NCBI RefSeq assembly: GCF_009765865.1
Contig: NZ_LMUQ01000052.1
Coordinates: 18,095-75,471 of the forward strand
DNA length: 57,377 nucleotides
Direction: 5' to 3'
Source: Acidisoma sp. L85
GTDB lineage: Bacteria; Pseudomonadota; Alphaproteobacteria; Acetobacterales; Acetobacteraceae
This document shows positions 1 to 57,377 of this stretch, in pieces. The notes below the pieces were generated by a model, which did not search any database, was not told the origin of the DNA, and saw only the letters and a program-made list of their open reading frames with translations. Made by a program: the position numbers and the translations under genes. Positions within the stretch are counted from its first letter, which is position 1; every line of letters starts with the position of its first letter.

Positions 1-2668
1 CGACCGCACTGTCAGCCCAGCCGGCGAGCGTCGCGTCATCCGCGATGCTCGGGGCGAAGTCGGGCTCGTCGGTCGGCTCTGTCAGGACCGCATGCAACTG
101 TCCCAGCCGCGTACCGATAGCGGTGGCGAATTCGGTATAGGCCGGGAAGGTATCCTCGTGATCCCTGTCATCCTGCCCGGTGACGGCGATCTCCTCGACC
201 GCGCGGTTGAGGAAGTCCTGCGTCCAGGTCCAACCATCGCCCTGGTTGCGCACGAAGCTCTGCGCCAGCATGAGGGTATGCGGCGTGCCGTCCGGCGCCA
301 TGCGCACAACCTCGCCGAATAGCGCGGGGATATTGGCAAAGCCACGCTCGGTCAGATAGCGCGTCATCTCGCCCTCAGGGTGAACGCCGGCGGCGACGTG
401 CCGCAGGATTTTCAGCACAACGAGATCGCCGATAACGAGCGAGCTATTGGATTGCTCGGCGGAAAAGCGCCGGATCTCCGCATCCTCCGCAAGGTCGAGT
501 TCCGCCGCGCGCGAGGTTGGAACGAAACGGATCTCACCCTCGGCCAGCGGAAGTGTGTCGCCCAGCTTCAATTGCTGAACGACGCCACGCGCAAAGGCAT
601 CGACTGCGAAGCCATCGGTGAGTACACCCATGCGGCGCCCGGCCCTGACACGGGCCAAGGCGAGTTGTTGGGCGAGCGGTCCGCTCGTGCCGCTTTCCCA
701 GGCGATCGCCAAAGGCAACACGTAGCTTTCGAGACGGCCCTCAATAGCCGTCTGCACCTCGGCCAGCACGACATCGGGCACACCGGGCAGCTTCACAGTA
801 TTTGCGACTGTCAGCGCGCCGAGCTGCTCACCCTTTGAGGCAAACCAGCGCCGCTTCGGGATATAGGCCGGCAGCGCTTCGCCTTCGAGAACCCGCTTGC
901 CGTTCATACCGAGCACTTCGGCGATGTCGCCGCGAATAACGATGGTGGCGAGGTCGGGCAGAACTTCAGGCGCTGGCCGATGCCACGCCGGCAACTCCGC
1001 TTCCTGGGCCAGCAAGAACCAGAAGAAGCCGTAAGGCGGCAGCGTGAGCAGGTAGCTCAGCTGGCCGACCGGCGGGAAAACCGAACCGCCGACGATATCG
1101 ACCGGCACGCGCCCCTCGTAAGCGGAGAGATCGAGTTCCACGGCCTGAGCATTGCGCGCGAGATTGCAGACGCAGAGGATGGACTGCGGCGTCTCGCCGT
1201 CGATTTCCCGCAGGTAAGCGAAAATCTTACGGTTGCCGGGATAAAGGAAACGCAGCGTGCCTCGCCCGAAAGCGCCGAAATTCTTTCGCACCGCGAGCAT
1301 CCGGCGCATCCAGTTGAGCAGCGAATGCTGGTCGAATTCCTGCGCCTCGACATTCAGCGCCTGGAAGCCGTAGAGCGGATCCATGATCGCCGGCAACACA
1401 AGAGATGCCGGATCAACGCGTGAAAAACCACCGTTCCGATCGTAGGACCATTGCATCGGCGTGCGTACGCCATCGCGGTCGCCGAGATGGATATTGTCAC
1501 CCATGCCGATCTCGTCGCCGTAATAGATGACCGGCGTGCCAGGCATCGACAGCAGCAACCCGTTCATAAGTTCGATGCGCCTGCGGTCGCGCTCCAGCAG
1601 TGGCGCGAGGCGACGACGGATGCCGAGGTTGATGCGCGCGCGGCGGTCGCGCGCATAGGTTTCCCACAGATAGTCGCGCTCGCTATCGGTGACCATTTCG
1701 AGCGTCAGCTCGTCGTGGTTGCGCAGGAAGATCGCCCACTGGCAATTCGCGGGAATGTCCGGCGTCTGCCGCATGATGTCGGTGATTGGGAAACGGTCTT
1801 CGCGCGCGATCGCCATGTACATGCGCGGCATCAGCGGGAAATGGAACGACATATGGCATTCGTCGCCATCGCCGAAATAGACTTGCGCGTCCTCCGGCCA
1901 TTGATTGGCCTCGGCCAGCATCATGCTGCCCGGCGCATGCGCGTCCATCGCGGCGCGGATGGTTTTCAGAATCTCATGCGTTTCCGCGAGGTTTTCGTTG
2001 TTGGTCCCCTCGCGCTCGACGAGATAGGGCACGGCGTCGAGCCTTAGTCCGTCGATGCCGAGATCCAGCCAGAAGCGCATGATCGACAGCACTTCCTCCA
2101 GCACCGCCGGATTGTCGAAGTTGAGGTCGGGCTGGTTGGAATAGAAGCGGTGCCAGTAATAGGCCTGGGCCTTCTCGTCCCAGGTCCAGTTGCTCTTCTC
2201 GGTATCAACGAAGATGATACGTGTGCCGGCATATTTTGTATCGGTGTCGGACCACACATAGAAGTCGCGCTCAGGCGAGCCCCGCGGTGCCTCGCGCGCG
2301 GCCTGGAACCAGGGGTGCTGGTCGCTGGTGTGGTTGATGACGAGTTCGGTGATGACCCGCAAGCCGCGCTCATGCGCCGCAGCGATGAACCGCTTCACAT
2401 CCTCTAGCTCGCCGTATTCCGGGTGCACGCTGCGATAATCAGCGATGTCGTAGCCGTCATCCTTACGCGGCGATGGGTAGAAGGGCAGCAGCCAGATGGC
2501 GGTGACGCCAAGCTCGGCGATATAGTCGAGCTTTTGCAGCAGGCCCGGAAAATCGCCCACGCCGTCATTATTGGCGTCGAAGAACGACTTGATATGCAGC
2601 TGATAGATCACCGCGTCTTTGTACCAGAGCGGATCCTCGATCAGCGGTGTTGTCGGATTCACGTCCAT
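1..2668 (-). CDS. treS: Trehalose synthase fused to maltokinase (TreS-Pep2), 3' end outside window
   Basis: This is a two-domain enzyme that interconverts trehalose and maltose and then phosphorylates maltose to maltose-1-phosphate, the GlgE substrate. Reading from ATG 2668, 889 residues are visible with no stop before the window edge. The GH13 part shows the nucleophile motif GLRLDAVPYL (Asp about 211), the acid/base motif LAEANQWPED (Glu about 253) and the NHD motif FLRNHDELT. From about residue 595 the sequence YIPKRRWFASK marks the N-cap of the maltokinase domain, followed by a kinase-like part (QSNSSLVIGDLVVLKILR). Fusions of this kind are usually about 1100 aa, so roughly 200 C-terminal residues are missing here. 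The start lies 2 nt after the glgE stop, with a GGAG-type ribosome site inside glgE, so the two are co-transcribed and probably translationally coupled. Confidence 0.95.
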   Translation of the reverse strand, partial: MDVNPTTPLIEDPLWYKDAVIYQLHIKSFFDANNDGVGDFPGLLQKLDYIAELGVTAIWLLPFYPSPRKDDGYDIADYRSVHPEYGELEDVKRFIAAAHERGLRVITELVINHTSDQHPWFQAAREAPRGSPERDFYVWSDTDTKYAGTRIIFVDTEKSNWTWDEKAQAYYWHRFYSNQPDLNFDNPAVLEEVLSIMRFWLDLGIDGLRLDAVPYLVEREGTNNENLAETHEILKTIRAAMDAHAPGSMMLAEANQWPEDAQVYFGDGDECHMSFHFPLMPRMYMAIAREDRFPITDIMRQTPDIPANCQWAIFLRNHDELTLEMVTDSERDYLWETYARDRRARINLGIRRRLAPLLERDRRRIELMNGLLLSMPGTPVIYYGDEIGMGDNIHLGDRDGVRTPMQWSYDRNGGFSRVDPASLVLPAIMDPLYGFQALNVEAQEFDQHSLLNWMRRMLAVRKNFGAFGRGTLRFLYPGNRKIFAYLREIDGETPQSILCVCNLARNAQAVELDLSAYEGRVPVDIVGGSVFPPVGQLSYLLTLPPYGFFWFLLAQEAELPAWHRPAPEVLPDLATIVIRGDIAEVLGMNGKRVLEGEALPAYIPKRRWFASKGEQLGALTVANTVKLPGVPDVVLAEVQTAIEGRLESYVLPLAIAWESGTSGPLAQQLALARVRAGRRMGVLTDGFAVDAFARGVVQQLKLGDTLPLAEGEIRFVPTSRAAELDLAEDAEIRRFSAEQSNSSLVIGDLVVLKILRHVAAGVHPEGEMTRYLTERGFANIPALFGEVVRMAPDGTPHTLMLAQSFVRNQGDGWTWTQDFLNRAVEEIAVTGQDDRDHEDTFPAYTEFATAIGTRLGQLHAVLTEPTDEPDFAPSIADDATLAGWADSAV

Positions 2669-2670
2669 GA

Positions 2671-5600
2671 TCAAACTGTCTCCGGCCGCACACGCCAGGC
2701 GGCGAAGGGCATGGCAGCGTCAAGCCCGACACGCTGCCATTTCCCGGTCCAAGTGAAACGATCGCCACGCATGAGGTCGACCACGGAAAGCCTGCCCTGA
2801 TCCGGCAGCCCCCACTTATAAAGCGGCAATTCGATGTTCGCGCCAGTGCCCTGACCATCCCGGGGGTCGAGATTGACCGCTACGATGACCACGTTCGAAC
2901 GGTCGGGCGTGGCCTTCTCGTAGAACAAAACCTGGTCGTTATCAGCCGGTAGGAAGGTCAGGCCGAGCTGCGATTGCAGCGCTGGGTTCTGCCGCCGGAT
3001 GCGGTTGAGCTGGGTGATCTCCGCCACGATGTTCCCCGGACGCTGCCAATCCCAAGCCCGGACCTGATACTTCTCCGAATCTAGATATTCCTCGCGGCCG
3101 GGCAACGGCGTCGCGTCGCACAGCTCGAAGCCGGAATAGACACCCCAGAGGCTCGAAAGCGTCGCCGCCAGTACTGCCCGTGTCAGATGGCCAGGACGGC
3201 CATGGGTCTGCAGGAAGACCGGGTTGATGTCGGGCGTATTGACGAAGAAGTTCGGGCGGAAGAAGTCGCTCATCGGCGGCGCGCTGAGGGCCGTTAGATA
3301 CTCCTCCAGCTCGCGCTTACCGTTGCGCCAGGTGAAGTAGGTATAGGACTGGGTGAAGCCGAGCTTGCCCAGACGGTTCATGATCTTTGGCCGCGTGAAG
3401 GCCTCGGCGAGGAATTGAGTGCCCGGATAGGCCGCACGCACCTCGGCGATCATCCACTCCCAGAAGGCGAAAGACTTGGTGTGCGGGTTATCGACACGGA
3501 AAATCCGCACCCCCTGCTTCGCCCAGAACATGACGACTTCGGCGAGGCCGACCCATAGCTCAGGAATCGCGCCTTCGGCGTAGAAGTCGACATTGACGAT
3601 GTCCTGATACTTCTTCGGCGGGTTTTCCGCATAGCGGATGGAGCCGTCCGGACGCCAGGCGAACCAGCGCTTGTGCTGTTTCAGCCAAGGGTGATCGGGC
3701 GAACATTGGATCGCGAAATCCAGCGCGACCTCCAGCCCATGGGCCTCCGCCGCCTCGCGCATCCGCAGGAAGTCATCCAGCGTTCCGAGTTCGGGATGCA
3801 CCGCGTCATGCCCGCCGGCTTCGCTGCCGATCGCATAAGGGCTGCCGGGATCGCCTTCCGCCGGTGTCAGGGTGTTGTTCGGGCCCTTGCGATTGCTGCG
3901 GCCGATCGGGTGGATGGGCGGGAAATACAGTACATCGAAGCCCATGTCGCGGATGCGCGGCAGATGGCGAATGACGTCGGTGAACGTGCCATGGCGTTCA
4001 GCATCGTCACTCATCGAGCGAGGGAAGATCTCGTACCAGCTGGCGAAACGCGCCTCCAGCCGATCCGCATCGATGGGATAAGGCGCGCTACGCACCGCGC
4101 GTGGGCGCTTGTCGGTCTGCGCCATCAAAGCTGCCGTCTCGGTCGAGAGCAGAAGGCGAATCTGTTCCGCGGTATCGCTCGTCGCAAGTTTGGCATCGAG
4201 CGCGGCAAGCGGCGGACCCGCGGCCCGCACGAGATGGACGCCCTCGAGCAACTCCACTTGCACATCGATTCCGGCGGCGTGTTTCTTGGTGATCTCGTCG
4301 CGGAAGGTCGCGAAAGCGTCCCGCCAAGCCTCTACGGCAAAGACGTAGCGGCCGACATGATCGAGCGGGAACGTGCCCTCCCAGCGATCGTTGACCACGA
4401 GGTGCATGCGTGTCTCATGCCAGTCCGCTTCCTCTTCGGCTCGCCATAGAAGAGCAACGCCGAGCTGATCATGACCGTCGCAGATAATATCGGCCTCAAC
4501 CGTGACGATGTCGCCCGCGACGCGCTTGGCGGCGAAACGGCCGTCATCCACCGCGGGTGCGATCTGCTCGATCCCGATACGCGGCGAATTCGCGGCTTCG
4601 AGCGCCGACTGAATCAGCTGCGGGCGAACCCGCTTAGCGCCCGGCGTCGCGGTCAGCGCCAAGGTCCGCACTTCACCGGGATCAAGCGTGAACTGTGTCT
4701 CCAAAGCGACGCCTGGCGCCGCGAAGCGGCCGCCTATGGTCGCCAGCAACGGGCGCAATGCCACCGGCCGCGCGCGGTCAAGTTCCGCATTGACCAGGGT
4801 GAGAATGGCCGTCTCGGCGTAGCGCGGGTCTTTGGCGCTGCGCAGGAAAGCGAAAGGCGCGGCGTCGGGGCCGCTGATCAGCCGGGGGATGCCCGAGCCG
4901 CGCACGTCATTGGCGGTGCGGATCTCCGCCAACAAGGCCGGATCGGCTGCGGGTGATTCGGGCAGATCGCGGCGCGCGTCCATCTCTTGGGTCGCGCCCC
5001 ATTCGAAGCCCATCGGCATCATCCAGCCATCGGCCACCGCCGAGGCGAAGCGCAGCGAGCGGCGTTGCGCCCAGGGCAGCAGCGCAAGGTCGCTGACCAA
5101 GGCCGCGAAGCGCGGCTCGTACGGCGCCTCCACCGGCGCGATGACGGGAGCGATCCGATGCAGTTCCTCGAGTTCGTTCCAGAACCAATCGGCCGCGAAG
5201 TCCCACCAAGGCAGAGAGGCGAAGACGAAATCGATGCCGGTGCCGATCAGCCCCGCGCGCTCCTCCCGGCTCAGGCCTGGGGTCCAGCCGAGCAACAGAG
5301 CGTCCTTGTCCTTGCGGAGTGCCGCGATCAGTGCCCGAGCCTGATGCGTGGGCAGACCTTTCAGCGCAATGCGAAAGCCGGCGATTCCGGCGCGCCGCCA
5401 GGATTGTGCCTGGGCGTACCAAAAGGCGCCGACGGCTTCGGCGTCAGCTTCTCCACGTAGCACGGCCGCATCGCTCTCCGGGCCAAGCGCCCTCGGATCA
5501 AGTCCACTGCCGGATGGCGGGGCATAGAAAATGTCGTTATGCGCCTCCGCGACGCCCTGCGCCGCGAGCCTTGTAGGTAGTAAGTCGAGTAGCGGCACGA

Positions 5601-5889
5601 GGTCGCGCGACCTGCATGCCTGGGCGAAAGCTGCCAGCGCGCCGGCGGCATCGCCGCTCGATTGCAGCGCGGGATGAGGTCGGGCGAAGTCGGTGGGCAA
5701 GAAAAGTGAGGGGCCCGCGAAAAGGGGCGCGCTGAGCACATGGCTAAAGCCGAGGTCCCGGGCGCGGTCCAGCCATGCCGCCCAGTCCGCAAGTGGCCCT
5801 GCCAGGAGTGGGTTGAAGTAATAGACGCGTGGCGGTCCCACCGCCTGGCTGCGCGAGGCTGTGGCTTCGGCGGTCACGCGTTGGTCCAT
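2671..5889 (-). CDS. glgE: Alpha-1,4-glucan:maltose-1-phosphate maltosyltransferase GlgE, with extra N-terminal amylase-like domain
   Basis: GlgE extends alpha-1,4-glucans with maltosyl units from maltose-1-phosphate. The C-terminal about 640 residues are canonical: a maltosyltransferase N-domain from about residue 435, then a GH13 barrel with nucleophile motif IFRVDNPHTK (Asp800) and acid/base motif FLAEAFTRP (Glu829). Residues about 20-430 form an additional amylase-like region. At the position of the GH13 nucleophile it reads GFRIALKG (Ala175 instead of Asp), and the following strand (LLLGWTPG) lacks the usual Glu, so it looks catalytically dead. ATG 5889 is preferred because it follows a GGAAGAAGAG ribosome site; an in-frame ATG at 5970 would add 27 residues. 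It is the first gene of the glgE-treS pair. Typical GlgE is about 650-700 aa; from memory, long forms of about 1100 aa occur in alphaproteobacteria. Confidence 0.94.
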   Translation of the reverse strand: MDQRVTAEATASRSQAVGPPRVYYFNPLLAGPLADWAAWLDRARDLGFSHVLSAPLFAGPSLFLPTDFARPHPALQSSGDAAGALAAFAQACRSRDLVPLLDLLPTRLAAQGVAEAHNDIFYAPPSGSGLDPRALGPESDAAVLRGEADAEAVGAFWYAQAQSWRRAGIAGFRIALKGLPTHQARALIAALRKDKDALLLGWTPGLSREERAGLIGTGIDFVFASLPWWDFAADWFWNELEELHRIAPVIAPVEAPYEPRFAALVSDLALLPWAQRRSLRFASAVADGWMMPMGFEWGATQEMDARRDLPESPAADPALLAEIRTANDVRGSGIPRLISGPDAAPFAFLRSAKDPRYAETAILTLVNAELDRARPVALRPLLATIGGRFAAPGVALETQFTLDPGEVRTLALTATPGAKRVRPQLIQSALEAANSPRIGIEQIAPAVDDGRFAAKRVAGDIVTVEADIICDGHDQLGVALLWRAEEEADWHETRMHLVVNDRWEGTFPLDHVGRYVFAVEAWRDAFATFRDEITKKHAAGIDVQVELLEGVHLVRAAGPPLAALDAKLATSDTAEQIRLLLSTETAALMAQTDKRPRAVRSAPYPIDADRLEARFASWYEIFPRSMSDDAERHGTFTDVIRHLPRIRDMGFDVLYFPPIHPIGRSNRKGPNNTLTPAEGDPGSPYAIGSEAGGHDAVHPELGTLDDFLRMREAAEAHGLEVALDFAIQCSPDHPWLKQHKRWFAWRPDGSIRYAENPPKKYQDIVNVDFYAEGAIPELWVGLAEVVMFWAKQGVRIFRVDNPHTKSFAFWEWMIAEVRAAYPGTQFLAEAFTRPKIMNRLGKLGFTQSYTYFTWRNGKRELEEYLTALSAPPMSDFFRPNFFVNTPDINPVFLQTHGRPGHLTRAVLAATLSSLWGVYSGFELCDATPLPGREEYLDSEKYQVRAWDWQRPGNIVAEITQLNRIRRQNPALQSQLGLTFLPADNDQVLFYEKATPDRSNVVIVAVNLDPRDGQGTGANIELPLYKWGLPDQGRLSVVDLMRGDRFTWTGKWQRVGLDAAMPFAAWRVRPETV

Positions 5890-6165
5890 GGCTCTTCTTC
5901 CCGTCTGCAATCGTCCGGCGCCTGCTCTGTGCTTCGCGCCGAGATATGAGTCGGGTATCGCGCGCGGCAAGGCGATAGAATCGAAGACATTGCGCCTTCC
6001 GATGGCCGGCTCATGGATTATCGAGCGATGTCAGCGAATGCCGAGCCGAACGGGAACAAGGCTCTTAACGGCAAGGTTTCGTTGCGCTAATGAACAGGTC
6101 GCGCGTTTTTATGAAGTTCGCGCGGAGGATTGTTGCCGCCCAGACTTGTAACAGAGGGGCTGACG

Positions 6166-7068
6166 ATGACGCGCTGCGCTTTGGTCGTGATCGCAAAGGA
6201 TGAGGCGCGTTACCTGCCCGAATGGGTAGCCTATCATCTCGCGATCGGCATCGACCGCATATTTATTTATGACAATGACAGCACCGACTCGACACCCGCC
6301 CTGGTGGAGCGATTGGCACAAAGCTTCCCGATCGAGCGGATCGTTTGGCCGGGGGCGGGCCGGGCTTCGCCGCAATGCTCGGCCTACAATGATTCCCTCG
6401 CCCGGCTTTCCGATTTCGAGTGGGTGACGTTCATCGATGTCGATGAGTTCCTCGTGCCATGGGGATTCGATGGCGTGAAATCATTCGTCGCCGCCATCCC
6501 GGCGCATATCAGTATGGTTGCGATGAATTGGCGCAATTTCGGTTCGTCGGGCCGAAGCGATCCCAATTACGAGAACGTCCTCAAGACCTTTTCACGCAGC
6601 GGCCCGGAAAGCTGGACCTATCAGTGCCGGGTGAAATCCGTCGCGCGCGTGAAGGCGATCAAGGAGGTCTTCTGCCACGACGCCGATCTGCATTTCGGTG
6701 CGGCCACGCTGTCAGATTTTCAGTCCTACACGCACACGAGGCGCGGGATAGTAGATCGCGTCGTCTACAACGGCGTACAGATCAACCACTACCAAACCAA
6801 GACCTTTGACGAGTTCAAGCAGCGCATGAAGCTTGGTAACGTGAACAAGGATCCTACGCGCGCTGACAGCGTTCGCAACGGCGACAAAAGCCGATTCGAT
6901 ATGCTGGACCAGAACCAGGTGATCGACCGGCGTGTAGATAGATTCTTGCCTTCCTTCGAAATTCATTTCGAAAGGGTCAAGCGAGCCCTCGGCAGCCTGA
7001 TGGAGCGCCCGAGCGTCTCAGTCCCGCCGGAGCTCATGACGCCAGCGAATGCGCTGCGTGTCGGCTAA
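6166..7068 (+). CDS. Glycosyltransferase family 2-like / GT92-like protein (300 aa)
   Basis: The N-terminus (LVVIAKDEARYLPEWVAYH, then IFIYDNDSTDSTP) is the pattern of the Glyco_tranf_2_4 / GT92-like group, with a metal-binding DVDEF motif (FIDVDEFLVPWG) at about residue 90. Such enzymes transfer sugars from nucleotide donors, but acceptor and sugar cannot be told from sequence. No signal peptide or membrane segment is seen, so it is probably cytoplasmic. The start at 6166 has an AGAGGGG ribosome site 6 nt upstream; an in-frame ATG at 6130 would add 12 unconvincing residues. It converges with the next gene with a single base between the two stop codons. It may belong functionally with the glycosyltransferases at 16.7-22.2 kb, but it is not in the same operon. 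Confidence 0.85.
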   Translation: MTRCALVVIAKDEARYLPEWVAYHLAIGIDRIFIYDNDSTDSTPALVERLAQSFPIERIVWPGAGRASPQCSAYNDSLARLSDFEWVTFIDVDEFLVPWGFDGVKSFVAAIPAHISMVAMNWRNFGSSGRSDPNYENVLKTFSRSGPESWTYQCRVKSVARVKAIKEVFCHDADLHFGAATLSDFQSYTHTRRGIVDRVVYNGVQINHYQTKTFDEFKQRMKLGNVNKDPTRADSVRNGDKSRFDMLDQNQVIDRRVDRFLPSFEIHFERVKRALGSLMERPSVSVPPELMTPANALRVG

Positions 7069-7069
7069 T

Positions 7070-8065
7070 CTAGTCCTGCTTTTTGTCGACAGCGATGAGT
7101 GAGACATTCGCCCAAGTTGTTTCCATGCGTAGCCCGCCAAAAATGATCTGGCCGTTATAATAGCCGGTGACTGTCCAATGAGATGGGTCGCGGCTCATCC
7201 CTTCTGGTCCGGCCGCAATGGCGGCTTTCATGCGTGGAAGCAGATCAATGCTAAGTTTCTTGGTCTCTCCATTGGAGAGAAACGGCTGCCCATGCAGCGG
7301 CAACGGATCGTCGATGCCGAAGGGTGCCGTGCGTGCGAAGAAATTGGGACGCGGCACTTTAGCGAGATGCTCACATCGCGCAGCGCGGGGATCGGGCTGG
7401 AGGCCGCAAGCCTGGCTCAGTTCAACTTGATAGAACAGCGTCTGGCGATCCACGGGATCTCGTAAGATAAGCGCGATCACCGCCGCTCCCTGAGCGACCG
7501 GACATTCGCGGTGGGGCACGCTTAGCCGCGCGCTGTAGCTCAGGGTGGCGACACTTATCAGACTCGCTAGATTGTTGATTTTTACCGAGCCGGTCTTTGC
7601 CAGATGGGCGTTCGTCTCAAATTTATTCTGCGCCTCATTTGGATGAGCGAAGAGGTCCGATTCGCGCGGTCTCCCCTCAGATGTGTTGCAGGGGAGTGCG
7701 GCGCCATCCTGCGAGAGACTGTACCTCGCCTGACCATCCGGCTGTTGCTCGACCGTGACGCTGGCCTCCGCGGCATGCGAGACGAAAATCGTGTCGGCTC
7801 CTTTCTTCGACCGCTGGAACGAGGGCAGGTCGCCGCCAGGGATATTCCACGCGATCACGCTCCAGGCGGCGTTTAATCCGGTTGCGGTGTAAGGACGAGG
7901 TCCGCCAGGCGCGGGCGGTTGGCGCGAGTCGCGAATAGAGAAATCGAAGGGCGGCTTGAACATCGACCGGGACGTGGCTGAAGCGACCGAGACGCCCAAC
8001 AAAGTCGCGGCTGTCGTGACCGACGCCACCGCCAAAGCCTTCCAGCGATGATGATCCAATCCCAT
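7070..8065 (-). CDS. Exported protein of unknown function (331 aa)
   Basis: I do not recognise a family. The N-terminus has a basic start, a hydrophobic core (LAVASVTTAATLLGVSVASA) and an Ala-x-Ala-like cleavage region near residue 30, so it is predicted to be secreted to the periplasm. The rest is a soluble polar sequence with a few cysteines in the middle (for example CNTSEG, HRECPV, SQACGLQ, ARCEHL), which could form disulfides. It stands alone: upstream is the fusA terminator, downstream it meets the stop of the glycosyltransferase gene with one base between. The ATG at 8065 is preceded by a short purine-rich stretch (GGATGCGGCG). Coding bias matches its neighbours, which supports a real gene. 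Confidence 0.75.
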   Translation of the reverse strand: MGLDHHRWKALAVASVTTAATLLGVSVASATSRSMFKPPFDFSIRDSRQPPAPGGPRPYTATGLNAAWSVIAWNIPGGDLPSFQRSKKGADTIFVSHAAEASVTVEQQPDGQARYSLSQDGAALPCNTSEGRPRESDLFAHPNEAQNKFETNAHLAKTGSVKINNLASLISVATLSYSARLSVPHRECPVAQGAAVIALILRDPVDRQTLFYQVELSQACGLQPDPRAARCEHLAKVPRPNFFARTAPFGIDDPLPLHGQPFLSNGETKKLSIDLLPRMKAAIAAGPEGMSRDPSHWTVTGYYNGQIIFGGLRMETTWANVSLIAVDKKQD

Positions 8066-8132
8066 CGCCGCATCCTGGCGTGCCTCGATTTCGTTGCCAA
8101 GAGCGAATGTTTCGTGGCCGATTCCCAGGAAC

Positions 8133-8170
8133 GAAAAGGGCCGGCGGAATTGCTCCCGCCGGCCCTTCTC
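8133..8170 (-). terminator. Rho-independent terminator of fusA
   Basis: A GC-rich inverted repeat (AAGGGCCGGCGG and its complement, 12 bp, loop of 8 nt) lies 18 nt after the fusA stop. Read on the minus strand, the stem is followed by TTTTCGTT, the expected U-rich tail. It separates fusA from the exported protein gene. Confidence 0.85.
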
Positions 8171-8188
8171 GGTTCGGTCCGCCCGGTC

Positions 8189-10285
8189 TCAGGCGCTCTT
8201 CGCCATGATCTCTTCCGCGACATTGCGAGGAACAGGATCGTAATGGTGGAACTGCATGGTGAAGGACGCGCGGCCCTTGGTCATGCTGCGGAGGTGGGAG
8301 ATATAGCCGAACATCTCCTTCAGCGGCACATGCGCCCGCACGATGACCGTCGAGCCAGAGCTCTCCTGGTTCTGGATCATGCCACGGCGGCGATTGAGAT
8401 CGCCCACCACATCGCCGACATGATCGTTGGGGGTCGTGACCTCCACATCCATGATCGGCTCCAGGATGATCGGGCCGGCCTGTTTCATGCCTTCGCGGAA
8501 ACAGGCTTTCGCGGCGATTTCGAAGGCCAGCGCCGAGCTGTCCACGTCATGATACTTGCCGTCGACGAGTGTGTATTTGAAGTCGACAGTGGGGAAGCCG
8601 GCCAGCACGCCGGTCTCGCACTGGACCTTGATGCCCTTCTCGACCGCCGGGATGTATTCCCTCGGAACCGAGCCGCCGACCACCTTGTTTTCGAAGGCGA
8701 CGCCCGCGTTGCGCTCCTGCGGCTCGAAGATGATCTTGACCTCGGCGTATTGGCCGGAGCCGCCGGACTGCTTCTTATGAGTATAGGTATGCGTATGCGG
8801 CTTGGAGATTGTCTCGCGATAGGCCACCTGCGGCGCGCCGATATTCGCATCCACGCCATGCTCGCGGCGTAGACGATCGATGATGATCTCGAGATGCAGC
8901 TCGCCCATGCCGGAGAGGATGGTCTGACCCGTCTCCTGGTCGGTCTTCAGGCGAAGTGACGGATCCTCACTGGCGAGCTTCTGCAGACCCAGGGTCATCT
9001 TCTCGATGCCTTCCTTGGTCTTGGGCTCCACCGAGATGTCGATGACGGGCACCGGGAAGGCCATGCGCTCCAAGATCACCGGGTCGTCATTCGAGGCGAG
9101 GGTATCGCCCGTCGTGGTGTCCTTGAGGCCGACGAAGGCGGCGATGTCGCCAGCCTCCACTTCCTTGATCTCCGCGCGCTTGTCGGCATGCATCTGGAAC
9201 ATACGGCCGATGCGCTCGCGATGGTCCTTCGTGGTGTTCTGCACCATGTCGCCGGATTTCAGCGTGCCAGCATAGACCCGCACGAAGGTCAGGGTGCCGT
9301 ATTTGTCGTTGATGATCTTGAAGGCGAGGCCGGCGAAGGGCGCCTTGGGATTGGCCGGAATCACGCGGCGCTTGGCCAGCGCCTCGGGGGTATCCTCCTC
9401 GCCTTCCTCGGCCGCGACCTTGATGCCGGGCACGTCGATCGGCGACGGCAGATAGTCTAGCACGGCGTCCAGCAGCGGCTGCACGCCCTTGTTCTTGAAG
9501 GCGGTGCCGCAGAGCACGGGGCGGAAGGCGCCGCTGATCGCGCCAGCCTTGATGCAGCGCTTCAGCGTCTCGACTGAGACGTCACCCTTGTCGAAATACT
9601 CCTCCATCGCGACGGTATCGACCGACAGCGCGGTATCGAGCAGAAGCTGGCGATACTCCGCCGCCTGCTCGACGAGGTCCTCCGGGATCGGCTCGTCATG
9701 GAATGCGGCGCCGAGTTCCCCGCCCTCCCAGATGATGGCCTTCATCTCGACCAGATCGACCACGCCCAGGAAGCCGTCCTCGATCCCGATCGGGAGCTGT
9801 AGAGGCAGCGCGATGATGTCGAGCTTCTCCTTCAGCGTCGCGAAGGCGCGGAAAAAGTCGGCGCCCGTGCGGTCCAGCTTGTTAATGAAAATGATGCGGG
9901 GGACGTTGTAGCGGTCCGCGAGACGCCAGTTGGTCTCGGACTGCGGCTGCACGCCGGCCACGCCCTCGATGATGAAGATGGCGCCGTCCAGCACTCGCAG
10001 GGAACGGTTAACCTCGATATTGAAGTCGATATGGCCGGGGGTATCGATGATGTTGATTCGATGACCTTTCCACTCGCAGGTCACCGCGGCGGAGGTGATT
10101 GTGATGCCCCGCTCCCGCTCCTGGTCCATATAATCAGTCGTGGTGTTCCCATCATGCACCTCACCGATCTTGTGGGAGACGCCCGTGTAATAGAGAATCC
10201 GCTCGGTCGTGGTGGTCTTGCCGGCGTCGATATGGGCGGTGATGCCGATGTTCCGCAGATGGGATAGCGGCGTAGTGCTGGTCAC
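8189..10285 (-). CDS. fusA: Elongation factor G (EF-G), stand-alone copy
   Basis: This is a full-length translational GTPase (698 aa) that drives ribosomal translocation or recycling in the cytoplasm. It shows the G1 motif [14 protein letters not shown]3 DTPGHIDF, and G4 NKLD, followed by the usual EF-G domains II-V. The start is GTG 10285 with a strong GGAGGC ribosome site. Unlike a typical housekeeping fusA, it is not flanked by rpsL, rpsG or tuf. Its switch region reads [19 protein letters not shown], and it has NKLD where NKMD is more usual in alphaproteobacterial EF-G. It may therefore be a second paralogue (fusA2/EF-G2 type), which only the rest of the genome can settle. A strong terminator follows it directly, so it is a single-gene unit. 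Confidence 0.93.
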
Positions 10286-10709
10286 GGTCAGCCTCCATGC
10301 AAGAAAAGCGCGGCAAGGGCATCATCCCCGCGCGCCTGGTCACGTTCCAGCCCATTGCCGGTGTTGTCGTCGAGAGCTTTTGCGCCAAGACGGCCATTTT
10401 AGCAAGCGTGCGCGGCCCGGCGCGGGCGAGGCTGTGACCCGAAAGGGTAACTTGCCTGACCGAAATGTTGCTGGCCTGCAATTAACGGATCGTAATGTTT
10501 TACCGCTATAGTTTGGCCGCGAAGGCATCATAAAAGCCTAATACGACAAGCATTTCGGTTGGGTCCGCACAAGAAACTAGTGTCGTGGGGGCATCCGTAC
10601 AGGCTAGTCTAGAACCGGCACCGGCGCTTCCGCGCCGCATTGGCTGCGGATGTCCAGGTTCCCGCCAGGTGGTCGGGGGCCGCTCATCACAGAATAAGGT
10701 GATCGACCC
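10286..10709. promoter_or_regulatory. Divergent promoter region between fusA and the ABC exporter gene
   Basis: These 424 bases separate two diverging genes. The middle (about 10480-10560) is clearly more AT-rich than the surroundings and probably holds the promoters. One weak plus-strand candidate is TTAACG at about 10483 with TATAGT 19 bp further, a longer spacing than ideal. No convincing gene was seen in either direction. The exporter's GTG start at 10710 has a good AAGGTGA ribosome site 7 nt upstream. Confidence 0.45.
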
Positions 10710-12992
10710 GTGGATGGTCAGAACGAGATGGAATTGAGGCCCGACCGCGGAGATGGTGGCACAACCGGCCACATCGACGAAGCGTCGATCGGCAAGGACC
10801 CCGGCATGCACAGCTGGCTGGTCGGCGCGCTGGCGATTGCGCGCTATCACGGCGTGGATCTTGATCCGACAACCTTCCGGATCGACCCCGCCGAGCCCAA
10901 TCCCTCCCCCGCCGCTTTGGTGGAGTGGCTGCGCGAATGCGGGCTCTGGGCCAAGGCCGTCCGCATGAAATGGCAGCAGCTGATGCGCCTCGAATCGGCC
11001 GGACCCGTCATGCTCCTCATGAAGGATTCGGGCGCGGTCCTGATGGTCGAGGTCGACCCCGCCCGCAATGTGATCTTCGTCAAGGAGCCGTCGCTCGGCG
11101 GTGGCGGCGTGTCCGTGCCGGTCGACGAGTTACGCCTCTCCCAGGTCTGGGATGGGGAAGCCGTGCTCATCCGCCCCGCGCGCGGCGATAGCGAGCAGGA
11201 GGCGCCACTCAGTTTCGGCTTCCTCGCCAAGCTTGTGATGGTCGAGCGCTCGATTCTGCGGACGGTCGCTTTCACATCGCTGATCATCACCTTCCTGATG
11301 ATCGTCCCGATCCTGATCGTCTTCACCTCTGTGCAGCGCGTGGTCGAGTATCACAGCATGAGCACGCTCCTGCTGGTGTCGATCATTCTGGTCATCGCTG
11401 TCTTGCTCGACGCGGTGTTGGAGCATGCCCGCGGCAGTCTCTTGCAGGTCGCCTCGACGCGAATCGATGCCAAGATTCAGCTCTATATCTTCCGCCGCCT
11501 GCTATCCCTGCCGCTGGATTATTTCGAGCGGACCCAATCCGGTCTCATCAGTCACGCGCTTGGCTCGGTCTATCGCATCCGCGACTTCATTACCGGCAAG
11601 CTGCTGACGACCTTCATCGACATGACCATGCTGCTCGTCCTGTTGCCGATCATGTTCTATATGGAGGCGACGCTCGCTTGGACGGTGTTGGTGGCGGCGG
11701 GTTTGATCATGGCGGTCATCGCCTGCTTCCTGCGCCCCCTCCGTATCCTCGCCGGCAAGGTATCGAGCGCCGAATCGCAGAAATACTCCATTCTGATCGA
11801 GAGCATTCACGGCATTCGCACAGTGAAATCGCTGGCTCTTGAATCTACCCGCTACGCGCAATGGGACCAGGACGTCGCCCATGCTGGTGATTTGCGATTG
11901 CAGGCCGGCCGGCTGGCGCTGTGGCCCTCGACACTGACCCTGCCGCTGCAGCGCTACACGCAATATGGCGCCATGCTCTTGGGCGCCTATCTGGCCCTCA
12001 CCTCTGGCGATGCTACGGCCATCGGCTCGCTCATGGCCTTCTCGATGCTGTCGATGCGGGTCGCCTCACCGCTCGTCAGTTTCGCCAAGCTCATCCAAGA
12101 ATTCGAGGAAGTGCGCGCGACAATGGGCGAGGCGCAGCTCGTCTTGAACAATCCCCCGGAAATCAAGGGGATCGACCGCGGATTGAGGCCAACATTCGCT
12201 GGCGCGATCGAGTTCGACAGCCTTTCCTTCACTTATCACGGCTCGCGCCGTCCGGCCCTGGATGACGTCAATTTCTCGGTTCCTCCCGGCACGATGCTCG
12301 GCCTCGTCGGGCGCAGCGGCTCGGGCAAATCTACCATTACCCGTTTGCTCCAGGGAATCAGCCGCGACTATTCAGGCTTCCTCAAGATCGACGGTGTAGA
12401 ACTCCGCTCGATCAACCTGCGCCACCTCCGCCGCAACTTCGGCGTCGTGCTGCAGGAGAACTTCCTATTCCGTGGCTCGATCCGCGACAACATCATCAGC
12501 GGACGTCCCGGCCTCACGATGGAGGATGTCGTGCGTGCCTCGCGCCTCGCCGGCGCCGAGGAATTCATCGAGCGGATGCCGCAGGGCTACGACACCTTCA
12601 TCCAGGAAGGTTCGCCAAATCTCTCCGGCGGGCAGCGGCAGCGTCTGGCGATTGCCCGCGCGCTTATCACCGATCCGCGACTCATGATCCTGGACGAGGC
12701 GACAAGCGCCCTCGATCCGGAGAGCGAGGCTCTGGTCAATGCCAATCTCCGCCGTATCGGCGCCGGGCGGACCATGGTGATCGTCTCCCATCGCCTTGCC
12801 TCGCTGGTCGATTGCGACGCCATCGTCGTGATGGATCAGGGCACGGTATTGGACTGCGGTACCCATGCGGAGCTCGTCGAGCGCTGCGCCGTCTATCGCA
12901 TGCTGTGGCTACAGCAGAACCGCCACATGGTCGAAAATCAGGGGAATACCCGTCATGGCTCGCCAACTCCTGTCCTCGCCCAAGGGGACTGA
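10710..12992 (+). CDS. Type I secretion-like ABC exporter with degenerate C39 peptidase-like domain
   Basis: This 760-aa protein has the layout of HlyB-type exporters: an N-terminal C39-like domain (residues about 20-165), six predicted membrane helices (about 185-460), and an ABC ATPase. The ATPase shows Walker A GRSGSGKST (about 534), signature LSGGQRQR (about 638), Walker B LMILDEATS (about 658) and an H-loop VSHRL. In the C39-like domain the catalytic Cys region reads HSWLVGALAIARYHG (Ser where Cys is expected), and no histidine is seen where the catalytic His should be. It is therefore a substrate-docking domain rather than a leader protease. It overlaps the HlyD gene by 38 bp, so the two form the inner-membrane part of one export machine. 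Its substrate is not identified, and no RTX repeat protein is nearby. Confidence 0.9.
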   Translation: MDGQNEMELRPDRGDGGTTGHIDEASIGKDPGMHSWLVGALAIARYHGVDLDPTTFRIDPAEPNPSPAALVEWLRECGLWAKAVRMKWQQLMRLESAGPVMLLMKDSGAVLMVEVDPARNVIFVKEPSLGGGGVSVPVDELRLSQVWDGEAVLIRPARGDSEQEAPLSFGFLAKLVMVERSILRTVAFTSLIITFLMIVPILIVFTSVQRVVEYHSMSTLLLVSIILVIAVLLDAVLEHARGSLLQVASTRIDAKIQLYIFRRLLSLPLDYFERTQSGLISHALGSVYRIRDFITGKLLTTFIDMTMLLVLLPIMFYMEATLAWTVLVAAGLIMAVIACFLRPLRILAGKVSSAESQKYSILIESIHGIRTVKSLALESTRYAQWDQDVAHAGDLRLQAGRLALWPSTLTLPLQRYTQYGAMLLGAYLALTSGDATAIGSLMAFSMLSMRVASPLVSFAKLIQEFEEVRATMGEAQLVLNNPPEIKGIDRGLRPTFAGAIEFDSLSFTYHGSRRPALDDVNFSVPPGTMLGLVGRSGSGKSTITRLLQGISRDYSGFLKIDGVELRSINLRHLRRNFGVVLQENFLFRGSIRDNIISGRPGLTMEDVVRASRLAGAEEFIERMPQGYDTFIQEGSPNLSGGQRQRLAIARALITDPRLMILDEATSALDPESEALVNANLRRIGAGRTMVIVSHRLASLVDCDAIVVMDQGTVLDCGTHAELVERCAVYRMLWLQQNRHMVENQGNTRHGSPTPVLAQGD

Positions 12993-14346
12993 TCCTCAGG
13001 GCAACGCCCTGGCGGTTCTGGAATTCCAGTCCCCTACGGCAGCCCTGATCGCCACGCCTATCCCGCGCTCGGCGCGATACATTTCTGCGTTGGTCGGCAC
13101 GGCGGTGATAGGCTGCCTGGTCGCGGCGACCGTCGTGAAGATCGACAAGGTCGTCACCGCGCAGGGTAAGCTGGTCTCGACGGTGCCGACGCAGATGATG
13201 CAGCCTTTGCAGACGTCGATCGTCCGCAACATCTACGTGCGTCGTGGTCAGATCGTGCATAAGGGGCAGCTCCTCGCCGAGCTTGATCCGACTTTTGCCA
13301 TGGCCGATAGCCATGCGGACCAGGAGCAGGTGGATAGCTACACCGCTCAGATCGAGCGGCTACAGGCGCAGATCGGCAACAAACCCTATGTGCCGAGCTC
13401 AGCAAATGCGCAGTCGGAGCTGCAGCTCGAGACCTATAACCAGCTGCAGGCCCAGTACCTCTACGGGGTCAAGAACTTCGACCAGCAGATCGCCGGCCTC
13501 CAGGCGACATACGAACACGCCCAGGCGGATATCAATCAATACGGCAAGCGCCTCGAACTCGCGGCGAATGTCGAAAACATGCGCAACCGGCTGCAGCAGA
13601 TGCAGGTGGGCAGCCGGCTCGATTCGCTCGCCGCGGCGGATAACCGGCTGAACATGGCGGGCAGCCTCGCGGACGCGCAGTCCGCCGCCAAGCAGGCGCT
13701 TGGGAATATCGCTTCCACCGTCGCGCAGCGGGGTGCCTTCATCCAGCAGTGGTTCTCGAATCTGTCGCAACAACTGCAGCAGGCGTCGAACTCCCTTGCG
13801 ACCGCGCAGCAATCACTGACGAAGGATACCAAGGTCCATCAACTCGTCGATCTGCGCGCCGATCAAGATGCCATGGTGCTGACCATGGCGCGGGTATCGC
13901 CGGGTTCGGTGCTGCAAAGCGGCCAGCAGTTCCTCTCGCTCGTGCCGCTCAATGCACCACTCCAGGCGGAGATCGATATCGACGGTACCCAGTCGGGCTA
14001 TGTCGGCGTCGGGGATCCCGTCACGATCAAGCTGCAGAGCCTGCCCTTCCTCATGTATGGGTCGATCAAAGGCCATATCGCATCGGTCAGCGCCGATTCC
14101 TTCAATCAGCAGGACGTCCAGAGCGGTGATGTGCCGAGCGTCAGCGGCACCGCGCCACAGACCCTCTTCTACCAGGCCCGCGTGGATTTCGATGCCAAGG
14201 AGCTGCATGACACGCCGCAGAACTTCACGCTCGAACCTGGCATGCCGATCGACGCGGATGTGAAGGTCGGTCGGCGGACCATCATGGAATATATGATGAG
14301 ACGCATCCTGCCCGCCTTTAGCACCGGAATGCGCGAACCCAATTAA
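12955..14346 (+). CDS. HlyD-family periplasmic adaptor (membrane fusion protein)
   Basis: A 463-aa adaptor linking the inner-membrane exporter to an outer-membrane channel. It has one membrane anchor near residues 40-60 (ALVGTAVIGCLVAATVV), a lipoyl/beta-barrel part (VVTAQGKLVSTVPTQMMQP), a long Gln/Ala-rich coiled coil (about 120-300), and a C-terminal barrel ending in LEPGMPIDADVKVGRRT, the typical HlyD ending. Start ATG 12955 lies inside the end of the exporter gene and follows an AGGGGA ribosome site. The export pair lacks an adjacent outer-membrane channel gene; the nearest candidate is the outer-membrane factor gene at 22.7-24.3 kb. Confidence 0.9.
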   Translation: MARQLLSSPKGTDPQGNALAVLEFQSPTAALIATPIPRSARYISALVGTAVIGCLVAATVVKIDKVVTAQGKLVSTVPTQMMQPLQTSIVRNIYVRRGQIVHKGQLLAELDPTFAMADSHADQEQVDSYTAQIERLQAQIGNKPYVPSSANAQSELQLETYNQLQAQYLYGVKNFDQQIAGLQATYEHAQADINQYGKRLELAANVENMRNRLQQMQVGSRLDSLAAADNRLNMAGSLADAQSAAKQALGNIASTVAQRGAFIQQWFSNLSQQLQQASNSLATAQQSLTKDTKVHQLVDLRADQDAMVLTMARVSPGSVLQSGQQFLSLVPLNAPLQAEIDIDGTQSGYVGVGDPVTIKLQSLPFLMYGSIKGHIASVSADSFNQQDVQSGDVPSVSGTAPQTLFYQARVDFDAKELHDTPQNFTLEPGMPIDADVKVGRRTIMEYMMRRILPAFSTGMREPN

Positions 14347-14362
14347 TCCTGCGCGATGCTTG

Positions 14363-14389
14363 GCGAGAGGTTGGGCGCTCTCCTCTCGC
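14363..14389 (+). terminator. Hairpin after the hlyD-like gene
   Basis: GCGAGAGG and its exact complement CCTCTCGC pair across an 11-nt loop, 16 nt after the adaptor gene stop. There is no U-run after the stem, so this may be a weak terminator or an mRNA-stabilising hairpin rather than a classical terminator. Confidence 0.45.
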
Positions 14390-14741
14390 TACCATCGTGC
14401 GAACCCTCGGAAAGCCGGCTTGCGAGGCGAAATTCGAGCGGTTCGGCGGAGGTGGAGGTGGTGTCGATCATCTCATCGACCGATTTGCGGACTCGGTGGC
14501 GCGTCGGACACGCCCGTCTCTTCGGGCGCGCGAATGGTGGGGGGTCGCCTCGGCTGGCGTCCGTGGCGGCCGATCCCTCGCAGGGATAGCGCCAACCACA
14601 AACCGGCTCCGCCGGAGAGCGGCGTGGATGAGGTTCCGCTCCGCACTGGCGGGCACATCGTGACGTGGCGAGGCGATCGACCTAAAATCAGACGGAGCGC
14701 AGCGGTGCTCCAGGACCGGCGGATTGGAAGGACTGAACTAA
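14390..14741. other. Intergenic stretch without a recognisable gene
   Basis: Together with the hairpin just upstream, this completes a gap of about 395 bases between the HlyD and Sel1 genes. Reading frames here have no recognisable protein similarity and no good ribosome site except the one (GGAAGGA) serving the GTG at 14742. It probably carries a promoter for the downstream genes, but no clear promoter consensus was seen. Confidence 0.4.
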
Positions 14742-16556
14742 GTGTTGGGTTGGCTCAAAGGCAGCAGCGCGGCCCGCCTCCTCGCCAAGGGCGAGGCGCT
14801 GATCGAATCAGGTGATCGGGAAGGAGGTTTTCGGCTCGTCGCCCGCGCCGCGCAGACCCGGCTGCCGGCCGCCGAATATCGCGTCGGACTTTGCTACCTT
14901 CAGGGCAAAGGCGTGCCGCCGAGCCGCACCGAGGGCCGGCGGTGGCTCGAACTCGCCGCGACCGAAGGCCATGCCGAGGCGCAATCCGCCCTAGCGACCT
15001 TGCTCGTCAATGGCCAGACCGAGGATGGCCCGATCACCAGCGGCGCGGGCATCTTCGCCGATGATCGCGCGAGCCAGCCGGATTTCATTACGGCGGAACG
15101 CTGGGCGCGGCGCGCAGCCGAAGCCGGCTCCGCCGACGGCCAGGCGCTGCTCGGCTATATAATGAGTGTCGGGCCGGACTCGATCCAAAATCTCGAACAG
15201 GCGGAGAGCTGGTACGGCCGCGCCGCAGAGTCCGGCAGCGCCCAGGGCATGCTCGGACTTGGGCTCTCACTGCTGCGCCGTGCCGGAACCGACCCGGAGC
15301 TGCAATCCCGGGGCGTCGGCCAGATCGCCGCCGCAGCCGACTTAAAGCTGCCGATGGCGCAGTATCTTCGCGGCGTCCTGCTCGAGCATGGCGTGGGCCT
15401 GCCAAAGGACCCGGCGACAGCCGTCATCCTCTACAAGATGGCCGCCGAGGCCGGAGTTCGCGCGGCCATGGCGCGTCTTGGCCTCGCCCTTATCGAGGGT
15501 CGTGGCGGCAAGGCCGATCCGGTCGGCGGCGAATCATGGCTGCGCCGCGCAGCCCTTGCGGGCGATATCGAAGCGGCAACCCTCATCGGCGACATCTACG
15601 CGCGCGGCGGCGACCTGCCCCCGAATTACGCCGAGGCGGCGATCTGGTTCCAACGCGCGGCTGAAGGCGGCCATGCGACGGCGGCCCGGGCCCTTGGGAT
15701 GCTCTACCTCACCGGCGCAGGGGTTGGCCGCAACGCCGAGGAAGCGGCGGTCTGGTTCGAACGCGCTGCTGCCGCGGGCAACCAGCGCTCGCAAGTCGAC
15801 CTCGCCAATCTCGTGCTCGAGGGCAATGTGCGCGAGGCGGATACCGACCGCATGCGCTCCTGGTTCGAGCAGGCGGCGGAAAGCGGCGACCTCATGGCCG
15901 CCTTTAATTTCAGCGTCTGCCTTTCGCGGGGCTTCGGCATCGAGCAGGATCCCGAGCGAGCGGCCTTCTGGATGCGCCGGGCGGCAGATGGCGTCGTCAA
16001 TGCGCAATACCACTACGGCCGCATGCTGGCGGACGGCACCGGGGTTCCGGCGGACCCGGCCGGGGCGCGCATCTGGTTCGGCAAGGCCGCGGAATTCGGC
16101 ATGACGGAGGCGCAGGTCGCGCTGGGCGAGATGCTGGTGAATGGGCGTGGTGGCGCACGCGATCACTTCGAGGCGGCGAAACTCTTCGAGAAGGCGGCCG
16201 CCAATGGGCATGGCGGCGCGATGTTCGGCCTAGGCGCGCTTTACGGCGGCGGTCATGACCTGCCGACGGATCGCCGCCTTGCCCTCCGCTGGTTCCGCGA
16301 TGCCGCGGAAAGGAGCCATCCGCAAGCGCAGCTCATGCTCGGGCGCTACCTTCGACGTGGCCTGGCTGGCCCCGCCGATCCCGTTCAGGCCGAGCTGTGG
16401 TTCACCCGCGCCGCACAGAATGGCGTCAGGGAGGCCGCCGCTGAACTCGCACTGATCAATGCGGATAAAGCAGCCGCGGCCGCAGCGGCTGTGCCGCCCC
16501 CTGAAAGCAATGCTGCCGCCGAAACGGTCAAGGGTCCGCAGCTTATTCACAATTAG
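14742..16556 (+). CDS. Sel1-like repeat protein (604 aa)
   Basis: Almost the whole protein is built of Sel1-type helical repeats, about a dozen. The repeats follow the pattern W-x2-RAAE-x-G-x2-A-x4-LG-x-LY-x2-G-x-GV, for example AIWFQRAAEGGHATAARALG and ARIWFGKAAEFGMTEAQVAL. Sel1 arrays serve as protein-protein interaction scaffolds. No signal peptide is evident (start VLGWLKGSSAARLLAKG), so it is probably cytoplasmic. The tail is Ala-rich and low complexity (DKAAAAAAAVPPPE). The start is GTG 14742 with a GGAAGGA ribosome site. Its position between the exporter pair and a glycosyltransferase suggests a scaffold for export or glycan assembly; that is inference only. Confidence 0.88.
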   Translation: MLGWLKGSSAARLLAKGEALIESGDREGGFRLVARAAQTRLPAAEYRVGLCYLQGKGVPPSRTEGRRWLELAATEGHAEAQSALATLLVNGQTEDGPITSGAGIFADDRASQPDFITAERWARRAAEAGSADGQALLGYIMSVGPDSIQNLEQAESWYGRAAESGSAQGMLGLGLSLLRRAGTDPELQSRGVGQIAAAADLKLPMAQYLRGVLLEHGVGLPKDPATAVILYKMAAEAGVRAAMARLGLALIEGRGGKADPVGGESWLRRAALAGDIEAATLIGDIYARGGDLPPNYAEAAIWFQRAAEGGHATAARALGMLYLTGAGVGRNAEEAAVWFERAAAAGNQRSQVDLANLVLEGNVREADTDRMRSWFEQAAESGDLMAAFNFSVCLSRGFGIEQDPERAAFWMRRAADGVVNAQYHYGRMLADGTGVPADPAGARIWFGKAAEFGMTEAQVALGEMLVNGRGGARDHFEAAKLFEKAAANGHGGAMFGLGALYGGGHDLPTDRRLALRWFRDAAERSHPQAQLMLGRYLRRGLAGPADPVQAELWFTRAAQNGVREAAAELALINADKAAAAAAAVPPPESNAAAETVKGPQLIHN

Positions 16557-16698
16557 AACATGGCGATGACGTTCATGTTCGCGCTGCGCGATCCTAGGAC
16601 CGAAACCTTGATTTTCTCGCGCTCAAGGGCAATCGCGCTCCATCCTTTGCGGCGCTAGGAAGGGCCATGCTCCACACGCAGGCCCGGCGATCCACCCG

Positions 16699-19600
16699 AT
16701 GAGCGGCGTCCACGGCGCGCATAGCCTGCATTGGCTCATGGCCGATGGCGAGAAGAGCCGGCCGCAACCGATCGACCTCGCGCTCGATGCCTGGACCAAG
16801 GGCCAAGCCGCGCTCATGGCGGGGGATTTGCCCAGTGCTCGGCGGTGGGCGGATCGCGCTTATCGGCTGGGGCCTGACGATACCCAGGTCAGCTTCCTAT
16901 TCGGCCTCGTCCTCGTGCGGCAGCACGACCCCCGCGCCATCGAGGTCTTCCGCGATCTCATCCGAAGATCGGATACCTTGCCCGCCCATGGCGGATTGAT
17001 CGCGGCGACACGGATGGCTGGAACGCCGAAAGCAGCAGCCGAAGCAGTTGCCGCCCTGCTCATGCGCTTCGCCCCGCCAGAGGATGCGGGTTTCGGCGAT
17101 ACGGTTACGGGGCTCGCCCGGGCGACCGGCCGGCCAGGCTGGTGCGGCGCCGATGGCAGCGGCAATGTCGTCGCCGTCGCGGAGGGAACACCGCGTTTCG
17201 CCCTCGATGGCCGGCCGGCCCGGCTGGCGAAGACGGAGACCGGCTACCTCCTGCCCGCCGCCGCGGCTGGCGCCTTCAGCCTGTCGGTCGAGACGGAAGA
17301 CGGTGCCCTGCTCGGAAGCCCGATCGACCTCATGCGCCGCCGCCGCAGCGAGGGCTTCGTGGAGGCCAGGGATGGCGGGTTGCTAGGCTGGGCCTGGCTC
17401 CCTGCCGATCCCAACCTGGCGCCCGCCCTCCGCATCGAAAGCGCGACGCGTCGTTTCGCGCCGATCGGCATCACGCCCGAGGGCATGGCGCAATTCCCCA
17501 ATCTGGACGGCCTCACCCGACCGCTCGCCTTTCACCTGCCCGCCGAGGCGCTGCCGTCGCGGCCCGGCCTGCTGCATGTGAGGGACGTCTTCGGTCGCGA
17601 TCTCACTGGTAGTCCCCTTGCGCCCAGCCTCTGGGCCGAAGCAGCGGACGCCGGGGCGCGGCTGCTTGCCCATCGGACGCCCCTCGCTCTGCCCCCAGCG
17701 CGGCGGACCGCACCACCTGCTCTGCTCCCGATCTCCGCCGCGACCTGGGTCCCCGAACGTCCGCCGCCCACCGGAACGCGGCCTCGCCAACTCGGTCCGG
17801 CAGTCGTCATGCCAGTCTATGGCGGCGGGGCGGAAACCCTGCGCAGCCTCGAGCGCGTCCTCGGCACAGTACCTGCGGGCACGCCCGTCATCGTCGTGGA
17901 CGATGCCTCGCCCGAGCCGCCGCTCGTGCGGGCGCTGGATGAACTGGCGCGACAGCGGCGCATCCGCCTCATCCGCCACGCCCGCAACGCCGGCTTCCCG
18001 ACCAGCGCGAATGACGGTATGCGCGCCGCTGGGCGGCGGGATGTCGTGCTGGTCAATAGCGATGCGCTGGTGCCGCCCGGCTGGCTCGAAAGGCTGCGAC
18101 GTGCAGCCCATTCGGCGCCCGATATCGGCTCGGTCGCGCCGCTCTCGAACGACGCCACGATCCTGAGCTATCCGCGACGTGACGAGCACCAGCCGCCGCC
18201 GGACCGGCGCATGCTCGACCGTATCGATCGCCTTGCGGCGCGCGCGAACGGCGAGGCGGTCGTCGAGATCCCGACCAGCGTCGGCTTCTGCATGTATATC
18301 CGCCGCGACTGCCTCGAAGAGGCCGGCGGGTTCCGCGAGGATCTCTTCGCACAGGGCTATGGCGAGGAGAACGACTTTTGCCTCCGTTCCCGCCATCTCG
18401 GCTGGCGGCACGTCGTGGCGCCTGGGATTTTTGTCGCCCATATCGGTGGCCTGTCCTTCGGTGCCGCGCGTGAACACCTGCTCAGGCGCAACCTTGGCAT
18501 CCTCGACGCGCTGCACCCCGGCTATCGCGACCTAATCACTGCGCATCTCGATGCCGACCCGCTGGCGCCCGCCCGCCATCGCCTTGACCGTGCCCGCTGG
18601 GAAGCGGAACGGCGCAGCGCCTCGGTCATCCTGATCACTCATGACGAGGGCGGCGGAGTGGAGCGCCAGATCGGCGCCCGTGCCGCTGCTTTGACCGCCG
18701 AAGGGCTGCGACCGATTATCCTGCGGCCGAATGACAGCGGCGGCTGCATCATCGAACTGCCGGATGCGCGAGCGAATGTCTGGCGCCGCGACTTTCCCAA
18801 TCTTCGGTTCCAGCTACCCGAAGAACTAGACGCACTCGTGGATTTGCTGCGCGGTGATCATGTGCGGCACGTCGAACTGCATCATCAGCTCGGCCACGAT
18901 CATGCAATCCTGTCCTTGGCGGAACGCCTCGGTGTTCCGCTCGATATTCATGTGCATGACTATGCCTCGGTCTGCCCGCGTGTCGCGCTGGTCAGCGAGT
19001 CGCGGCGCTATTGCGGCGAGCCGGATGAGGCGCAGTGCGAAATTTGCGTCGCGGATCTCGGGAGCCGGCTACGGGAGCCGATTGGCGTCGGCGCGCTCAG
19101 GCGACGCACGCGCGAGGATATGGCGACCGCCCGCGCGATCATCCTGCCATCAGCCGATGTCGCGACGCGGCTGCGGCGCTACATTCCCGAGCTTCACGCG
19201 CAGGTCCGCCCTTGGCAGGACGATGCAGCGATCCCGGCTCAGCGTCCGCCGCCGCATAGCCCGCCCGGGGGCCGACGGCGGCGTGTCGCGGTGGTGGGCG
19301 CGCTCGGCACCGAGAAGGGCTATGATGTCCTGCTTGGCTGCGCCCGGGACGCCGCGCGACGCGACCTGCCGCTGGAATTCATCGTCGTCGGCTATACCCA
19401 TGACGATTCGCGCCTCATCGACACGGGCCGCGCCTTCGTCACCTACCGCTTTCCACAGGACCGGGCGGCCGCGGAAATCGCGGCTCAAGCGCCGGATATC
19501 GGCTTCATACCCTCGGTCTGGCCGGAAACCTGGTGCTTCGCGCTCAGCGATGCCTGGGCGGCGGGGCTGCGGGTCGCGGTGTTCGATATCGGCACCCAGG

Positions 19601-19704
19601 CGGAGCGTGTGCGGGCCACAGGACGCGGATGGGTGCTGCCGCTGGCACTGCCTTCGGCTGGCATTAACAACTCCCTGCTAGCACTCGCGGGTCACCCCGG
19701 CTGA
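16699..19704 (+). CDS. Large two-domain glycosyltransferase (GT2 plus GT4-like), 1001 aa
   Basis: The N-terminal about 110 residues look like short helical TPR-type repeats, and residues about 130-340 form a beta-rich domain of unknown role. A GT2 domain follows at about 365-620: VVMPVYGGG, VIVVDDASPEPP, VLVNSDALVPPGWLE, then GEENDFCLRSRHLGW. From about 650 to the end there is a GT4-like fold, with VILITHDEGGGVERQ, a Cys cluster (CPRVALV, then YCGEPDEAQCEIC), VAVVGALGTEKGYDVLLG and the donor-site region SVWPETWCFALSDAW. One polypeptide could thus add two sugars to a surface glycan or glycoprotein. The start is uncertain: ATG 16699 and ATG 16738 are both possible and neither has a strong ribosome site. 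Confidence 0.87.
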   Translation: MSGVHGAHSLHWLMADGEKSRPQPIDLALDAWTKGQAALMAGDLPSARRWADRAYRLGPDDTQVSFLFGLVLVRQHDPRAIEVFRDLIRRSDTLPAHGGLIAATRMAGTPKAAAEAVAALLMRFAPPEDAGFGDTVTGLARATGRPGWCGADGSGNVVAVAEGTPRFALDGRPARLAKTETGYLLPAAAAGAFSLSVETEDGALLGSPIDLMRRRRSEGFVEARDGGLLGWAWLPADPNLAPALRIESATRRFAPIGITPEGMAQFPNLDGLTRPLAFHLPAEALPSRPGLLHVRDVFGRDLTGSPLAPSLWAEAADAGARLLAHRTPLALPPARRTAPPALLPISAATWVPERPPPTGTRPRQLGPAVVMPVYGGGAETLRSLERVLGTVPAGTPVIVVDDASPEPPLVRALDELARQRRIRLIRHARNAGFPTSANDGMRAAGRRDVVLVNSDALVPPGWLERLRRAAHSAPDIGSVAPLSNDATILSYPRRDEHQPPPDRRMLDRIDRLAARANGEAVVEIPTSVGFCMYIRRDCLEEAGGFREDLFAQGYGEENDFCLRSRHLGWRHVVAPGIFVAHIGGLSFGAAREHLLRRNLGILDALHPGYRDLITAHLDADPLAPARHRLDRARWEAERRSASVILITHDEGGGVERQIGARAAALTAEGLRPIILRPNDSGGCIIELPDARANVWRRDFPNLRFQLPEELDALVDLLRGDHVRHVELHHQLGHDHAILSLAERLGVPLDIHVHDYASVCPRVALVSESRRYCGEPDEAQCEICVADLGSRLREPIGVGALRRRTREDMATARAIILPSADVATRLRRYIPELHAQVRPWQDDAAIPAQRPPPHSPPGGRRRRVAVVGALGTEKGYDVLLGCARDAARRDLPLEFIVVGYTHDDSRLIDTGRAFVTYRFPQDRAAAEIAAQAPDIGFIPSVWPETWCFALSDAWAAGLRVAVFDIGTQAERVRATGRGWVLPLALPSAGINNSLLALAGHPG

Positions 19705-19905
19705 CAGGCTTGCGCTGAAAAGGGATGCGGATTGGCGCGCTGAAGATTGGGAAAGCTTGGAGAATTGCATGCGGCGCTTGTGGGCAAGGCGCGGGCCGCA
19801 GTGTAGATCAATGCGTCACTTTGCAGTCTGCGGCATTGTCCGTAAGGCGGAGCATCGCCATCGCGATGCGCTGTCGCGGAATTACCATTTTTATGAGGCA
19901 TCGAA

Positions 19906-20898
19906 ATGTCCCAGGCCGAAAGGCAAGTTCCCTCCCGGACCGCGGAAGACCGGATCCAGGAGATTAAGGCGTCCGCGCACTTGATGACGCTCGACACAGG
20001 GCTTTTTTGCCTGGTGAATGGCTCGACGCCACCGCCGCAGGGCGTGCTCGCCGGTGTGCGCATCTCGGCGGTTGACCCGGCGGATCGGCGTGTCGCGATT
20101 ACCGGCTTTCGCAGTGACGGATGGCTGGATGGGGCGGGTGATTCCGCTTTGATCCGGGTTCAGAACGGACCGGCCCAGATTTTGGTCACGATCTACCAAA
20201 GTGCGACAGGACCTGAAAATCCACCAAAGCTGCGTGTTCTGCGCCTCACCGATTCGGTTCCGACCAAGGAGGCGCCGCAGGCCGGACCCGTGGCTGGCGC
20301 CGCGCCGGCTCCCGTCATGGTGCTGAGCGGGCATCACGACGTCGTCGCGCATATGCAACGGGCGGGCGATGTCGGCCGGCCCTTCGGAGAGTGGCTCGGT
20401 GACCAAGGCGGCCGCAAATGGATCGAAGGCTTCAGTATTACGCCACCTGAGGGGCTAACGCCCGCTGACATCACCTATCAGGCCGTGCTCGGCCGCGGCT
20501 GGCTGTCGCCGTGGTCAGAGGCTGGGCAGTTCTGCGGCAGCCGTGGCATGGCCCTCCCGATCCTCGGCGTGAAGATCAAGCTCAGCCCTAAGGCCGCCGA
20601 GCGCTATGCCCTGAGCTACGAGGCGACCTTCGTGGACGGCTCGGCAGTGGGTCCGTTGGATTCGGACGAGAGTTGCGAAACCGCAGCCCTCGCGCCACTC
20701 GAGGCTTTACGCATCTCGCTCGTTGCAAAAGCGAGCGGCACCGCCTCGGTCCAGGCCGTGCCCGTGTCGGCTGACCCGGCGAAGGCCGCCAAGCCGCAGG
20801 TTGTCCCTAAGCCCGCAGTGGTTAAGCCAGCCCCGGCACCAACGCCCGCTTCAACCGCCGCCGAGGCCGCGAAGAAGGTACCCCCACGCCGCCGCTGA
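19906..20898 (+). CDS. Protein with one ChW-like repeat and a Pro/Ala/Lys-rich tail (330 aa)
   Basis: I recognise no named family over the full length. Residues about 185-235 (ITYQAVLGRGWLSPW, then GQFCGSRGMALPILGVKIKL) match the layout of the ChW repeat (Y-x-V, GW, W, G-Q, G-x-G, IKL), a motif known mainly from Clostridium surface proteins. The last about 55 residues are rich in Pro, Ala and Lys and end in PPRRR. There is no signal peptide. The start ATG 19906 has a GAGG ribosome site. The gene lies between two glycosyltransferase genes, 27 bp upstream of the second, so a role in surface glycan or adhesin biology is likely. It could also be the substrate of the nearby exporter; this is speculative. 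Confidence 0.75.
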   Translation: MSQAERQVPSRTAEDRIQEIKASAHLMTLDTGLFCLVNGSTPPPQGVLAGVRISAVDPADRRVAITGFRSDGWLDGAGDSALIRVQNGPAQILVTIYQSATGPENPPKLRVLRLTDSVPTKEAPQAGPVAGAAPAPVMVLSGHHDVVAHMQRAGDVGRPFGEWLGDQGGRKWIEGFSITPPEGLTPADITYQAVLGRGWLSPWSEAGQFCGSRGMALPILGVKIKLSPKAAERYALSYEATFVDGSAVGPLDSDESCETAALAPLEALRISLVAKASGTASVQAVPVSADPAKAAKPQVVPKPAVVKPAPAPTPASTAAEAAKKVPPRRR

Positions 20899-20925
20899 GA
20901 TCACGCACCGTCTGACGAGGCCGAC

Positions 20926-22182
20926 TTGCGATTTCTCATCGTCCACCAGAATTTCCCGGGGCAGTTCTTCCACCTCGTGAGATCCCTGACGGAGGCGGGC
21001 CACGAGGTCATCTTCCTGAGCGAGCCCAATGCGAACCATATGCCGGAGGTTCGCAAGGTCTCTTATGTCTCGCCGCGCATCTCGGAAGCGGTCGTGCATC
21101 CGCATGCGCGGGAGTTCGAGCTTGCGCTGCGGCGCGGGGAGGCAGCCGCCACCGCGGCGCGCCAGATCAAGGCTCTCGGCTTTACCCCCGATATCATCAT
21201 CGGTCATCATGGCTGGGGCGAGTTGCTGAACCTGCGCGACGTCTTCCCCTCGACGCCGCTGCTTGGCTATTTTGAATTCTACTACAATGTCGCCGGCCAG
21301 GATGTCGGCTTTGATCCGGAATTCGTCATGCCGGAGCAGAGCTTCCCCGGCGTGCGCGCGAAAAATGCCGTCAACCTGCTTGCGCTCGATCTCAAGAACT
21401 GCATCGGGCAGACGCCGACGGTATGGCAGCGGAATACCTACCCGGACTGGGCAAGGAGTCGCATAGAATTGCTGCCGGAAGGCGTCGATCTCCAAACTTG
21501 CAGTCCCACTCAGCGTGCGGCTCGAATCTTTACAATGCCGGATGGCTACAAGCTTGCGCCCCGCGCGCCGCTCGTCACCTTCATCGCTCGCAACCTGGAG
21601 CCCTATCGCGGCTTCCATAGCTTCATGCGCTCCCTCCCGCATCTGCTGGACGCCAATCCGGAACTGCATGTGTCGATCGTCGGCATTGATCGCACGGGCT
21701 ATGGCGCACCGCCCGCCGACGGCACCACTTGGCGCGTGCATATGGAAGCTGAACTCGCGGGCAAGCTCGATCTGTCTCGCATTCATTTCCTGGGCCAAGT
21801 GCAGTTCGAAACGCATGTCGAGCTACTTCGCCGCTCGGACGCGCATGTGTATTTGACCTATCCCTTCGTCGCCTCTTGGTCCCTTCGCGAGGCGATGGCA
21901 ATCGGCTGCGCCATCGTCGCGAGCGACACCACGCCGGTGCATGAATTCATCACGCATGAGGAGACGGGTCTCCTCACCCCGTTCCACGACCCGGAGGCAT
22001 TGGCCGCTTCGGTTTTGCGCCTATTGCAGGACCGCAAACTCAACCGCGACTTGCGGCTTCGCGCGCGCGCCTTTGCCGAGCGCGAACTCGATCTGCGCGA
22101 TTACCTTCGCCACTACGGCGATCTCATCGAACGACTGACTGGCAAGACCTTGGCGCGGAGCGCGAGAGAGAAGAAGAACTAG
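20926..22182 (+). CDS. GT4-family glycosyltransferase (418 aa)
   Basis: The N-terminus RFLIVHQNFPGQFFHLVRSL is characteristic of a group of bacterial GT-B enzymes with a Glyco_trans_4-like N-domain. The C-terminal donor domain has FIARNLEPYRGFHSFMRSLP and the region SWSLREAMAIGCAIVASDT followed by HDPEAL. It transfers a sugar from a nucleotide donor, probably in surface polysaccharide or glycoprotein assembly. The start is TTG 20926 with TGACGAGG upstream, because the conserved N-terminus begins there and no ATG is available. It is the last clear gene of the plus-strand locus that begins at 10.7 kb. Confidence 0.88.
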   Translation: MRFLIVHQNFPGQFFHLVRSLTEAGHEVIFLSEPNANHMPEVRKVSYVSPRISEAVVHPHAREFELALRRGEAAATAARQIKALGFTPDIIIGHHGWGELLNLRDVFPSTPLLGYFEFYYNVAGQDVGFDPEFVMPEQSFPGVRAKNAVNLLALDLKNCIGQTPTVWQRNTYPDWARSRIELLPEGVDLQTCSPTQRAARIFTMPDGYKLAPRAPLVTFIARNLEPYRGFHSFMRSLPHLLDANPELHVSIVGIDRTGYGAPPADGTTWRVHMEAELAGKLDLSRIHFLGQVQFETHVELLRRSDAHVYLTYPFVASWSLREAMAIGCAIVASDTTPVHEFITHEETGLLTPFHDPEALAASVLRLLQDRKLNRDLRLRARAFAERELDLRDYLRHYGDLIERLTGKTLARSAREKKN

Positions 22183-22640
22183 TGAAAACCGGCGCCGGCC
22201 AAGGCTGCGGACGTCATCCTCAGAGGGGCAAGACTACATGTCTGCTCGAGACGTATTTGTTAGCACTTGGTACTCAGCTCCCAACAAGCACGCTTTGCGA
22301 GCATTAAGAGACGCGCGCCGTACCGCCAGTTTCTGCGCCGATGTGGGTGGTAGCTAATCGACCTCACCGCAAATTTGTTGCCAGCGAAACCGTTTGGAAA
22401 GTGTTGTCTGGTACGGTCCACGCCTGCAACCAAATAGCGAGACGCAGACTTCGGCATCAGGATTGTCAGCTAGCAGAAATTCGCCCACATCGATTTCGTC
22501 CGAAGAGCGCCGGGCTGGAGCTCATGTTTTGGCTTGATATCACCGCAATGCAGAAACTGCGCGATGCCTGGATCAAAGCTGGAAAGACGTTGCCGATAGC
22601 CCTTAAACCTCAAAACGTCAGGCAAGTATCGGAGTAACCG
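22183..22640. other. Lower-GC stretch with two short doubtful reading frames
   Basis: Base composition drops visibly here compared with both sides. A 39-codon frame starts at ATG 22238 behind a fair AGGGG ribosome site and ends at about 22357. A 98-codon frame runs 22341-22637 in another phase. Neither resembles a family I know. The pattern fits a decayed or frameshifted gene, or recently acquired DNA, but real small genes cannot be excluded. Confidence 0.3.
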
Positions 22641-22646
22641 CATATT

Positions 22647-22677
22647 GAGCGGCGCTGTGACGACTACGGCGCCGCTC
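22647..22677. terminator. Bidirectional hairpin between convergent transcription units
   Basis: GAGCGGCGC and its perfect 9-base complement GCGCCGCTC flank a 13-nt loop. It lies between the plus-strand glycan locus and the 3' end of the minus-strand outer-membrane factor gene (22724). It has no long U-run, so its efficiency as a terminator is uncertain. Confidence 0.5.
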
Positions 22678-22723
22678 GCTGCGACGAGGAGTCATGAAAC
22701 CTCCTGTCAGCGGCTACCGCGCC

Positions 22724-24349
22724 TCAGCTCGCATTGCCTCGTGTAATCGCCGTCTTCAACGTTTGACCGACGGACGCATTCGGCGGAGCCTCGATGCCCG
22801 GGGTTGGGAAGACATCTTCCCAGCCGCCGCCTAGCGCGAGATACAACGCGACCAAGTTAGTCGCGACCTTTGCCGTGCTGTCCTGGTAATCGCGCTGAGT
22901 CGTCAACACGGCCTGCTGCGCATTGAGCACATCGAGGTAAGTCGCGATGCCCTCGGTGTAGCGCTGCTGCGCCAGGCCGAGCGCCTGCTCATTGGCCTGA
23001 ACCGCCTTGCGCAACACGCGCCGCCGCTGCTGCTCCTTGTCATAGGCGGTCAGCGCATTGTCGACATCGGAGAAAGCCTGCAGCACTGTCTTGTCATAGG
23101 CGATCATCATCTCGCGCTGCTGCTGGCGGCGCAGATGCAGGGTATCGACAAGCTTGCCGCCCTCGAAGATCGGCACGGATACAGCGCCGCCCAGGATGTA
23201 GGTCCGCGCCGCGAGGTTGAAGAGATTCTCGGTATTGTCAGCCTGGAAGCCGAACGAGCCCAGAAGATTGAAACTCGGGAAGAAGGCCGCGACCGCGACG
23301 CCGATATTGGCCGTCGCCGCATGAAGATTGGCCTCCGCCGCAACGATATCGGGCCGCCGCCGCAACAGCTCGGATGGCAGACCGATGGGAATCTTCGGTG
23401 GCGTCGGCGGCACGACCTCGGTCTGCTGCAATTCCGACCGCAATGCGTTCGGACCTTCGCCGAGCAATAGGCTCAAGGCATTGATCTGCGCGGCCACCTG
23501 CTGCTCCGCCAGCGGCAGCGTCGCCAGAGTCGTGTCGAGCTGTGCCTGCTCCCGCGCCACGTCGAGTTCGTTGGTCAGGCCGGCGGTTGCGCGCTGCTGC
23601 GTGAGGCTGAGAAGATTCTGCGCCGTCTTCACGTTGTTCTGCGCGATGATGAGCTGCGCCTGGGCGTTGCGGAGCTGGATATAGTCGCGCGCCACCTCGG
23701 CGATGGTCTGGATGAGAACGCCACGTCGCTCCTCCTCGGTCGCTTCGAGCTGGGCGTTTCCAGCCTCAACCTGGCGTCGCACCTTGCCCCAGAGATCGAC
23801 CGACCACATGGCGTCGAAGCCGTACTGGTAGATCGAGAGCGGGTTGATGTCGCTGCTGCCGGAGGATTGGCCCGTCGAGCTGGCGGACGGCGCGCCGCCA
23901 CCGAGGGAAAGCCCGTTATCGCTCGGCTTGACATAGGCGCCCACCGCGCTGCCGGAGGCCGTGGGGAAGAACCCCGCCGCGGTAACGCCCACGCTGTAGC
24001 GCGCCTCCGCCACCCGGATGGTCGCGGTCTGCACGTCAAGATTCTGTGAGGCTGCCCGCTGCTCCAGCGAATTGAGCTCCGGATCGCGAAAACTCTCCCA
24101 CCAGGCGATGTCGGCGGGCTTCGCGACAGGTTGACTGGCAGCAGTGAGCGGTGGCCGATTTGAGAACCAGCCGAGAGGGTTAAGGGGCGATACGGGACGA
24201 TGGTAGTCTGGCCCAACCGTGCAACTGGCAGCCGTCAAAGCAACTAACGAAATACCTGTCCGAGCAATTGCCCGACGGAAGGAGCCTCTGTGCCCTTTGC
24301 CCGCTGTAGCCACCACCAGCATTTGCTCCCCAGCTCCGTCACGCGACAT
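22724..24349 (-). CDS. NodT/OprM-type outer-membrane efflux lipoprotein
   Basis: A 541-aa TolC-like outer-membrane factor. It has a lipoprotein-type N-terminus ending in TAASCTVGPDYHRP, the standard start of mature NodT-family proteins. Two repeated OEP halves follow: the first begins near WWESFRDPELNSLEQRA and the second includes LPSELLRRRPDIVAAEANL and VPIFEGGKL. It would form the outer-membrane exit duct for a tripartite pump. No RND pump or adaptor gene is beside it. The ABC exporter/HlyD pair 8-12 kb away is a possible partner. It is divergent from a tetR gene, with a palindromic operator candidate between them. ATG 24349 is used; a slightly later start is possible. Confidence 0.92.
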   Translation of the reverse strand: MSRDGAGEQMLVVATAGKGHRGSFRRAIARTGISLVALTAASCTVGPDYHRPVSPLNPLGWFSNRPPLTAASQPVAKPADIAWWESFRDPELNSLEQRAASQNLDVQTATIRVAEARYSVGVTAAGFFPTASGSAVGAYVKPSDNGLSLGGGAPSASSTGQSSGSSDINPLSIYQYGFDAMWSVDLWGKVRRQVEAGNAQLEATEEERRGVLIQTIAEVARDYIQLRNAQAQLIIAQNNVKTAQNLLSLTQQRATAGLTNELDVAREQAQLDTTLATLPLAEQQVAAQINALSLLLGEGPNALRSELQQTEVVPPTPPKIPIGLPSELLRRRPDIVAAEANLHAATANIGVAVAAFFPSFNLLGSFGFQADNTENLFNLAARTYILGGAVSVPIFEGGKLVDTLHLRRQQQREMMIAYDKTVLQAFSDVDNALTAYDKEQQRRRVLRKAVQANEQALGLAQQRYTEGIATYLDVLNAQQAVLTTQRDYQDSTAKVATNLVALYLALGGGWEDVFPTPGIEAPPNASVGQTLKTAITRGNAS

Positions 24350-24440
24350 TCAATACCTCGCCGCGCACCCTTAGGGCAGCGCAGTGCTTCCCTGCGGCGC
24401 GGCCTGGAGACGCATCCTGGAGCCAGGGTTAGGACCGATG

Positions 24441-24455
24441 ACCGAACCGTTCGGT
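24441..24455. promoter_or_regulatory. 15-bp palindrome, candidate TetR operator
   Basis: ACCGAAC-C-GTTCGGT is a perfect inverted repeat with 7-bp half-sites and one central base. It lies in the divergent region, 66 bp upstream of the tetR start and about 92 bp upstream of the outer-membrane factor start. This size and place are typical of operators bound by TetR-family dimers controlling themselves and a divergent efflux gene. Confidence 0.7.
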
Positions 24456-24520
24456 TATCGTCTTGTATGATAGGAACGTCCCCGTCATTGTCAAACGGCG
24501 CCGGGCGCGGATGGATCACA

Positions 24521-25156
24521 ATGAGCGGGTTAGACGACAGCATTTCCGACAGCCTCTCGCCTGAGCGGCGGCGGGCGATCCTGGATGGCGCGGGCCGGAT
24601 TTTCGCGCGGGATGGCTATGAAGGTGCCAGCATGGCCCAGATCGCGCGGGAGGTCGGAGTCTCCAAGGGGACGCTGTATAATTACTTCCCAGGGAAGGCG
24701 GCCCTGTTCAGCAGCTTCGTCGCCGATGGCTGCGACGAGCGGGTAAAGCCCATCTTCGAGACCCCATCCGAGATCGAGGCGCCGGATGAGATCCTCCGCC
24801 GGCTCGGCATGGTAATCATGGAGATGCTGCTGTCGCCCTTCCGGCAGGCGATCCACCGCATGGTGGTGTCCGAGGCCGGCAAATTCCCCGAACTCGCCCG
24901 TGCCTTCTTCGAGGCCGGGCCGCAGCGCGCCCTGAGCTACCTATCGCAATGGCTGGCGCAGGAGGATGCGCGCGGGCGGCTGGTGGTGCCGGATCCGGCC
25001 TTTGCCGCCGAGCAGTTCTTCGCGCTGTGTCAGACCAAGATCGTCATGCGCGCGCGGCTGAGGCTGATCGAGACGGCCGACCCGGCGGAGGTCGACCGTG
25101 TCGTCGAAGGCGCCATTAGCCTGTTCCTGAAATCCTACGCCCCACCGGGGCGCTGA
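24521..25156 (+). CDS. TetR/AcrR-family transcriptional repressor (211 aa)
   Basis: The N-terminal helix-turn-helix domain is clear: RRAILDGAGRIFARDGYEGA, then MAQIAREVGVSKGTLYNYF, the TetR recognition region. The C-terminal helical ligand domain includes the stretch PELARAFFEAGPQRAL and resembles the AcrR/RutR-like C-terminal types. It is expected to repress the divergent outer-membrane efflux gene and itself through the palindrome at 24441-24455. The start at ATG 24521 fits the usual family length; a longer in-frame extension upstream to 24290 would run through the operator and is rejected. It is followed by repeat copy A. Confidence 0.9.
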   Translation: MSGLDDSISDSLSPERRRAILDGAGRIFARDGYEGASMAQIAREVGVSKGTLYNYFPGKAALFSSFVADGCDERVKPIFETPSEIEAPDEILRRLGMVIMEMLLSPFRQAIHRMVVSEAGKFPELARAFFEAGPQRALSYLSQWLAQEDARGRLVVPDPAFAAEQFFALCQTKIVMRARLRLIETADPAEVDRVVEGAISLFLKSYAPPGR

Positions 25157-25243
25157 TCCGCCGGACACGCGGCAGTCTTTGAGGGCCTGCAATCTTCGAG
25201 CGCTGGGCGTGATGATCTAATACTGAACTGTGGTCTAAAGCTC

Positions 25244-25342
25244 CGTCATGGCGCGCGAAGGCGTGCCATCCACGCCTTCTTCGTCTCGCAAGCAAAGGCG
25301 TGGATGCTCGGCCGCGGGCGCCCGCCTTCGCCGAGCATGACG
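25244..25342 (+). repeat. Cloverleaf palindromic repeat, copy A
   Basis: The core begins CGTCATG and ends CATGACG (closing stem) and contains three hairpin arms. Arm 1 is GGCGCGC/GCGTGCC (one G-T pair). Arm 2 is CCACGCCTT/AAGGCGTGG. Arm 3 is GCTCGGC/GCCGAGC, enlarged by a nested 12-bp palindrome at 25314-25325. Homology with copy B extends outwards: an 18-bp identical block lies at 25205-25222 and AAGACATCC at 25369-25377. The copy sits between convergent tetR and doxX. Confidence 0.88.
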
Positions 25343-25416
25343 TGGTGGAGTAAGCACGGTTCGAATCGAAGACATCCTCGCCCGAGCCACCGAACTTCAA
25401 AAGGTCGTCCGCCGCC

Positions 25417-25842
25417 TCAGGCTAGTCTGAGAGCCGCATCGACGGAGTATCTACCGGCGCCGCTGACATACAGCACGAAAAGGCCGCCTATGATGCTGAC
25501 GTTTTTGTAGAAATTGATCATGCTCTCGATATGCTCCGGTCCCGTCACCGACCAGTAGTGGTGACCGATGAGTGCTGTGCCGAGTGTGTAGAGCGCCATT
25601 AGAAGCGCCAAGGGTCGCGTCAGAAAGCCGATGATGATCGCTAACGCGACGAAGACCTCCATGATGACCGCAATTGCCGTGGCGAGAACGGGCATCGGCG
25701 TGCCGATATGCGCGAAATAGCCCTCGGTTCCGCTGAAATTCATCAACTTTCCCCATCCGAAGATGAGAAAGAGTGCCATCAAAAGAATCCGCCCCACGAG
25801 AAGAACTTCGTTTCGAACTTTACTCGCGCCAAAATCATTCAT
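25417..25842 (-). CDS. DoxX family membrane protein (141 aa)
   Basis: A small inner-membrane protein with four predicted helices, including LLVGRILLMALFLIFGWGKL and IAVIMEVFVALAIIIGFLTR, and the conserved DoxX pattern (FGWGKL, the Glu-containing second helix, and the HHYW region before the last helix). Members are linked to quinone or redox functions and stress, but the exact role of this one is unknown. The ATG at 25842 has a GAGGG ribosome site; upstream in-frame residues look non-coding. It ends facing copy A of the palindromic repeat. Confidence 0.85.
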   Translation of the reverse strand: MNDFGASKVRNEVLLVGRILLMALFLIFGWGKLMNFSGTEGYFAHIGTPMPVLATAIAVIMEVFVALAIIIGFLTRPLALLMALYTLGTALIGHHYWSVTGPEHIESMINFYKNVSIIGGLFVLYVSGAGRYSVDAALRLA

Positions 25843-26255
25843 CACGTTGATACCCTCATCATTTGAAATCCTTCGCGCCGAACGCGTTGGTATGCATGAC
25901 GACATTCCTCCGCGCGAAGCTGGGAGCACCAACGTCGACGAGAATGATCGTCTGTATCTTTCTATCGGCCATTCAAGCGAATCCGCCTGGCCCGACTCGC
26001 CAGTTGTTGGGCGGCAAATCTAGCCTCCAATGCCAACGGCTGCCAGTCTTTCTCGTTCGCCCGTAAAGCCGGCCTGTCGGTCTGTCTGTCCGGGCGAAAC
26101 GGCCGGCTTCTGATCTTCCTGCACTCCAGAGACAGGTTTCGAGTGAAGTTCCTGCAAGGAATTTGTCCCTCGCCTAGCCCGGCTTTTCGTGCGACGACTG
26201 GTACTTGAGCGATTCGCTTCTGGACGGCCAACATAAATTGCGGGGAAACCGAGGA
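25843..26255. promoter_or_regulatory. Divergent intergenic region between doxX and the TPR lipoprotein
   Basis: This region of about 410 bases separates two diverging genes and must hold both promoters, but no clear -35/-10 pair stands out. No convincing gene was found in it. It contains the crossed pair of inverted repeats listed separately at 26055-26109. Confidence 0.4.
26055..26109 (+). other. Crossed inverted repeats with pseudoknot-like potential
   Basis: TTCGCCCG (26056-26063) can pair with CGGGCGAA (26091-26098). AAGCCGGCC (26066-26074) can pair with GGCCGGCTT (26101-26109). The two perfect stems (8 and 9 bp) cross, giving an H-type pseudoknot topology or two alternative hairpins. 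They lie about 150 nt upstream of the TPR lipoprotein start, so a structured 5' leader is possible. Confidence 0.4.
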
Positions 26256-26603
26256 ATGCGCGACAAGTGGATGCTGTTAATTGCGCTGGCCACAATGGCC
26301 GGCCTCAGCAGTTGCGCGGCGCCTCCCGCCAATCAGCTCGCATCTGGCTGCCCCTATTCGGGGGCGGATCAACCCACTCTCAGCCAACGCATGGCCCTTG
26401 ACTGCGAGGGGAAATACTACCTGAAAAAGGGAAAGTACGACCACGCGATCAAGAATTTCGACGAGGCGATACGGATCGATCCGACCCACGCGCAGACTTA
26501 TTATAACCGAAGCCTAACATATCGCGCTCTCGGCGAAACGGCCGATGCCGATGCGGATCTGGCGAAGGCGCGCCAGCTCGATCCGTCCATTCCTCAGAAT
26601 TAG
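26256..26603 (+). CDS. Small TPR-repeat lipoprotein (115 aa)
   Basis: It has a lipoprotein signal peptide (MRDKWMLLIALATMAGLSSC, with lipobox LSSC), so it should be lipidated and anchored to the outer or inner membrane. The rest carries about two TPR units (YLKKGKYDHAIKNFDEAIRI and YYNRSLTYRALGETADADAD), a protein-interaction fold. The ATG at 26256 is chosen because it gives a proper signal peptide; a TTG at 26205 is an alternative. The TAG stop touches the left flank of repeat copy B. The specific role is unknown. Confidence 0.82.
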   Translation: MRDKWMLLIALATMAGLSSCAAPPANQLASGCPYSGADQPTLSQRMALDCEGKYYLKKGKYDHAIKNFDEAIRIDPTHAQTYYNRSLTYRALGETADADADLAKARQLDPSIPQN

Positions 26604-26639
26604 GGCGTGATGATCTAATAGAACGGCGCCCCAGAGATC

Positions 26640-26727
26640 CGTCATGGCACGCGAAGGCGTGCCATCCACGTCTTGCCTTAGTGAAGCAAGCAAAGACGCG
26701 GATGCCCGGCCTTCGCCGAGCATGACG
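26640..26727 (+). repeat. Cloverleaf palindromic repeat, copy B
   Basis: Same plan as copy A: closing stem CGTCATG/CATGACG, arm 1 GGCACGC/GCGTGCC, arm 2 CCACGTCTT/AAGACGCGG and arm 3 GCCCGGC/GCCGAGC (one mismatch). Relative to the other copies, arm 2 carries a paired change (CGCC/GGCG to CGTC/GACG), which keeps the stem. The identical 18-bp left flank lies at 26603-26620. It sits between the convergent TPR lipoprotein and Kef antiporter genes. Confidence 0.9.
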
Positions 26728-26819
26728 TGGCGGAATGACTAGGTTTCTACCCAAGACATCCCGGTCTGGATGTCGGAAACTCACGCTCCTAGCGATCGCC
26801 CTGCCTGTCAGTCGATCGT

Positions 26820-28583
26820 TCAGGCTCGTGCCTCGCGATCCGCTTCAAAAAGTTCCGACAGCTCTTGCGCTGCCTGCTGTGTGCTCTGGATCAGTTGCTT
26901 TTCGTCGCCAGCAATAGCCTGCGTCTCGAACATGCTGCGCTCGTCGTGTTCGCGGAAGAACTCCACCGCGCGCTGGGCGGCTTGCGGCGGAATATCGAGC
27001 GCCTCCAGAACCATCTCGCTGAGGCGCAGGCTGGAGAAAAACGTTTCGCGGATGATGCCGGCAATGCCCATCTCCATCAATCGATAGGCGTGGCGTCGAT
27101 TGCGGGCGCGGGCGAAAATCGCCAAGTGATCAAAATGGCGCTTGGCGATTTCGACGACACGCAGCGTTTCCTCCATATCATCGAGGGCGACTACCAATAC
27201 GCTGGCCGTCTCCGCACCCGCGGCGCGTAAGACTTCCTCGCGCGTGGGATCGCCAAAATAGACTTTGGTGCCGAATCGCCGCACGACACTAACCTGCGCC
27301 GCATCCTTGTCTAGCGCGGTGAAGGCGATGTTTTGCATGCGGAGCACCCGGCCGACTACCTGCCCGACGCGGCCAAATCCGCAGATGATCACCGGCGCTG
27401 AGGATGCGTCGATCCGGTCATAGACTGGCTCTGGGCGCCGATCGAAGCGTGGCATCGCCAGCCGCTCCGAAGCCGCGAAAAGAATCGGCGTGACTACCAT
27501 CGAAAGCGCGACAACGAGCGTTGCCAGATCAGCCTGATCGCGTGACAGCGATCCGGCGGCCACAGCCGCGCCGAACAGCACGAAGCTGAATTCGCTCCCC
27601 TCGGGCAGAGCCAGGCTGAAACGCAGGGAACTCTTAAGGCTGCCACGTTTCACAAGCCCGAGCAGGAAGGTGACCGCGATCTTGACCGCCACCATCACGG
27701 CCAGGGCGGCGGCGACCATCCCGGGATGCTCGATCGCCAGATGAAGATTGGCGGACATGCCGACCGAGATGAAAAAGAAGCCGAGCAGCAGGCCCTCGAA
27801 GGGTTCGATATTGGCCTGAAGTTCGTGCCGGTATTCGGAGTCCGACAGCAATACGCCGGCCATAAACGCGCCCAGCGACATCGAAAGCCCGGCCCAATTC
27901 GCCAAGGCCGCCGTTCCGGCGACGAGCAACAGTGCTGTCGCGGTAAAAACCTCGGGTGTCTTGGCGCCGCCCATGAACCGGAAGACCGGACGGACGAGGA
28001 AACTGCCGCCGACCAGGATGATGGCGATGACCGCAACCGCGCGGCCTACTTCCAGCCACGAGACATGGGCAGGGACATTGCCGCCGGCTAGCAACGGAAC
28101 CAGCGCGACCAGAGGAATGAAAACCATGTCCTGGAACAACAGAACCGCGAAGCTGTCGCGCCCGGCAGTGGAGGAGAGCAGCTTCCGCTCCCCCAGCATC
28201 GGCAGGACGATGGCGGTCGAGGACAAAGCCAATCCTGCCGCAAGCACAATGGCGCCTGTCCAAGGCACCCCGGCCCAATGGACCAAACCCGCCAGCAGCA
28301 AGGTGGTCGGAATCATCTGACCCAGCCCGAGACCGAGAACGGCCTTGCGGAGGATCCAGAGCCGATGCGGTCGTAGTTCGAGGCCGATCAGGAACAGCAG
28401 CATAACCACGCCGAGTTCGGCGACGGTGCCGATCTGGCCCACATTGGTCACGAGCTGGAGTCCAGCCGGGCCGATGATGATTCCGGCGATCAGGTAGCCA
28501 AGAATACTGCCGAGACCGAGCTTGCGGGTGATGGGAACCGCGATGGCCGTCGCCGCCAAAAGTGCCACCAGCGTTCCGAGCAT
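26820..28583 (-). CDS. Kef-type cation:proton antiporter (CPA2) with NAD-binding domain
   Basis: A 587-aa inner-membrane antiporter for K+ (or Na+) in exchange for protons. About twelve hydrophobic segments fill residues 1-380, including the CPA2 patterns LGYLIAGIIIGPAGL and LGAFMAGVLLSDSEYRHEL. A Rossmann TrkA-N domain follows from about 395 (PVIICGFGRVGQVVGRVLRM) and runs to about 520, where residues near LVVALDDMEE and IFARARNRRH are conserved. This is the KefB/KefC-like domain order; whether it is glutathione-gated cannot be told. The start ATG 28583 has a GAGGAGG ribosome site. Transcription ends towards repeat copy B. Confidence 0.9.
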   Translation of the reverse strand: MLGTLVALLAATAIAVPITRKLGLGSILGYLIAGIIIGPAGLQLVTNVGQIGTVAELGVVMLLFLIGLELRPHRLWILRKAVLGLGLGQMIPTTLLLAGLVHWAGVPWTGAIVLAAGLALSSTAIVLPMLGERKLLSSTAGRDSFAVLLFQDMVFIPLVALVPLLAGGNVPAHVSWLEVGRAVAVIAIILVGGSFLVRPVFRFMGGAKTPEVFTATALLLVAGTAALANWAGLSMSLGAFMAGVLLSDSEYRHELQANIEPFEGLLLGFFFISVGMSANLHLAIEHPGMVAAALAVMVAVKIAVTFLLGLVKRGSLKSSLRFSLALPEGSEFSFVLFGAAVAAGSLSRDQADLATLVVALSMVVTPILFAASERLAMPRFDRRPEPVYDRIDASSAPVIICGFGRVGQVVGRVLRMQNIAFTALDKDAAQVSVVRRFGTKVYFGDPTREEVLRAAGAETASVLVVALDDMEETLRVVEIAKRHFDHLAIFARARNRRHAYRLMEMGIAGIIRETFFSSLRLSEMVLEALDIPPQAAQRAVEFFREHDERSMFETQAIAGDEKQLIQSTQQAAQELSELFEADREARA

Positions 28584-28690
28584 CTCGCCTCCTCATGCCC
28601 ACGAGGCGGGCTGCTAAAGCGCGATGCCTATACCGGCCGAGCGCTCAGCCTTGTAAGGCGCAACAATAGCAGCCGTCAGTCGTCAAAGCT

Positions 28691-28822
28691 TCAGCCTCTA
28701 TGGGCAGGCAGGCGGAAGAACTCGGCAATCGGCTCAGCGAGCAGCCGCCAAAAGCGCAGTCCGCCCCGGCGTGCTTGGCGCGCGACAGAACTAAGTGTGG
28801 TGCTCTTGTTATTCGTCATCAT
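28691..28822 (-). CDS. Small Arg-rich peptide (43 aa)
   Basis: A short frame starts at ATG 28822 directly after an excellent AGGAGATC ribosome site and encodes 43 residues. It begins MMTNNKSTTLSSVARQARRG and then continues with a basic/aromatic segment (LRFWRLLAEPIAEFFRLP). It lies 66 bp after the DUF1127 gene on the same strand and is probably co-transcribed with it. I know no named family; the basic, Trp-containing character is reminiscent of small DUF1127-like peptides. The ribosome site and downstream position are the main support. Confidence 0.5.
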   Translation of the reverse strand: MMTNNKSTTLSSVARQARRGGLRFWRLLAEPIAEFFRLPAHRG

Positions 28823-28888
28823 GATCTCCTGAGAGGTTTTGGAAACCCATCGAAGCGGATGAACTCCAAGATCGATCGGGCGTGGAAT

Positions 28889-29137
28889 TTACCGGCGATA
28901 GGTGCCGGCGGCGATCGAAGGCAGGTCGCCACGGCTGAAGCCCAGTTCGGCGAGCTCACGGTCCGTGAAACTGGCCAGTTCGCGAGCCTGCTGCCGGAAC
29001 TCGCGCAACTCCTCGCGGCGCGTGACAATGTTCGTCATGGCGGCTCTAACGCTACGGCTCATAGAGGCGAAGCCAAGAAAATCGACCGCGATGGGCGATT
29101 TAGGCGCTACGCGGACTAAGCTTTCAAAGGTCTGCAT
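28889..29137 (-). CDS. DUF1127 domain small protein (82 aa)
   Basis: The C-terminal half (REELREFRQQARELASFTDR, then ELAELGFSRGDLPSIA) is a clear DUF1127 (YjiS-like) motif. In alphaproteobacteria, small DUF1127 proteins have been linked to RNA metabolism and phosphate or carbon homeostasis, but this one is longer at its N-terminus and its role is unknown. ATG 29137 is chosen for its GGAG ribosome site; ATG 29062 or TTG 29164 are alternatives. It is followed by the 43-aa peptide gene. Confidence 0.8.
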   Translation of the reverse strand: MQTFESLVRVAPKSPIAVDFLGFASMSRSVRAAMTNIVTRREELREFRQQARELASFTDRELAELGFSRGDLPSIAAGTYRR

Positions 29138-29368
29138 ATCAGGGTACTCCGGTTGATGTTGCAATGCAGCATAACCCTCCGGAGGCCGCTTGTCTACTTT
29201 AAAGCGAACTCAAGTCGCTATAACGATGTCGCGAGCCTGCTCTGCTTCCTGCGAGTGACCGAGCGATGTGATCTGGTTCGGAAGCATCAGCTTCGGGGGC
29301 TGGGCAAACCCATCACCACCCGGCCCTCCAGGACCGGGACCGCGCGCGTCGAGGCCGCACGCGCCGGG

Positions 29369-29863
29369 CTACGCGCTCCGAAGCGGCTCCGCATTGCCGA
29401 GATCTCGGCGCATCAGGGTGACGCATACCCCCGCATCGACTTCCCGCCCCGCTTCGATCCAGCCGAGTCGCGCGTAGAGGCGCTTCTCTGATGCGGTGAA
29501 GAGCCAGAGGGTTGGGATGGCGGCTGTTCTGGCCGCTGCCTCGACCGCCGCCACCAGCGAGGCCGCGTAGCCACGGCCGCGATGAGGGGGCGCCACATAA
29601 ACGCTCGCGAGCCATGGGGTCAGGTCCGGACGCGCGGGCAAATCCTTGTGCACGAGGCTCGCCGTGCCTGCGGGCTCCTTACCCACCAGCAGCACGAAGA
29701 CCTGCTCAGGCCCTACGGCTGCTACCTGGGAGGAGACACGCGCCAGCGCCGCGGCCGCAGTCTCCTCGTCCGGGAATGCGAGGGTCTGCCAAGCCGCGAC
29801 CACCGTCGCCAGATCAGGCCGTTCCGCCAAGGTGACGATGCGGACAGCCGGACCAGTCGTCAC
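29369..29863 (-). CDS. GNAT-family N-acetyltransferase (164 aa)
   Basis: The acetyl-CoA site motif VYVAPPHRGRGYAASLVAAV (about residue 90-110) and the C-terminal region LYARLGWIEAGRE are typical of GNAT enzymes. The target is unknown. The likely start is GTG 29863, which overlaps the otsA stop as GTGA, so it is translated in the otsA operon. A longer start at 29944 would extend into otsA and looks non-coding. Confidence 0.82.
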   Translation of the reverse strand: MTTGPAVRIVTLAERPDLATVVAAWQTLAFPDEETAAAALARVSSQVAAVGPEQVFVLLVGKEPAGTASLVHKDLPARPDLTPWLASVYVAPPHRGRGYAASLVAAVEAAARTAAIPTLWLFTASEKRLYARLGWIEAGREVDAGVCVTLMRRDLGNAEPLRSA

Positions 29864-31230
29864 GCGGGGCGGAGGGCCGCCAGGAAGGTCTCGGTGAAGC
29901 GCTCCGGAGTTCCAGCCCATACTTTGTCGCGCAAAGCATGCCATCGCTCCTTGCGCTCGCCAAGTTCCATGTTGAGCGCCTGATCGATGGCTTCCGCGAC
30001 GCCATCGGCATCGAAGGGATTGACCAGCAGGGCCTCGCCCAGCTCATGCGCCGCGCCGGCGAATTGCGACAGGATCAGCACGCCGGGATCGGCGCTCGAC
30101 TGCGCCGCGACGAACTCCTTGGCGACCAGATTCATGCCGTCGCGCAGCGGCGTCACCAGCCCGATCTGCGCCATCCGGTAAAACCCCGCCAAGGTGGTGC
30201 GGTTCATCGCGCGGGTCATGTAGCGGATAGGGGTCCAGTCGAACTCCGAGAAGCGGCCGTTGATGTCGCCCACAAGCCGGTCAAGGTCGCGGCGGAGTTG
30301 CTTATATTGGTCGACATCCTCGCGCGAAGTCGCGGCGACCTGCATCATCAGGACGTGGCGGCGATGGGCGGGGAAACGATCGAGCAGTCGCGCGAAGGCC
30401 CGAAAACGTTGAGGCAAGCCCTTGGAATAATCCAGGCGGTCGGCACCGATCACCAGCTTGCGCTCGAACAGACTCTCGCGCATCCGCTTCACTTTGGTGC
30501 CGCGCACCGATCGCGCGGCGGCTGCCGCGAATTCCTCAGCGTCGATCCCGATGGGATCCACGACCACCTGCACGCGCCGCCCCTCGAAGACAAAATTGCC
30601 GTCCTTATCAGCGCTAACGCCGAGGAAGACATGGACGCATTCGAGGAAAGCCTTCTTGTGGTCCTCGGTGTGAAATCCGACCACGTCATAGGCGCAGATG
30701 CCGGCAATGAACTCCCGCGCGCGCGGCATGATGGCGAGCATGGCCGGCGGCACGAAAGGAATATGCAGGAAGAATCCGATGCGATGTCCCGCGCCATGCG
30801 CCCGCAACGCGGCGCCGAGCGGAAACAGGTGATAGTCATGCACCCAAACCAGATCGTCATCCTTCAGCAGCGGCAGGAGCGACTCGGCGAAGCGGTTGTT
30901 GACCGCCGCATAACCCTCCTCCTCCTCGCGCTTGAACTCGAACAATCCCATGCGGAAATGCAGCAGAGGCCATAGCGCGCCGTTCGAGAATCCGACGTAA
31001 AAATCATCGTACTCGCGCTCGGTGAGGTCGATCGTCGCGTAAGTAACGCCCTGAGCCTCATGGAGCGCGGGCTTGGCGCCCTCCTCAACATGGCCGCGCT
31101 TGCCGCTCCAGCCGAACCACATGGTGCCGGGGACGAGGCCGCTGCCCAGCGCCACCGCCAAACCACCCGCGCGAGGATTTTTCTCGTGCGGGATCTGAAC
31201 GCGGTTTGAAACGATTACGAGGCGAGCCAT
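29860..31230 (-). CDS. otsA: Trehalose-6-phosphate synthase OtsA
   Basis: This GT20 enzyme makes trehalose-6-phosphate from UDP-glucose and glucose-6-phosphate. The protein (456 aa) has the family hallmarks: [10 protein letters not shown] and the Gly-rich RAGGLAVAL at the N-terminus, [40 protein letters not shown] and [20 protein letters not shown] 31230 has a GGAAGGAAA ribosome site; upstream in-frame codons look non-coding. It follows otsB with a 99-bp gap, so the unit is otsB-otsA-GNAT. Together with TreS this gives the cell two routes touching trehalose. Confidence 0.95.
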
Positions 31231-31329
31231 AGCATTTCCTTCCTGCTTCGCGACGAGCCCGTCACGCAGCGGATTAGCCCGACCCGGAGACAGGTCCGCG
31301 GGGCGTAGCCGATCGGCACGTTGTCGCAA

Positions 31330-32064
31330 TCAGCCACGCGTCATGCCACGGGCCAGCGCCGCCGTCATCTCGCCCAGCCATTGCCGCACCTGGGCGGGAC
31401 CGCCGTCAAAGTCCCGCGCCACATGCAACCCATAGCCGCCGAGCTCGGCGGCCGCCGCCATTCCTTCCTCGTCGGTCACATCATCACCGATGAAAACCGG
31501 AACGCGGCCGGCGAAAGGCGCGATGCGCATCAGCCGCTGCACCGCCGGCCCTTTGCCGACGCCCGCCGGCCGCACCTCATAGGCCATGAGCGCCGTGAGG
31601 ATCTCGACCTCGCCCGGGGAACTCGCGACCAGCCGGGTCAGGCTTGCCAGGACCTCCGGTCCCGCCTCGGGCGCCTGGCGGTAATGCACCACGAAGCCGA
31701 CACTCTTTTCCTCGATATGAGCACCCGGCCAGCGCGGCAGCTCGGCCCGCAGGGAGGCGAGCCAGGCCTCGCGCTTCGGCAGCCGCCCGGCGGCCTCTTC
31801 AAGCGTTCCATCCGGCAGGCGGATGCGGGCGCCATGCTCGGCCGCGTAGACCAGTCCCGGCAGGGGGAGAAACGCCTCGATGTCCCGCGCGGGCCGCCCG
31901 CTTACCACGGCGAGCGCGCCACCGCAGAGAACCCGCAGGCGATCCACCAGCCCCGGCAATTCAGGCGGTATCACCACGAGATCGTGCCGGGGCGCGATGT
32001 CGATGAGAGTGCCATCCAGATCGAGGAATAAAGCGGTATCGGGCGCCAGATCGGTCGGTGTCAT
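31330..32064 (-). CDS. otsB: Trehalose-6-phosphate phosphatase OtsB
   Basis: A 244-aa HAD-superfamily phosphatase that releases trehalose from trehalose-6-phosphate. HAD motif I is FLDLDGTLIDIAP, motif II is AVVSGRPARD, and motif IV is VFIGDDVTDEEGM, with the conserved Lys in KGPAVQRL. It is the first gene of the otsBA unit. The start at 32064 has a GGACGAAGA ribosome site. Confidence 0.94.
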   Translation of the reverse strand: MTPTDLAPDTALFLDLDGTLIDIAPRHDLVVIPPELPGLVDRLRVLCGGALAVVSGRPARDIEAFLPLPGLVYAAEHGARIRLPDGTLEEAAGRLPKREAWLASLRAELPRWPGAHIEEKSVGFVVHYRQAPEAGPEVLASLTRLVASSPGEVEILTALMAYEVRPAGVGKGPAVQRLMRIAPFAGRVPVFIGDDVTDEEGMAAAAELGGYGLHVARDFDGGPAQVRQWLGEMTAALARGMTRG

Positions 32065-32153
32065 TCTTCGTCCGCAGCTAGAAACCCACCCTTAAATAGA
32101 GCAGTGGCGAGGGAGCGCCAGGGTGAGAGAGGCGCGGAGGCACCGGCGACACC

Positions 32154-32585
32154 TCAATCGCCTGCGCGAAAGGCATCGGCCACCTGTCGCAAGGCGCCGC
32201 CCGCACCGACCAGCCACAGATCGAAACGGACGCCGGCGCGGCCCCAGCCCGGATGGGCGCCGAGCAGGATTTCGGCGGCACCAATCAGCCTCGCGCGCTG
32301 CGATGGCCCCAGAGCGTAGGCGGCGACATCAAGCGCCATCCGCGACTTGACCTCGATAATGCTGAGTATCCCGTCCTTCTCGGCCGCGATGTCGATTTCA
32401 CCCGCTTCCGTCCGCAGCCGGCGGCCGAGAATGACCCAGCCAGCGGCGAACAGCGTCTCCACGACGAGATTTTCGGCGGCCACGCCATTCCGTTGCGCGG
32501 TGCGGCCACGCGCCACACGCGGCCCGAGCACCGGCGAGGGGGTCGCCGCCATGCGAGTGGCTTTCCGAATCCGCGTGGTGCTCAT
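32154..32585 (-). CDS. yraN: YraN/UPF0102 family endonuclease-like protein
   Basis: A small protein (143 aa, or 132 aa from ATG 32552) with the PD-(D/E)xK-like core of the UPF0102 family: EAGEIDIAAEKDGILSIIEV followed by KSR. The Asp and ExK residues are present. Family members resemble Holliday junction resolvases, but their biological role is poorly defined. The gene lies divergent from the next plus-strand gene and 89 bp upstream of otsB on the same strand. Confidence 0.85.
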   Translation of the reverse strand: MSTTRIRKATRMAATPSPVLGPRVARGRTAQRNGVAAENLVVETLFAAGWVILGRRLRTEAGEIDIAAEKDGILSIIEVKSRMALDVAAYALGPSQRARLIGAAEILLGAHPGWGRAGVRFDLWLVGAGGALRQVADAFRAGD

Positions 32586-32720
32586 GGCTCATATTCATTA
32601 CGATATTACAACGTAAAGCAAGACGTAGCTTCGGGTGCCGAGGCAACGGCATGCTGCCACCCCTTGCGCTGGGTGCGGGGGCAACGGAGAAGACGAGGGC
32701 GACAGGGGGTAGATTCGCAA

Positions 32721-34550
32721 ATGAAGACAAGACGCAAGCTGGGCCTCGCGGCCGCGACGCTGGTGATTCTCGTCGCCGCGGCAGCGGGAGCGGCTCAGCT
32801 TTGGGCGCAACGGACGGCGAAGCAGCGGGTGGACGCCACCATTGCCAATCTGCCGCAGGGCGAAACTGGTCACTACGACCAGCTGCACTACAACCTGTTC
32901 AACCAGCGCCTCCACCTCGTCGGCCTCGTCATCACGCGGGAAGGCCAGACGGTATTCTCCGCCGGCCGCGTAACCCTGCTGGAAGCCTCGGGCGCTGGCA
33001 CGACCGACGATCCCTTCAGGGTCGGCTCCGCCAACATCGCCGACATCACGACGACCCAAAATGGTCACCACCTCACCATCGACACCCTGACCGCCGAGGA
33101 TGTCTCGGCCCTGGGCGCCGGCGTCTCCCCTCCCCTCGGCCTCGCGACCTGGCCCAGCCTGCCGGAGGGCGGCACGCTCCTCGCCGCAAGGCGCATCACC
33201 GCCAGCGGCATCCACGACGACACCGGCAGCAGCATCGTAAAACTGGCGGTCGCGGATTACCGCGCTGGCCATCTTCGCGCCGGCTCGCTGACCGCCTTCG
33301 CGGATGCCCGCGGCGATCGCGTGGCCTCGATCGCGGTGGATCAGCTCGACCTCGATGGGCTCGACCGAGTCTTTGACGCGCAGCGGTATGCCGCAGGTGC
33401 GCCAAGCTGGCCGGAGCGCCGCCCGCTCATCGGCCACCTGGCGATCAAGGGCGTCTCGATCGCTGATATGGAGAAGGGATCAGCGAGTATTGCCGATATT
33501 GGCCTCGATGGCCTCTCCGGCCGGCCCTTCGCGGCGGCGCCCGGCTCGGCCGAGGCCAAGACCATGAAGGCGGCGATGGACGACGCTCAGGCCATCGCGC
33601 TCAAGGGTCTTACGCTGCACGGCATATCCCTGACGGCGCCAAAGCAGGAGATGGCGTTCAACCTGCAGCGCTTCGCGCTCTCCGGCTACGGCGACGCGGT
33701 GTTGGACCGCATCGGCTTCGAGGGTCTCTCCGTTAAAGGAACCCTCAACCGGACTGTGACGATCGACCGTTTCGCCCTGCGCGGCATCAATGCCGCCGCC
33801 CTGCTCAAGGAATCCCCGGATATCTCGAATTTCGACCTCATGATGCGCGCGGGTTCGGGCGCCGTGAGGGTCGCCGGGCTCGAACTGGCGGGTCTCGCCA
33901 CCACCACCGCGCCCGGCGTGACCTCCTCCCTCACCTCTCTTGAGGAGACGGTGGACAATGGCACCCCGCTCAGGGTGCAGATGACGATGCGCGGTCTCAG
34001 CCTACCCGCGGGCATCGCGCCGGGCCCGGACAACCCGCTCGTGGCGCTCGGCATCGATCCGCTCGTGCTGGATGCAGATGAAGTCTGGGTAACCGACCTC
34101 GCCAAGCGGGAGGCCACTATCGAGCAGGGCCGCGTTGCGGCCCGGGGTCTCGCAACCCTTGAGGTCACCGGCCATTTCACGAATCTGCCGATCGGCACCA
34201 CCTCAGTCGAGGAGGCTTTCGCGCAGATCGAACAGATCGCGACCACCAAGATGATGATCCGTTTCACCAATGACACGCTGATCCAGCGCGTCCTCACCAT
34301 GGTGGCGAAGCAGCAGAGCAAGACGGTGCCCGAGGTGAAGGACGAGGCCAATCTGGCCGCCTCGGTTCTCGCCGGGACATTCCTATCGGAGCAGAAGGAC
34401 GCGGCGGAGCAGATCGCCGCCTTCATCGACCAGCCGAAGACCCTGACGATCACGGCGGACCCAGCCGGACCGGTCGTGCTGTCCAAACTGGACGGCCCGG
34501 ATTCGCTCATCGCCCAACGGGCGCTGCACCTGCATATCGCGGGGGATTAG
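32721..34550 (+). CDS. Membrane-anchored periplasmic protein of unknown function (609 aa)
   Basis: It begins with a basic segment and one hydrophobic helix (LGLAAATLVILVAAAAGAAQ, residues 7-26), so it is probably anchored in the inner membrane with a large periplasmic part. The repeating short beta-strand pattern (LTLHGISLTA, RFALSGYGDAVLD, ...DRFALRGINAAA) resembles AsmA-like or other envelope beta-sheet proteins, but no family is certain. The C-terminal half contains a helix-rich segment (SVEEAFAQIEQIATTKM). ATG 32721 is used; the long upstream frame to 32253 lies over the yraN gene and is rejected. It is followed by repeat copy C. Confidence 0.72.
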   Translation: MKTRRKLGLAAATLVILVAAAAGAAQLWAQRTAKQRVDATIANLPQGETGHYDQLHYNLFNQRLHLVGLVITREGQTVFSAGRVTLLEASGAGTTDDPFRVGSANIADITTTQNGHHLTIDTLTAEDVSALGAGVSPPLGLATWPSLPEGGTLLAARRITASGIHDDTGSSIVKLAVADYRAGHLRAGSLTAFADARGDRVASIAVDQLDLDGLDRVFDAQRYAAGAPSWPERRPLIGHLAIKGVSIADMEKGSASIADIGLDGLSGRPFAAAPGSAEAKTMKAAMDDAQAIALKGLTLHGISLTAPKQEMAFNLQRFALSGYGDAVLDRIGFEGLSVKGTLNRTVTIDRFALRGINAAALLKESPDISNFDLMMRAGSGAVRVAGLELAGLATTTAPGVTSSLTSLEETVDNGTPLRVQMTMRGLSLPAGIAPGPDNPLVALGIDPLVLDADEVWVTDLAKREATIEQGRVAARGLATLEVTGHFTNLPIGTTSVEEAFAQIEQIATTKMMIRFTNDTLIQRVLTMVAKQQSKTVPEVKDEANLAASVLAGTFLSEQKDAAEQIAAFIDQPKTLTITADPAGPVVLSKLDGPDSLIAQRALHLHIAGD

Positions 34551-34610
34551 AGACGCTTTGGTAGCGGTTGGTTTCCTCGGGCGCCTCCGTTTACGGCCCA
34601 CGCGCCATCT

Positions 34611-34697
34611 CGTCATGGCACGCGAAGACGTGCCATCCACGCCTTGCCTGTATCACGCAAGCAAGGCGTGGACGCTCGGCCTTCGCCGAGCATGACG
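34611..34697 (+). repeat. Cloverleaf palindromic repeat, copy C
   Basis: The cleanest copy, 87 bp. Closing stem CGTCATG/CATGACG; arm 1 GGCACG/CGTGCC; arm 2 CCACGCCTTGC/GCAAGGCGTGG (11 bp, perfect); arm 3 GCTCGGC/GCCGAGC with a CTTC loop (perfect). It lies in the 219-bp gap between the convergent 609-aa protein and flavin reductase genes. Confidence 0.92.
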
Positions 34698-34769
34698 GTA
34701 GCGGGTGGAGAGATGTTCGAGATTTGGCCTTGAGATTGGCCCGCGCGTTCGGGCCCTTGCGTATTCGCC

Positions 34770-35432
34770 CTAAAGGCTCGCTTCCGCTGCCCGGCGTAGC
34801 AACCGCCGCAAAAGGTTGGCCTCGTGGTCCGTAAGACCCGCCAGTATCTCCGCCTCCGCCTTGCGCTGAACGCGGGCTAAAAGCTCGCCCAGGGACGCAT
34901 CCTCGGGAACCGCCCCGCCGACAGCGGGCTCGTTCCGGACGAACATGCCGTAACCGCCGCTATGGAAGGCGAGCGGCGCGTGGCCGTCATGGTCGAATTC
35001 CTCGACCTCGCCGACGATGATGTAGTGGTCGCCTGCTTCGTGGCGAAAGGCGGTGCGGCACTGGAAGCGCGCGGCTGCGCCCACCAGCAGCGGCACTTCG
35101 GAAATCCCGCGCTCGATCGCCACGCCCGCGAATTTGTCGGTGCCTTGGCGCGCGAATTTGCCCGACAGTTTCTCCTGATCCATCGCCAGCACATGCACGG
35201 CGAAACGCTCAGCCTGCATGAAGGAGTCGAGGTTGGTCGAGTTCTTGCCAATGCTCCACAGGATCATCGGCGGATCGAGCGAGACGGAGTTGAAGCTGTT
35301 CGCCGTCATGCCGACATCCGCGCCGCCGACATCACGCGTCGTGATGACGGTGACACCGGTCGCGAAAGCACCGAGCGCGTTGCGGAATTCTCGCGCGCGG
35401 TCCTGTACCTGAACTGGGAGAGCCTCGGCCAT
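34770..35432 (-). CDS. Flavin reductase family protein (220 aa)
   Basis: An FMN-binding flavin reductase-like (DIM6/NTAB) domain fills residues 10-170: FRNALGAFATGVTVIT, GMTANSFNSVSLDPPMILWS and AGDHYIIVGEVEEFDHDG. Relatives reduce FMN with NAD(P)H for a partner monooxygenase; the partner is not in this window. The C-terminal about 50 residues (ELLARVQRKAEAEI, GLTDHEANLLRRLLRRAAEA) are an extension that looks like the end of a MarR-type helix pair. The start ATG 35432 shares one base with the dxs stop (TGATG), so it is translationally coupled to dxs. Confidence 0.85.
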   Translation of the reverse strand: MAEALPVQVQDRAREFRNALGAFATGVTVITTRDVGGADVGMTANSFNSVSLDPPMILWSIGKNSTNLDSFMQAERFAVHVLAMDQEKLSGKFARQGTDKFAGVAIERGISEVPLLVGAAARFQCRTAFRHEAGDHYIIVGEVEEFDHDGHAPLAFHSGGYGMFVRNEPAVGGAVPEDASLGELLARVQRKAEAEILAGLTDHEANLLRRLLRRAAEASL

Positions 35433-37354
35433 CAAGCCCTCACGGCGGCACTTGCAGCGGAGACCCCCAGCGCAGAGAGCGCCGTCGCCACGATATCCTT
35501 GGGCGTGAGCCCAGCCTCGGCGAGCTGGCCGGCAGGGGTGTTGTGGTCGATCAGCTTGTCGGGGATGCACATCGGCCGCACCTTGATGCCGCTGTCGAGC
35601 AGCCCTGTGGTCGCCAACAGATACAACACTGCCGACCCAAAGCCGCCGGCCACATTGTCCTCGATGGTGATGAGAACCTCGTGGTGGCGGGCAAGCTGGG
35701 CGACCAGCGCGGTGTCGAGCGGCTTGGCGAAACGCGCATCGGCGACCGTGGTGCTGAGACCCCGCGCCGCCAATTCCTCGGCCGCCTTCAGCGCGTCATG
35801 CAGGCGCGGGCCAAGTGCCAGGATGGCGATCTTGGAACCCTCGCGGATGATGCGGCCGCGACCGATCTCCAAAGGCGTCCCGCGCTTGGGCAGCGTGAGC
35901 CCCAGGCCCTCGCCGCGCGGATAGCGGATTCCGCTCGGCCGGTCGTCGATCAAAGCCGAGGTCGCGACCATGTGCATCAGCTCGACTTCATCCGACGGCG
36001 CCATGATAACGAAGCGCGGCAGGCAGCCAAGGAAACACAGGTCGTAAACGCCGGCGTGCGTATGGCCATCGGCGCCGACCATACCGGCGCGATCCATGGC
36101 AAAGCGGACGGGCAGCGACTGGATCGCGACGTCATGCACTACCTGGTCATAGGCGCGCTGCAGGAAGGTCGAGTAGATCGCGACGAAGGGCTTCATCCCC
36201 TCGGTCGCCATACCAGCGGCGAAGGTCACGGCATGCTGCTCGGCGATACCGACGTCGAAGGTCCGGTCCGGAAACTTTTTGCCGAAGCTGTCGAGCCCGG
36301 TGCCGCTCGGCATGGCGGCGGTCACCGCGACGATCGTGGAATCCGCCTCGGCCTCGGCGATCAACGCGTTGGCGAAGACCTTGGTATAGCTCGGCGGTCC
36401 CGGCGGCGCCTTGGCGAGTTCCCCGGTGATGACATTGAAGCGGGTGACGCCGTGGTATTTGTCGGCCGAGGCCTCGGCAGGCGCATAGCCCTTGCCCTTC
36501 TGCGTCACGACATGGAGCAGCACCGGGCCGCCCTCATCAGCATCGCGCAGGTTGCGCAGCACCGGCAGGAGGTGATCGAGGTTATGCCCGTCGATCGGAC
36601 CGACGTAGTAGAAACCCATCTCCTCGAACAGCGTTCCGCCGGTCAGGATGCCGCGGGCATATTCCTCGGCCCGCTTCGCCGTCCGCTCGATCGAGCGCGG
36701 GAAGCGCTTGGCCATGCGGGCCGCGAGGTCGCGCAGGTTGAGGAAGGATTGCGAGGAGATCAGCCGCGACAGATAGGCGCTCATCGCGCCGACCGGCGGG
36801 GCGATCGACATGTCATTGTCGTTGAGGATGACGACAAGCCGACTCTTCATCGAGCCGGCATTGTTCATCGCCTCGTAGGCCATGCCCGCGCTCATCGCGC
36901 CGTCGCCGATCACGCAGATGACCTGCTGCTCGCGATTCTCGCCCTTGAGATCGCGGGCCACCGCCATGCCGAGGCCGGCGGAAATCGAAGTCGAGGAATG
37001 GGCAGCGCCGAAGGGGTCGTATTCGCTCTCGCTGCGGCGGGTGAAGCCCGAGAGGCCACCCGGCTGGCGCAGGGTGCGGATACGATCACGCCGGCCCGTC
37101 AGGATCTTATGCGGATAGGCCTGATGGCCGACATCCCAGATCAGCCGGTCGCTCGGCGTGTCGAAGACCGCGTGGATCGCGACGGTCAGCTCGATCACGC
37201 CCAAAGCGGCGCCGAGATGGCCCCCGGTCACGGAGACGGTATCGACAGTTTCGGCGCGTAATTCCTCCGCCAACTGAGCGAGTTGCTCACCTGAGAAGTT
37301 TCGCATGTCGGAAGGAACTGAAACGCGATCCAGCAGCGGTGTATGCGGGGGCAT
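35432..37354 (-). CDS. dxs: 1-deoxy-D-xylulose-5-phosphate synthase
   Basis: First enzyme of the MEP isoprenoid pathway: it condenses pyruvate and glyceraldehyde-3-phosphate with thiamine diphosphate. At 640 aa it is full length. It shows the early His motif [19 protein letters not shown], the ThDP motif [20 protein letters not shown], and the transketolase pyrimidine region [11 protein letters not shown] / [16 protein letters not shown], plus [23 protein letters not shown] 37354 has a GGAG site at a suitable distance; a TTG at 37363 overlapping the ispA stop is possible. It is the third gene of the xseB-ispA-dxs operon. Confidence 0.96.
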
Positions 37355-37359
37355 GGGCG

Positions 37360-38277
37360 TCAACTCCGTCTCGAGACCACGAAATCAGCCAAGGCGATCA
37401 GATGGATAGCGCGGTCGCCGAAGCCGGCCAGATGGCCGGCCGCTTGTTTGGCCAGCATCTCGGCATGAGTGCGGGCCTGCTCGATCCCCATGATGGAGAC
37501 CATGGTAGCCTTGCCGACGGCAGCATCCTTGCCGGCCGTCTTGCCGATGACCGCCTCGTCGCCTTCGGCGTCCAGGATGTCATCGGCGATCTGAAAGGCG
37601 GCCCCGAGATCGCGCCCATAAGCGGTGATCTGGTGGCGCTGCATCTGCTGCGCCCGCCCAAGGATAGCGCCAGCCTCGGCGCTGTATTGTATCAGCCGCC
37701 CAGTCTTGAGCGCCTGCAAACGCGTGACCTCGGGGGCCGTCAGCGCGCGGCCCTCGGAAAGCATGTCGATCATCTGGCCACCAACCATGCCTCGGCTACC
37801 TGCCGCGGCGCCCAAAGCCGCCACCAGCTCGATCCGAGCCGAGGGGTCGGAATGGGTGTCCTCATCGGCCAGAAGCTCGAAAGCCCGCGTCAGCAGCGCG
37901 TCGCCCGCCAGAATTGCGGTCGCCTCGTCGAAAGCCTTGTGGCAGCTCGGCCGGCCCCGCCGCAGGTCGTCGTCATCCATCGCCGGCAGGTCGTCATGCA
38001 CGAGGGAATAGGCGTGCAGCATCTCGACCGAAGCGGCAACGCGGGTCGCGCAGGCCTGCGAGACGGAGAACAGGCTCGCCACCTCCATCACCAGGAAGGC
38101 CCGCAGCCGCTTGCCGCCGCCGAGCACGGCATAGCGCATAGCCTCGATGAGCCGCTGCTCCTGCCCGTCCGGCAACGGCAGCAGCACGTCGAGTGCACGC
38201 TCGACCTCCTCCGCCCGGCCGCCGAGGACCTGCTGCAGACGGGACCCTTCGTCATTGGCGACGTGAGTTGTGCTCAT
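37360..38277 (-). CDS. ispA: Farnesyl diphosphate synthase (polyprenyl synthase)
   Basis: A 305-aa E-isoprenyl diphosphate synthase that makes geranyl/farnesyl diphosphate. Both Asp-rich motifs are present: [15 protein letters not shown] (first) and [13 protein letters not shown] (second). The sequence [15 protein letters not shown] is the substrate-binding Lys/Arg site. The start ATG 38277 is one base after the xseB stop (TGAGATG). It supplies the carrier-lipid and quinone precursors for which dxs feeds the start of the pathway. Confidence 0.93.
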
Positions 38278-38278
38278 C

Positions 38279-38557
38279 TCAGGCCACTGGCCGCGTGGTG
38301 AGGGTGCCGTCGGCCCGTTCGACGATCGCCTGGATGCGCAGCTCCGCATCGGCGAGCTTCGATTCGCAGTGACGGCGGAGCGCGCTACCACGCTCGAACG
38401 CGATGATCGCCTCCTCCAATTTCTGCTGGCCGCTCTCGAGTCCGCGCACGATACGCTCGAGTTCGGCCAGGGCCTCCTCGAAGGACAAGGCGGCAACATC
38501 GGCCAACACGCCAGGGGCGGCCCCGGTCACGGCTGGGGGTGCGGCGGAGGCGGACAT
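38279..38557 (-). CDS. xseB: Exodeoxyribonuclease VII small subunit
   Basis: A 92-aa protein with the XseB signature (SFEEALAELERIVRGLESGQ, then LEEAIIAFERGSALRRHCE). It is the small subunit of exonuclease VII; the large subunit (xseA) is not in the window. ATG 38557 has a GGGAAGG ribosome site. It heads the xseB-ispA-dxs-flavin reductase operon, an arrangement common in proteobacteria. Confidence 0.93.
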   Translation of the reverse strand: MSASAAPPAVTGAAPGVLADVAALSFEEALAELERIVRGLESGQQKLEEAIIAFERGSALRRHCESKLADAELRIQAIVERADGTLTTRPVA

Positions 38558-38691
38558 CAGCGGCCTTCCCGCCGCGAGTCCGGCATTAAGAGAAACATGA
38601 ACATTGTCGTAATCCTTTTGACAGATTCTCGCCAACCCCTGGAAGAGTTAGACGAGACTCGCCCTATCACGGGTCTGCTAGCCGTAAGCTT

Positions 38692-40092
<1,401 letters not shown>

Positions 40093-40093
40093 C

Positions 40094-40816
40094 CTAGACG
40101 CCCGGCTTCAGCACATAGCCGCGGCCGCGTACCGTGTGCAGGAAGCGGGGCTCGCGGGTGTCGACCTCGATCTTGCGGCGAAGGCGGGTCACCTGCACGT
40201 CGATCGCCCGTTCCCCCGGCTCATCCATTTCCAGCGCGGCGGCGATTTCCTCCCGCGACAGGATCTCGTTCGGCTTGGCGGCGAGCGCTGTCAGCAACGC
40301 CACCTCGCCGCCGGTCAGCCGAATGGGACCCTGCGGACCCCGCAGCTCGCCCCGCTTGGGATCGAACTCCTTGTCGCCGAGCCGCACCGCTGCGGCGTCG
40401 GTTCCGGCAACGGCGCCCAGCCCACCGGCCCGCCGCAAAAGCGCTCGGGCGCGCAATACCAGCTCGTACGGATCGAAGGGCTTGCCTAGATAGTCGTCGG
40501 CGCCCGATTCGAAGCCGGCGATACGATCCTCGGGCGCGCCGCGCGCCGTCAGCAGCAGCACCGGTAGCTCGGCATCGCCCCGCCGCCGCAGATCATCCAC
40601 CAGAGCGAGACCCGATTCACCCGGCATCGTGACGTCGAGGATCATCAGATCCGGGCGCAGCGAGCGCAGGTGATCGCGCGCCTCAGCCGCATCGGCGGCG
40701 GCGGTTACGCGAAACCCGTGATCGGAAAGATACCGCACCAGGAGCCGCCTCAGCCGCGCATCGTCATCGACGACAAGGAGATGGACGGGAAGCGTCGCTT
40801 CCTCGGCCGCGACCAT
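40094..40816 (-). CDS. ompR: OmpR-type response regulator
   Basis: A 240-aa transcription factor with a receiver domain (LLVVDDDARLRRLLVRYL, phosphorylated Asp in DLMILDVTMPG, Lys in YLGKPFDPYELVLRARALL). A winged-helix DNA-binding domain follows (LTGGEVALLTALAAKPNEI, and RAIDVQVTRLRRKIE, VRGRGYVL). The start ATG 40816 overlaps the MarR stop (TGATG). The gene lies second in the MarR-OmpR-EnvZ operon. The symbol is by type; targets are unknown. Confidence 0.92.
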   Translation of the reverse strand: MVAAEEATLPVHLLVVDDDARLRRLLVRYLSDHGFRVTAAADAAEARDHLRSLRPDLMILDVTMPGESGLALVDDLRRRGDAELPVLLLTARGAPEDRIAGFESGADDYLGKPFDPYELVLRARALLRRAGGLGAVAGTDAAAVRLGDKEFDPKRGELRGPQGPIRLTGGEVALLTALAAKPNEILSREEIAAALEMDEPGERAIDVQVTRLRRKIEVDTREPRFLHTVRGRGYVLKPGV

Positions 40817-41343
40817 CACGCGCTCCGCGCGCGCGGCTCCCGCGCCGGGGTTTCGACCAAGGCTGGTCCGGATTCCCCGGTCAGTGCGCGCAATACGCGG
40901 CGGAAGCCTTCCACCGCCGGGCCGCCGGCTTCGCGATAGGCGCGCATCAGCACGTCCCTCTGACGCTCGAACAACCGGCGCTCCAGCGCCTGGCCCTCGG
41001 CGGTGAGGCTGAGCAAGCGCTGGCGGCGATCCACCCGCCCCGGTGCCTGAACGACATAGCCTTCCTCGACCAGCGTCGTTAGAACACGCGAAAGGCTCTG
41101 CTTGGTAATGCCGAGGATGGCGAGGAGGTCGCTGACCGTGATACCCGGCGTGCGGCCGATGAAATGCAAGGCGCGGTGATGGGCGCGGCCGAGTTCGGAG
41201 CCTTCCAGCACCTCATCCGCCGCGCGAGTAAAGTCCCGGTAGGCGAAGAAGAGAAGATCCTGGGCGAGGCGAAGTTCCTCCTCCCGCAGGAACAGCAGGC
41301 CGGCACCTGCGGCAGGATGAGCGGGCTGGGGCATGGCTGGCAT
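40816..41343 (-). CDS. MarR-family transcriptional regulator
   Basis: A 175-aa winged-helix regulator: ALHFIGRTPGITVSDLLAIL, then GITKQSLSRVLTTLVEEGYV and the wing region RVDRRQRLLSLTAEGQAL. It leads the operon and overlaps ompR, so the three are co-translated. It is divergent from ilvE across a 93-bp gap with an imperfect palindrome 17 bp upstream of its start. It may therefore control both directions. Whether it regulates the two-component system is an inference from position. Confidence 0.9.
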   Translation of the reverse strand: MPAMPQPAHPAAGAGLLFLREEELRLAQDLLFFAYRDFTRAADEVLEGSELGRAHHRALHFIGRTPGITVSDLLAILGITKQSLSRVLTTLVEEGYVVQAPGRVDRRQRLLSLTAEGQALERRLFERQRDVLMRAYREAGGPAVEGFRRVLRALTGESGPALVETPAREPRARSA

Positions 41344-41360
41344 ACGGTCATTTTACGACA

Positions 41361-41380
41361 GCTTCGTTGACTTAACAAGC
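41361..41380. promoter_or_regulatory. Imperfect palindrome, candidate MarR operator
   Basis: GCTTcGTT-gactt-AACAAGC has half-sites GCTT(c)GTT and AACAAGC with one extra base. It lies in the divergent region between marR and ilvE and includes TTGACT, which could be a -35 element for ilvE on the plus strand. Confidence 0.4.
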
Positions 41381-41436
41381 GATTCGCCATTAGGTTTTGT
41401 CCATCCCAAGCAACAATATTGCGGAAGAACAGGGTT

Positions 41437-42336
41437 ATGGCGCTAGTTCCTTTCGACGACCGAGACGGCATGATCTGGTGGAACGGCGCGCTGCGCCCGT
41501 GGCGAGAAGGCAAGTTGCATGTCCTCACCCACGGCCTGCATTACGGCAGTGCCGTCTTCGAAGGTGAGCGCGCCTATGGCGGCAATATCTTCAAGCTCCG
41601 CGAACATAGCGAGCGGCTGAAGCGTTCCGCCGAAATTCTCGGCTACGAGATCCCCTATACGCTAGAGGAAATCGACGCCGCCTGCCAACAGACGCTCGTC
41701 GCCAACCACCTGACGGACGCCTATGTGCGGCCGATCGCCTGGCGCGGCTCGGAGCAGCTCGCGGTTTCCGCCAAGCTCACCACGATCAACCTCGCGGTGG
41801 CGGTCTGGGCCTGGCCGAACCTGTTCGGCAATGACCGCATGAAGGGCGTGCGCCTGGGCAATGCGACCTGGAAGCGCCCGCATCCCGAGACCGCGCCGAC
41901 CGCCTCGAAGGCCGCCGGCCTCTATATGATCGGCACCATGTCCAAGCATCAGGCCGAGGATGCGGGTTTCGACGATGCATTGATGGTCGACTGGCGCGGC
42001 CGCGTGGCCGAAGCGACGGGCGCCAATATCTTCTTCGTCATGGACGGCGCGCTGCATACCCCGACGCCCGACTGCTTCCTCGACGGCATCACCCGCCGGA
42101 CGGTGATGGGCCTGGCGCGCAAGCACCAGATCAAGGTGGTGGAGCGCGCGATCGAGCCCTTCGAAATCCCCAGCGCGACCGAGGTCTTCCTCGCGGGCAC
42201 GGCGGCCGAGGTCACCCCGGTGCGCCAGATCGACACGCATCACTTCACGCCGGGTCCGATCACCGAACGGCTGCTGCGCGATTACGAGGCGCTGGTGCAG
42301 CTACACCCAGACGAAGTCGCCGCACGCGCGGCGTAA
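41437..42336 (+). CDS. ilvE: Branched-chain amino acid aminotransferase
   Basis: A PLP fold-type IV transaminase (299 aa) for Leu, Ile and Val. It has the signature region VLTHGLHYGSAVFEGERAY, the PLP-lysine stretch ASKAAGLYMIGTMSKHQAE, and the conserved RVAEATGANIFFV and EVFLAGTAAEVTPVRQID. Start ATG 41437 has a GGAAG/AGGG ribosome region. It is divergent from the MarR operon and is followed closely by the truncated phosphatase gene, with which it may be co-transcribed. Confidence 0.95.
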   Translation: MALVPFDDRDGMIWWNGALRPWREGKLHVLTHGLHYGSAVFEGERAYGGNIFKLREHSERLKRSAEILGYEIPYTLEEIDAACQQTLVANHLTDAYVRPIAWRGSEQLAVSAKLTTINLAVAVWAWPNLFGNDRMKGVRLGNATWKRPHPETAPTASKAAGLYMIGTMSKHQAEDAGFDDALMVDWRGRVAEATGANIFFVMDGALHTPTPDCFLDGITRRTVMGLARKHQIKVVERAIEPFEIPSATEVFLAGTAAEVTPVRQIDTHHFTPGPITERLLRDYEALVQLHPDEVAARAA

Positions 42337-42452
42337 GTTTGGCTGAGGATGAAGGGCGCGGTGCCATAGGTGCCGCGCCCTTTTCAGCTATGGGCTTCGA
42401 TCCGGCGATTCTCGCCCGTCCGACGATGCCAATGGGCGGCATTGTCACCCGC

Positions 42453-42920
42453 ATGGTCGGCGGTCGCCGCATCGCCTTGGTCCGGCACCCGCCGCTGCTT
42501 GGCGGCAACGGTCTCTGCTACGGACGGTTGGATCTGCCCCTCGCCAATCCCGACATGGACATCCCCGACCTCGTGGCCCGGCTAGAACCAATGCGCGGCG
42601 CCACGATCTGGACCAGCCCGCTGTCTCGTTGCCGGTTAGTCGCGGAGGCTTTGGCTCTCGCTTGGGGTGGTGCGGCGGTGCGGGTAGACGCGCGGTTGAT
42701 GGAGATGAGTTTCGGCGAGTGGGAGGGAATGCGGTGGGATGAGGTGCCGCGCAACGAACTCGACGCCTGGGCTGCGGATGTCGTGGGTTTCGCGCCGCCG
42801 GGTGGGGAAAGTGGTGTTGCGTTGGTGGAGCGTGTGACGGAAGTTTGGGGAATCATCGAAAGCTGTGCGGGAAACCAAGTCGTGGTGAGCCACGGCGGAC
42901 CGCTTAAAGTCGTTGTGTAG
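42453..42920 (+). pseudogene. CobC-like histidine phosphatase, C-terminally truncated
   Basis: The N-terminus (RRIALVRHPP, then LCYGRLDLPL) is the RHP-type histidine phosphatase signature of CobC (alpha-ribazole phosphatase)-like proteins. The other catalytic residues are visible: SPLSRC (Arg), MSFGEWEGM (Glu) and SHGGP (second His). However, the frame stops 5 codons after SHGGP, where about 40 further residues are normal. The stop is followed at once by the flank of repeat copy D. The fold may still work, or it may be a decaying gene; I list it as a probable broken gene. ATG 42453 is the best start; earlier in-frame starts add non-conserved residues. Confidence 0.6.
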
Positions 42921-42959
42921 GGCGGAATGTCTTTGGTTTGAACCTTGCCCACTTGACCA

Positions 42960-43060
42960 CGTCTTGCTCGGCGAAGGCCGAGCATCCACGCCTTGCTTGC
43001 GTGACGAAAATAAGCCGTGGATGGCACGGGGTGCCCCGCACGCCTTCGCGTGCCGTGACG
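42960..43060 (-). repeat. Cloverleaf palindromic repeat, copy D (inverted)
   Basis: In reverse orientation to A-C. Core elements are recognisable: closing ends CGTCACG/CAAGACG (CGTC/GACG pairing retained), arm 2 with CAAGCAAGGCGTGG, and a perfect arm 3 GCTCGGC/GCCGAGC. Arm 1 (GGCACGCGAAGGCGTGC) is enlarged by a GGGGTGCCCC palindrome (43028-43037). Weaker flank similarity reaches about 42921 and 43098. It lies between the convergent histidine phosphatase and sugar ABC ATPase genes. Confidence 0.85.
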
Positions 43061-43131
43061 AGTGTTTGGATTGCGGTGCCAACTAAAGATATGACGCCTA
43101 AGACTTCGCCGTTCAGCCGCGTGCAGCCCCC

Positions 43132-44691
43132 TCAGCTCCGCGCCTCCGCCTCTCCGTAGGTCATCGGCGGCTTCGCCCCGGGATCACCCGGCTCCGCATG
43201 CTCGAGTGCCGCGAGTGCCATGATGCGTTCCTCGCTCGCCTCGTCGAAGGGAATCTCGCCCGCCAGCACGCCGCCGCGCATCACCAGGATGCGGTCGGAG
43301 ATTGTCAGCACCTCGGGCAGATCGCTGGAGATCACCAGCAAGGCCAGCCCGTCATGCGCCAACTCGCGCATCAGCGTGTAGATTTCCGCCTTGGTGCCGA
43401 CATCCACGCCGCGTGTCGGCTCGTCCACGATCAGCACGCGCGGCTTGGTGGCCAGCCACTTCGCCAGCACCACCTTCTGCTGGTTGCCACCCGACAACAG
43501 ACCCACCAATTGCTCGACCGACGGTGTCTTGATGCGGAAACGATCGACATAGCCGCGGATCATGCGGCTTTCATCGCCCGGCCGCACAAAACCCAGGCTA
43601 GAAATATGGCCGAGTCCCATTGCGGATAACGTCAGGTTGGTGCCGACACCGAGGCCCAGAACGAGTCCCTGTTGCTTGCGGTCCTCCGGCACCATGCCGA
43701 TCCCCATGCGCATCGCGTCACCCGGCTTGCCGATGGTGATGGCTTTGCCGTCCAGCGTGATGCTGCCATGGCGCGGCGGCGGCGCACCGAAAATGCCGAG
43801 CGCCAGCTCCGACCGACCGGCGCCGATCAGGCCCGCCAACCCAACAATCTCGCCCTCGCGCAAATCGAAGGAAATGCCGTTGTAGCGCTTGTCGTCACCA
43901 AGATCGCGCACCGAGAGAACGATGGGCCGCTCCGCGCCCGTCGGCCGCACGCGCTGCACGCCGGCAAGATCGCGGCCGACCATCAGCCGCACCACCTCAT
44001 CCTGATCCGTCTCGGCCAGTCGCACCGTGCGCACATGGCGGCCGTCACGCAGCACCGTGACGGTATCGCAATTCTCGAAAACCTCCCGCATGCGATGCGA
44101 GATATAGAGGATCGTAACGCCGTTCGCCTTGAGGTCGTGCACGACACGGAACAGCACCAGCGCATCGGCTTCCGACAGGCTGGATGTCGGCTCGTCCAAA
44201 ATCAAAAGCCGCGGGTCATGGACGAGGGATTTGCAAATCTCGATGAGTTGCTGCTGGGCGATGGTGAGTTCGCCGAGCCGCTGGTCGGGGTCGATCGCGA
44301 TGCCCATGCGAGCCAGCGCCGCCTTGGTGCGCGTCCGCATCTCAGCGCGCGCCACCAGCACACCCGCCGCGCGCGGCTCGACACCGAGGAAGACGTTCTC
44401 GGCAACACTCAGATTGCCTGCGAGCATAAGCTCCTGAAAGACGATGGAGATGCCCTTGGCCGCCGCATCCCGCGTGCCGGACAAGGTGAGCGGCTCGCCA
44501 TCGAAAATGAGGCGTCCAGAATCCGGTTTCAGCGCGCCGGCGATGACCTGCATCAGCGTCGATTTACCGGCGCCGTTCTCGCCCATGATGGCATGGACCG
44601 TCCCAGTCTCGACCTCGAAGGTCACGTCGCGCAGCGCCTGCACGCCGGGAAATCCCTTGGAGATCGATTGGACGGAGAGGAGAACGGTCAT
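43132..44691 (-). CDS. Sugar ABC importer, tandem ATPase (RbsA/MglA type)
   Basis: A 519-aa protein with two ABC domains in one chain, as in ribose, galactose and xylose importers. First half: Walker A GENGAGKSTLMQVIAG, Q-loop, Walker B LLILDEPTSSLSEADAL. Second half: GLAGLIGAGRSELAL (degenerate Walker A), the canonical signature LLSGGNQQKVVLAKWL and VLIVDEPTRGVDVGTKAE. It is the last gene of the permease-binding protein-ATPase operon. The gap before it carries a 15-bp perfect hairpin. Confidence 0.93.
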   Translation of the reverse strand: MTVLLSVQSISKGFPGVQALRDVTFEVETGTVHAIMGENGAGKSTLMQVIAGALKPDSGRLIFDGEPLTLSGTRDAAAKGISIVFQELMLAGNLSVAENVFLGVEPRAAGVLVARAEMRTRTKAALARMGIAIDPDQRLGELTIAQQQLIEICKSLVHDPRLLILDEPTSSLSEADALVLFRVVHDLKANGVTILYISHRMREVFENCDTVTVLRDGRHVRTVRLAETDQDEVVRLMVGRDLAGVQRVRPTGAERPIVLSVRDLGDDKRYNGISFDLREGEIVGLAGLIGAGRSELALGIFGAPPPRHGSITLDGKAITIGKPGDAMRMGIGMVPEDRKQQGLVLGLGVGTNLTLSAMGLGHISSLGFVRPGDESRMIRGYVDRFRIKTPSVEQLVGLLSGGNQQKVVLAKWLATKPRVLIVDEPTRGVDVGTKAEIYTLMRELAHDGLALLVISSDLPEVLTISDRILVMRGGVLAGEIPFDEASEERIMALAALEHAEPGDPGAKPPMTYGEAEARS

Positions 44692-44720
44692 GCTCGGCGG
44701 CCTTTCGGCAGTGGAAGGCC

Positions 44721-44758
44721 CTTCGCCACGCCGGCCCGAAACCGCCGGCGTGGCGAAG
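44721..44758 (-). terminator. Strong hairpin between binding-protein and ATPase genes
   Basis: CTTCGCCACGCCGGC and its perfect 15-base complement flank an 8-nt loop, 11 nt after the binding-protein stop. There is no U-run, so it is more likely an mRNA-stabilising or partial-termination structure that keeps binding-protein message abundant, as is common in sugar ABC operons. Confidence 0.65.
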
Positions 44759-44769
44759 ACGTCAGCGAA

Positions 44770-45729
44770 TCACTTCGCTTTTGCCAGGAAGCTGTCGACA
44801 TTGGCCGAGGTCACGACATCGGTGCCGGTGTCGGTGATCTTCGGCACGGTGCCGCCATTCGAGAGCGTGTTCAGCTCATCGATCGACCCAGTGCCCATGG
44901 CATAGGGCCGCTGGCCGACCAGCACGGTCGCGAGGCCTTCCTTGAGCAGCTTGAGCTGCGGCGTCAGCGTATCGAAGGACACCACGACGAACTTGCCCGC
45001 CTTCAGATCGGCGGCGCGGTTCTTCAGCGCCTTCGCATAGGCCGCGGGCGCGAACATCGGCCAGCCGCCGGAATAGAAGATGCCGTCAAGCTTGGGGTTC
45101 TTCGCCAGGATGTCCTGGATCACCTGCACGCCCTTGTTCGAATCATCGTCGCAGGCATAAGGCGAACCCGTGACTTCCTTGAAGTTCGGCCCAAGCTTGG
45201 ACTTGAACCCGGCGATGCGGTCATTGAGGTTCTGCGCCGAAAGGCCGCCGGTCAGCACGGCATAAGTGCCGCCATTCGGCAGCGCCTTGGCGAATTCCTC
45301 GCCCGCCGTGGCACCCGCGCTCTCGTTATTCGTGCCGACGAAAGCGATGCGCTTCGAGGTCGGGGAATCCGAGTCGAAGGTGATGACCGGAATGCCCTTC
45401 TTGAGCGCGGCGGCGATCACGTTCTTGATCGAGTCCGGATTGTTCGGCGCGACCGAGATGCCGGCGACATGGCGCGTGATAAGGTCACGTATGATGCTGA
45501 TCTGCGCCGCGTCATCGAGCTGCGCCGGGCCGGTGAACAGGCAAGTAGCGCCGATCTTCGCGGCCTCGGCTTCGCAGCCCGTCTCGGCATCGGCATAGAA
45601 GGGCACGCCGAGCGCCTTGGGCACTAGGGCGAAAACCTTCTTCTCGGCGGCCTGCGCATGGCCGGCGGCGCCTGCCAGACCCAGCCCCACGGTCATCACG
45701 GCGGCGGCACTCAACAATAGGTTCTTCAT
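44770..45729 (-). CDS. Sugar ABC importer, periplasmic binding protein
   Basis: A 319-aa type I periplasmic binding protein. It has a signal peptide (LLLSAAAVMTVGLGLAGAAG, cleaved near AQAA), then KVFALVPKALGVPFYADAE, the sugar-binding region GISVAPNNPDSIKNV, IPVITFDSDSP and AFVGTNNESAGATAGEEFAK. The fold matches ribose/allose-type binding proteins, but the ligand cannot be named from sequence. ATG 45729 has a GGGGAAGAA ribosome site. Confidence 0.92.
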   Translation of the reverse strand: MKNLLLSAAAVMTVGLGLAGAAGHAQAAEKKVFALVPKALGVPFYADAETGCEAEAAKIGATCLFTGPAQLDDAAQISIIRDLITRHVAGISVAPNNPDSIKNVIAAALKKGIPVITFDSDSPTSKRIAFVGTNNESAGATAGEEFAKALPNGGTYAVLTGGLSAQNLNDRIAGFKSKLGPNFKEVTGSPYACDDDSNKGVQVIQDILAKNPKLDGIFYSGGWPMFAPAAYAKALKNRAADLKAGKFVVVSFDTLTPQLKLLKEGLATVLVGQRPYAMGTGSIDELNTLSNGGTVPKITDTGTDVVTSANVDSFLAKAK

Positions 45730-45770
45730 TAGGTTCTTCCCCGATAGGACTTGGTTTTTGGATAGGCACG

Positions 45771-46760
45771 TTACCGCGTTCGCCAGAATCCCTTGCGGAC
45801 CTGGTCGATGAACACCGCGAGCACGATGACGGAACCGACAAAGACGCCCTGCCAATAAGCATCGGTGCCAAGCAGCACGAGCCCGTTGCGCAGCACTTCC
45901 AGGATCACGGCACCGATAAAGACGCCGAGGATTGTGCCCTCGCCGCCGGTCAGGTTGGTGCCGCCGATCACCGCGGCGGCGATCACGCTGAGCTCTTTGC
46001 CGAGCCCCTGATTGGAGATGGCGGAGGACAGGTAGCTCACCTCGATGATGCCGGCGACACCGGCGAGCACCGCCGAAATCACATAGACGCTGATCTTGAG
46101 GCGATCGACTTCCAAGCCAGTCAGCCGCGCCGCCCGCTCATTGCCGCCGACCGCATAAAGCTGGCGGCCATAGACGCTGCGGCTGAGCACAAGGCTCGCG
46201 ATGACCGAGAGCACCACGAAGATGATGAAGGGGTTCGGCAGGCCAAAGATAGCGCCGCCGCCCAGGTTAAAGAATGGGCTGTCATCGGGCCGGAAGCCGT
46301 CGATCGAATGGCCGCGGGTAATCACCAGTGCAAGGGCGCGCGCGATGCTCATGGTGGCGAGCGTCGGCACGAAGGGCGGCATGCGCAGCTTGGTGACACA
46401 AAGCCCGTTGAAGAGGCCAAAAGCGGCGGCGATCAGCAGCGCGAGAACACAGGCGGGAATGGTGCCCATACCGGCATTCATCAGGGCGGCGGAGGAGACA
46501 GCGGACAGACCCCAGACGCTGCCCACCGACAGATCGATGCCGCCGGTGATCATGACCATCGCCTGCCCCAGCACGACGATGCCGACGAAGGAGAAGTTGC
46601 GTGAGTCATTGAGGAAGTTGTCGGGTGTCGCGAAATCCGGCGCGAACACCGACAAGCCGATGACCATGATGATCAGCGCGAGGATAATGCCGGTTTCGCG
46701 GGAACGCAGCGCGCGGCTGACGAAGGACCGGCGGCCCTGATCTTCCGTGGCGCCGCTCAT
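45771..46760 (-). CDS. Sugar ABC importer, permease (RbsC type)
   Basis: A 329-aa inner-membrane permease with about ten hydrophobic segments and the family motif MITGGIDLSVGSVWGLSA, then MPPFVPTLATMSIARALALV and AAAVIGGTNLTGGEGT. It is the first gene of the operon, 41 bp before the binding-protein gene. ATG 46760 is preferred over the longer frame from 46811. Confidence 0.92.
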   Translation of the reverse strand: MSGATEDQGRRSFVSRALRSRETGIILALIIMVIGLSVFAPDFATPDNFLNDSRNFSFVGIVVLGQAMVMITGGIDLSVGSVWGLSAVSSAALMNAGMGTIPACVLALLIAAAFGLFNGLCVTKLRMPPFVPTLATMSIARALALVITRGHSIDGFRPDDSPFFNLGGGAIFGLPNPFIIFVVLSVIASLVLSRSVYGRQLYAVGGNERAARLTGLEVDRLKISVYVISAVLAGVAGIIEVSYLSSAISNQGLGKELSVIAAAVIGGTNLTGGEGTILGVFIGAVILEVLRNGLVLLGTDAYWQGVFVGSVIVLAVFIDQVRKGFWRTR

Positions 46761-46957
46761 TGGCGTGGCCCTGCCGAGGCAGGTGCGACTGCGGCGTCGC
46801 GATGCTTGCAACGAGGCTGTTGGCCCACGTCCGTCCTCCCGACTCTTGTTGCGCCGGTTCAGGACCGGCCTTTTCGCACCACGGTCGTTGCCATGGCTTA
46901 GCCGGAAGTCATTCGCCGTTTCACGGAAGCACGTCTTGCCGAGGCGGACGGTATATC

Positions 46958-46975
46958 GCCGCGACAGATCGCGGC
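46958..46975 (-). terminator. Small hairpin after cobS
   Basis: GCCGCGA and TCGCGGC form a 7-bp stem about 48 nt after the cobS stop and upstream of the sugar importer operon. The U-run is missing; it may be a weak terminator of the cob unit. The 262-bp gap around it should also contain the sugar operon promoter; no clear consensus is seen. Confidence 0.35.
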
Positions 46976-47022
46976 AAGTGCGGAACGCGGTTATGTCTGA
47001 GGATTGGAACGTTCTCAGCGAT

Positions 47023-47811
47023 TCAAAGGGTTAAACCGCCGAAACTTGCCGAAAGTGCAAGTAGTGTGGTGCATTCCGCGACCTGTTCCACAGCTCCCAG
47101 CACGTCCCCGGTATGACCGCCCAGGCGCCGCCAGGCAATCGAGGTGACGAGCCCCGCCGCGATGATCGCCGCGACAAGCATCGGCTCGACCATGGCGACT
47201 GGCCGCAGCAGCAGCGCGAAAGCGACGGCGATCGCGGCGGCGATGCCGATACGAATCGGCTCCGGCCGCTCCAGACTGGCGCCAAGACCACCCGGCCGCA
47301 CCGGGCGAAGGAGCAGGAAAGGCACCAGCATCCCGGCTCGCCCGATCACCCCGGAGAGAATCAGCGCACCCGCCACAAGGCCCGGCGTATTCGCCATGGC
47401 GATGGTGGCTAGAGTGCCCCCTCGCAATGCAACGGAGAAAATCAGCGCGAGCGCGCCGAAGCTGCCGATGCGGCTGTCCTTCATGATGGCGAGTCGCCGC
47501 TCAGGCGTGGCGCCGCCCATGGCGTCTGCGAAATCGGCCAGCCCGTCCTCATGCAATCCGCCGGTCACGAGCGTGGTCGCGGCGAGCGCCAATAGCGCCG
47601 CGAGCCAAGGTGCGAGCCCCAGCCGCGCGGCGACCAGGAACATCGCGGCGCCGATCGTCCCAACGACAGCACCCACCACCGGCCAGGCCCAAACGGCGCG
47701 GCCGGACGGCGCCCCTTCGACACCGCGCGGCAATGGCAGTCGCGTCAGCAGCCCGAAGGCGGCGACCAGCTCCGCTACGCGGCTGTCGATCTGGCTCCGG
47801 ATATCCGCCAT
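47023..47811 (-). CDS. cobS: Adenosylcobinamide-GDP ribazoletransferase (cobalamin synthase)
   Basis: An integral membrane enzyme (262 aa; called CobV in Pseudomonas nomenclature) that joins GDP-cobinamide with alpha-ribazole(-phosphate). The motif FGLLTRLPLP at the N-terminus, VTGGLHEDGLADFADAMGG and the metal-binding Asp/His cluster, and RRLGGHTGDVLGAVEQVAE near the C-terminus are characteristic. It follows cobT by 3 bp and ends the cob unit on this strand. Confidence 0.93.
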   Translation of the reverse strand: MADIRSQIDSRVAELVAAFGLLTRLPLPRGVEGAPSGRAVWAWPVVGAVVGTIGAAMFLVAARLGLAPWLAALLALAATTLVTGGLHEDGLADFADAMGGATPERRLAIMKDSRIGSFGALALIFSVALRGGTLATIAMANTPGLVAGALILSGVIGRAGMLVPFLLLRPVRPGGLGASLERPEPIRIGIAAAIAVAFALLLRPVAMVEPMLVAAIIAAGLVTSIAWRRLGGHTGDVLGAVEQVAECTTLLALSASFGGLTL

Positions 47812-47814
47812 CGC

Positions 47815-48828
47815 TCAGTCCCGGTCAGTCACCCCTGCCTGATCGAAAGTCGCCATCCCCGTATGGCAGGCGAGCGCCGCACGGAGGATCGTCACGGCCA
47901 GCGCTGCTCCGGACCCCTCGCCAAGCCGCATGTCGAGATCGAGGAGATGCGGTCGGCCCAGTTCGCGCAGCAACCGCCGGTGGCCGGCCTCGGCCGAGAC
48001 ATGGCCGATCAGGGTGTGATCCAAGCCCCCCGGCAGCAGCCTTGCCAAAGGCGCGGCCGCGGCGGAGCAGACGAAACCGTCCAGCAGCACCGGCACGCCA
48101 CGGCGGCGGGCGGCGATCACGGCACCCAGTATCGCCGCCGTCTCGCGCCCGCCGAGACGGCGCGCGACCTCCCAGGGATCACCCAGCGCGGCTGCATGCA
48201 GCGCCAGCGCCCTATCCACCACCATCGCTTTGCGGCTCACGCCTGCCGGGTCGAGGCCCGTGCCGCGTCCAGCCCAATCGGCGCCACCGCCGCCGAAAAG
48301 CGCCGCCGACAGAGCTGCCGCCACCGTCGTATTGCCGATGCCCATTTCGCCCAGGCACAGCAGATCGAGCCCCGGCGTCACCGCCGCGAAGCCCGCCGCG
48401 AGGGCGTCGCGAAATTCGGCCTCGGTCATCGCTGGGGCGAGGGTGAAATCGGCGGTCGGCTTGTCAAGCGACAGCGGATGAACCGCCAGCGCCGCCCCCG
48501 CCTGGCCCGAAATCTGGTTGATCGCGGCCCCGCCCGCCTCGAAATTCGCCACCATTTGCGCCGTGACCGCCGCCGGAAACGGCGACACGCCCTGGGCGAC
48601 GACGCCGTGATTGCCCGCGAAGATCACGACCTCCATCTGATCGAGGCGCGGCACCGCGCGGCCCTGCCAGCGGGCGAGCCAGGCCACGCCTTCCTCCAGC
48701 ATGCCCAGGCTCCCGGCGGGTTTCGTCAGCCGCGCCTGCCGGGCGGCGACCGCACGGGCCGAGGCTTCGTCGCCCTGCGGCAATCCCTTGAGGAGATCCG
48801 CGAGGCGGTCGGGAAGAATGGTGGTCAT
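47815..48828 (-). CDS. cobT: Nicotinate-nucleotide:dimethylbenzimidazole phosphoribosyltransferase
   Basis: It activates dimethylbenzimidazole to alpha-ribazole-5'-phosphate for the lower ligand of B12. At 337 aa it is of normal length and shows VIFAGNHGVVAQGVSPFPAAV, the conserved LCLGEMGIGNTTVAAALSA and the C-terminal glycine-rich LLDLDMRLGEGSGAALA. Its start overlaps the cobB stop (ATGA), so it is coupled to cobB. Confidence 0.94.
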   Translation of the reverse strand: MTTILPDRLADLLKGLPQGDEASARAVAARQARLTKPAGSLGMLEEGVAWLARWQGRAVPRLDQMEVVIFAGNHGVVAQGVSPFPAAVTAQMVANFEAGGAAINQISGQAGAALAVHPLSLDKPTADFTLAPAMTEAEFRDALAAGFAAVTPGLDLLCLGEMGIGNTTVAAALSAALFGGGGADWAGRGTGLDPAGVSRKAMVVDRALALHAAALGDPWEVARRLGGRETAAILGAVIAARRRGVPVLLDGFVCSAAAAPLARLLPGGLDHTLIGHVSAEAGHRRLLRELGRPHLLDLDMRLGEGSGAALAVTILRAALACHTGMATFDQAGVTDRD

Positions 48829-50138
48829 GGCGTAGCATCCTCGCGCGCGATGAGATGGAAGAAACTGCCGGAAACGCGGCCTCGCCTGCCGCCCGCCTGA
48901 CCGAGATCGGTTCCGGCGGCGTCGCTCAGCCTGGCGAAGGGCGCGTCCGTGCCGGGCTCCGAGACCGTTGCATAATGAAACTCATGACCCCGCAGCGCCG
49001 CCCCTGCGGCACCCAGCGGCCCCACCGCCTCCAACACCGCGCGGCGATAGCCGAGATGCAGCTTGCGCCGCGCGAAGCTGGTGGCGTGGTCGAGCAGCCC
49101 CGCCATCGCATGCGCCTCGCCGTTCGCATCGGTAAGGCTGCGGCCGAGCACCATCATGCCTCCGCACTCTCCATGAACGGGGCGGGTGGCCGCGAAAGCC
49201 GCAAGCCCTGTCTTGAACCGCGTGGCGGCGGCGAGTGCCGGGGCGTGCAATTCGGGATAGCCGCCGGGCAGCCAGCAGGAATCGGCGAAAGCAGGCGGAG
49301 GCTCGTCGGCCAGCGGCGAGAAGAACAGGATCTCGGCGCCCATCCTGCGCCAGCCTTCAAGCAGATGCGGATAGAGGAAAGTGAAGGCTGCATCCCGCGC
49401 CACCGCTATGCGCTGGCCGAACGGGAGCGCGGGCAAGGTCGCCACCTCCGCCGCAATGGGCACCGCCAGCGCCTGGATAGCGTCGAGATCGAGCCGCCGT
49501 TCCGCCAGCTCCCCAAGATGGGCGAGCCGGGTGTCGAGATCCGCGAATTCGCCCGCCTGCACCAGCCCGAGATGGCGCTCCGGCAAAGCCAGCGAGGGGT
49601 CGCGCAACAGCGCGCCCAGAACCGGCAGACCAATCTCGGCCATCGCGGGCCGGATGCCCGCCTCATGCTTCGGGCTGCCGAGGCGGTTGAGGATGACGCC
49701 CGCGATATCGACACCCGCCTCAAAACCCATAAACCCCCGCGCATTCGCCGCCGCCGTCTGGGACTGGCCGGAGACGTCCAGCACCAGCACCACCGGCAAT
49801 CCCCAACGTGCCGCCAGATCCGCCGCGCGACCGGCGGCGCCCTTGGGACCCGCGCCATCGAAGAGTCCCATCGAAGCCTCGATGAGGACGAGATCGGCGC
49901 CCGCCGCCGCCTCGCCCAACAGCGCGTCCAGCAACTCGGGCGGCATGGCCCAGCTATCGAGGTTGAGCGCCGGGCGGCCGGTCGCCGCCGCATGGAAGGC
50001 GGGGTCGATGTAATCCGGCCCGGATTTCGCCACCGCGACCGCGAGCCCATGGCGCCGGAATGCCGTCGCCAGCGCCAGCGTCACCGTCGTCTTGCCGGAA
50101 CCCGAGCGTGGCGCCGCCAGGATCAGCCCGGCGGCCAA
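48825..50138 (-). CDS. cobB: Cobyrinate a,c-diamide synthase
   Basis: An ATP-dependent glutamine amidotransferase (437 aa; CbiA in other nomenclature) amidating two side chains of (hydrogeno)byrinic acid. N-terminal dethiobiotin synthetase-like P-loop: APRSGSGKTTVTLALA; C-terminal class I glutaminase with HGECGGMMVLGRSLTD (Cys nucleophile). It overlaps cobA at its start by 16 bp and cobT at its end. Confidence 0.93.
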   Translation of the reverse strand: MAAGLILAAPRSGSGKTTVTLALATAFRRHGLAVAVAKSGPDYIDPAFHAAATGRPALNLDSWAMPPELLDALLGEAAAGADLVLIEASMGLFDGAGPKGAAGRAADLAARWGLPVVLVLDVSGQSQTAAANARGFMGFEAGVDIAGVILNRLGSPKHEAGIRPAMAEIGLPVLGALLRDPSLALPERHLGLVQAGEFADLDTRLAHLGELAERRLDLDAIQALAVPIAAEVATLPALPFGQRIAVARDAAFTFLYPHLLEGWRRMGAEILFFSPLADEPPPAFADSCWLPGGYPELHAPALAAATRFKTGLAAFAATRPVHGECGGMMVLGRSLTDANGEAHAMAGLLDHATSFARRKLHLGYRRAVLEAVGPLGAAGAALRGHEFHYATVSEPGTDAPFARLSDAAGTDLGQAGGRRGRVSGSFFHLIAREDATP

Positions 50139-50950
50139 GGCAGCTCCCCGGCGATGCCCGCGACGAGATCGGCGATCCGCCCGCGCATAGAGACGATGCC
50201 GCCGATCACGATGAGGGTCGGCGCTTCCTCGTCACCCGGTCCCACCGCCGCCGCGACATGGCCGAGATCGGTGACGGTGACCTCCTGCGTCGGCGCCGTG
50301 GCATTGCGGATGATGGCGGCGGGCATCTCGGCCGCCATGCCGCCCGCCATGAGGCGACGGGCGATGGTGCCGATGCGGCGCGCGCCCATATACAGGATGA
50401 TGGGCTGGCCCAGCGCCGCCATCGCCTCCCAGTTGAGGCTTGCGTGCTGCGACTCGGCGCCGTGACCGGTGGCGAGGATCACCGCCTGGTTGATGCCGCG
50501 CATCGTGGCCGGGATCAGCGCGGCGGCGAGCCCCGCGACGCCCGCCGTCATGCCCGGAATGACCCGAAACGGAATCCCGGCCTCGGCCAGCGCAAGAACC
50601 TCCTCGCCGCCGCGCCCGAACACGAAGGGATCGCCGCCCTTCAGGCGCAGCACGCGCTTATCGGCCTGCGCCAGTGCCACAAGAGCCTCGATGATGCTCG
50701 TTTGCTCGGAGGAAGGACGGCCGCAGCGCTTTCCGGCATGAATCCGGGCGGCATCTGGCCGCGCCAGAGCCAACACGCGGTCGCTCACCAGCGCGTCATG
50801 CAGCACGACATCGGCCTGGGCGAGCCCGGCGATCGCGTGCAGCGTGAGGTGGCCGACATCGCCGGGACCGGCGCCGGCGAGCCAGACATGGCCGGGCCGA
50901 AACTCGGGAACCTCGCCCATCAGCCGGCGCAGGGCATCCGAGACCGTCAT
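50123..50950 (-). CDS. cobA: Uroporphyrinogen-III C-methyltransferase (SUMT)
   Basis: A 275-aa SAM-dependent methylase that makes precorrin-2 at the branch to B12 and siroheme. Motifs: VWLAGAGPGDVGHLTLHAIA, VLHDALVSDRVLALA, LRLKGGDPFVFGRGGEEVLA and IPGMTAGVAG. It starts 41 bp from the oppositely oriented cbiD start and overlaps cobB. The N-terminal 15 residues precede the usual start of SUMT enzymes. Confidence 0.94.
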   Translation of the reverse strand: MTVSDALRRLMGEVPEFRPGHVWLAGAGPGDVGHLTLHAIAGLAQADVVLHDALVSDRVLALARPDAARIHAGKRCGRPSSEQTSIIEALVALAQADKRVLRLKGGDPFVFGRGGEEVLALAEAGIPFRVIPGMTAGVAGLAAALIPATMRGINQAVILATGHGAESQHASLNWEAMAALGQPIILYMGARRIGTIARRLMAGGMAAEMPAAIIRNATAPTQEVTVTDLGHVAAAVGPGDEEAPTLIVIGGIVSMRGRIADLVAGIAGELPWPPG

Positions 50951-50991
50951 CGTCCTTTCCCGCCGTCGCCGGCGTCTCTAACTACGGGGCT

Positions 50992-52065
50992 GTGGATGCG
51001 CCCCCTCTCCGTCGCGGCTGGACCACCGGCGCCTGCGCCACCGCCGCCACACGCGCGGCCGCCGAAGGGCTGCTGACCGGCCAGTTCCCCGATCCCGTTA
51101 CCATAAGCCTGCCACGCGGCGGCACCGCCGCCTTCGCCTTGGCTGAGGCGCGGCTGACGGCGGGCACCGCCATAGTCGGCATCGTCAAGGATGCCGGCGA
51201 CGATCCGGACGTGACCCATGGCGCCCTGATCCGCGTCACGCTGTCCCCCGGCGCACCCGGCACCGGAATCCTCTTCCACGCGGGCGAGGGCGTCGGCACC
51301 GTAACCCTGCCGGGCCTGCCGGTTCCGCCGGGCGAACCCGCGATCAACCCGGTGCCCCGGCAAATGATCCGCACCACCCTGGCCGAGTTCGGAGCCGACT
51401 GGGTGGTGGAGATCGCCATCCCGGGCGGCGAGATTCTGGCCGAGCGCACGCTGAACGGGCGGCTGGGGATTCGCGGCGGGCTCTCGATCCTCGGCACCAC
51501 GGGCATCGTCATCCCGTATTCCTGCGCCGCCTGGATCGACAGCATTCAGCGCGGCATCGACGTGGCACGCGCCACCGGCCTCACCCATGTCGCGGCGGCC
51601 ACCGGCCGAACCTCGGAGCTTGCGGTCCAGGCGCATCACGCGTTGCCGGACCTCGCCCTCATCGACATGGGCGACTTCGTGGGCGGCACGCTGAAATACC
51701 TGCGGCGGCATCCGGTGGAGCGGCTGACCCTCGCCGGCGGCCTCGCCAAGATGACCAAGCTCGCGCAGGGACGGCTCGACCTGCATTCCAAACGCGGCGG
51801 CGTGGACTCCCTGGCGCTGGCCGCGTTCGCGACCGAACTCGGCGCCACCGCCGAGGTGGCGGCGGCGGTGGCGGCGGCGAATACGACCGCGCTCGCCTTC
51901 GAGGTCGCGCCCGAGATCCCGCTGGCCCAAGGCATCGCCGCCCGCGCCCATGCCGTGGCGGCGGAGGTTCTGGCGGGTGCGCCGATCGTGCTTGAGGTGC
52001 TGATGTTCGACCGCCAGGGCAACCTGGTCGCCTCTCACGGCGACCCCCTAAAGCGGCGGACATAG
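50992..52065 (+). CDS. cbiD: Cobalt-precorrin-5B C1-methyltransferase CbiD
   Basis: CbiD (357 aa) methylates C-1 of the corrin ring. It shows [20 protein letters not shown] at the N-terminus, [35 protein letters not shown] and the C-terminal half with [11 protein letters not shown] and [19 protein letters not shown]. It occupies the step that CobF performs in the classical aerobic pathway; no cobF is seen in the window. It lies on the strand opposite to its neighbours. Its end overlaps cobM tail-to-tail by 31 bp. The start is GTG 50992. Confidence 0.94.
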
Positions 52066-52793
52066 CCGGCGTCGTAGAGGGCGCTTTCGCGAAACCCTTC
52101 CGCATCCAGCGCCACGCCGACCAGGATGAGCGCCGTGCGCGGGATCGGGTCCGCCGCGTGCAGCATCACCAGCCGGCCAAGCTTTCCCCGGATGACCCGC
52201 TCCTCCGGCCAGGTGGCACGGGCCACGATGGCGGCGGGACAATCGACCCCGTAATGCGGCAGCAACGCCGCCACCACGGCGTCGAGCGCGTGGATCGCCA
52301 AATGGATCGCGAGTGTCGCGCCCGTCGCCGCGAAGGCCGCCAGATCCTCGCCGGGCGGCATGGCGGAGGCACGCCCGCCGACCCGCGTCAGCACCACGCT
52401 CTGCGCGAGCCCCGGCACCGTCAGCTCTCGCCCCAGCACGGCGGCGGCGGCGGCGAAAGCGGGAACGCCGGGCGTCATGGTCCAGGCGATGCCGCGCCGG
52501 TCGAGCCTGCGGGTCTGCTCTGCCACCGCGCTGTACAGGGAAAGATCGCCGGATTGCAGCCGCGCCACATCCTGCCCGGCGGCATCGGCAGCGACGCATT
52601 CGGCCTCGATCGCATCGAGGTCGAGCGATGCCGTATCGACGATGCGCGCGCCCGGCGGGCAATGCGCCAGCATCTCGGCCGGGATGATCGAACCGGCATA
52701 GAGGCACACCGGGCATGCGGCGATCAGCGCCGCGCCCCGCAGCGTCAGCAGATCGGCGGCGCCAGGACCGGCGCCGATGAAATGGACCGTCAT
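52035..52793 (-). CDS. cobM: Precorrin-4 C11-methyltransferase
   Basis: A SAM-dependent corrin methylase (252 aa). It shows [53 protein letters not shown] and [16 protein letters not shown]. Its start overlaps the cobE stop (ATGA). Its 3' end overlaps the 3' end of cbiD by 31 bp. Confidence 0.94.
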
Positions 52794-53167
52794 GCGGCGC
52801 CTGGCCCCTCGGCCAGCGCAAGCGTCACGCCATCACGCGCGATGCGCGGCAGGATCAGCCGGCTATCCGGCCCCGCCGCCGCCAGCGCCGCGGCCTCGGC
52901 GACCGAGGCGAGACCGACCTCGGCTTCCGCGCGGACTGAGCGGGTGAGGCAGCGGCCTTGCTCGCCCTTGAGTGCCGCATGGTCGATCCAGCGGATGGGC
53001 AGGCCCAAGGTCGTGGCGGCCTCGGCAATACCGGCTTCCCTGCCGCGGAACTCGGGAGCGGCCAGCACATCTAACCTTGCCGCGATCCGTTCCGCAGCGT
53101 CTTGCGCCAGCGCGACGATGGCGGCGGCGCTTACCTCCCGACGGCAACCGATGCCGACGACGATCAC
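52790..53167 (-). CDS. cobE: Cobalamin biosynthesis protein CobE (CbiG C-terminal-like)
   Basis: A 125-aa protein of the CobE/CbiG-C family: [19 protein letters not shown] at the N-terminus, [19 protein letters not shown] and the Ser/Val-rich segment [12 protein letters not shown]. The start is GTG 53167, overlapping the cobL stop as GTGA; a longer frame upstream is a shadow within cobL. Its exact role in the aerobic pathway is not firmly established. Confidence 0.88.
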
Positions 53168-54372
53168 GGCTTCACCACGCGATACTGGGTCACGACGCGC
53201 GCCGGGGCGAAGCCTTGCAGACTGCCGATCGGCTCCAGACGCTCGATGCCGATGCGGGTAAGGCACCCTCCCCAAGCCGCATGACAGGCGGCGACCGCCT
53301 GCTCGGTTTCCAGCGTGACCGCGTTGATCACGAGCCGCCCGCCCGATGGCAGCACATCCCAGCACGCCACGCGCAAAGCCGCATCGCCCGCGCCGCCGCC
53401 GATGAAGACGGCATCCGGCGGCGGCAGCCTCTCCAGCGCAGCCGGCGCGGTGCCCTCGCGCACCACCAGTCCCGGCACACCCAACGTCCCGGCATTGCGC
53501 TTGATCCGCGCCGCGCGATCCGCCCGCGCCTCGACGGCGATGGCGCGCATCGCGGGGTGGCGCAGCATCCATTCAATGCCGATGGAACCGGAGCCCGCGC
53601 CGATATCCCACAACCGCTCGCCACGTCGCGGGGCCAGCGCCGCGAGTGTTATCGCCCGCACCTCGCGCTTGGTGATCTGTCCATCGGTCTCGAACCAATC
53701 CTCCTCGAGGCCAGGCGACAGCGGCAGGCTTGGCCCGCCGGCGACTTCCAATGCGATGACATTGAGCGGAGCGAGCCCGTCGGGCGCCGTCTCCTCCGCT
53801 CCGAAGCCGCGCCGACCCTCGAGCGGGCCGCCCATCGCTTCGAGCACCGTAAGCTGTGTCGCCCCGAACCCCCAGGCGCGCAGATGCGCCGCCACGATTC
53901 CCGGCGTCGTGCCATCCGCCGACAGCGCGAGGATACGGGCGCCGGGTTGCAGCAGCGGACGCAGCGCCGCCACCGGGCGCCCGCATAAGGAAATGGTCGC
54001 GGTGTTCTGCATCGCCCAGCCCAGCCGGGCACTGGCAAGCGTGAAGGCGGATGGCGCGGGCAGGCACAGGATCTCCGCCATCGGCACCTCCGCCGCCAGC
54101 AAACTCCCCACGCCAAAGCAAAAGGGATCGCCCGAGGCGAGCGCCACCACCGGCTGCCCGCGCCGCGCCAGGATCGCGGGAATGCCCTCGGCCAGCGGAT
54201 TAGGCCAGGCACGCGCCTCGCCCCGGATCAATGCTTTCGCCAATGCGAGGTGCCGCCCCCCGCCCATCACCAGCGCCGCCGCGCCGATCGCCGCGCGCGC
54301 GGTGGCGGAGAGCCCCTCGACACCATCCTCGCCGATGCCGACAAGGGTCAGCCATGGTAGAACCGCCACCAC
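53164..54372 (-). CDS. cobL: Precorrin-6Y C5,15-methyltransferase (decarboxylating)
   Basis: A two-domain enzyme (402 aa): an N-terminal CbiE-like methylase (LTLVGIGEDGVEGLSATARA, VALASGDPFCFGVG) and a C-terminal CbiT-like Rossmann methylase with LWDIGAGSGSIGIEWMLRHP and AVFIGGGAGDAALR. It methylates C-5 and C-15 and removes the acetate carboxyl. The start (GTG 54372) overlaps the divergent cobK start by 19 bp. Confidence 0.93.
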   Translation of the reverse strand: MVAVLPWLTLVGIGEDGVEGLSATARAAIGAAALVMGGGRHLALAKALIRGEARAWPNPLAEGIPAILARRGQPVVALASGDPFCFGVGSLLAAEVPMAEILCLPAPSAFTLASARLGWAMQNTATISLCGRPVAALRPLLQPGARILALSADGTTPGIVAAHLRAWGFGATQLTVLEAMGGPLEGRRGFGAEETAPDGLAPLNVIALEVAGGPSLPLSPGLEEDWFETDGQITKREVRAITLAALAPRRGERLWDIGAGSGSIGIEWMLRHPAMRAIAVEARADRAARIKRNAGTLGVPGLVVREGTAPAALERLPPPDAVFIGGGAGDAALRVACWDVLPSGGRLVINAVTLETEQAVAACHAAWGGCLTRIGIERLEPIGSLQGFAPARVVTQYRVVKP

Positions 54373-55127
54373 TACGAACCCTCATTCTCGGCGGGACGAC
54401 CGAAGCATCCGCCCTCGCCCGCCTGCTCGCGGGCGATGCGCGCTTCGCGCCCATCCTGTCCTTCGCGGGCCGCACCCTGGCACCCGTCCCGCCACCGATC
54501 CCCCATCGCCTCGGCGGGTTCGGGGGAGCGGCCGGTCTCGCCGCCTATCTGCGGGCGGAGCGCTTGGCGGCGCTGGTCGATGCGACGCATCCCTTCGCTG
54601 TCCGCATCTCTGCCAATGCCGAAGCGGCGGCTGGCGCTACCGGCATTCCGCGGTTGGTGTTGCGGCGCCCCGGCTGGACGGCGATCCCGGGCGACGACTG
54701 GCGCCGCGTCGACACTGTGGCAGAGGCGGCCGAGACACTTGGTGCCGATCCGCGCCGCGTCTTCCTGACGATCGGGCGGCAGGACCTGCTGCCATTCCGA
54801 GCGGCGCCACAACACTCTTACCTGCTGCGTTCCGTCGATCCGCCTGACCCGGCCCTGGTGCCGCCCAGAGCCACCGCCATCGCAGCACGCGGGCCATTTT
54901 CCGAGGCGGCCGAGCGGGCGCTGATGGCCGGGCATGCGATCGAGCTCGTAGTCACCAAGAACTCCGGCGGAGATGACGCCAAACTGCGCGCGGCGCGAGC
55001 CCTCGGATTGCCCGTCATCATCGTGGACCGCCCGCCCATGCCGTCGGGCGAGACCGTCGCCGATGCCCCGGCCGCGCTGGCTTGGCTGCTGGCGCATCAC
55101 GCGGCGGCCGACCCGCGCGGGGTATAA
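54354..55127 (+). CDS. cobK: Precorrin-6A reductase
   Basis: A NADPH-dependent reductase (257 aa) with the CobK/CbiJ patterns LILGGTTEASALARLLAGD, ALVDATHPFAVRISANA, RVFLTIGRQDLLPF and VVTKNSGGDDAKLRAA, plus GLPVIIVDRPPMP. It lies on the strand opposite to the surrounding cob genes. Its end overlaps cobJ by 31 bp. ATG 54354 has an AAGG ribosome site; a frame extending to 54231 would run inside cobL. Confidence 0.93.
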   Translation: MVEPPPLRTLILGGTTEASALARLLAGDARFAPILSFAGRTLAPVPPPIPHRLGGFGGAAGLAAYLRAERLAALVDATHPFAVRISANAEAAAGATGIPRLVLRRPGWTAIPGDDWRRVDTVAEAAETLGADPRRVFLTIGRQDLLPFRAAPQHSYLLRSVDPPDPALVPPRATAIAARGPFSEAAERALMAGHAIELVVTKNSGGDDAKLRAARALGLPVIIVDRPPMPSGETVADAPAALAWLLAHHAAADPRGV

Positions 55128-55867
55128 ACCCAGTCGCGCATCCCCTTGCCCCGCGCGAGACGGCGCGTCTCCGCCGAACCCACCAGCACCAGGGTGCGCA
55201 TATCAGCGCCCGCCGAATCAGCTTGCGCCAGCGCGACGATCTCCAGCCGTTCGTCCGGCCTGCTGACGGCGGTGGCGAAGACCACCGGCGTCTCGGGCGG
55301 CAGCACCGCGCGCAGGCAATCCAGCGAGGCGCCGAGCTGCCACGGCCGCGCGCGGGAGACCGGGTTGTAGAGCGCGAGCACGAAGCCGGCTTTCGCCGCC
55401 GCCTCCAGCCGCCGCAATATCAGCGGCCAAGGCTTGAGATTGTCCGAGAGCGAGACGACAGCGAAGTCATGACCCAGCGGCGCCCCCAGCCGCGCCGCCG
55501 CCGCGAACATGGCGGAGACGCCGGGCACCACCGTCACCTCCAGATTCCGCCAAACCGGTTCGCCCGCCTCGATCGCCTCGAAGACCGCGCTCGCCATCGC
55601 GAAGACGCCAGGGTCGCCGCCCGAAACGATGCCAACCCGGCCGCCCGATGCGGCAAGCGCCAAGGCGGCACGGGCGCGGGCAAGCTCCTCCCGATTGTCC
55701 GAGCCATGGCGGACCTGGCCGGCGCGCGGCGGCACACGGTCCACATAGGCGGAATAGCCGAAAAGGTCGGTGCAGGCGTCCAGCGCGGCCCGCGCTTCGC
55801 CGGTCAGCAGCGCGTCATCGCCCGGCCCGAGGCCGATGACATAAAGGGCGCCGGATGCGCAGCTCAC
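55097..55867 (-). CDS. cobJ: Precorrin-3B C17-methyltransferase
   Basis: A 256-aa SAM methylase driving ring contraction. Motifs: LYVIGLGPGDDALLTGEARA, FGYSAYVDRVP, VGIVSGGDPGVFAMASAVFE, VVPGVSAMFAAAARLGAPLG and LYNPVSRARPWQL. The GTG start at 55867 overlaps the cobI stop. Confidence 0.94.
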   Translation of the reverse strand: MSCASGALYVIGLGPGDDALLTGEARAALDACTDLFGYSAYVDRVPPRAGQVRHGSDNREELARARAALALAASGGRVGIVSGGDPGVFAMASAVFEAIEAGEPVWRNLEVTVVPGVSAMFAAAARLGAPLGHDFAVVSLSDNLKPWPLILRRLEAAAKAGFVLALYNPVSRARPWQLGASLDCLRAVLPPETPVVFATAVSRPDERLEIVALAQADSAGADMRTLVLVGSAETRRLARGKGMRDWVYTPRGSAAA

Positions 55868-56589
55868 CGCGGCCTCTGGCGGCCGGGAACCAGGATGAGC
55901 GAGAAATACGGCGCCGTGTCGTCCAATTTCTCCGTCAGCAACTGGATCCGCGAGCCGGTCATGGTGCCGCGCTCGACATAGACCGCGCGATTCGCCCGCC
56001 CCGCCGTTTCCAGCGCCGCGCGCACCTTGGGCAGGTTGCGCCCAAGCTTCATGATCACCGCCGCGTCGGCCCCCGCGAGATGCCCGGCCAGCGCCTCGGC
56101 CGTCATGGTGCCGGGCAACACCGCCAGCACATCGTCGCCATGGGTCATCGGCAGCCGCGCTTCGGCCCAGCAGCCGCTCATGCCCAACACCCCCGGCACG
56201 ATTTCGGTCGCGAAACGGTCGCGCAGCCGGTCGAAGAGATACATCGAGGAGCCATAGAAGAACGGATCGCCCTCGCAGAGCAGCGCGACATCTAGCCCTG
56301 TCGCCAGCCGCTCGGCCAAAGTCTCGGCAGCGGCGGCGTAGCAGGCGGCCATGGCATCGACATAGCGCCCGTCATGCGGCGAGATCTCGGTCGTCATCGG
56401 ATAGTCGAAACGCAATTCCTCGGCCCGGGGCGCGATCATCCCCTCGGCGATGCCCCGCGCATGGCCGATGCGGCCGGCCTTGGCGAAATAGGCGACGACC
56501 GGCGCCGCCCCCAGGATGCGCGCCGCCTTGCGCGTGACCAGCTCCGGGTCGCCGGGTCCCATGCCGAGGGTGAAGAGCGTGCCGCTCAC
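55864..56589 (-). CDS. cobI: Precorrin-2 C20-methyltransferase
   Basis: A 241-aa SAM methylase with LFTLGMGPGDPELVTRKAAR, VALLCEGDPFFYGSSMYLFD and VPGVLGMSGCWAEARLPM. The start is GTG 56589, overlapping the cobH stop as GTGA; an upstream in-frame extension runs through cobH and is rejected. Confidence 0.94.
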   Translation of the reverse strand: MSGTLFTLGMGPGDPELVTRKAARILGAAPVVAYFAKAGRIGHARGIAEGMIAPRAEELRFDYPMTTEISPHDGRYVDAMAACYAAAAETLAERLATGLDVALLCEGDPFFYGSSMYLFDRLRDRFATEIVPGVLGMSGCWAEARLPMTHGDDVLAVLPGTMTAEALAGHLAGADAAVIMKLGRNLPKVRAALETAGRANRAVYVERGTMTGSRIQLLTEKLDDTAPYFSLILVPGRQRPR

Positions 56590-57215
56590 TCTCGCTCGCT
56601 CGCCACCGCATTGACGGCCGAGACCGCCATGGCGCTGCCACCCCGCCGACCCTCGACGATGACGTAGGGAAGCTTGGCATAGGCCGCGAGCGCCGCCTTG
56701 GATTCGGCGGCGCCCACGAACCCTACCGGCAGGCCGATCACCGCCGCCGGTGGAGGCGCCCCGGCATCGATCAATTCGAGCAGGTGAAACAAGGCCGTCG
56801 GCGCATTGCCGATGGCGACCAAGGCGCCACCCAGCCGCTCGCCCCAAAGCTCCAGCGCCGCCGCCGAGCGGGTATTGCCGATCCGGGCGGCGATTGCTGG
56901 CACCTCGCACGCATCCAGGGTGCAGAGGATCTCGTTCATGGCCGGCAGGCGCGCGCGGGTGATGCCATTCGCGACCATCTTGGAATCGCAGAGGATCGGC
57001 GCGCCGGCCAGCAGCGCCGCGCGGGCGGCCTTCGCGAAACCGCCGCCGAAACGGATGGCCTCAGCCACCTCCACCATGCCGCAACCATGGATCATGCGAA
57101 CCGCGATGCGCGACTCTTCGGGCGTGAAACGCGAGAGATCGGCCTCGGCCCGGATGATGGCGAAGGACCGCTCGTAAATCGCGGCGCCCTCGCGGATGTA
57201 GTCGTATCTTGTCAT
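56586..57215 (-). CDS. cobH: Precorrin-8X methylmutase
   Basis: A 209-aa isomerase moving the C-11 methyl group to C-12. It shows AVRMIHGCGMVEVAEAIRF (with the catalytic His), PILCDSKMVANGITRARLP, IGNAPTALFHLLELID and VIGLPVGFVGAAESKAAL. It is coupled to the partial cobG by TGATG-type overlap (start 57215, cobG stop 57212-57214). Confidence 0.95.
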   Translation of the reverse strand: MTRYDYIREGAAIYERSFAIIRAEADLSRFTPEESRIAVRMIHGCGMVEVAEAIRFGGGFAKAARAALLAGAPILCDSKMVANGITRARLPAMNEILCTLDACEVPAIAARIGNTRSAAALELWGERLGGALVAIGNAPTALFHLLELIDAGAPPPAAVIGLPVGFVGAAESKAALAAYAKLPYVIVEGRRGGSAMAVSAVNAVASERE

Positions 57216-57377
57216 GCGGCGGTCTCTAGCACCGCTGGTGTTTCAATCAGACTGAGGCCCCGCAACGCCGGAGGGTCCGCGGCGCGCCCGTCCGTAAGGA
57301 AATCGAGGCGGCCCGCGCGCCCGACCAGCATCAGCGGGGCGGGGCCGGGGGGAGCGCAGCCCCTGGGGCAGCCGGAG
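57212..57377 (-). CDS. cobG: Precorrin-3B synthase CobG, C-terminal end only
   Basis: The last 54 codons before the window edge read SGCPRGCAPPGPAPLMLVGR at the start of the visible part and end PAVLETAA. The CxxxC pair in SGCPRGC matches the iron-sulfur/siroheme half-motif of nitrite/sulfite reductase-like CobG proteins. CobG uses O2 to make precorrin-3B, which points to the aerobic pathway. Most of the gene lies outside. Confidence 0.85.
   Translation of the reverse strand, partial: SGCPRGCAPPGPAPLMLVGRAGRLDFLTDGRAADPPALRGLSLIETPAVLETAA

What the first reader, a model, noticed from the sequence alone, without database searches (positions are those of the whole stretch)
25244..43060. Dispersed repeat that can fold as a three-armed cloverleaf, four copies
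Copies lie at 25244-25342, 26640-26727, 34611-34697 and 42960-43060 (inverted). Each begins CGTCATG-like and ends CATGACG-like, so the ends pair, and each contains three hairpins in the same order (GGCACGC..., CCACGCC..., GCTCGGC...). Arm 2 shows compensatory change: CGCC/GGCG in A and C, CGTC/GACG in B. Covariation suggests the folded form, not just the sequence, is kept. No transposase is nearby. Other alphaproteobacterial genomes carry GTCATG-type palindromes, but I cannot say whether this family has been described.
Basis: partly seen in the sequence, partly recalled or inferred. Interest (0 to 1): 0.85.

Follow-up and report, generated by a model that had tools for sequence, protein, structure and literature searches.

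The report
CGTC-tagged palindromic repeat dimers
The four 'cloverleafs' are copies of a known kind of short bacterial repeat (two palindromes head to head), here usually wrapped in an extra pair of inverted ends and sitting just after genes; the kind is known, but this wrapped form and its presence in this bacterial family are not in the one survey found.

Summary
The interpretation needs changing. Each 'cloverleaf' is a head-to-head heterodimer of CGTC-tagged REPs (CGTC tag, 9-bp stem starting AT, 4-nt loop, CCA tail, spacer with complementary ends), a superfamily described in 2013 (PMC3733652). Three of the four copies are cores of a ~170-bp composite with imperfect inverted ends. In 31% of the genome 97 hits were found: 59 in convergent gaps, 36 tandem, none divergent, 2 inside genes. 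In 18 of 77 ends that face a gene's 3' end the element's terminal TAG is that gene's stop codon. No Y1/RAYT gene (PF01797) was found in the genome; in 60 family genomes dimers (8) and PF01797 (5) never co-occur. Composite copies radiate star-like; outer arms and spacer loop diverged 0.27 and 0.21 substitutions per site, the rest of the core 0.04. New here: host family Acetobacteraceae (reported to lack CGTC repeats), the composite, and that contrast in rates.

The parts
25244..25342 (+). copy A: CGTC-REP head-to-head dimer, arm 3 with an extended tip (99 bp)
25204..25386 (+). copy A composite: outer inverted arms around the dimer (right end approximate)
   Evidence: HMM hit C73:43298-43472 = window 25204-25378
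26640..26727 (+). copy B: dimer with compensatory T-A pair in the spacer stem (88 bp)
26600..26769 (+). copy B composite; its terminal TAG (26601-26603) is the stop codon of the ORF 26205-26603
34611..34697 (+). copy C: dimer core without recognisable outer arms (87 bp)
42960..43060 (-). copy D: dimer with an extra GGGGCACCCC hairpin (101 bp, four hairpins)
42917..43101 (-). copy D composite with outer arms
   Evidence: HMM hit C73:61011-61195 = window 42917-43101

Best explanation
The core is a head-to-head heterodimer of CGTC-tagged REPs. In this genome most near-whole copies (57 of 85 sampled) carry at least one arm of a ~170-bp non-autonomous, MITE-like composite whose imperfect inverted ends read about YTA|GAGCGKGATG...CATCMCGCTC|TAR. 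Shown: the structure, the covariation, the copy number, the composite, star-like radiation, location at gene 3' ends, and one filled/empty orthologous site. Inferred: copies were spread in trans by an enzyme that is not a resident Y1/RAYT transposase; it probably acted on the outer ends at TA-containing targets, and so landed often at TAG stop codons. Copies that survive are those downstream of genes, where both strands can be transcribed into the same stable hairpins; there they most likely act as passive or mildly useful 3'-end hairpins. The REP arms stay conserved while the rest of the element drifts because they are read by something: a transposase, a nucleic-acid-binding protein or RNA processing.
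For: The text-defined CGTC-REP features are met. Pair counts: 96.0% of cells paired against 89.2% shuffled, 109 double-change cells against 18.6, 0 of 500 shuffles as high; in 52 dimers from other records 144 against 49.2. 97 hits in 1.99 Mb; of 85 near-whole cores 32 have both outer arms, 25 one, 28 none. Searching by outer arms first gives 89 arm hits (an element with two arms counts twice), of which 77 adjoin a core aligned over at least 78 nt, mean identity 93%, so core conservation is not an effect of searching by the core. Outer arms: mean pairwise distance 0.371 against 0.386 expected for a star. Placement 59 convergent, 36 tandem, 0 divergent, 2 inside genes; as distinct gaps 58, 35, 0. 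Terminal TAG equals the gene's stop exactly in 6 of 33 left and 12 of 44 right ends that face a gene's 3' end. No PF01797 in the own genome; 8 of 60 family genomes with dimers and 5 of the same 60 with PF01797 do not overlap. An insert of about 140 bases in G003 is absent between the same two genes of G000, the element supplying TAG where G000 has TGA.
Against: No mobilising enzyme was found: in 27 overlapping loci from IS5-type hits in the own genome no inverted pair of ends like TAGAGCGKGATG (2 mismatches allowed) was seen; other transposase families were not tested. Ends are blurred: TA just outside is present in only 13 of 36 left and 10 of 29 right ends, both in 2 of 14, so no clean target duplication is shown. 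One-sided stem changes are mostly mismatches (52 against 11 G.T in the three stems), which does not look like selection for pairing alone. Private (once-seen) changes are equally frequent in arms and outers (0.017-0.022), though I judge that measure saturated. Only one filled/empty pair was found, and its right outer arm looks truncated. Gene calls came from a home-made codon-bias caller.
Confidence: 0.75

Rival explanations
1. Classical REPIN: a dimer mobilised as single-stranded DNA by a RAYT (Y1 HUH) transposase that has since been lost from this genome.
For: Head-to-head palindromes with an unpaired 4-base tag are the REPIN layout. RAYT-gene loss by deletion is mentioned for E. coli strains in PMC3733652, and early loss of a CGTC-specific enzyme is one of its two proposals.
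Against: Tag is CGTC, not GTAG. 0 of 8 dimer-bearing family genomes have PF01797 at E 0.001. The 2013 survey found no CGTC unit flanking a tyrosine transposase gene.
Confidence: 0.12
2. The outer inverted repeat is an older, independent target palindrome, and REP dimers later inserted into its centre.
For: Outer arms are far more diverged (0.272) than the core (0.042). The 2013 paper reports REP dimers inside palindromes in Anabaena variabilis and Halothiobacillus neapolitanus. Some dimers in Defluviicoccus and Rhodopila globiformis sit in other inverted flanks.
Against: Empty outers are nearly absent: 1 candidate in 1.99 Mb, and it keeps GACG of the core, so it may be a deletion (the paper too found no empty ones in its two species). 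The spacer loop inside the core is almost as diverged as the outers (0.206). Sister species G003 has the dimer at the same point of a related outer (by eye).
Confidence: 0.2
3. The covariation arises by mutation, not selection: quasi-palindrome template switching or conversion between copies re-perfects the arms.
For: Arms differ as whole units between copies and genomes. Such correction is an established mutation mechanism (recalled). Within the 37 composite copies double changes are few (11 cells in the three stems).
Against: Unpaired loops (0.045) and tags (0.017) are as conserved as the stems (0.045), which pairing-directed correction alone would not give; conversion of whole arms is not excluded.
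Confidence: 0.25
4. The repeat is a structured regulatory RNA or intrinsic terminator family selected at each site.
For: Intergenic copies lie downstream of genes; copy C folds well on both strands; arms are conserved in place under a near-star phylogeny.
Against: No Rfam family at gathering score in the window; around copies A and B only two weak snoRNA-family hits, E 0.36 and 0.88. No T-run terminator at copies A or B (C and D not scanned). Three of 4 other genomes of the genus have no hit with the full consensus, so it is dispensable.
Confidence: 0.15

Closest known systems
CGTC-tagged REP superfamily (Di Nocera, De Gregorio, Rocco 2013, PMC3733652; text parts 1-6 of 8 read, figures and supplements not seen)
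   Same: CGTC tag, AT-starting 8-9 bp stem, 4-5 nt loop, CCA tail, head-to-head dimers, many heterodimers, spacers with complementary ends, convergent and tandem gaps, no dedicated transposase.
   Different: 9-bp stem with 4-nt loop matches none of the four families as worded (8/4, 8/5, 9/5, 9/5); the host family is among those listed as lacking these repeats; most copies lie in a ~170-bp composite.
Dimers inside palindromes: Halothiobacillus neapolitanus CGTC-1, Anabaena variabilis GTAG-15 (same paper)
   Same: A REP dimer sits inside a longer inverted repeat; empty palindromes were not found there either.
   Different: Outer sequences differ (41 bp in all in H. neapolitanus); here the outer arms are 41-42 bp each, with TAG ends.
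REPINs and RAYTs (Bertels and Rainey 2011, PMC3116915; seen as search listing with start of abstract only)
   Same: Inverted REP pair amplified within a genome (recalled).
   Different: CGTC tag; no Y1 transposase found in the genome.
MITEs of IS5-like elements (recalled)
   Same: Short, non-coding, inverted ends, partial TA-containing target preference, GAG termini as in an IS5-type element at C69.
   Different: No autonomous element with matching ends found; no clean target duplication.

Membership tests
CGTC REP | CGTC at the unpaired end | tested here: met
   Tag identity to consensus 0.97 (5') and 0.99 (3') in 37 composite copies
CGTC REP | 8-9 bp stem with A-T pairs first and second | tested here: met
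   ATGGCACGC/GCGTGCCAT and ATGCTCGGC/GCCGAGCAT; pairs 5-26, 6-25, 90-112, 91-111 formed in 68-70 of 70
CGTC REP | 4-5 nt loop and CCA-type tail | tested here: met
   GAAG/CTTC loops, CCA tail
CGTC REP | mostly head-to-head dimers | tested here: met
   86 of 97 sample hits have both tagged ends in inverted orientation 40-140 nt apart, one mismatch allowed; the search model was a dimer, so singles are under-counted
CGTC REP | belongs to one of families CGTC-1 to CGTC-4 | tested here: inconclusive
   stem 9 with loop 4 fits none as worded; the consensus figure is not held
CGTC REP | no association with transposase genes | tested here: inconclusive
   no PF01797 in the own genome, no overlap in 60 genomes; other transposase classes not systematically tested
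REPIN/RAYT (GTAG REP) | GTAG tag | tested here: not met
   CGTC
REPIN/RAYT (GTAG REP) | cognate RAYT in the genome or group | tested here: not met
MITE | terminal inverted repeats | tested here: met
   TAGAGCGTGATG.. against reverse complement TAGAGCGGGATG..; imperfect
MITE | target-site duplication | tested here: inconclusive
   YTA/TAR preference only partial; one empty site is compatible with 2-3 bp
MITE | autonomous relative with the same ends | tested here: inconclusive
   none in 27 overlapping IS5-type loci and no lone outer arms around a coding element seen in the 31% sample; other IS families not tested
Rfam RNA family | gathering-score match | tested here: not met
   0 matches in the window

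The most novel reading that the evidence does not exclude
REP arms at a hundred or more dispersed sites are held constant in place: in a star-like burst of a composite element the arms, loops, tags and spacer stem changed about 0.04 substitutions per site while outer arms and internal spacer loop of the same copies changed 0.27 and 0.21. This would mean that CGTC REP dimers are not just selfish debris but bidirectional 3'-end elements read by a sequence-specific cellular factor, delivered to stop codons by a separate, non-RAYT, MITE-type shell.
Probability: 0.3. Interest if true: 0.65.

Novelty: new variant of a known kind. Interest (0 to 1): 0.42.

Why it matters
CGTC REPs were found in all orders of the alphaproteobacteria in the 2013 survey, yet what moves them is unknown; that paper ends on the question. 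A genome with many copies and no Y1 transposase found, a composite with definable ends, and outer sequence that can serve as a built-in clock make the questions of mobiliser and of in-place function directly testable.

Tried and rejected
Rejected: Rfam RNA. Intrinsic terminator at copies A and B (one weak site elsewhere; C and D not scanned). Resident RAYT. An IS5-type element as the composite's parent: one IS at C69 has CTAGAG... ends but no further clear match. Private-mutation counts were equal in all compartments (0.017-0.022); I set them aside because outer columns are saturated, but they do not favour my reading. One search crashed after its first line and was redone. A pattern scan of genome contigs with a longer exact pattern found 0. 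Empty sites at window copies: the flanks of copies A, B and D are not syntenic in the four other genomes of the genus; C was not tried.

Rows dropped: 11 of 97 hits without both tagged ends were left out of the core table. 55 cores of 80-92 nt and 15 copies from four other genomes (G003, G006, G014, G018) went into alignment A1; the other 31 of 86 bounded cores were left out. One A3 row (L198) is the same element as an A1 row (L079). In one search at most 74 candidates per genome were scored and both strands counted, so its counts are rough.
Full report
What is there. The four copies are real and are the only ones that a family profile finds in the window. The window lies in a 6.38-Mb draft genome. 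Its family is Acetobacteraceae by inference: same-family genomes G018 and G071 share DNA with public records titled Acetobacteraceae bacterium palsa_925 and Bin.031_Pasture, and G014 with one titled Rhodospirillales bacterium. The species itself was not named.

Copy number. The first look gave 235 candidates, of which 40 were scored and all matched. In 1,988,227 bases from seven contigs the profile gave 97 separate hits, 85 over at least 80 model positions. The two contig stretches taken first (800 kb) held 20 of these 85; the other contigs were chosen because they had hits. Extrapolated from the first stretches and from the whole sample, that is about 160 to 270 copies per genome (my arithmetic).

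Structure. On 70 sequences (55 from this genome, 15 from four others) a fold of two 9-bp hairpins, a 9-bp spacer stem and a 4-bp tag pairing has 96.0% of cells paired and 14 of 31 pairs with double changes; none of 500 shuffles reaches this. On 52 dimers from public records with mostly alphaproteobacterial titles it has 94.8% and 18 of 31, again above all shuffles. Since ATG/CAT occurs at every junction, both forms could interconvert by branch migration (inference from the sequence).

Identity. Each half is CGTC + AT-starting 9-bp stem + GAAG + CCA. This is the CGTC REP of PMC3733652. That paper also gives head-to-head heterodimers, complementary spacer ends, placement in convergent and tandem gaps, dimers inside palindromes in two species, and no dedicated transposase. 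It lists Acetobacteraceae among families that lack CGTC repeats. Here 8 of 60 sampled genomes of the family have the dimer, and model matches lie in records of Rhodopila globiformis and Acidisphaera sp. S103, both Acetobacteraceae. Eight searches of the held library found no later account of CGTC REPs or their mobiliser; only the 2013 paper was opened.

The composite. Flanks are conserved for 41-42 bases on each side: TAGAGCGTGATGATCTAATACTGAACCGCGACCCAAAGATC-[dimer]-TGGTGGAATGAGCACGGTTCAAACCAGAGACATCCCGCTCTA. Of 85 near-whole cores 32 have both arms, 13 the left, 12 the right, 28 neither. Among cores of 80-92 nt, those with an outer arm are uniform in arm type (26 of 33 GCACGC, 30 of 33 GCCGAG), core-only ones more mixed (9 of 22, 16 of 22). 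Sister species G003 carries the dimer at the same point of a related outer (by eye in about 7 of 20 fetched places); G001, G002 and G004 gave no match to the full consensus. In a Defluviicoccus genome 5 of 6 printed loci share flanking arms, both arms being clear in L266; in R. globiformis both printed loci have inverted flanks of another sequence. No shared flanks were evident in the printed loci of Acidisphaera S103 (4), Rhodopila 336R (2) and Rhodopila I3b (5) (by eye).

Place in the genome. With home-made gene calls, 59 of 97 hits lie between convergent genes, 36 between tandem genes, none between divergent genes, 2 inside genes; of 705 gaps of at least 100 bases 117 are convergent, 375 tandem, 213 divergent. 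Counted as distinct gaps it is 58, 35 and 0. All four window copies are convergent. The chance of no divergent gap in 93 is of the order of 1e-15 under those proportions (my arithmetic, binomial). The terminal TAG is exactly the stop codon of the neighbour in 18 of 77 ends that face a gene's 3' end; of 28 stops within a few bases of it, 26 are TAG, against 408 of 1738 called genes.

A filled and an empty site. In G003 a dimer with a left outer arm lies directly behind a gene (CBS/CorC-like by eye, no family search run) whose reading frame ends ...ESAAAA at the element's TAG; in G000 the same gene ends ...EGAAAAA at TGA and the gap lacks about 140 bases. This is the one clear case in 19 G003 regions compared with 31% of G000 plus 30 element loci.

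Rates. In 37 composite copies identity to consensus is 0.76 and 0.78 in the outer arms, 0.81 in the spacer loop, 0.93-0.99 in the other parts of the core; in 37 of 37 copies the core without the spacer loop is less diverged than the outers. Outers, loop and core are each close to a star (0.371 against 0.386, 0.323 against 0.317, 0.076 against 0.079). Searching by outer arms first still leads to near-whole cores in 77 of 89 arm hits; of the other 12, ten adjoin shortened or missing cores and two adjoin diverged ones (72-74% identity). So the arms are either constrained or homogenised in place, or younger; the near absence of empty outers and the diverged spacer loop speak against younger. Stem changes are not enriched for G.T, and loops and tags are as conserved as stems, which points to recognition of sequence as well as fold.

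Who moves it. No PF01797 gene was found. Dimers and such genes exclude each other in 60 family genomes (8 and 5, overlap 0); about 0.7 overlaps would be expected by chance, so this is no correlation, only absence in each dimer-bearing genome. The conserved sequence ends at about YTA|G...C|TAR, as might be expected for a DDE transposase with TA-type targets (recalled), and an IS5-type element of this genome shows CTAGAG ends, but no parent was found.

Noticed in passing
G000 contig C83:191820-400000 and C73:99096-268329 (loci L040-L050, L055-L064): Two stretches of 208 kb and 169 kb have no hit, although the sample average is about one per 20 kb.
   Followed up: partly
cores, e.g. L163:8160-8260, L053:3338-3436, L160:19572-19673: 23 of 86 bounded cores are 99-103 nt long; in those inspected a G/C-rich hairpin tip is inserted in arm 1, the spacer or arm 3, in either orientation.
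   Followed up: partly
L136:5825-5873, L122:16668-16716, L152:8269-8317, L162:5078-5126: Four of 86 bounded cores are 49 bp, with the middle removed between AAGGCGTG direct repeats; recurrent slippage or a derived subfamily.
   Followed up: no
L266 and, with one arm each, L213, L229, L252, L259 (Defluviicoccus RHO2_bin_2); L275, L276 (Rhodopila globiformis): Dimers lie between other conserved or inverted flanks (TCCGTTTC type; GCGCTAAC type), so nesting recurs in some other genomes, though not in three others looked at.
   Followed up: partly
window about 43270-43500: Part of the gene right of copy D has dozens of weak matches in each of four genomes of the genus, as a widespread domain would.
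   Followed up: no
L296 (G000:C69 near 64400-65200): An IS5-type element with an open frame of 273 aa has CTAGAGCCTGTTATGTACTTT / CTAGAGAGTGTCATGCACCTT ends.
   Followed up: partly
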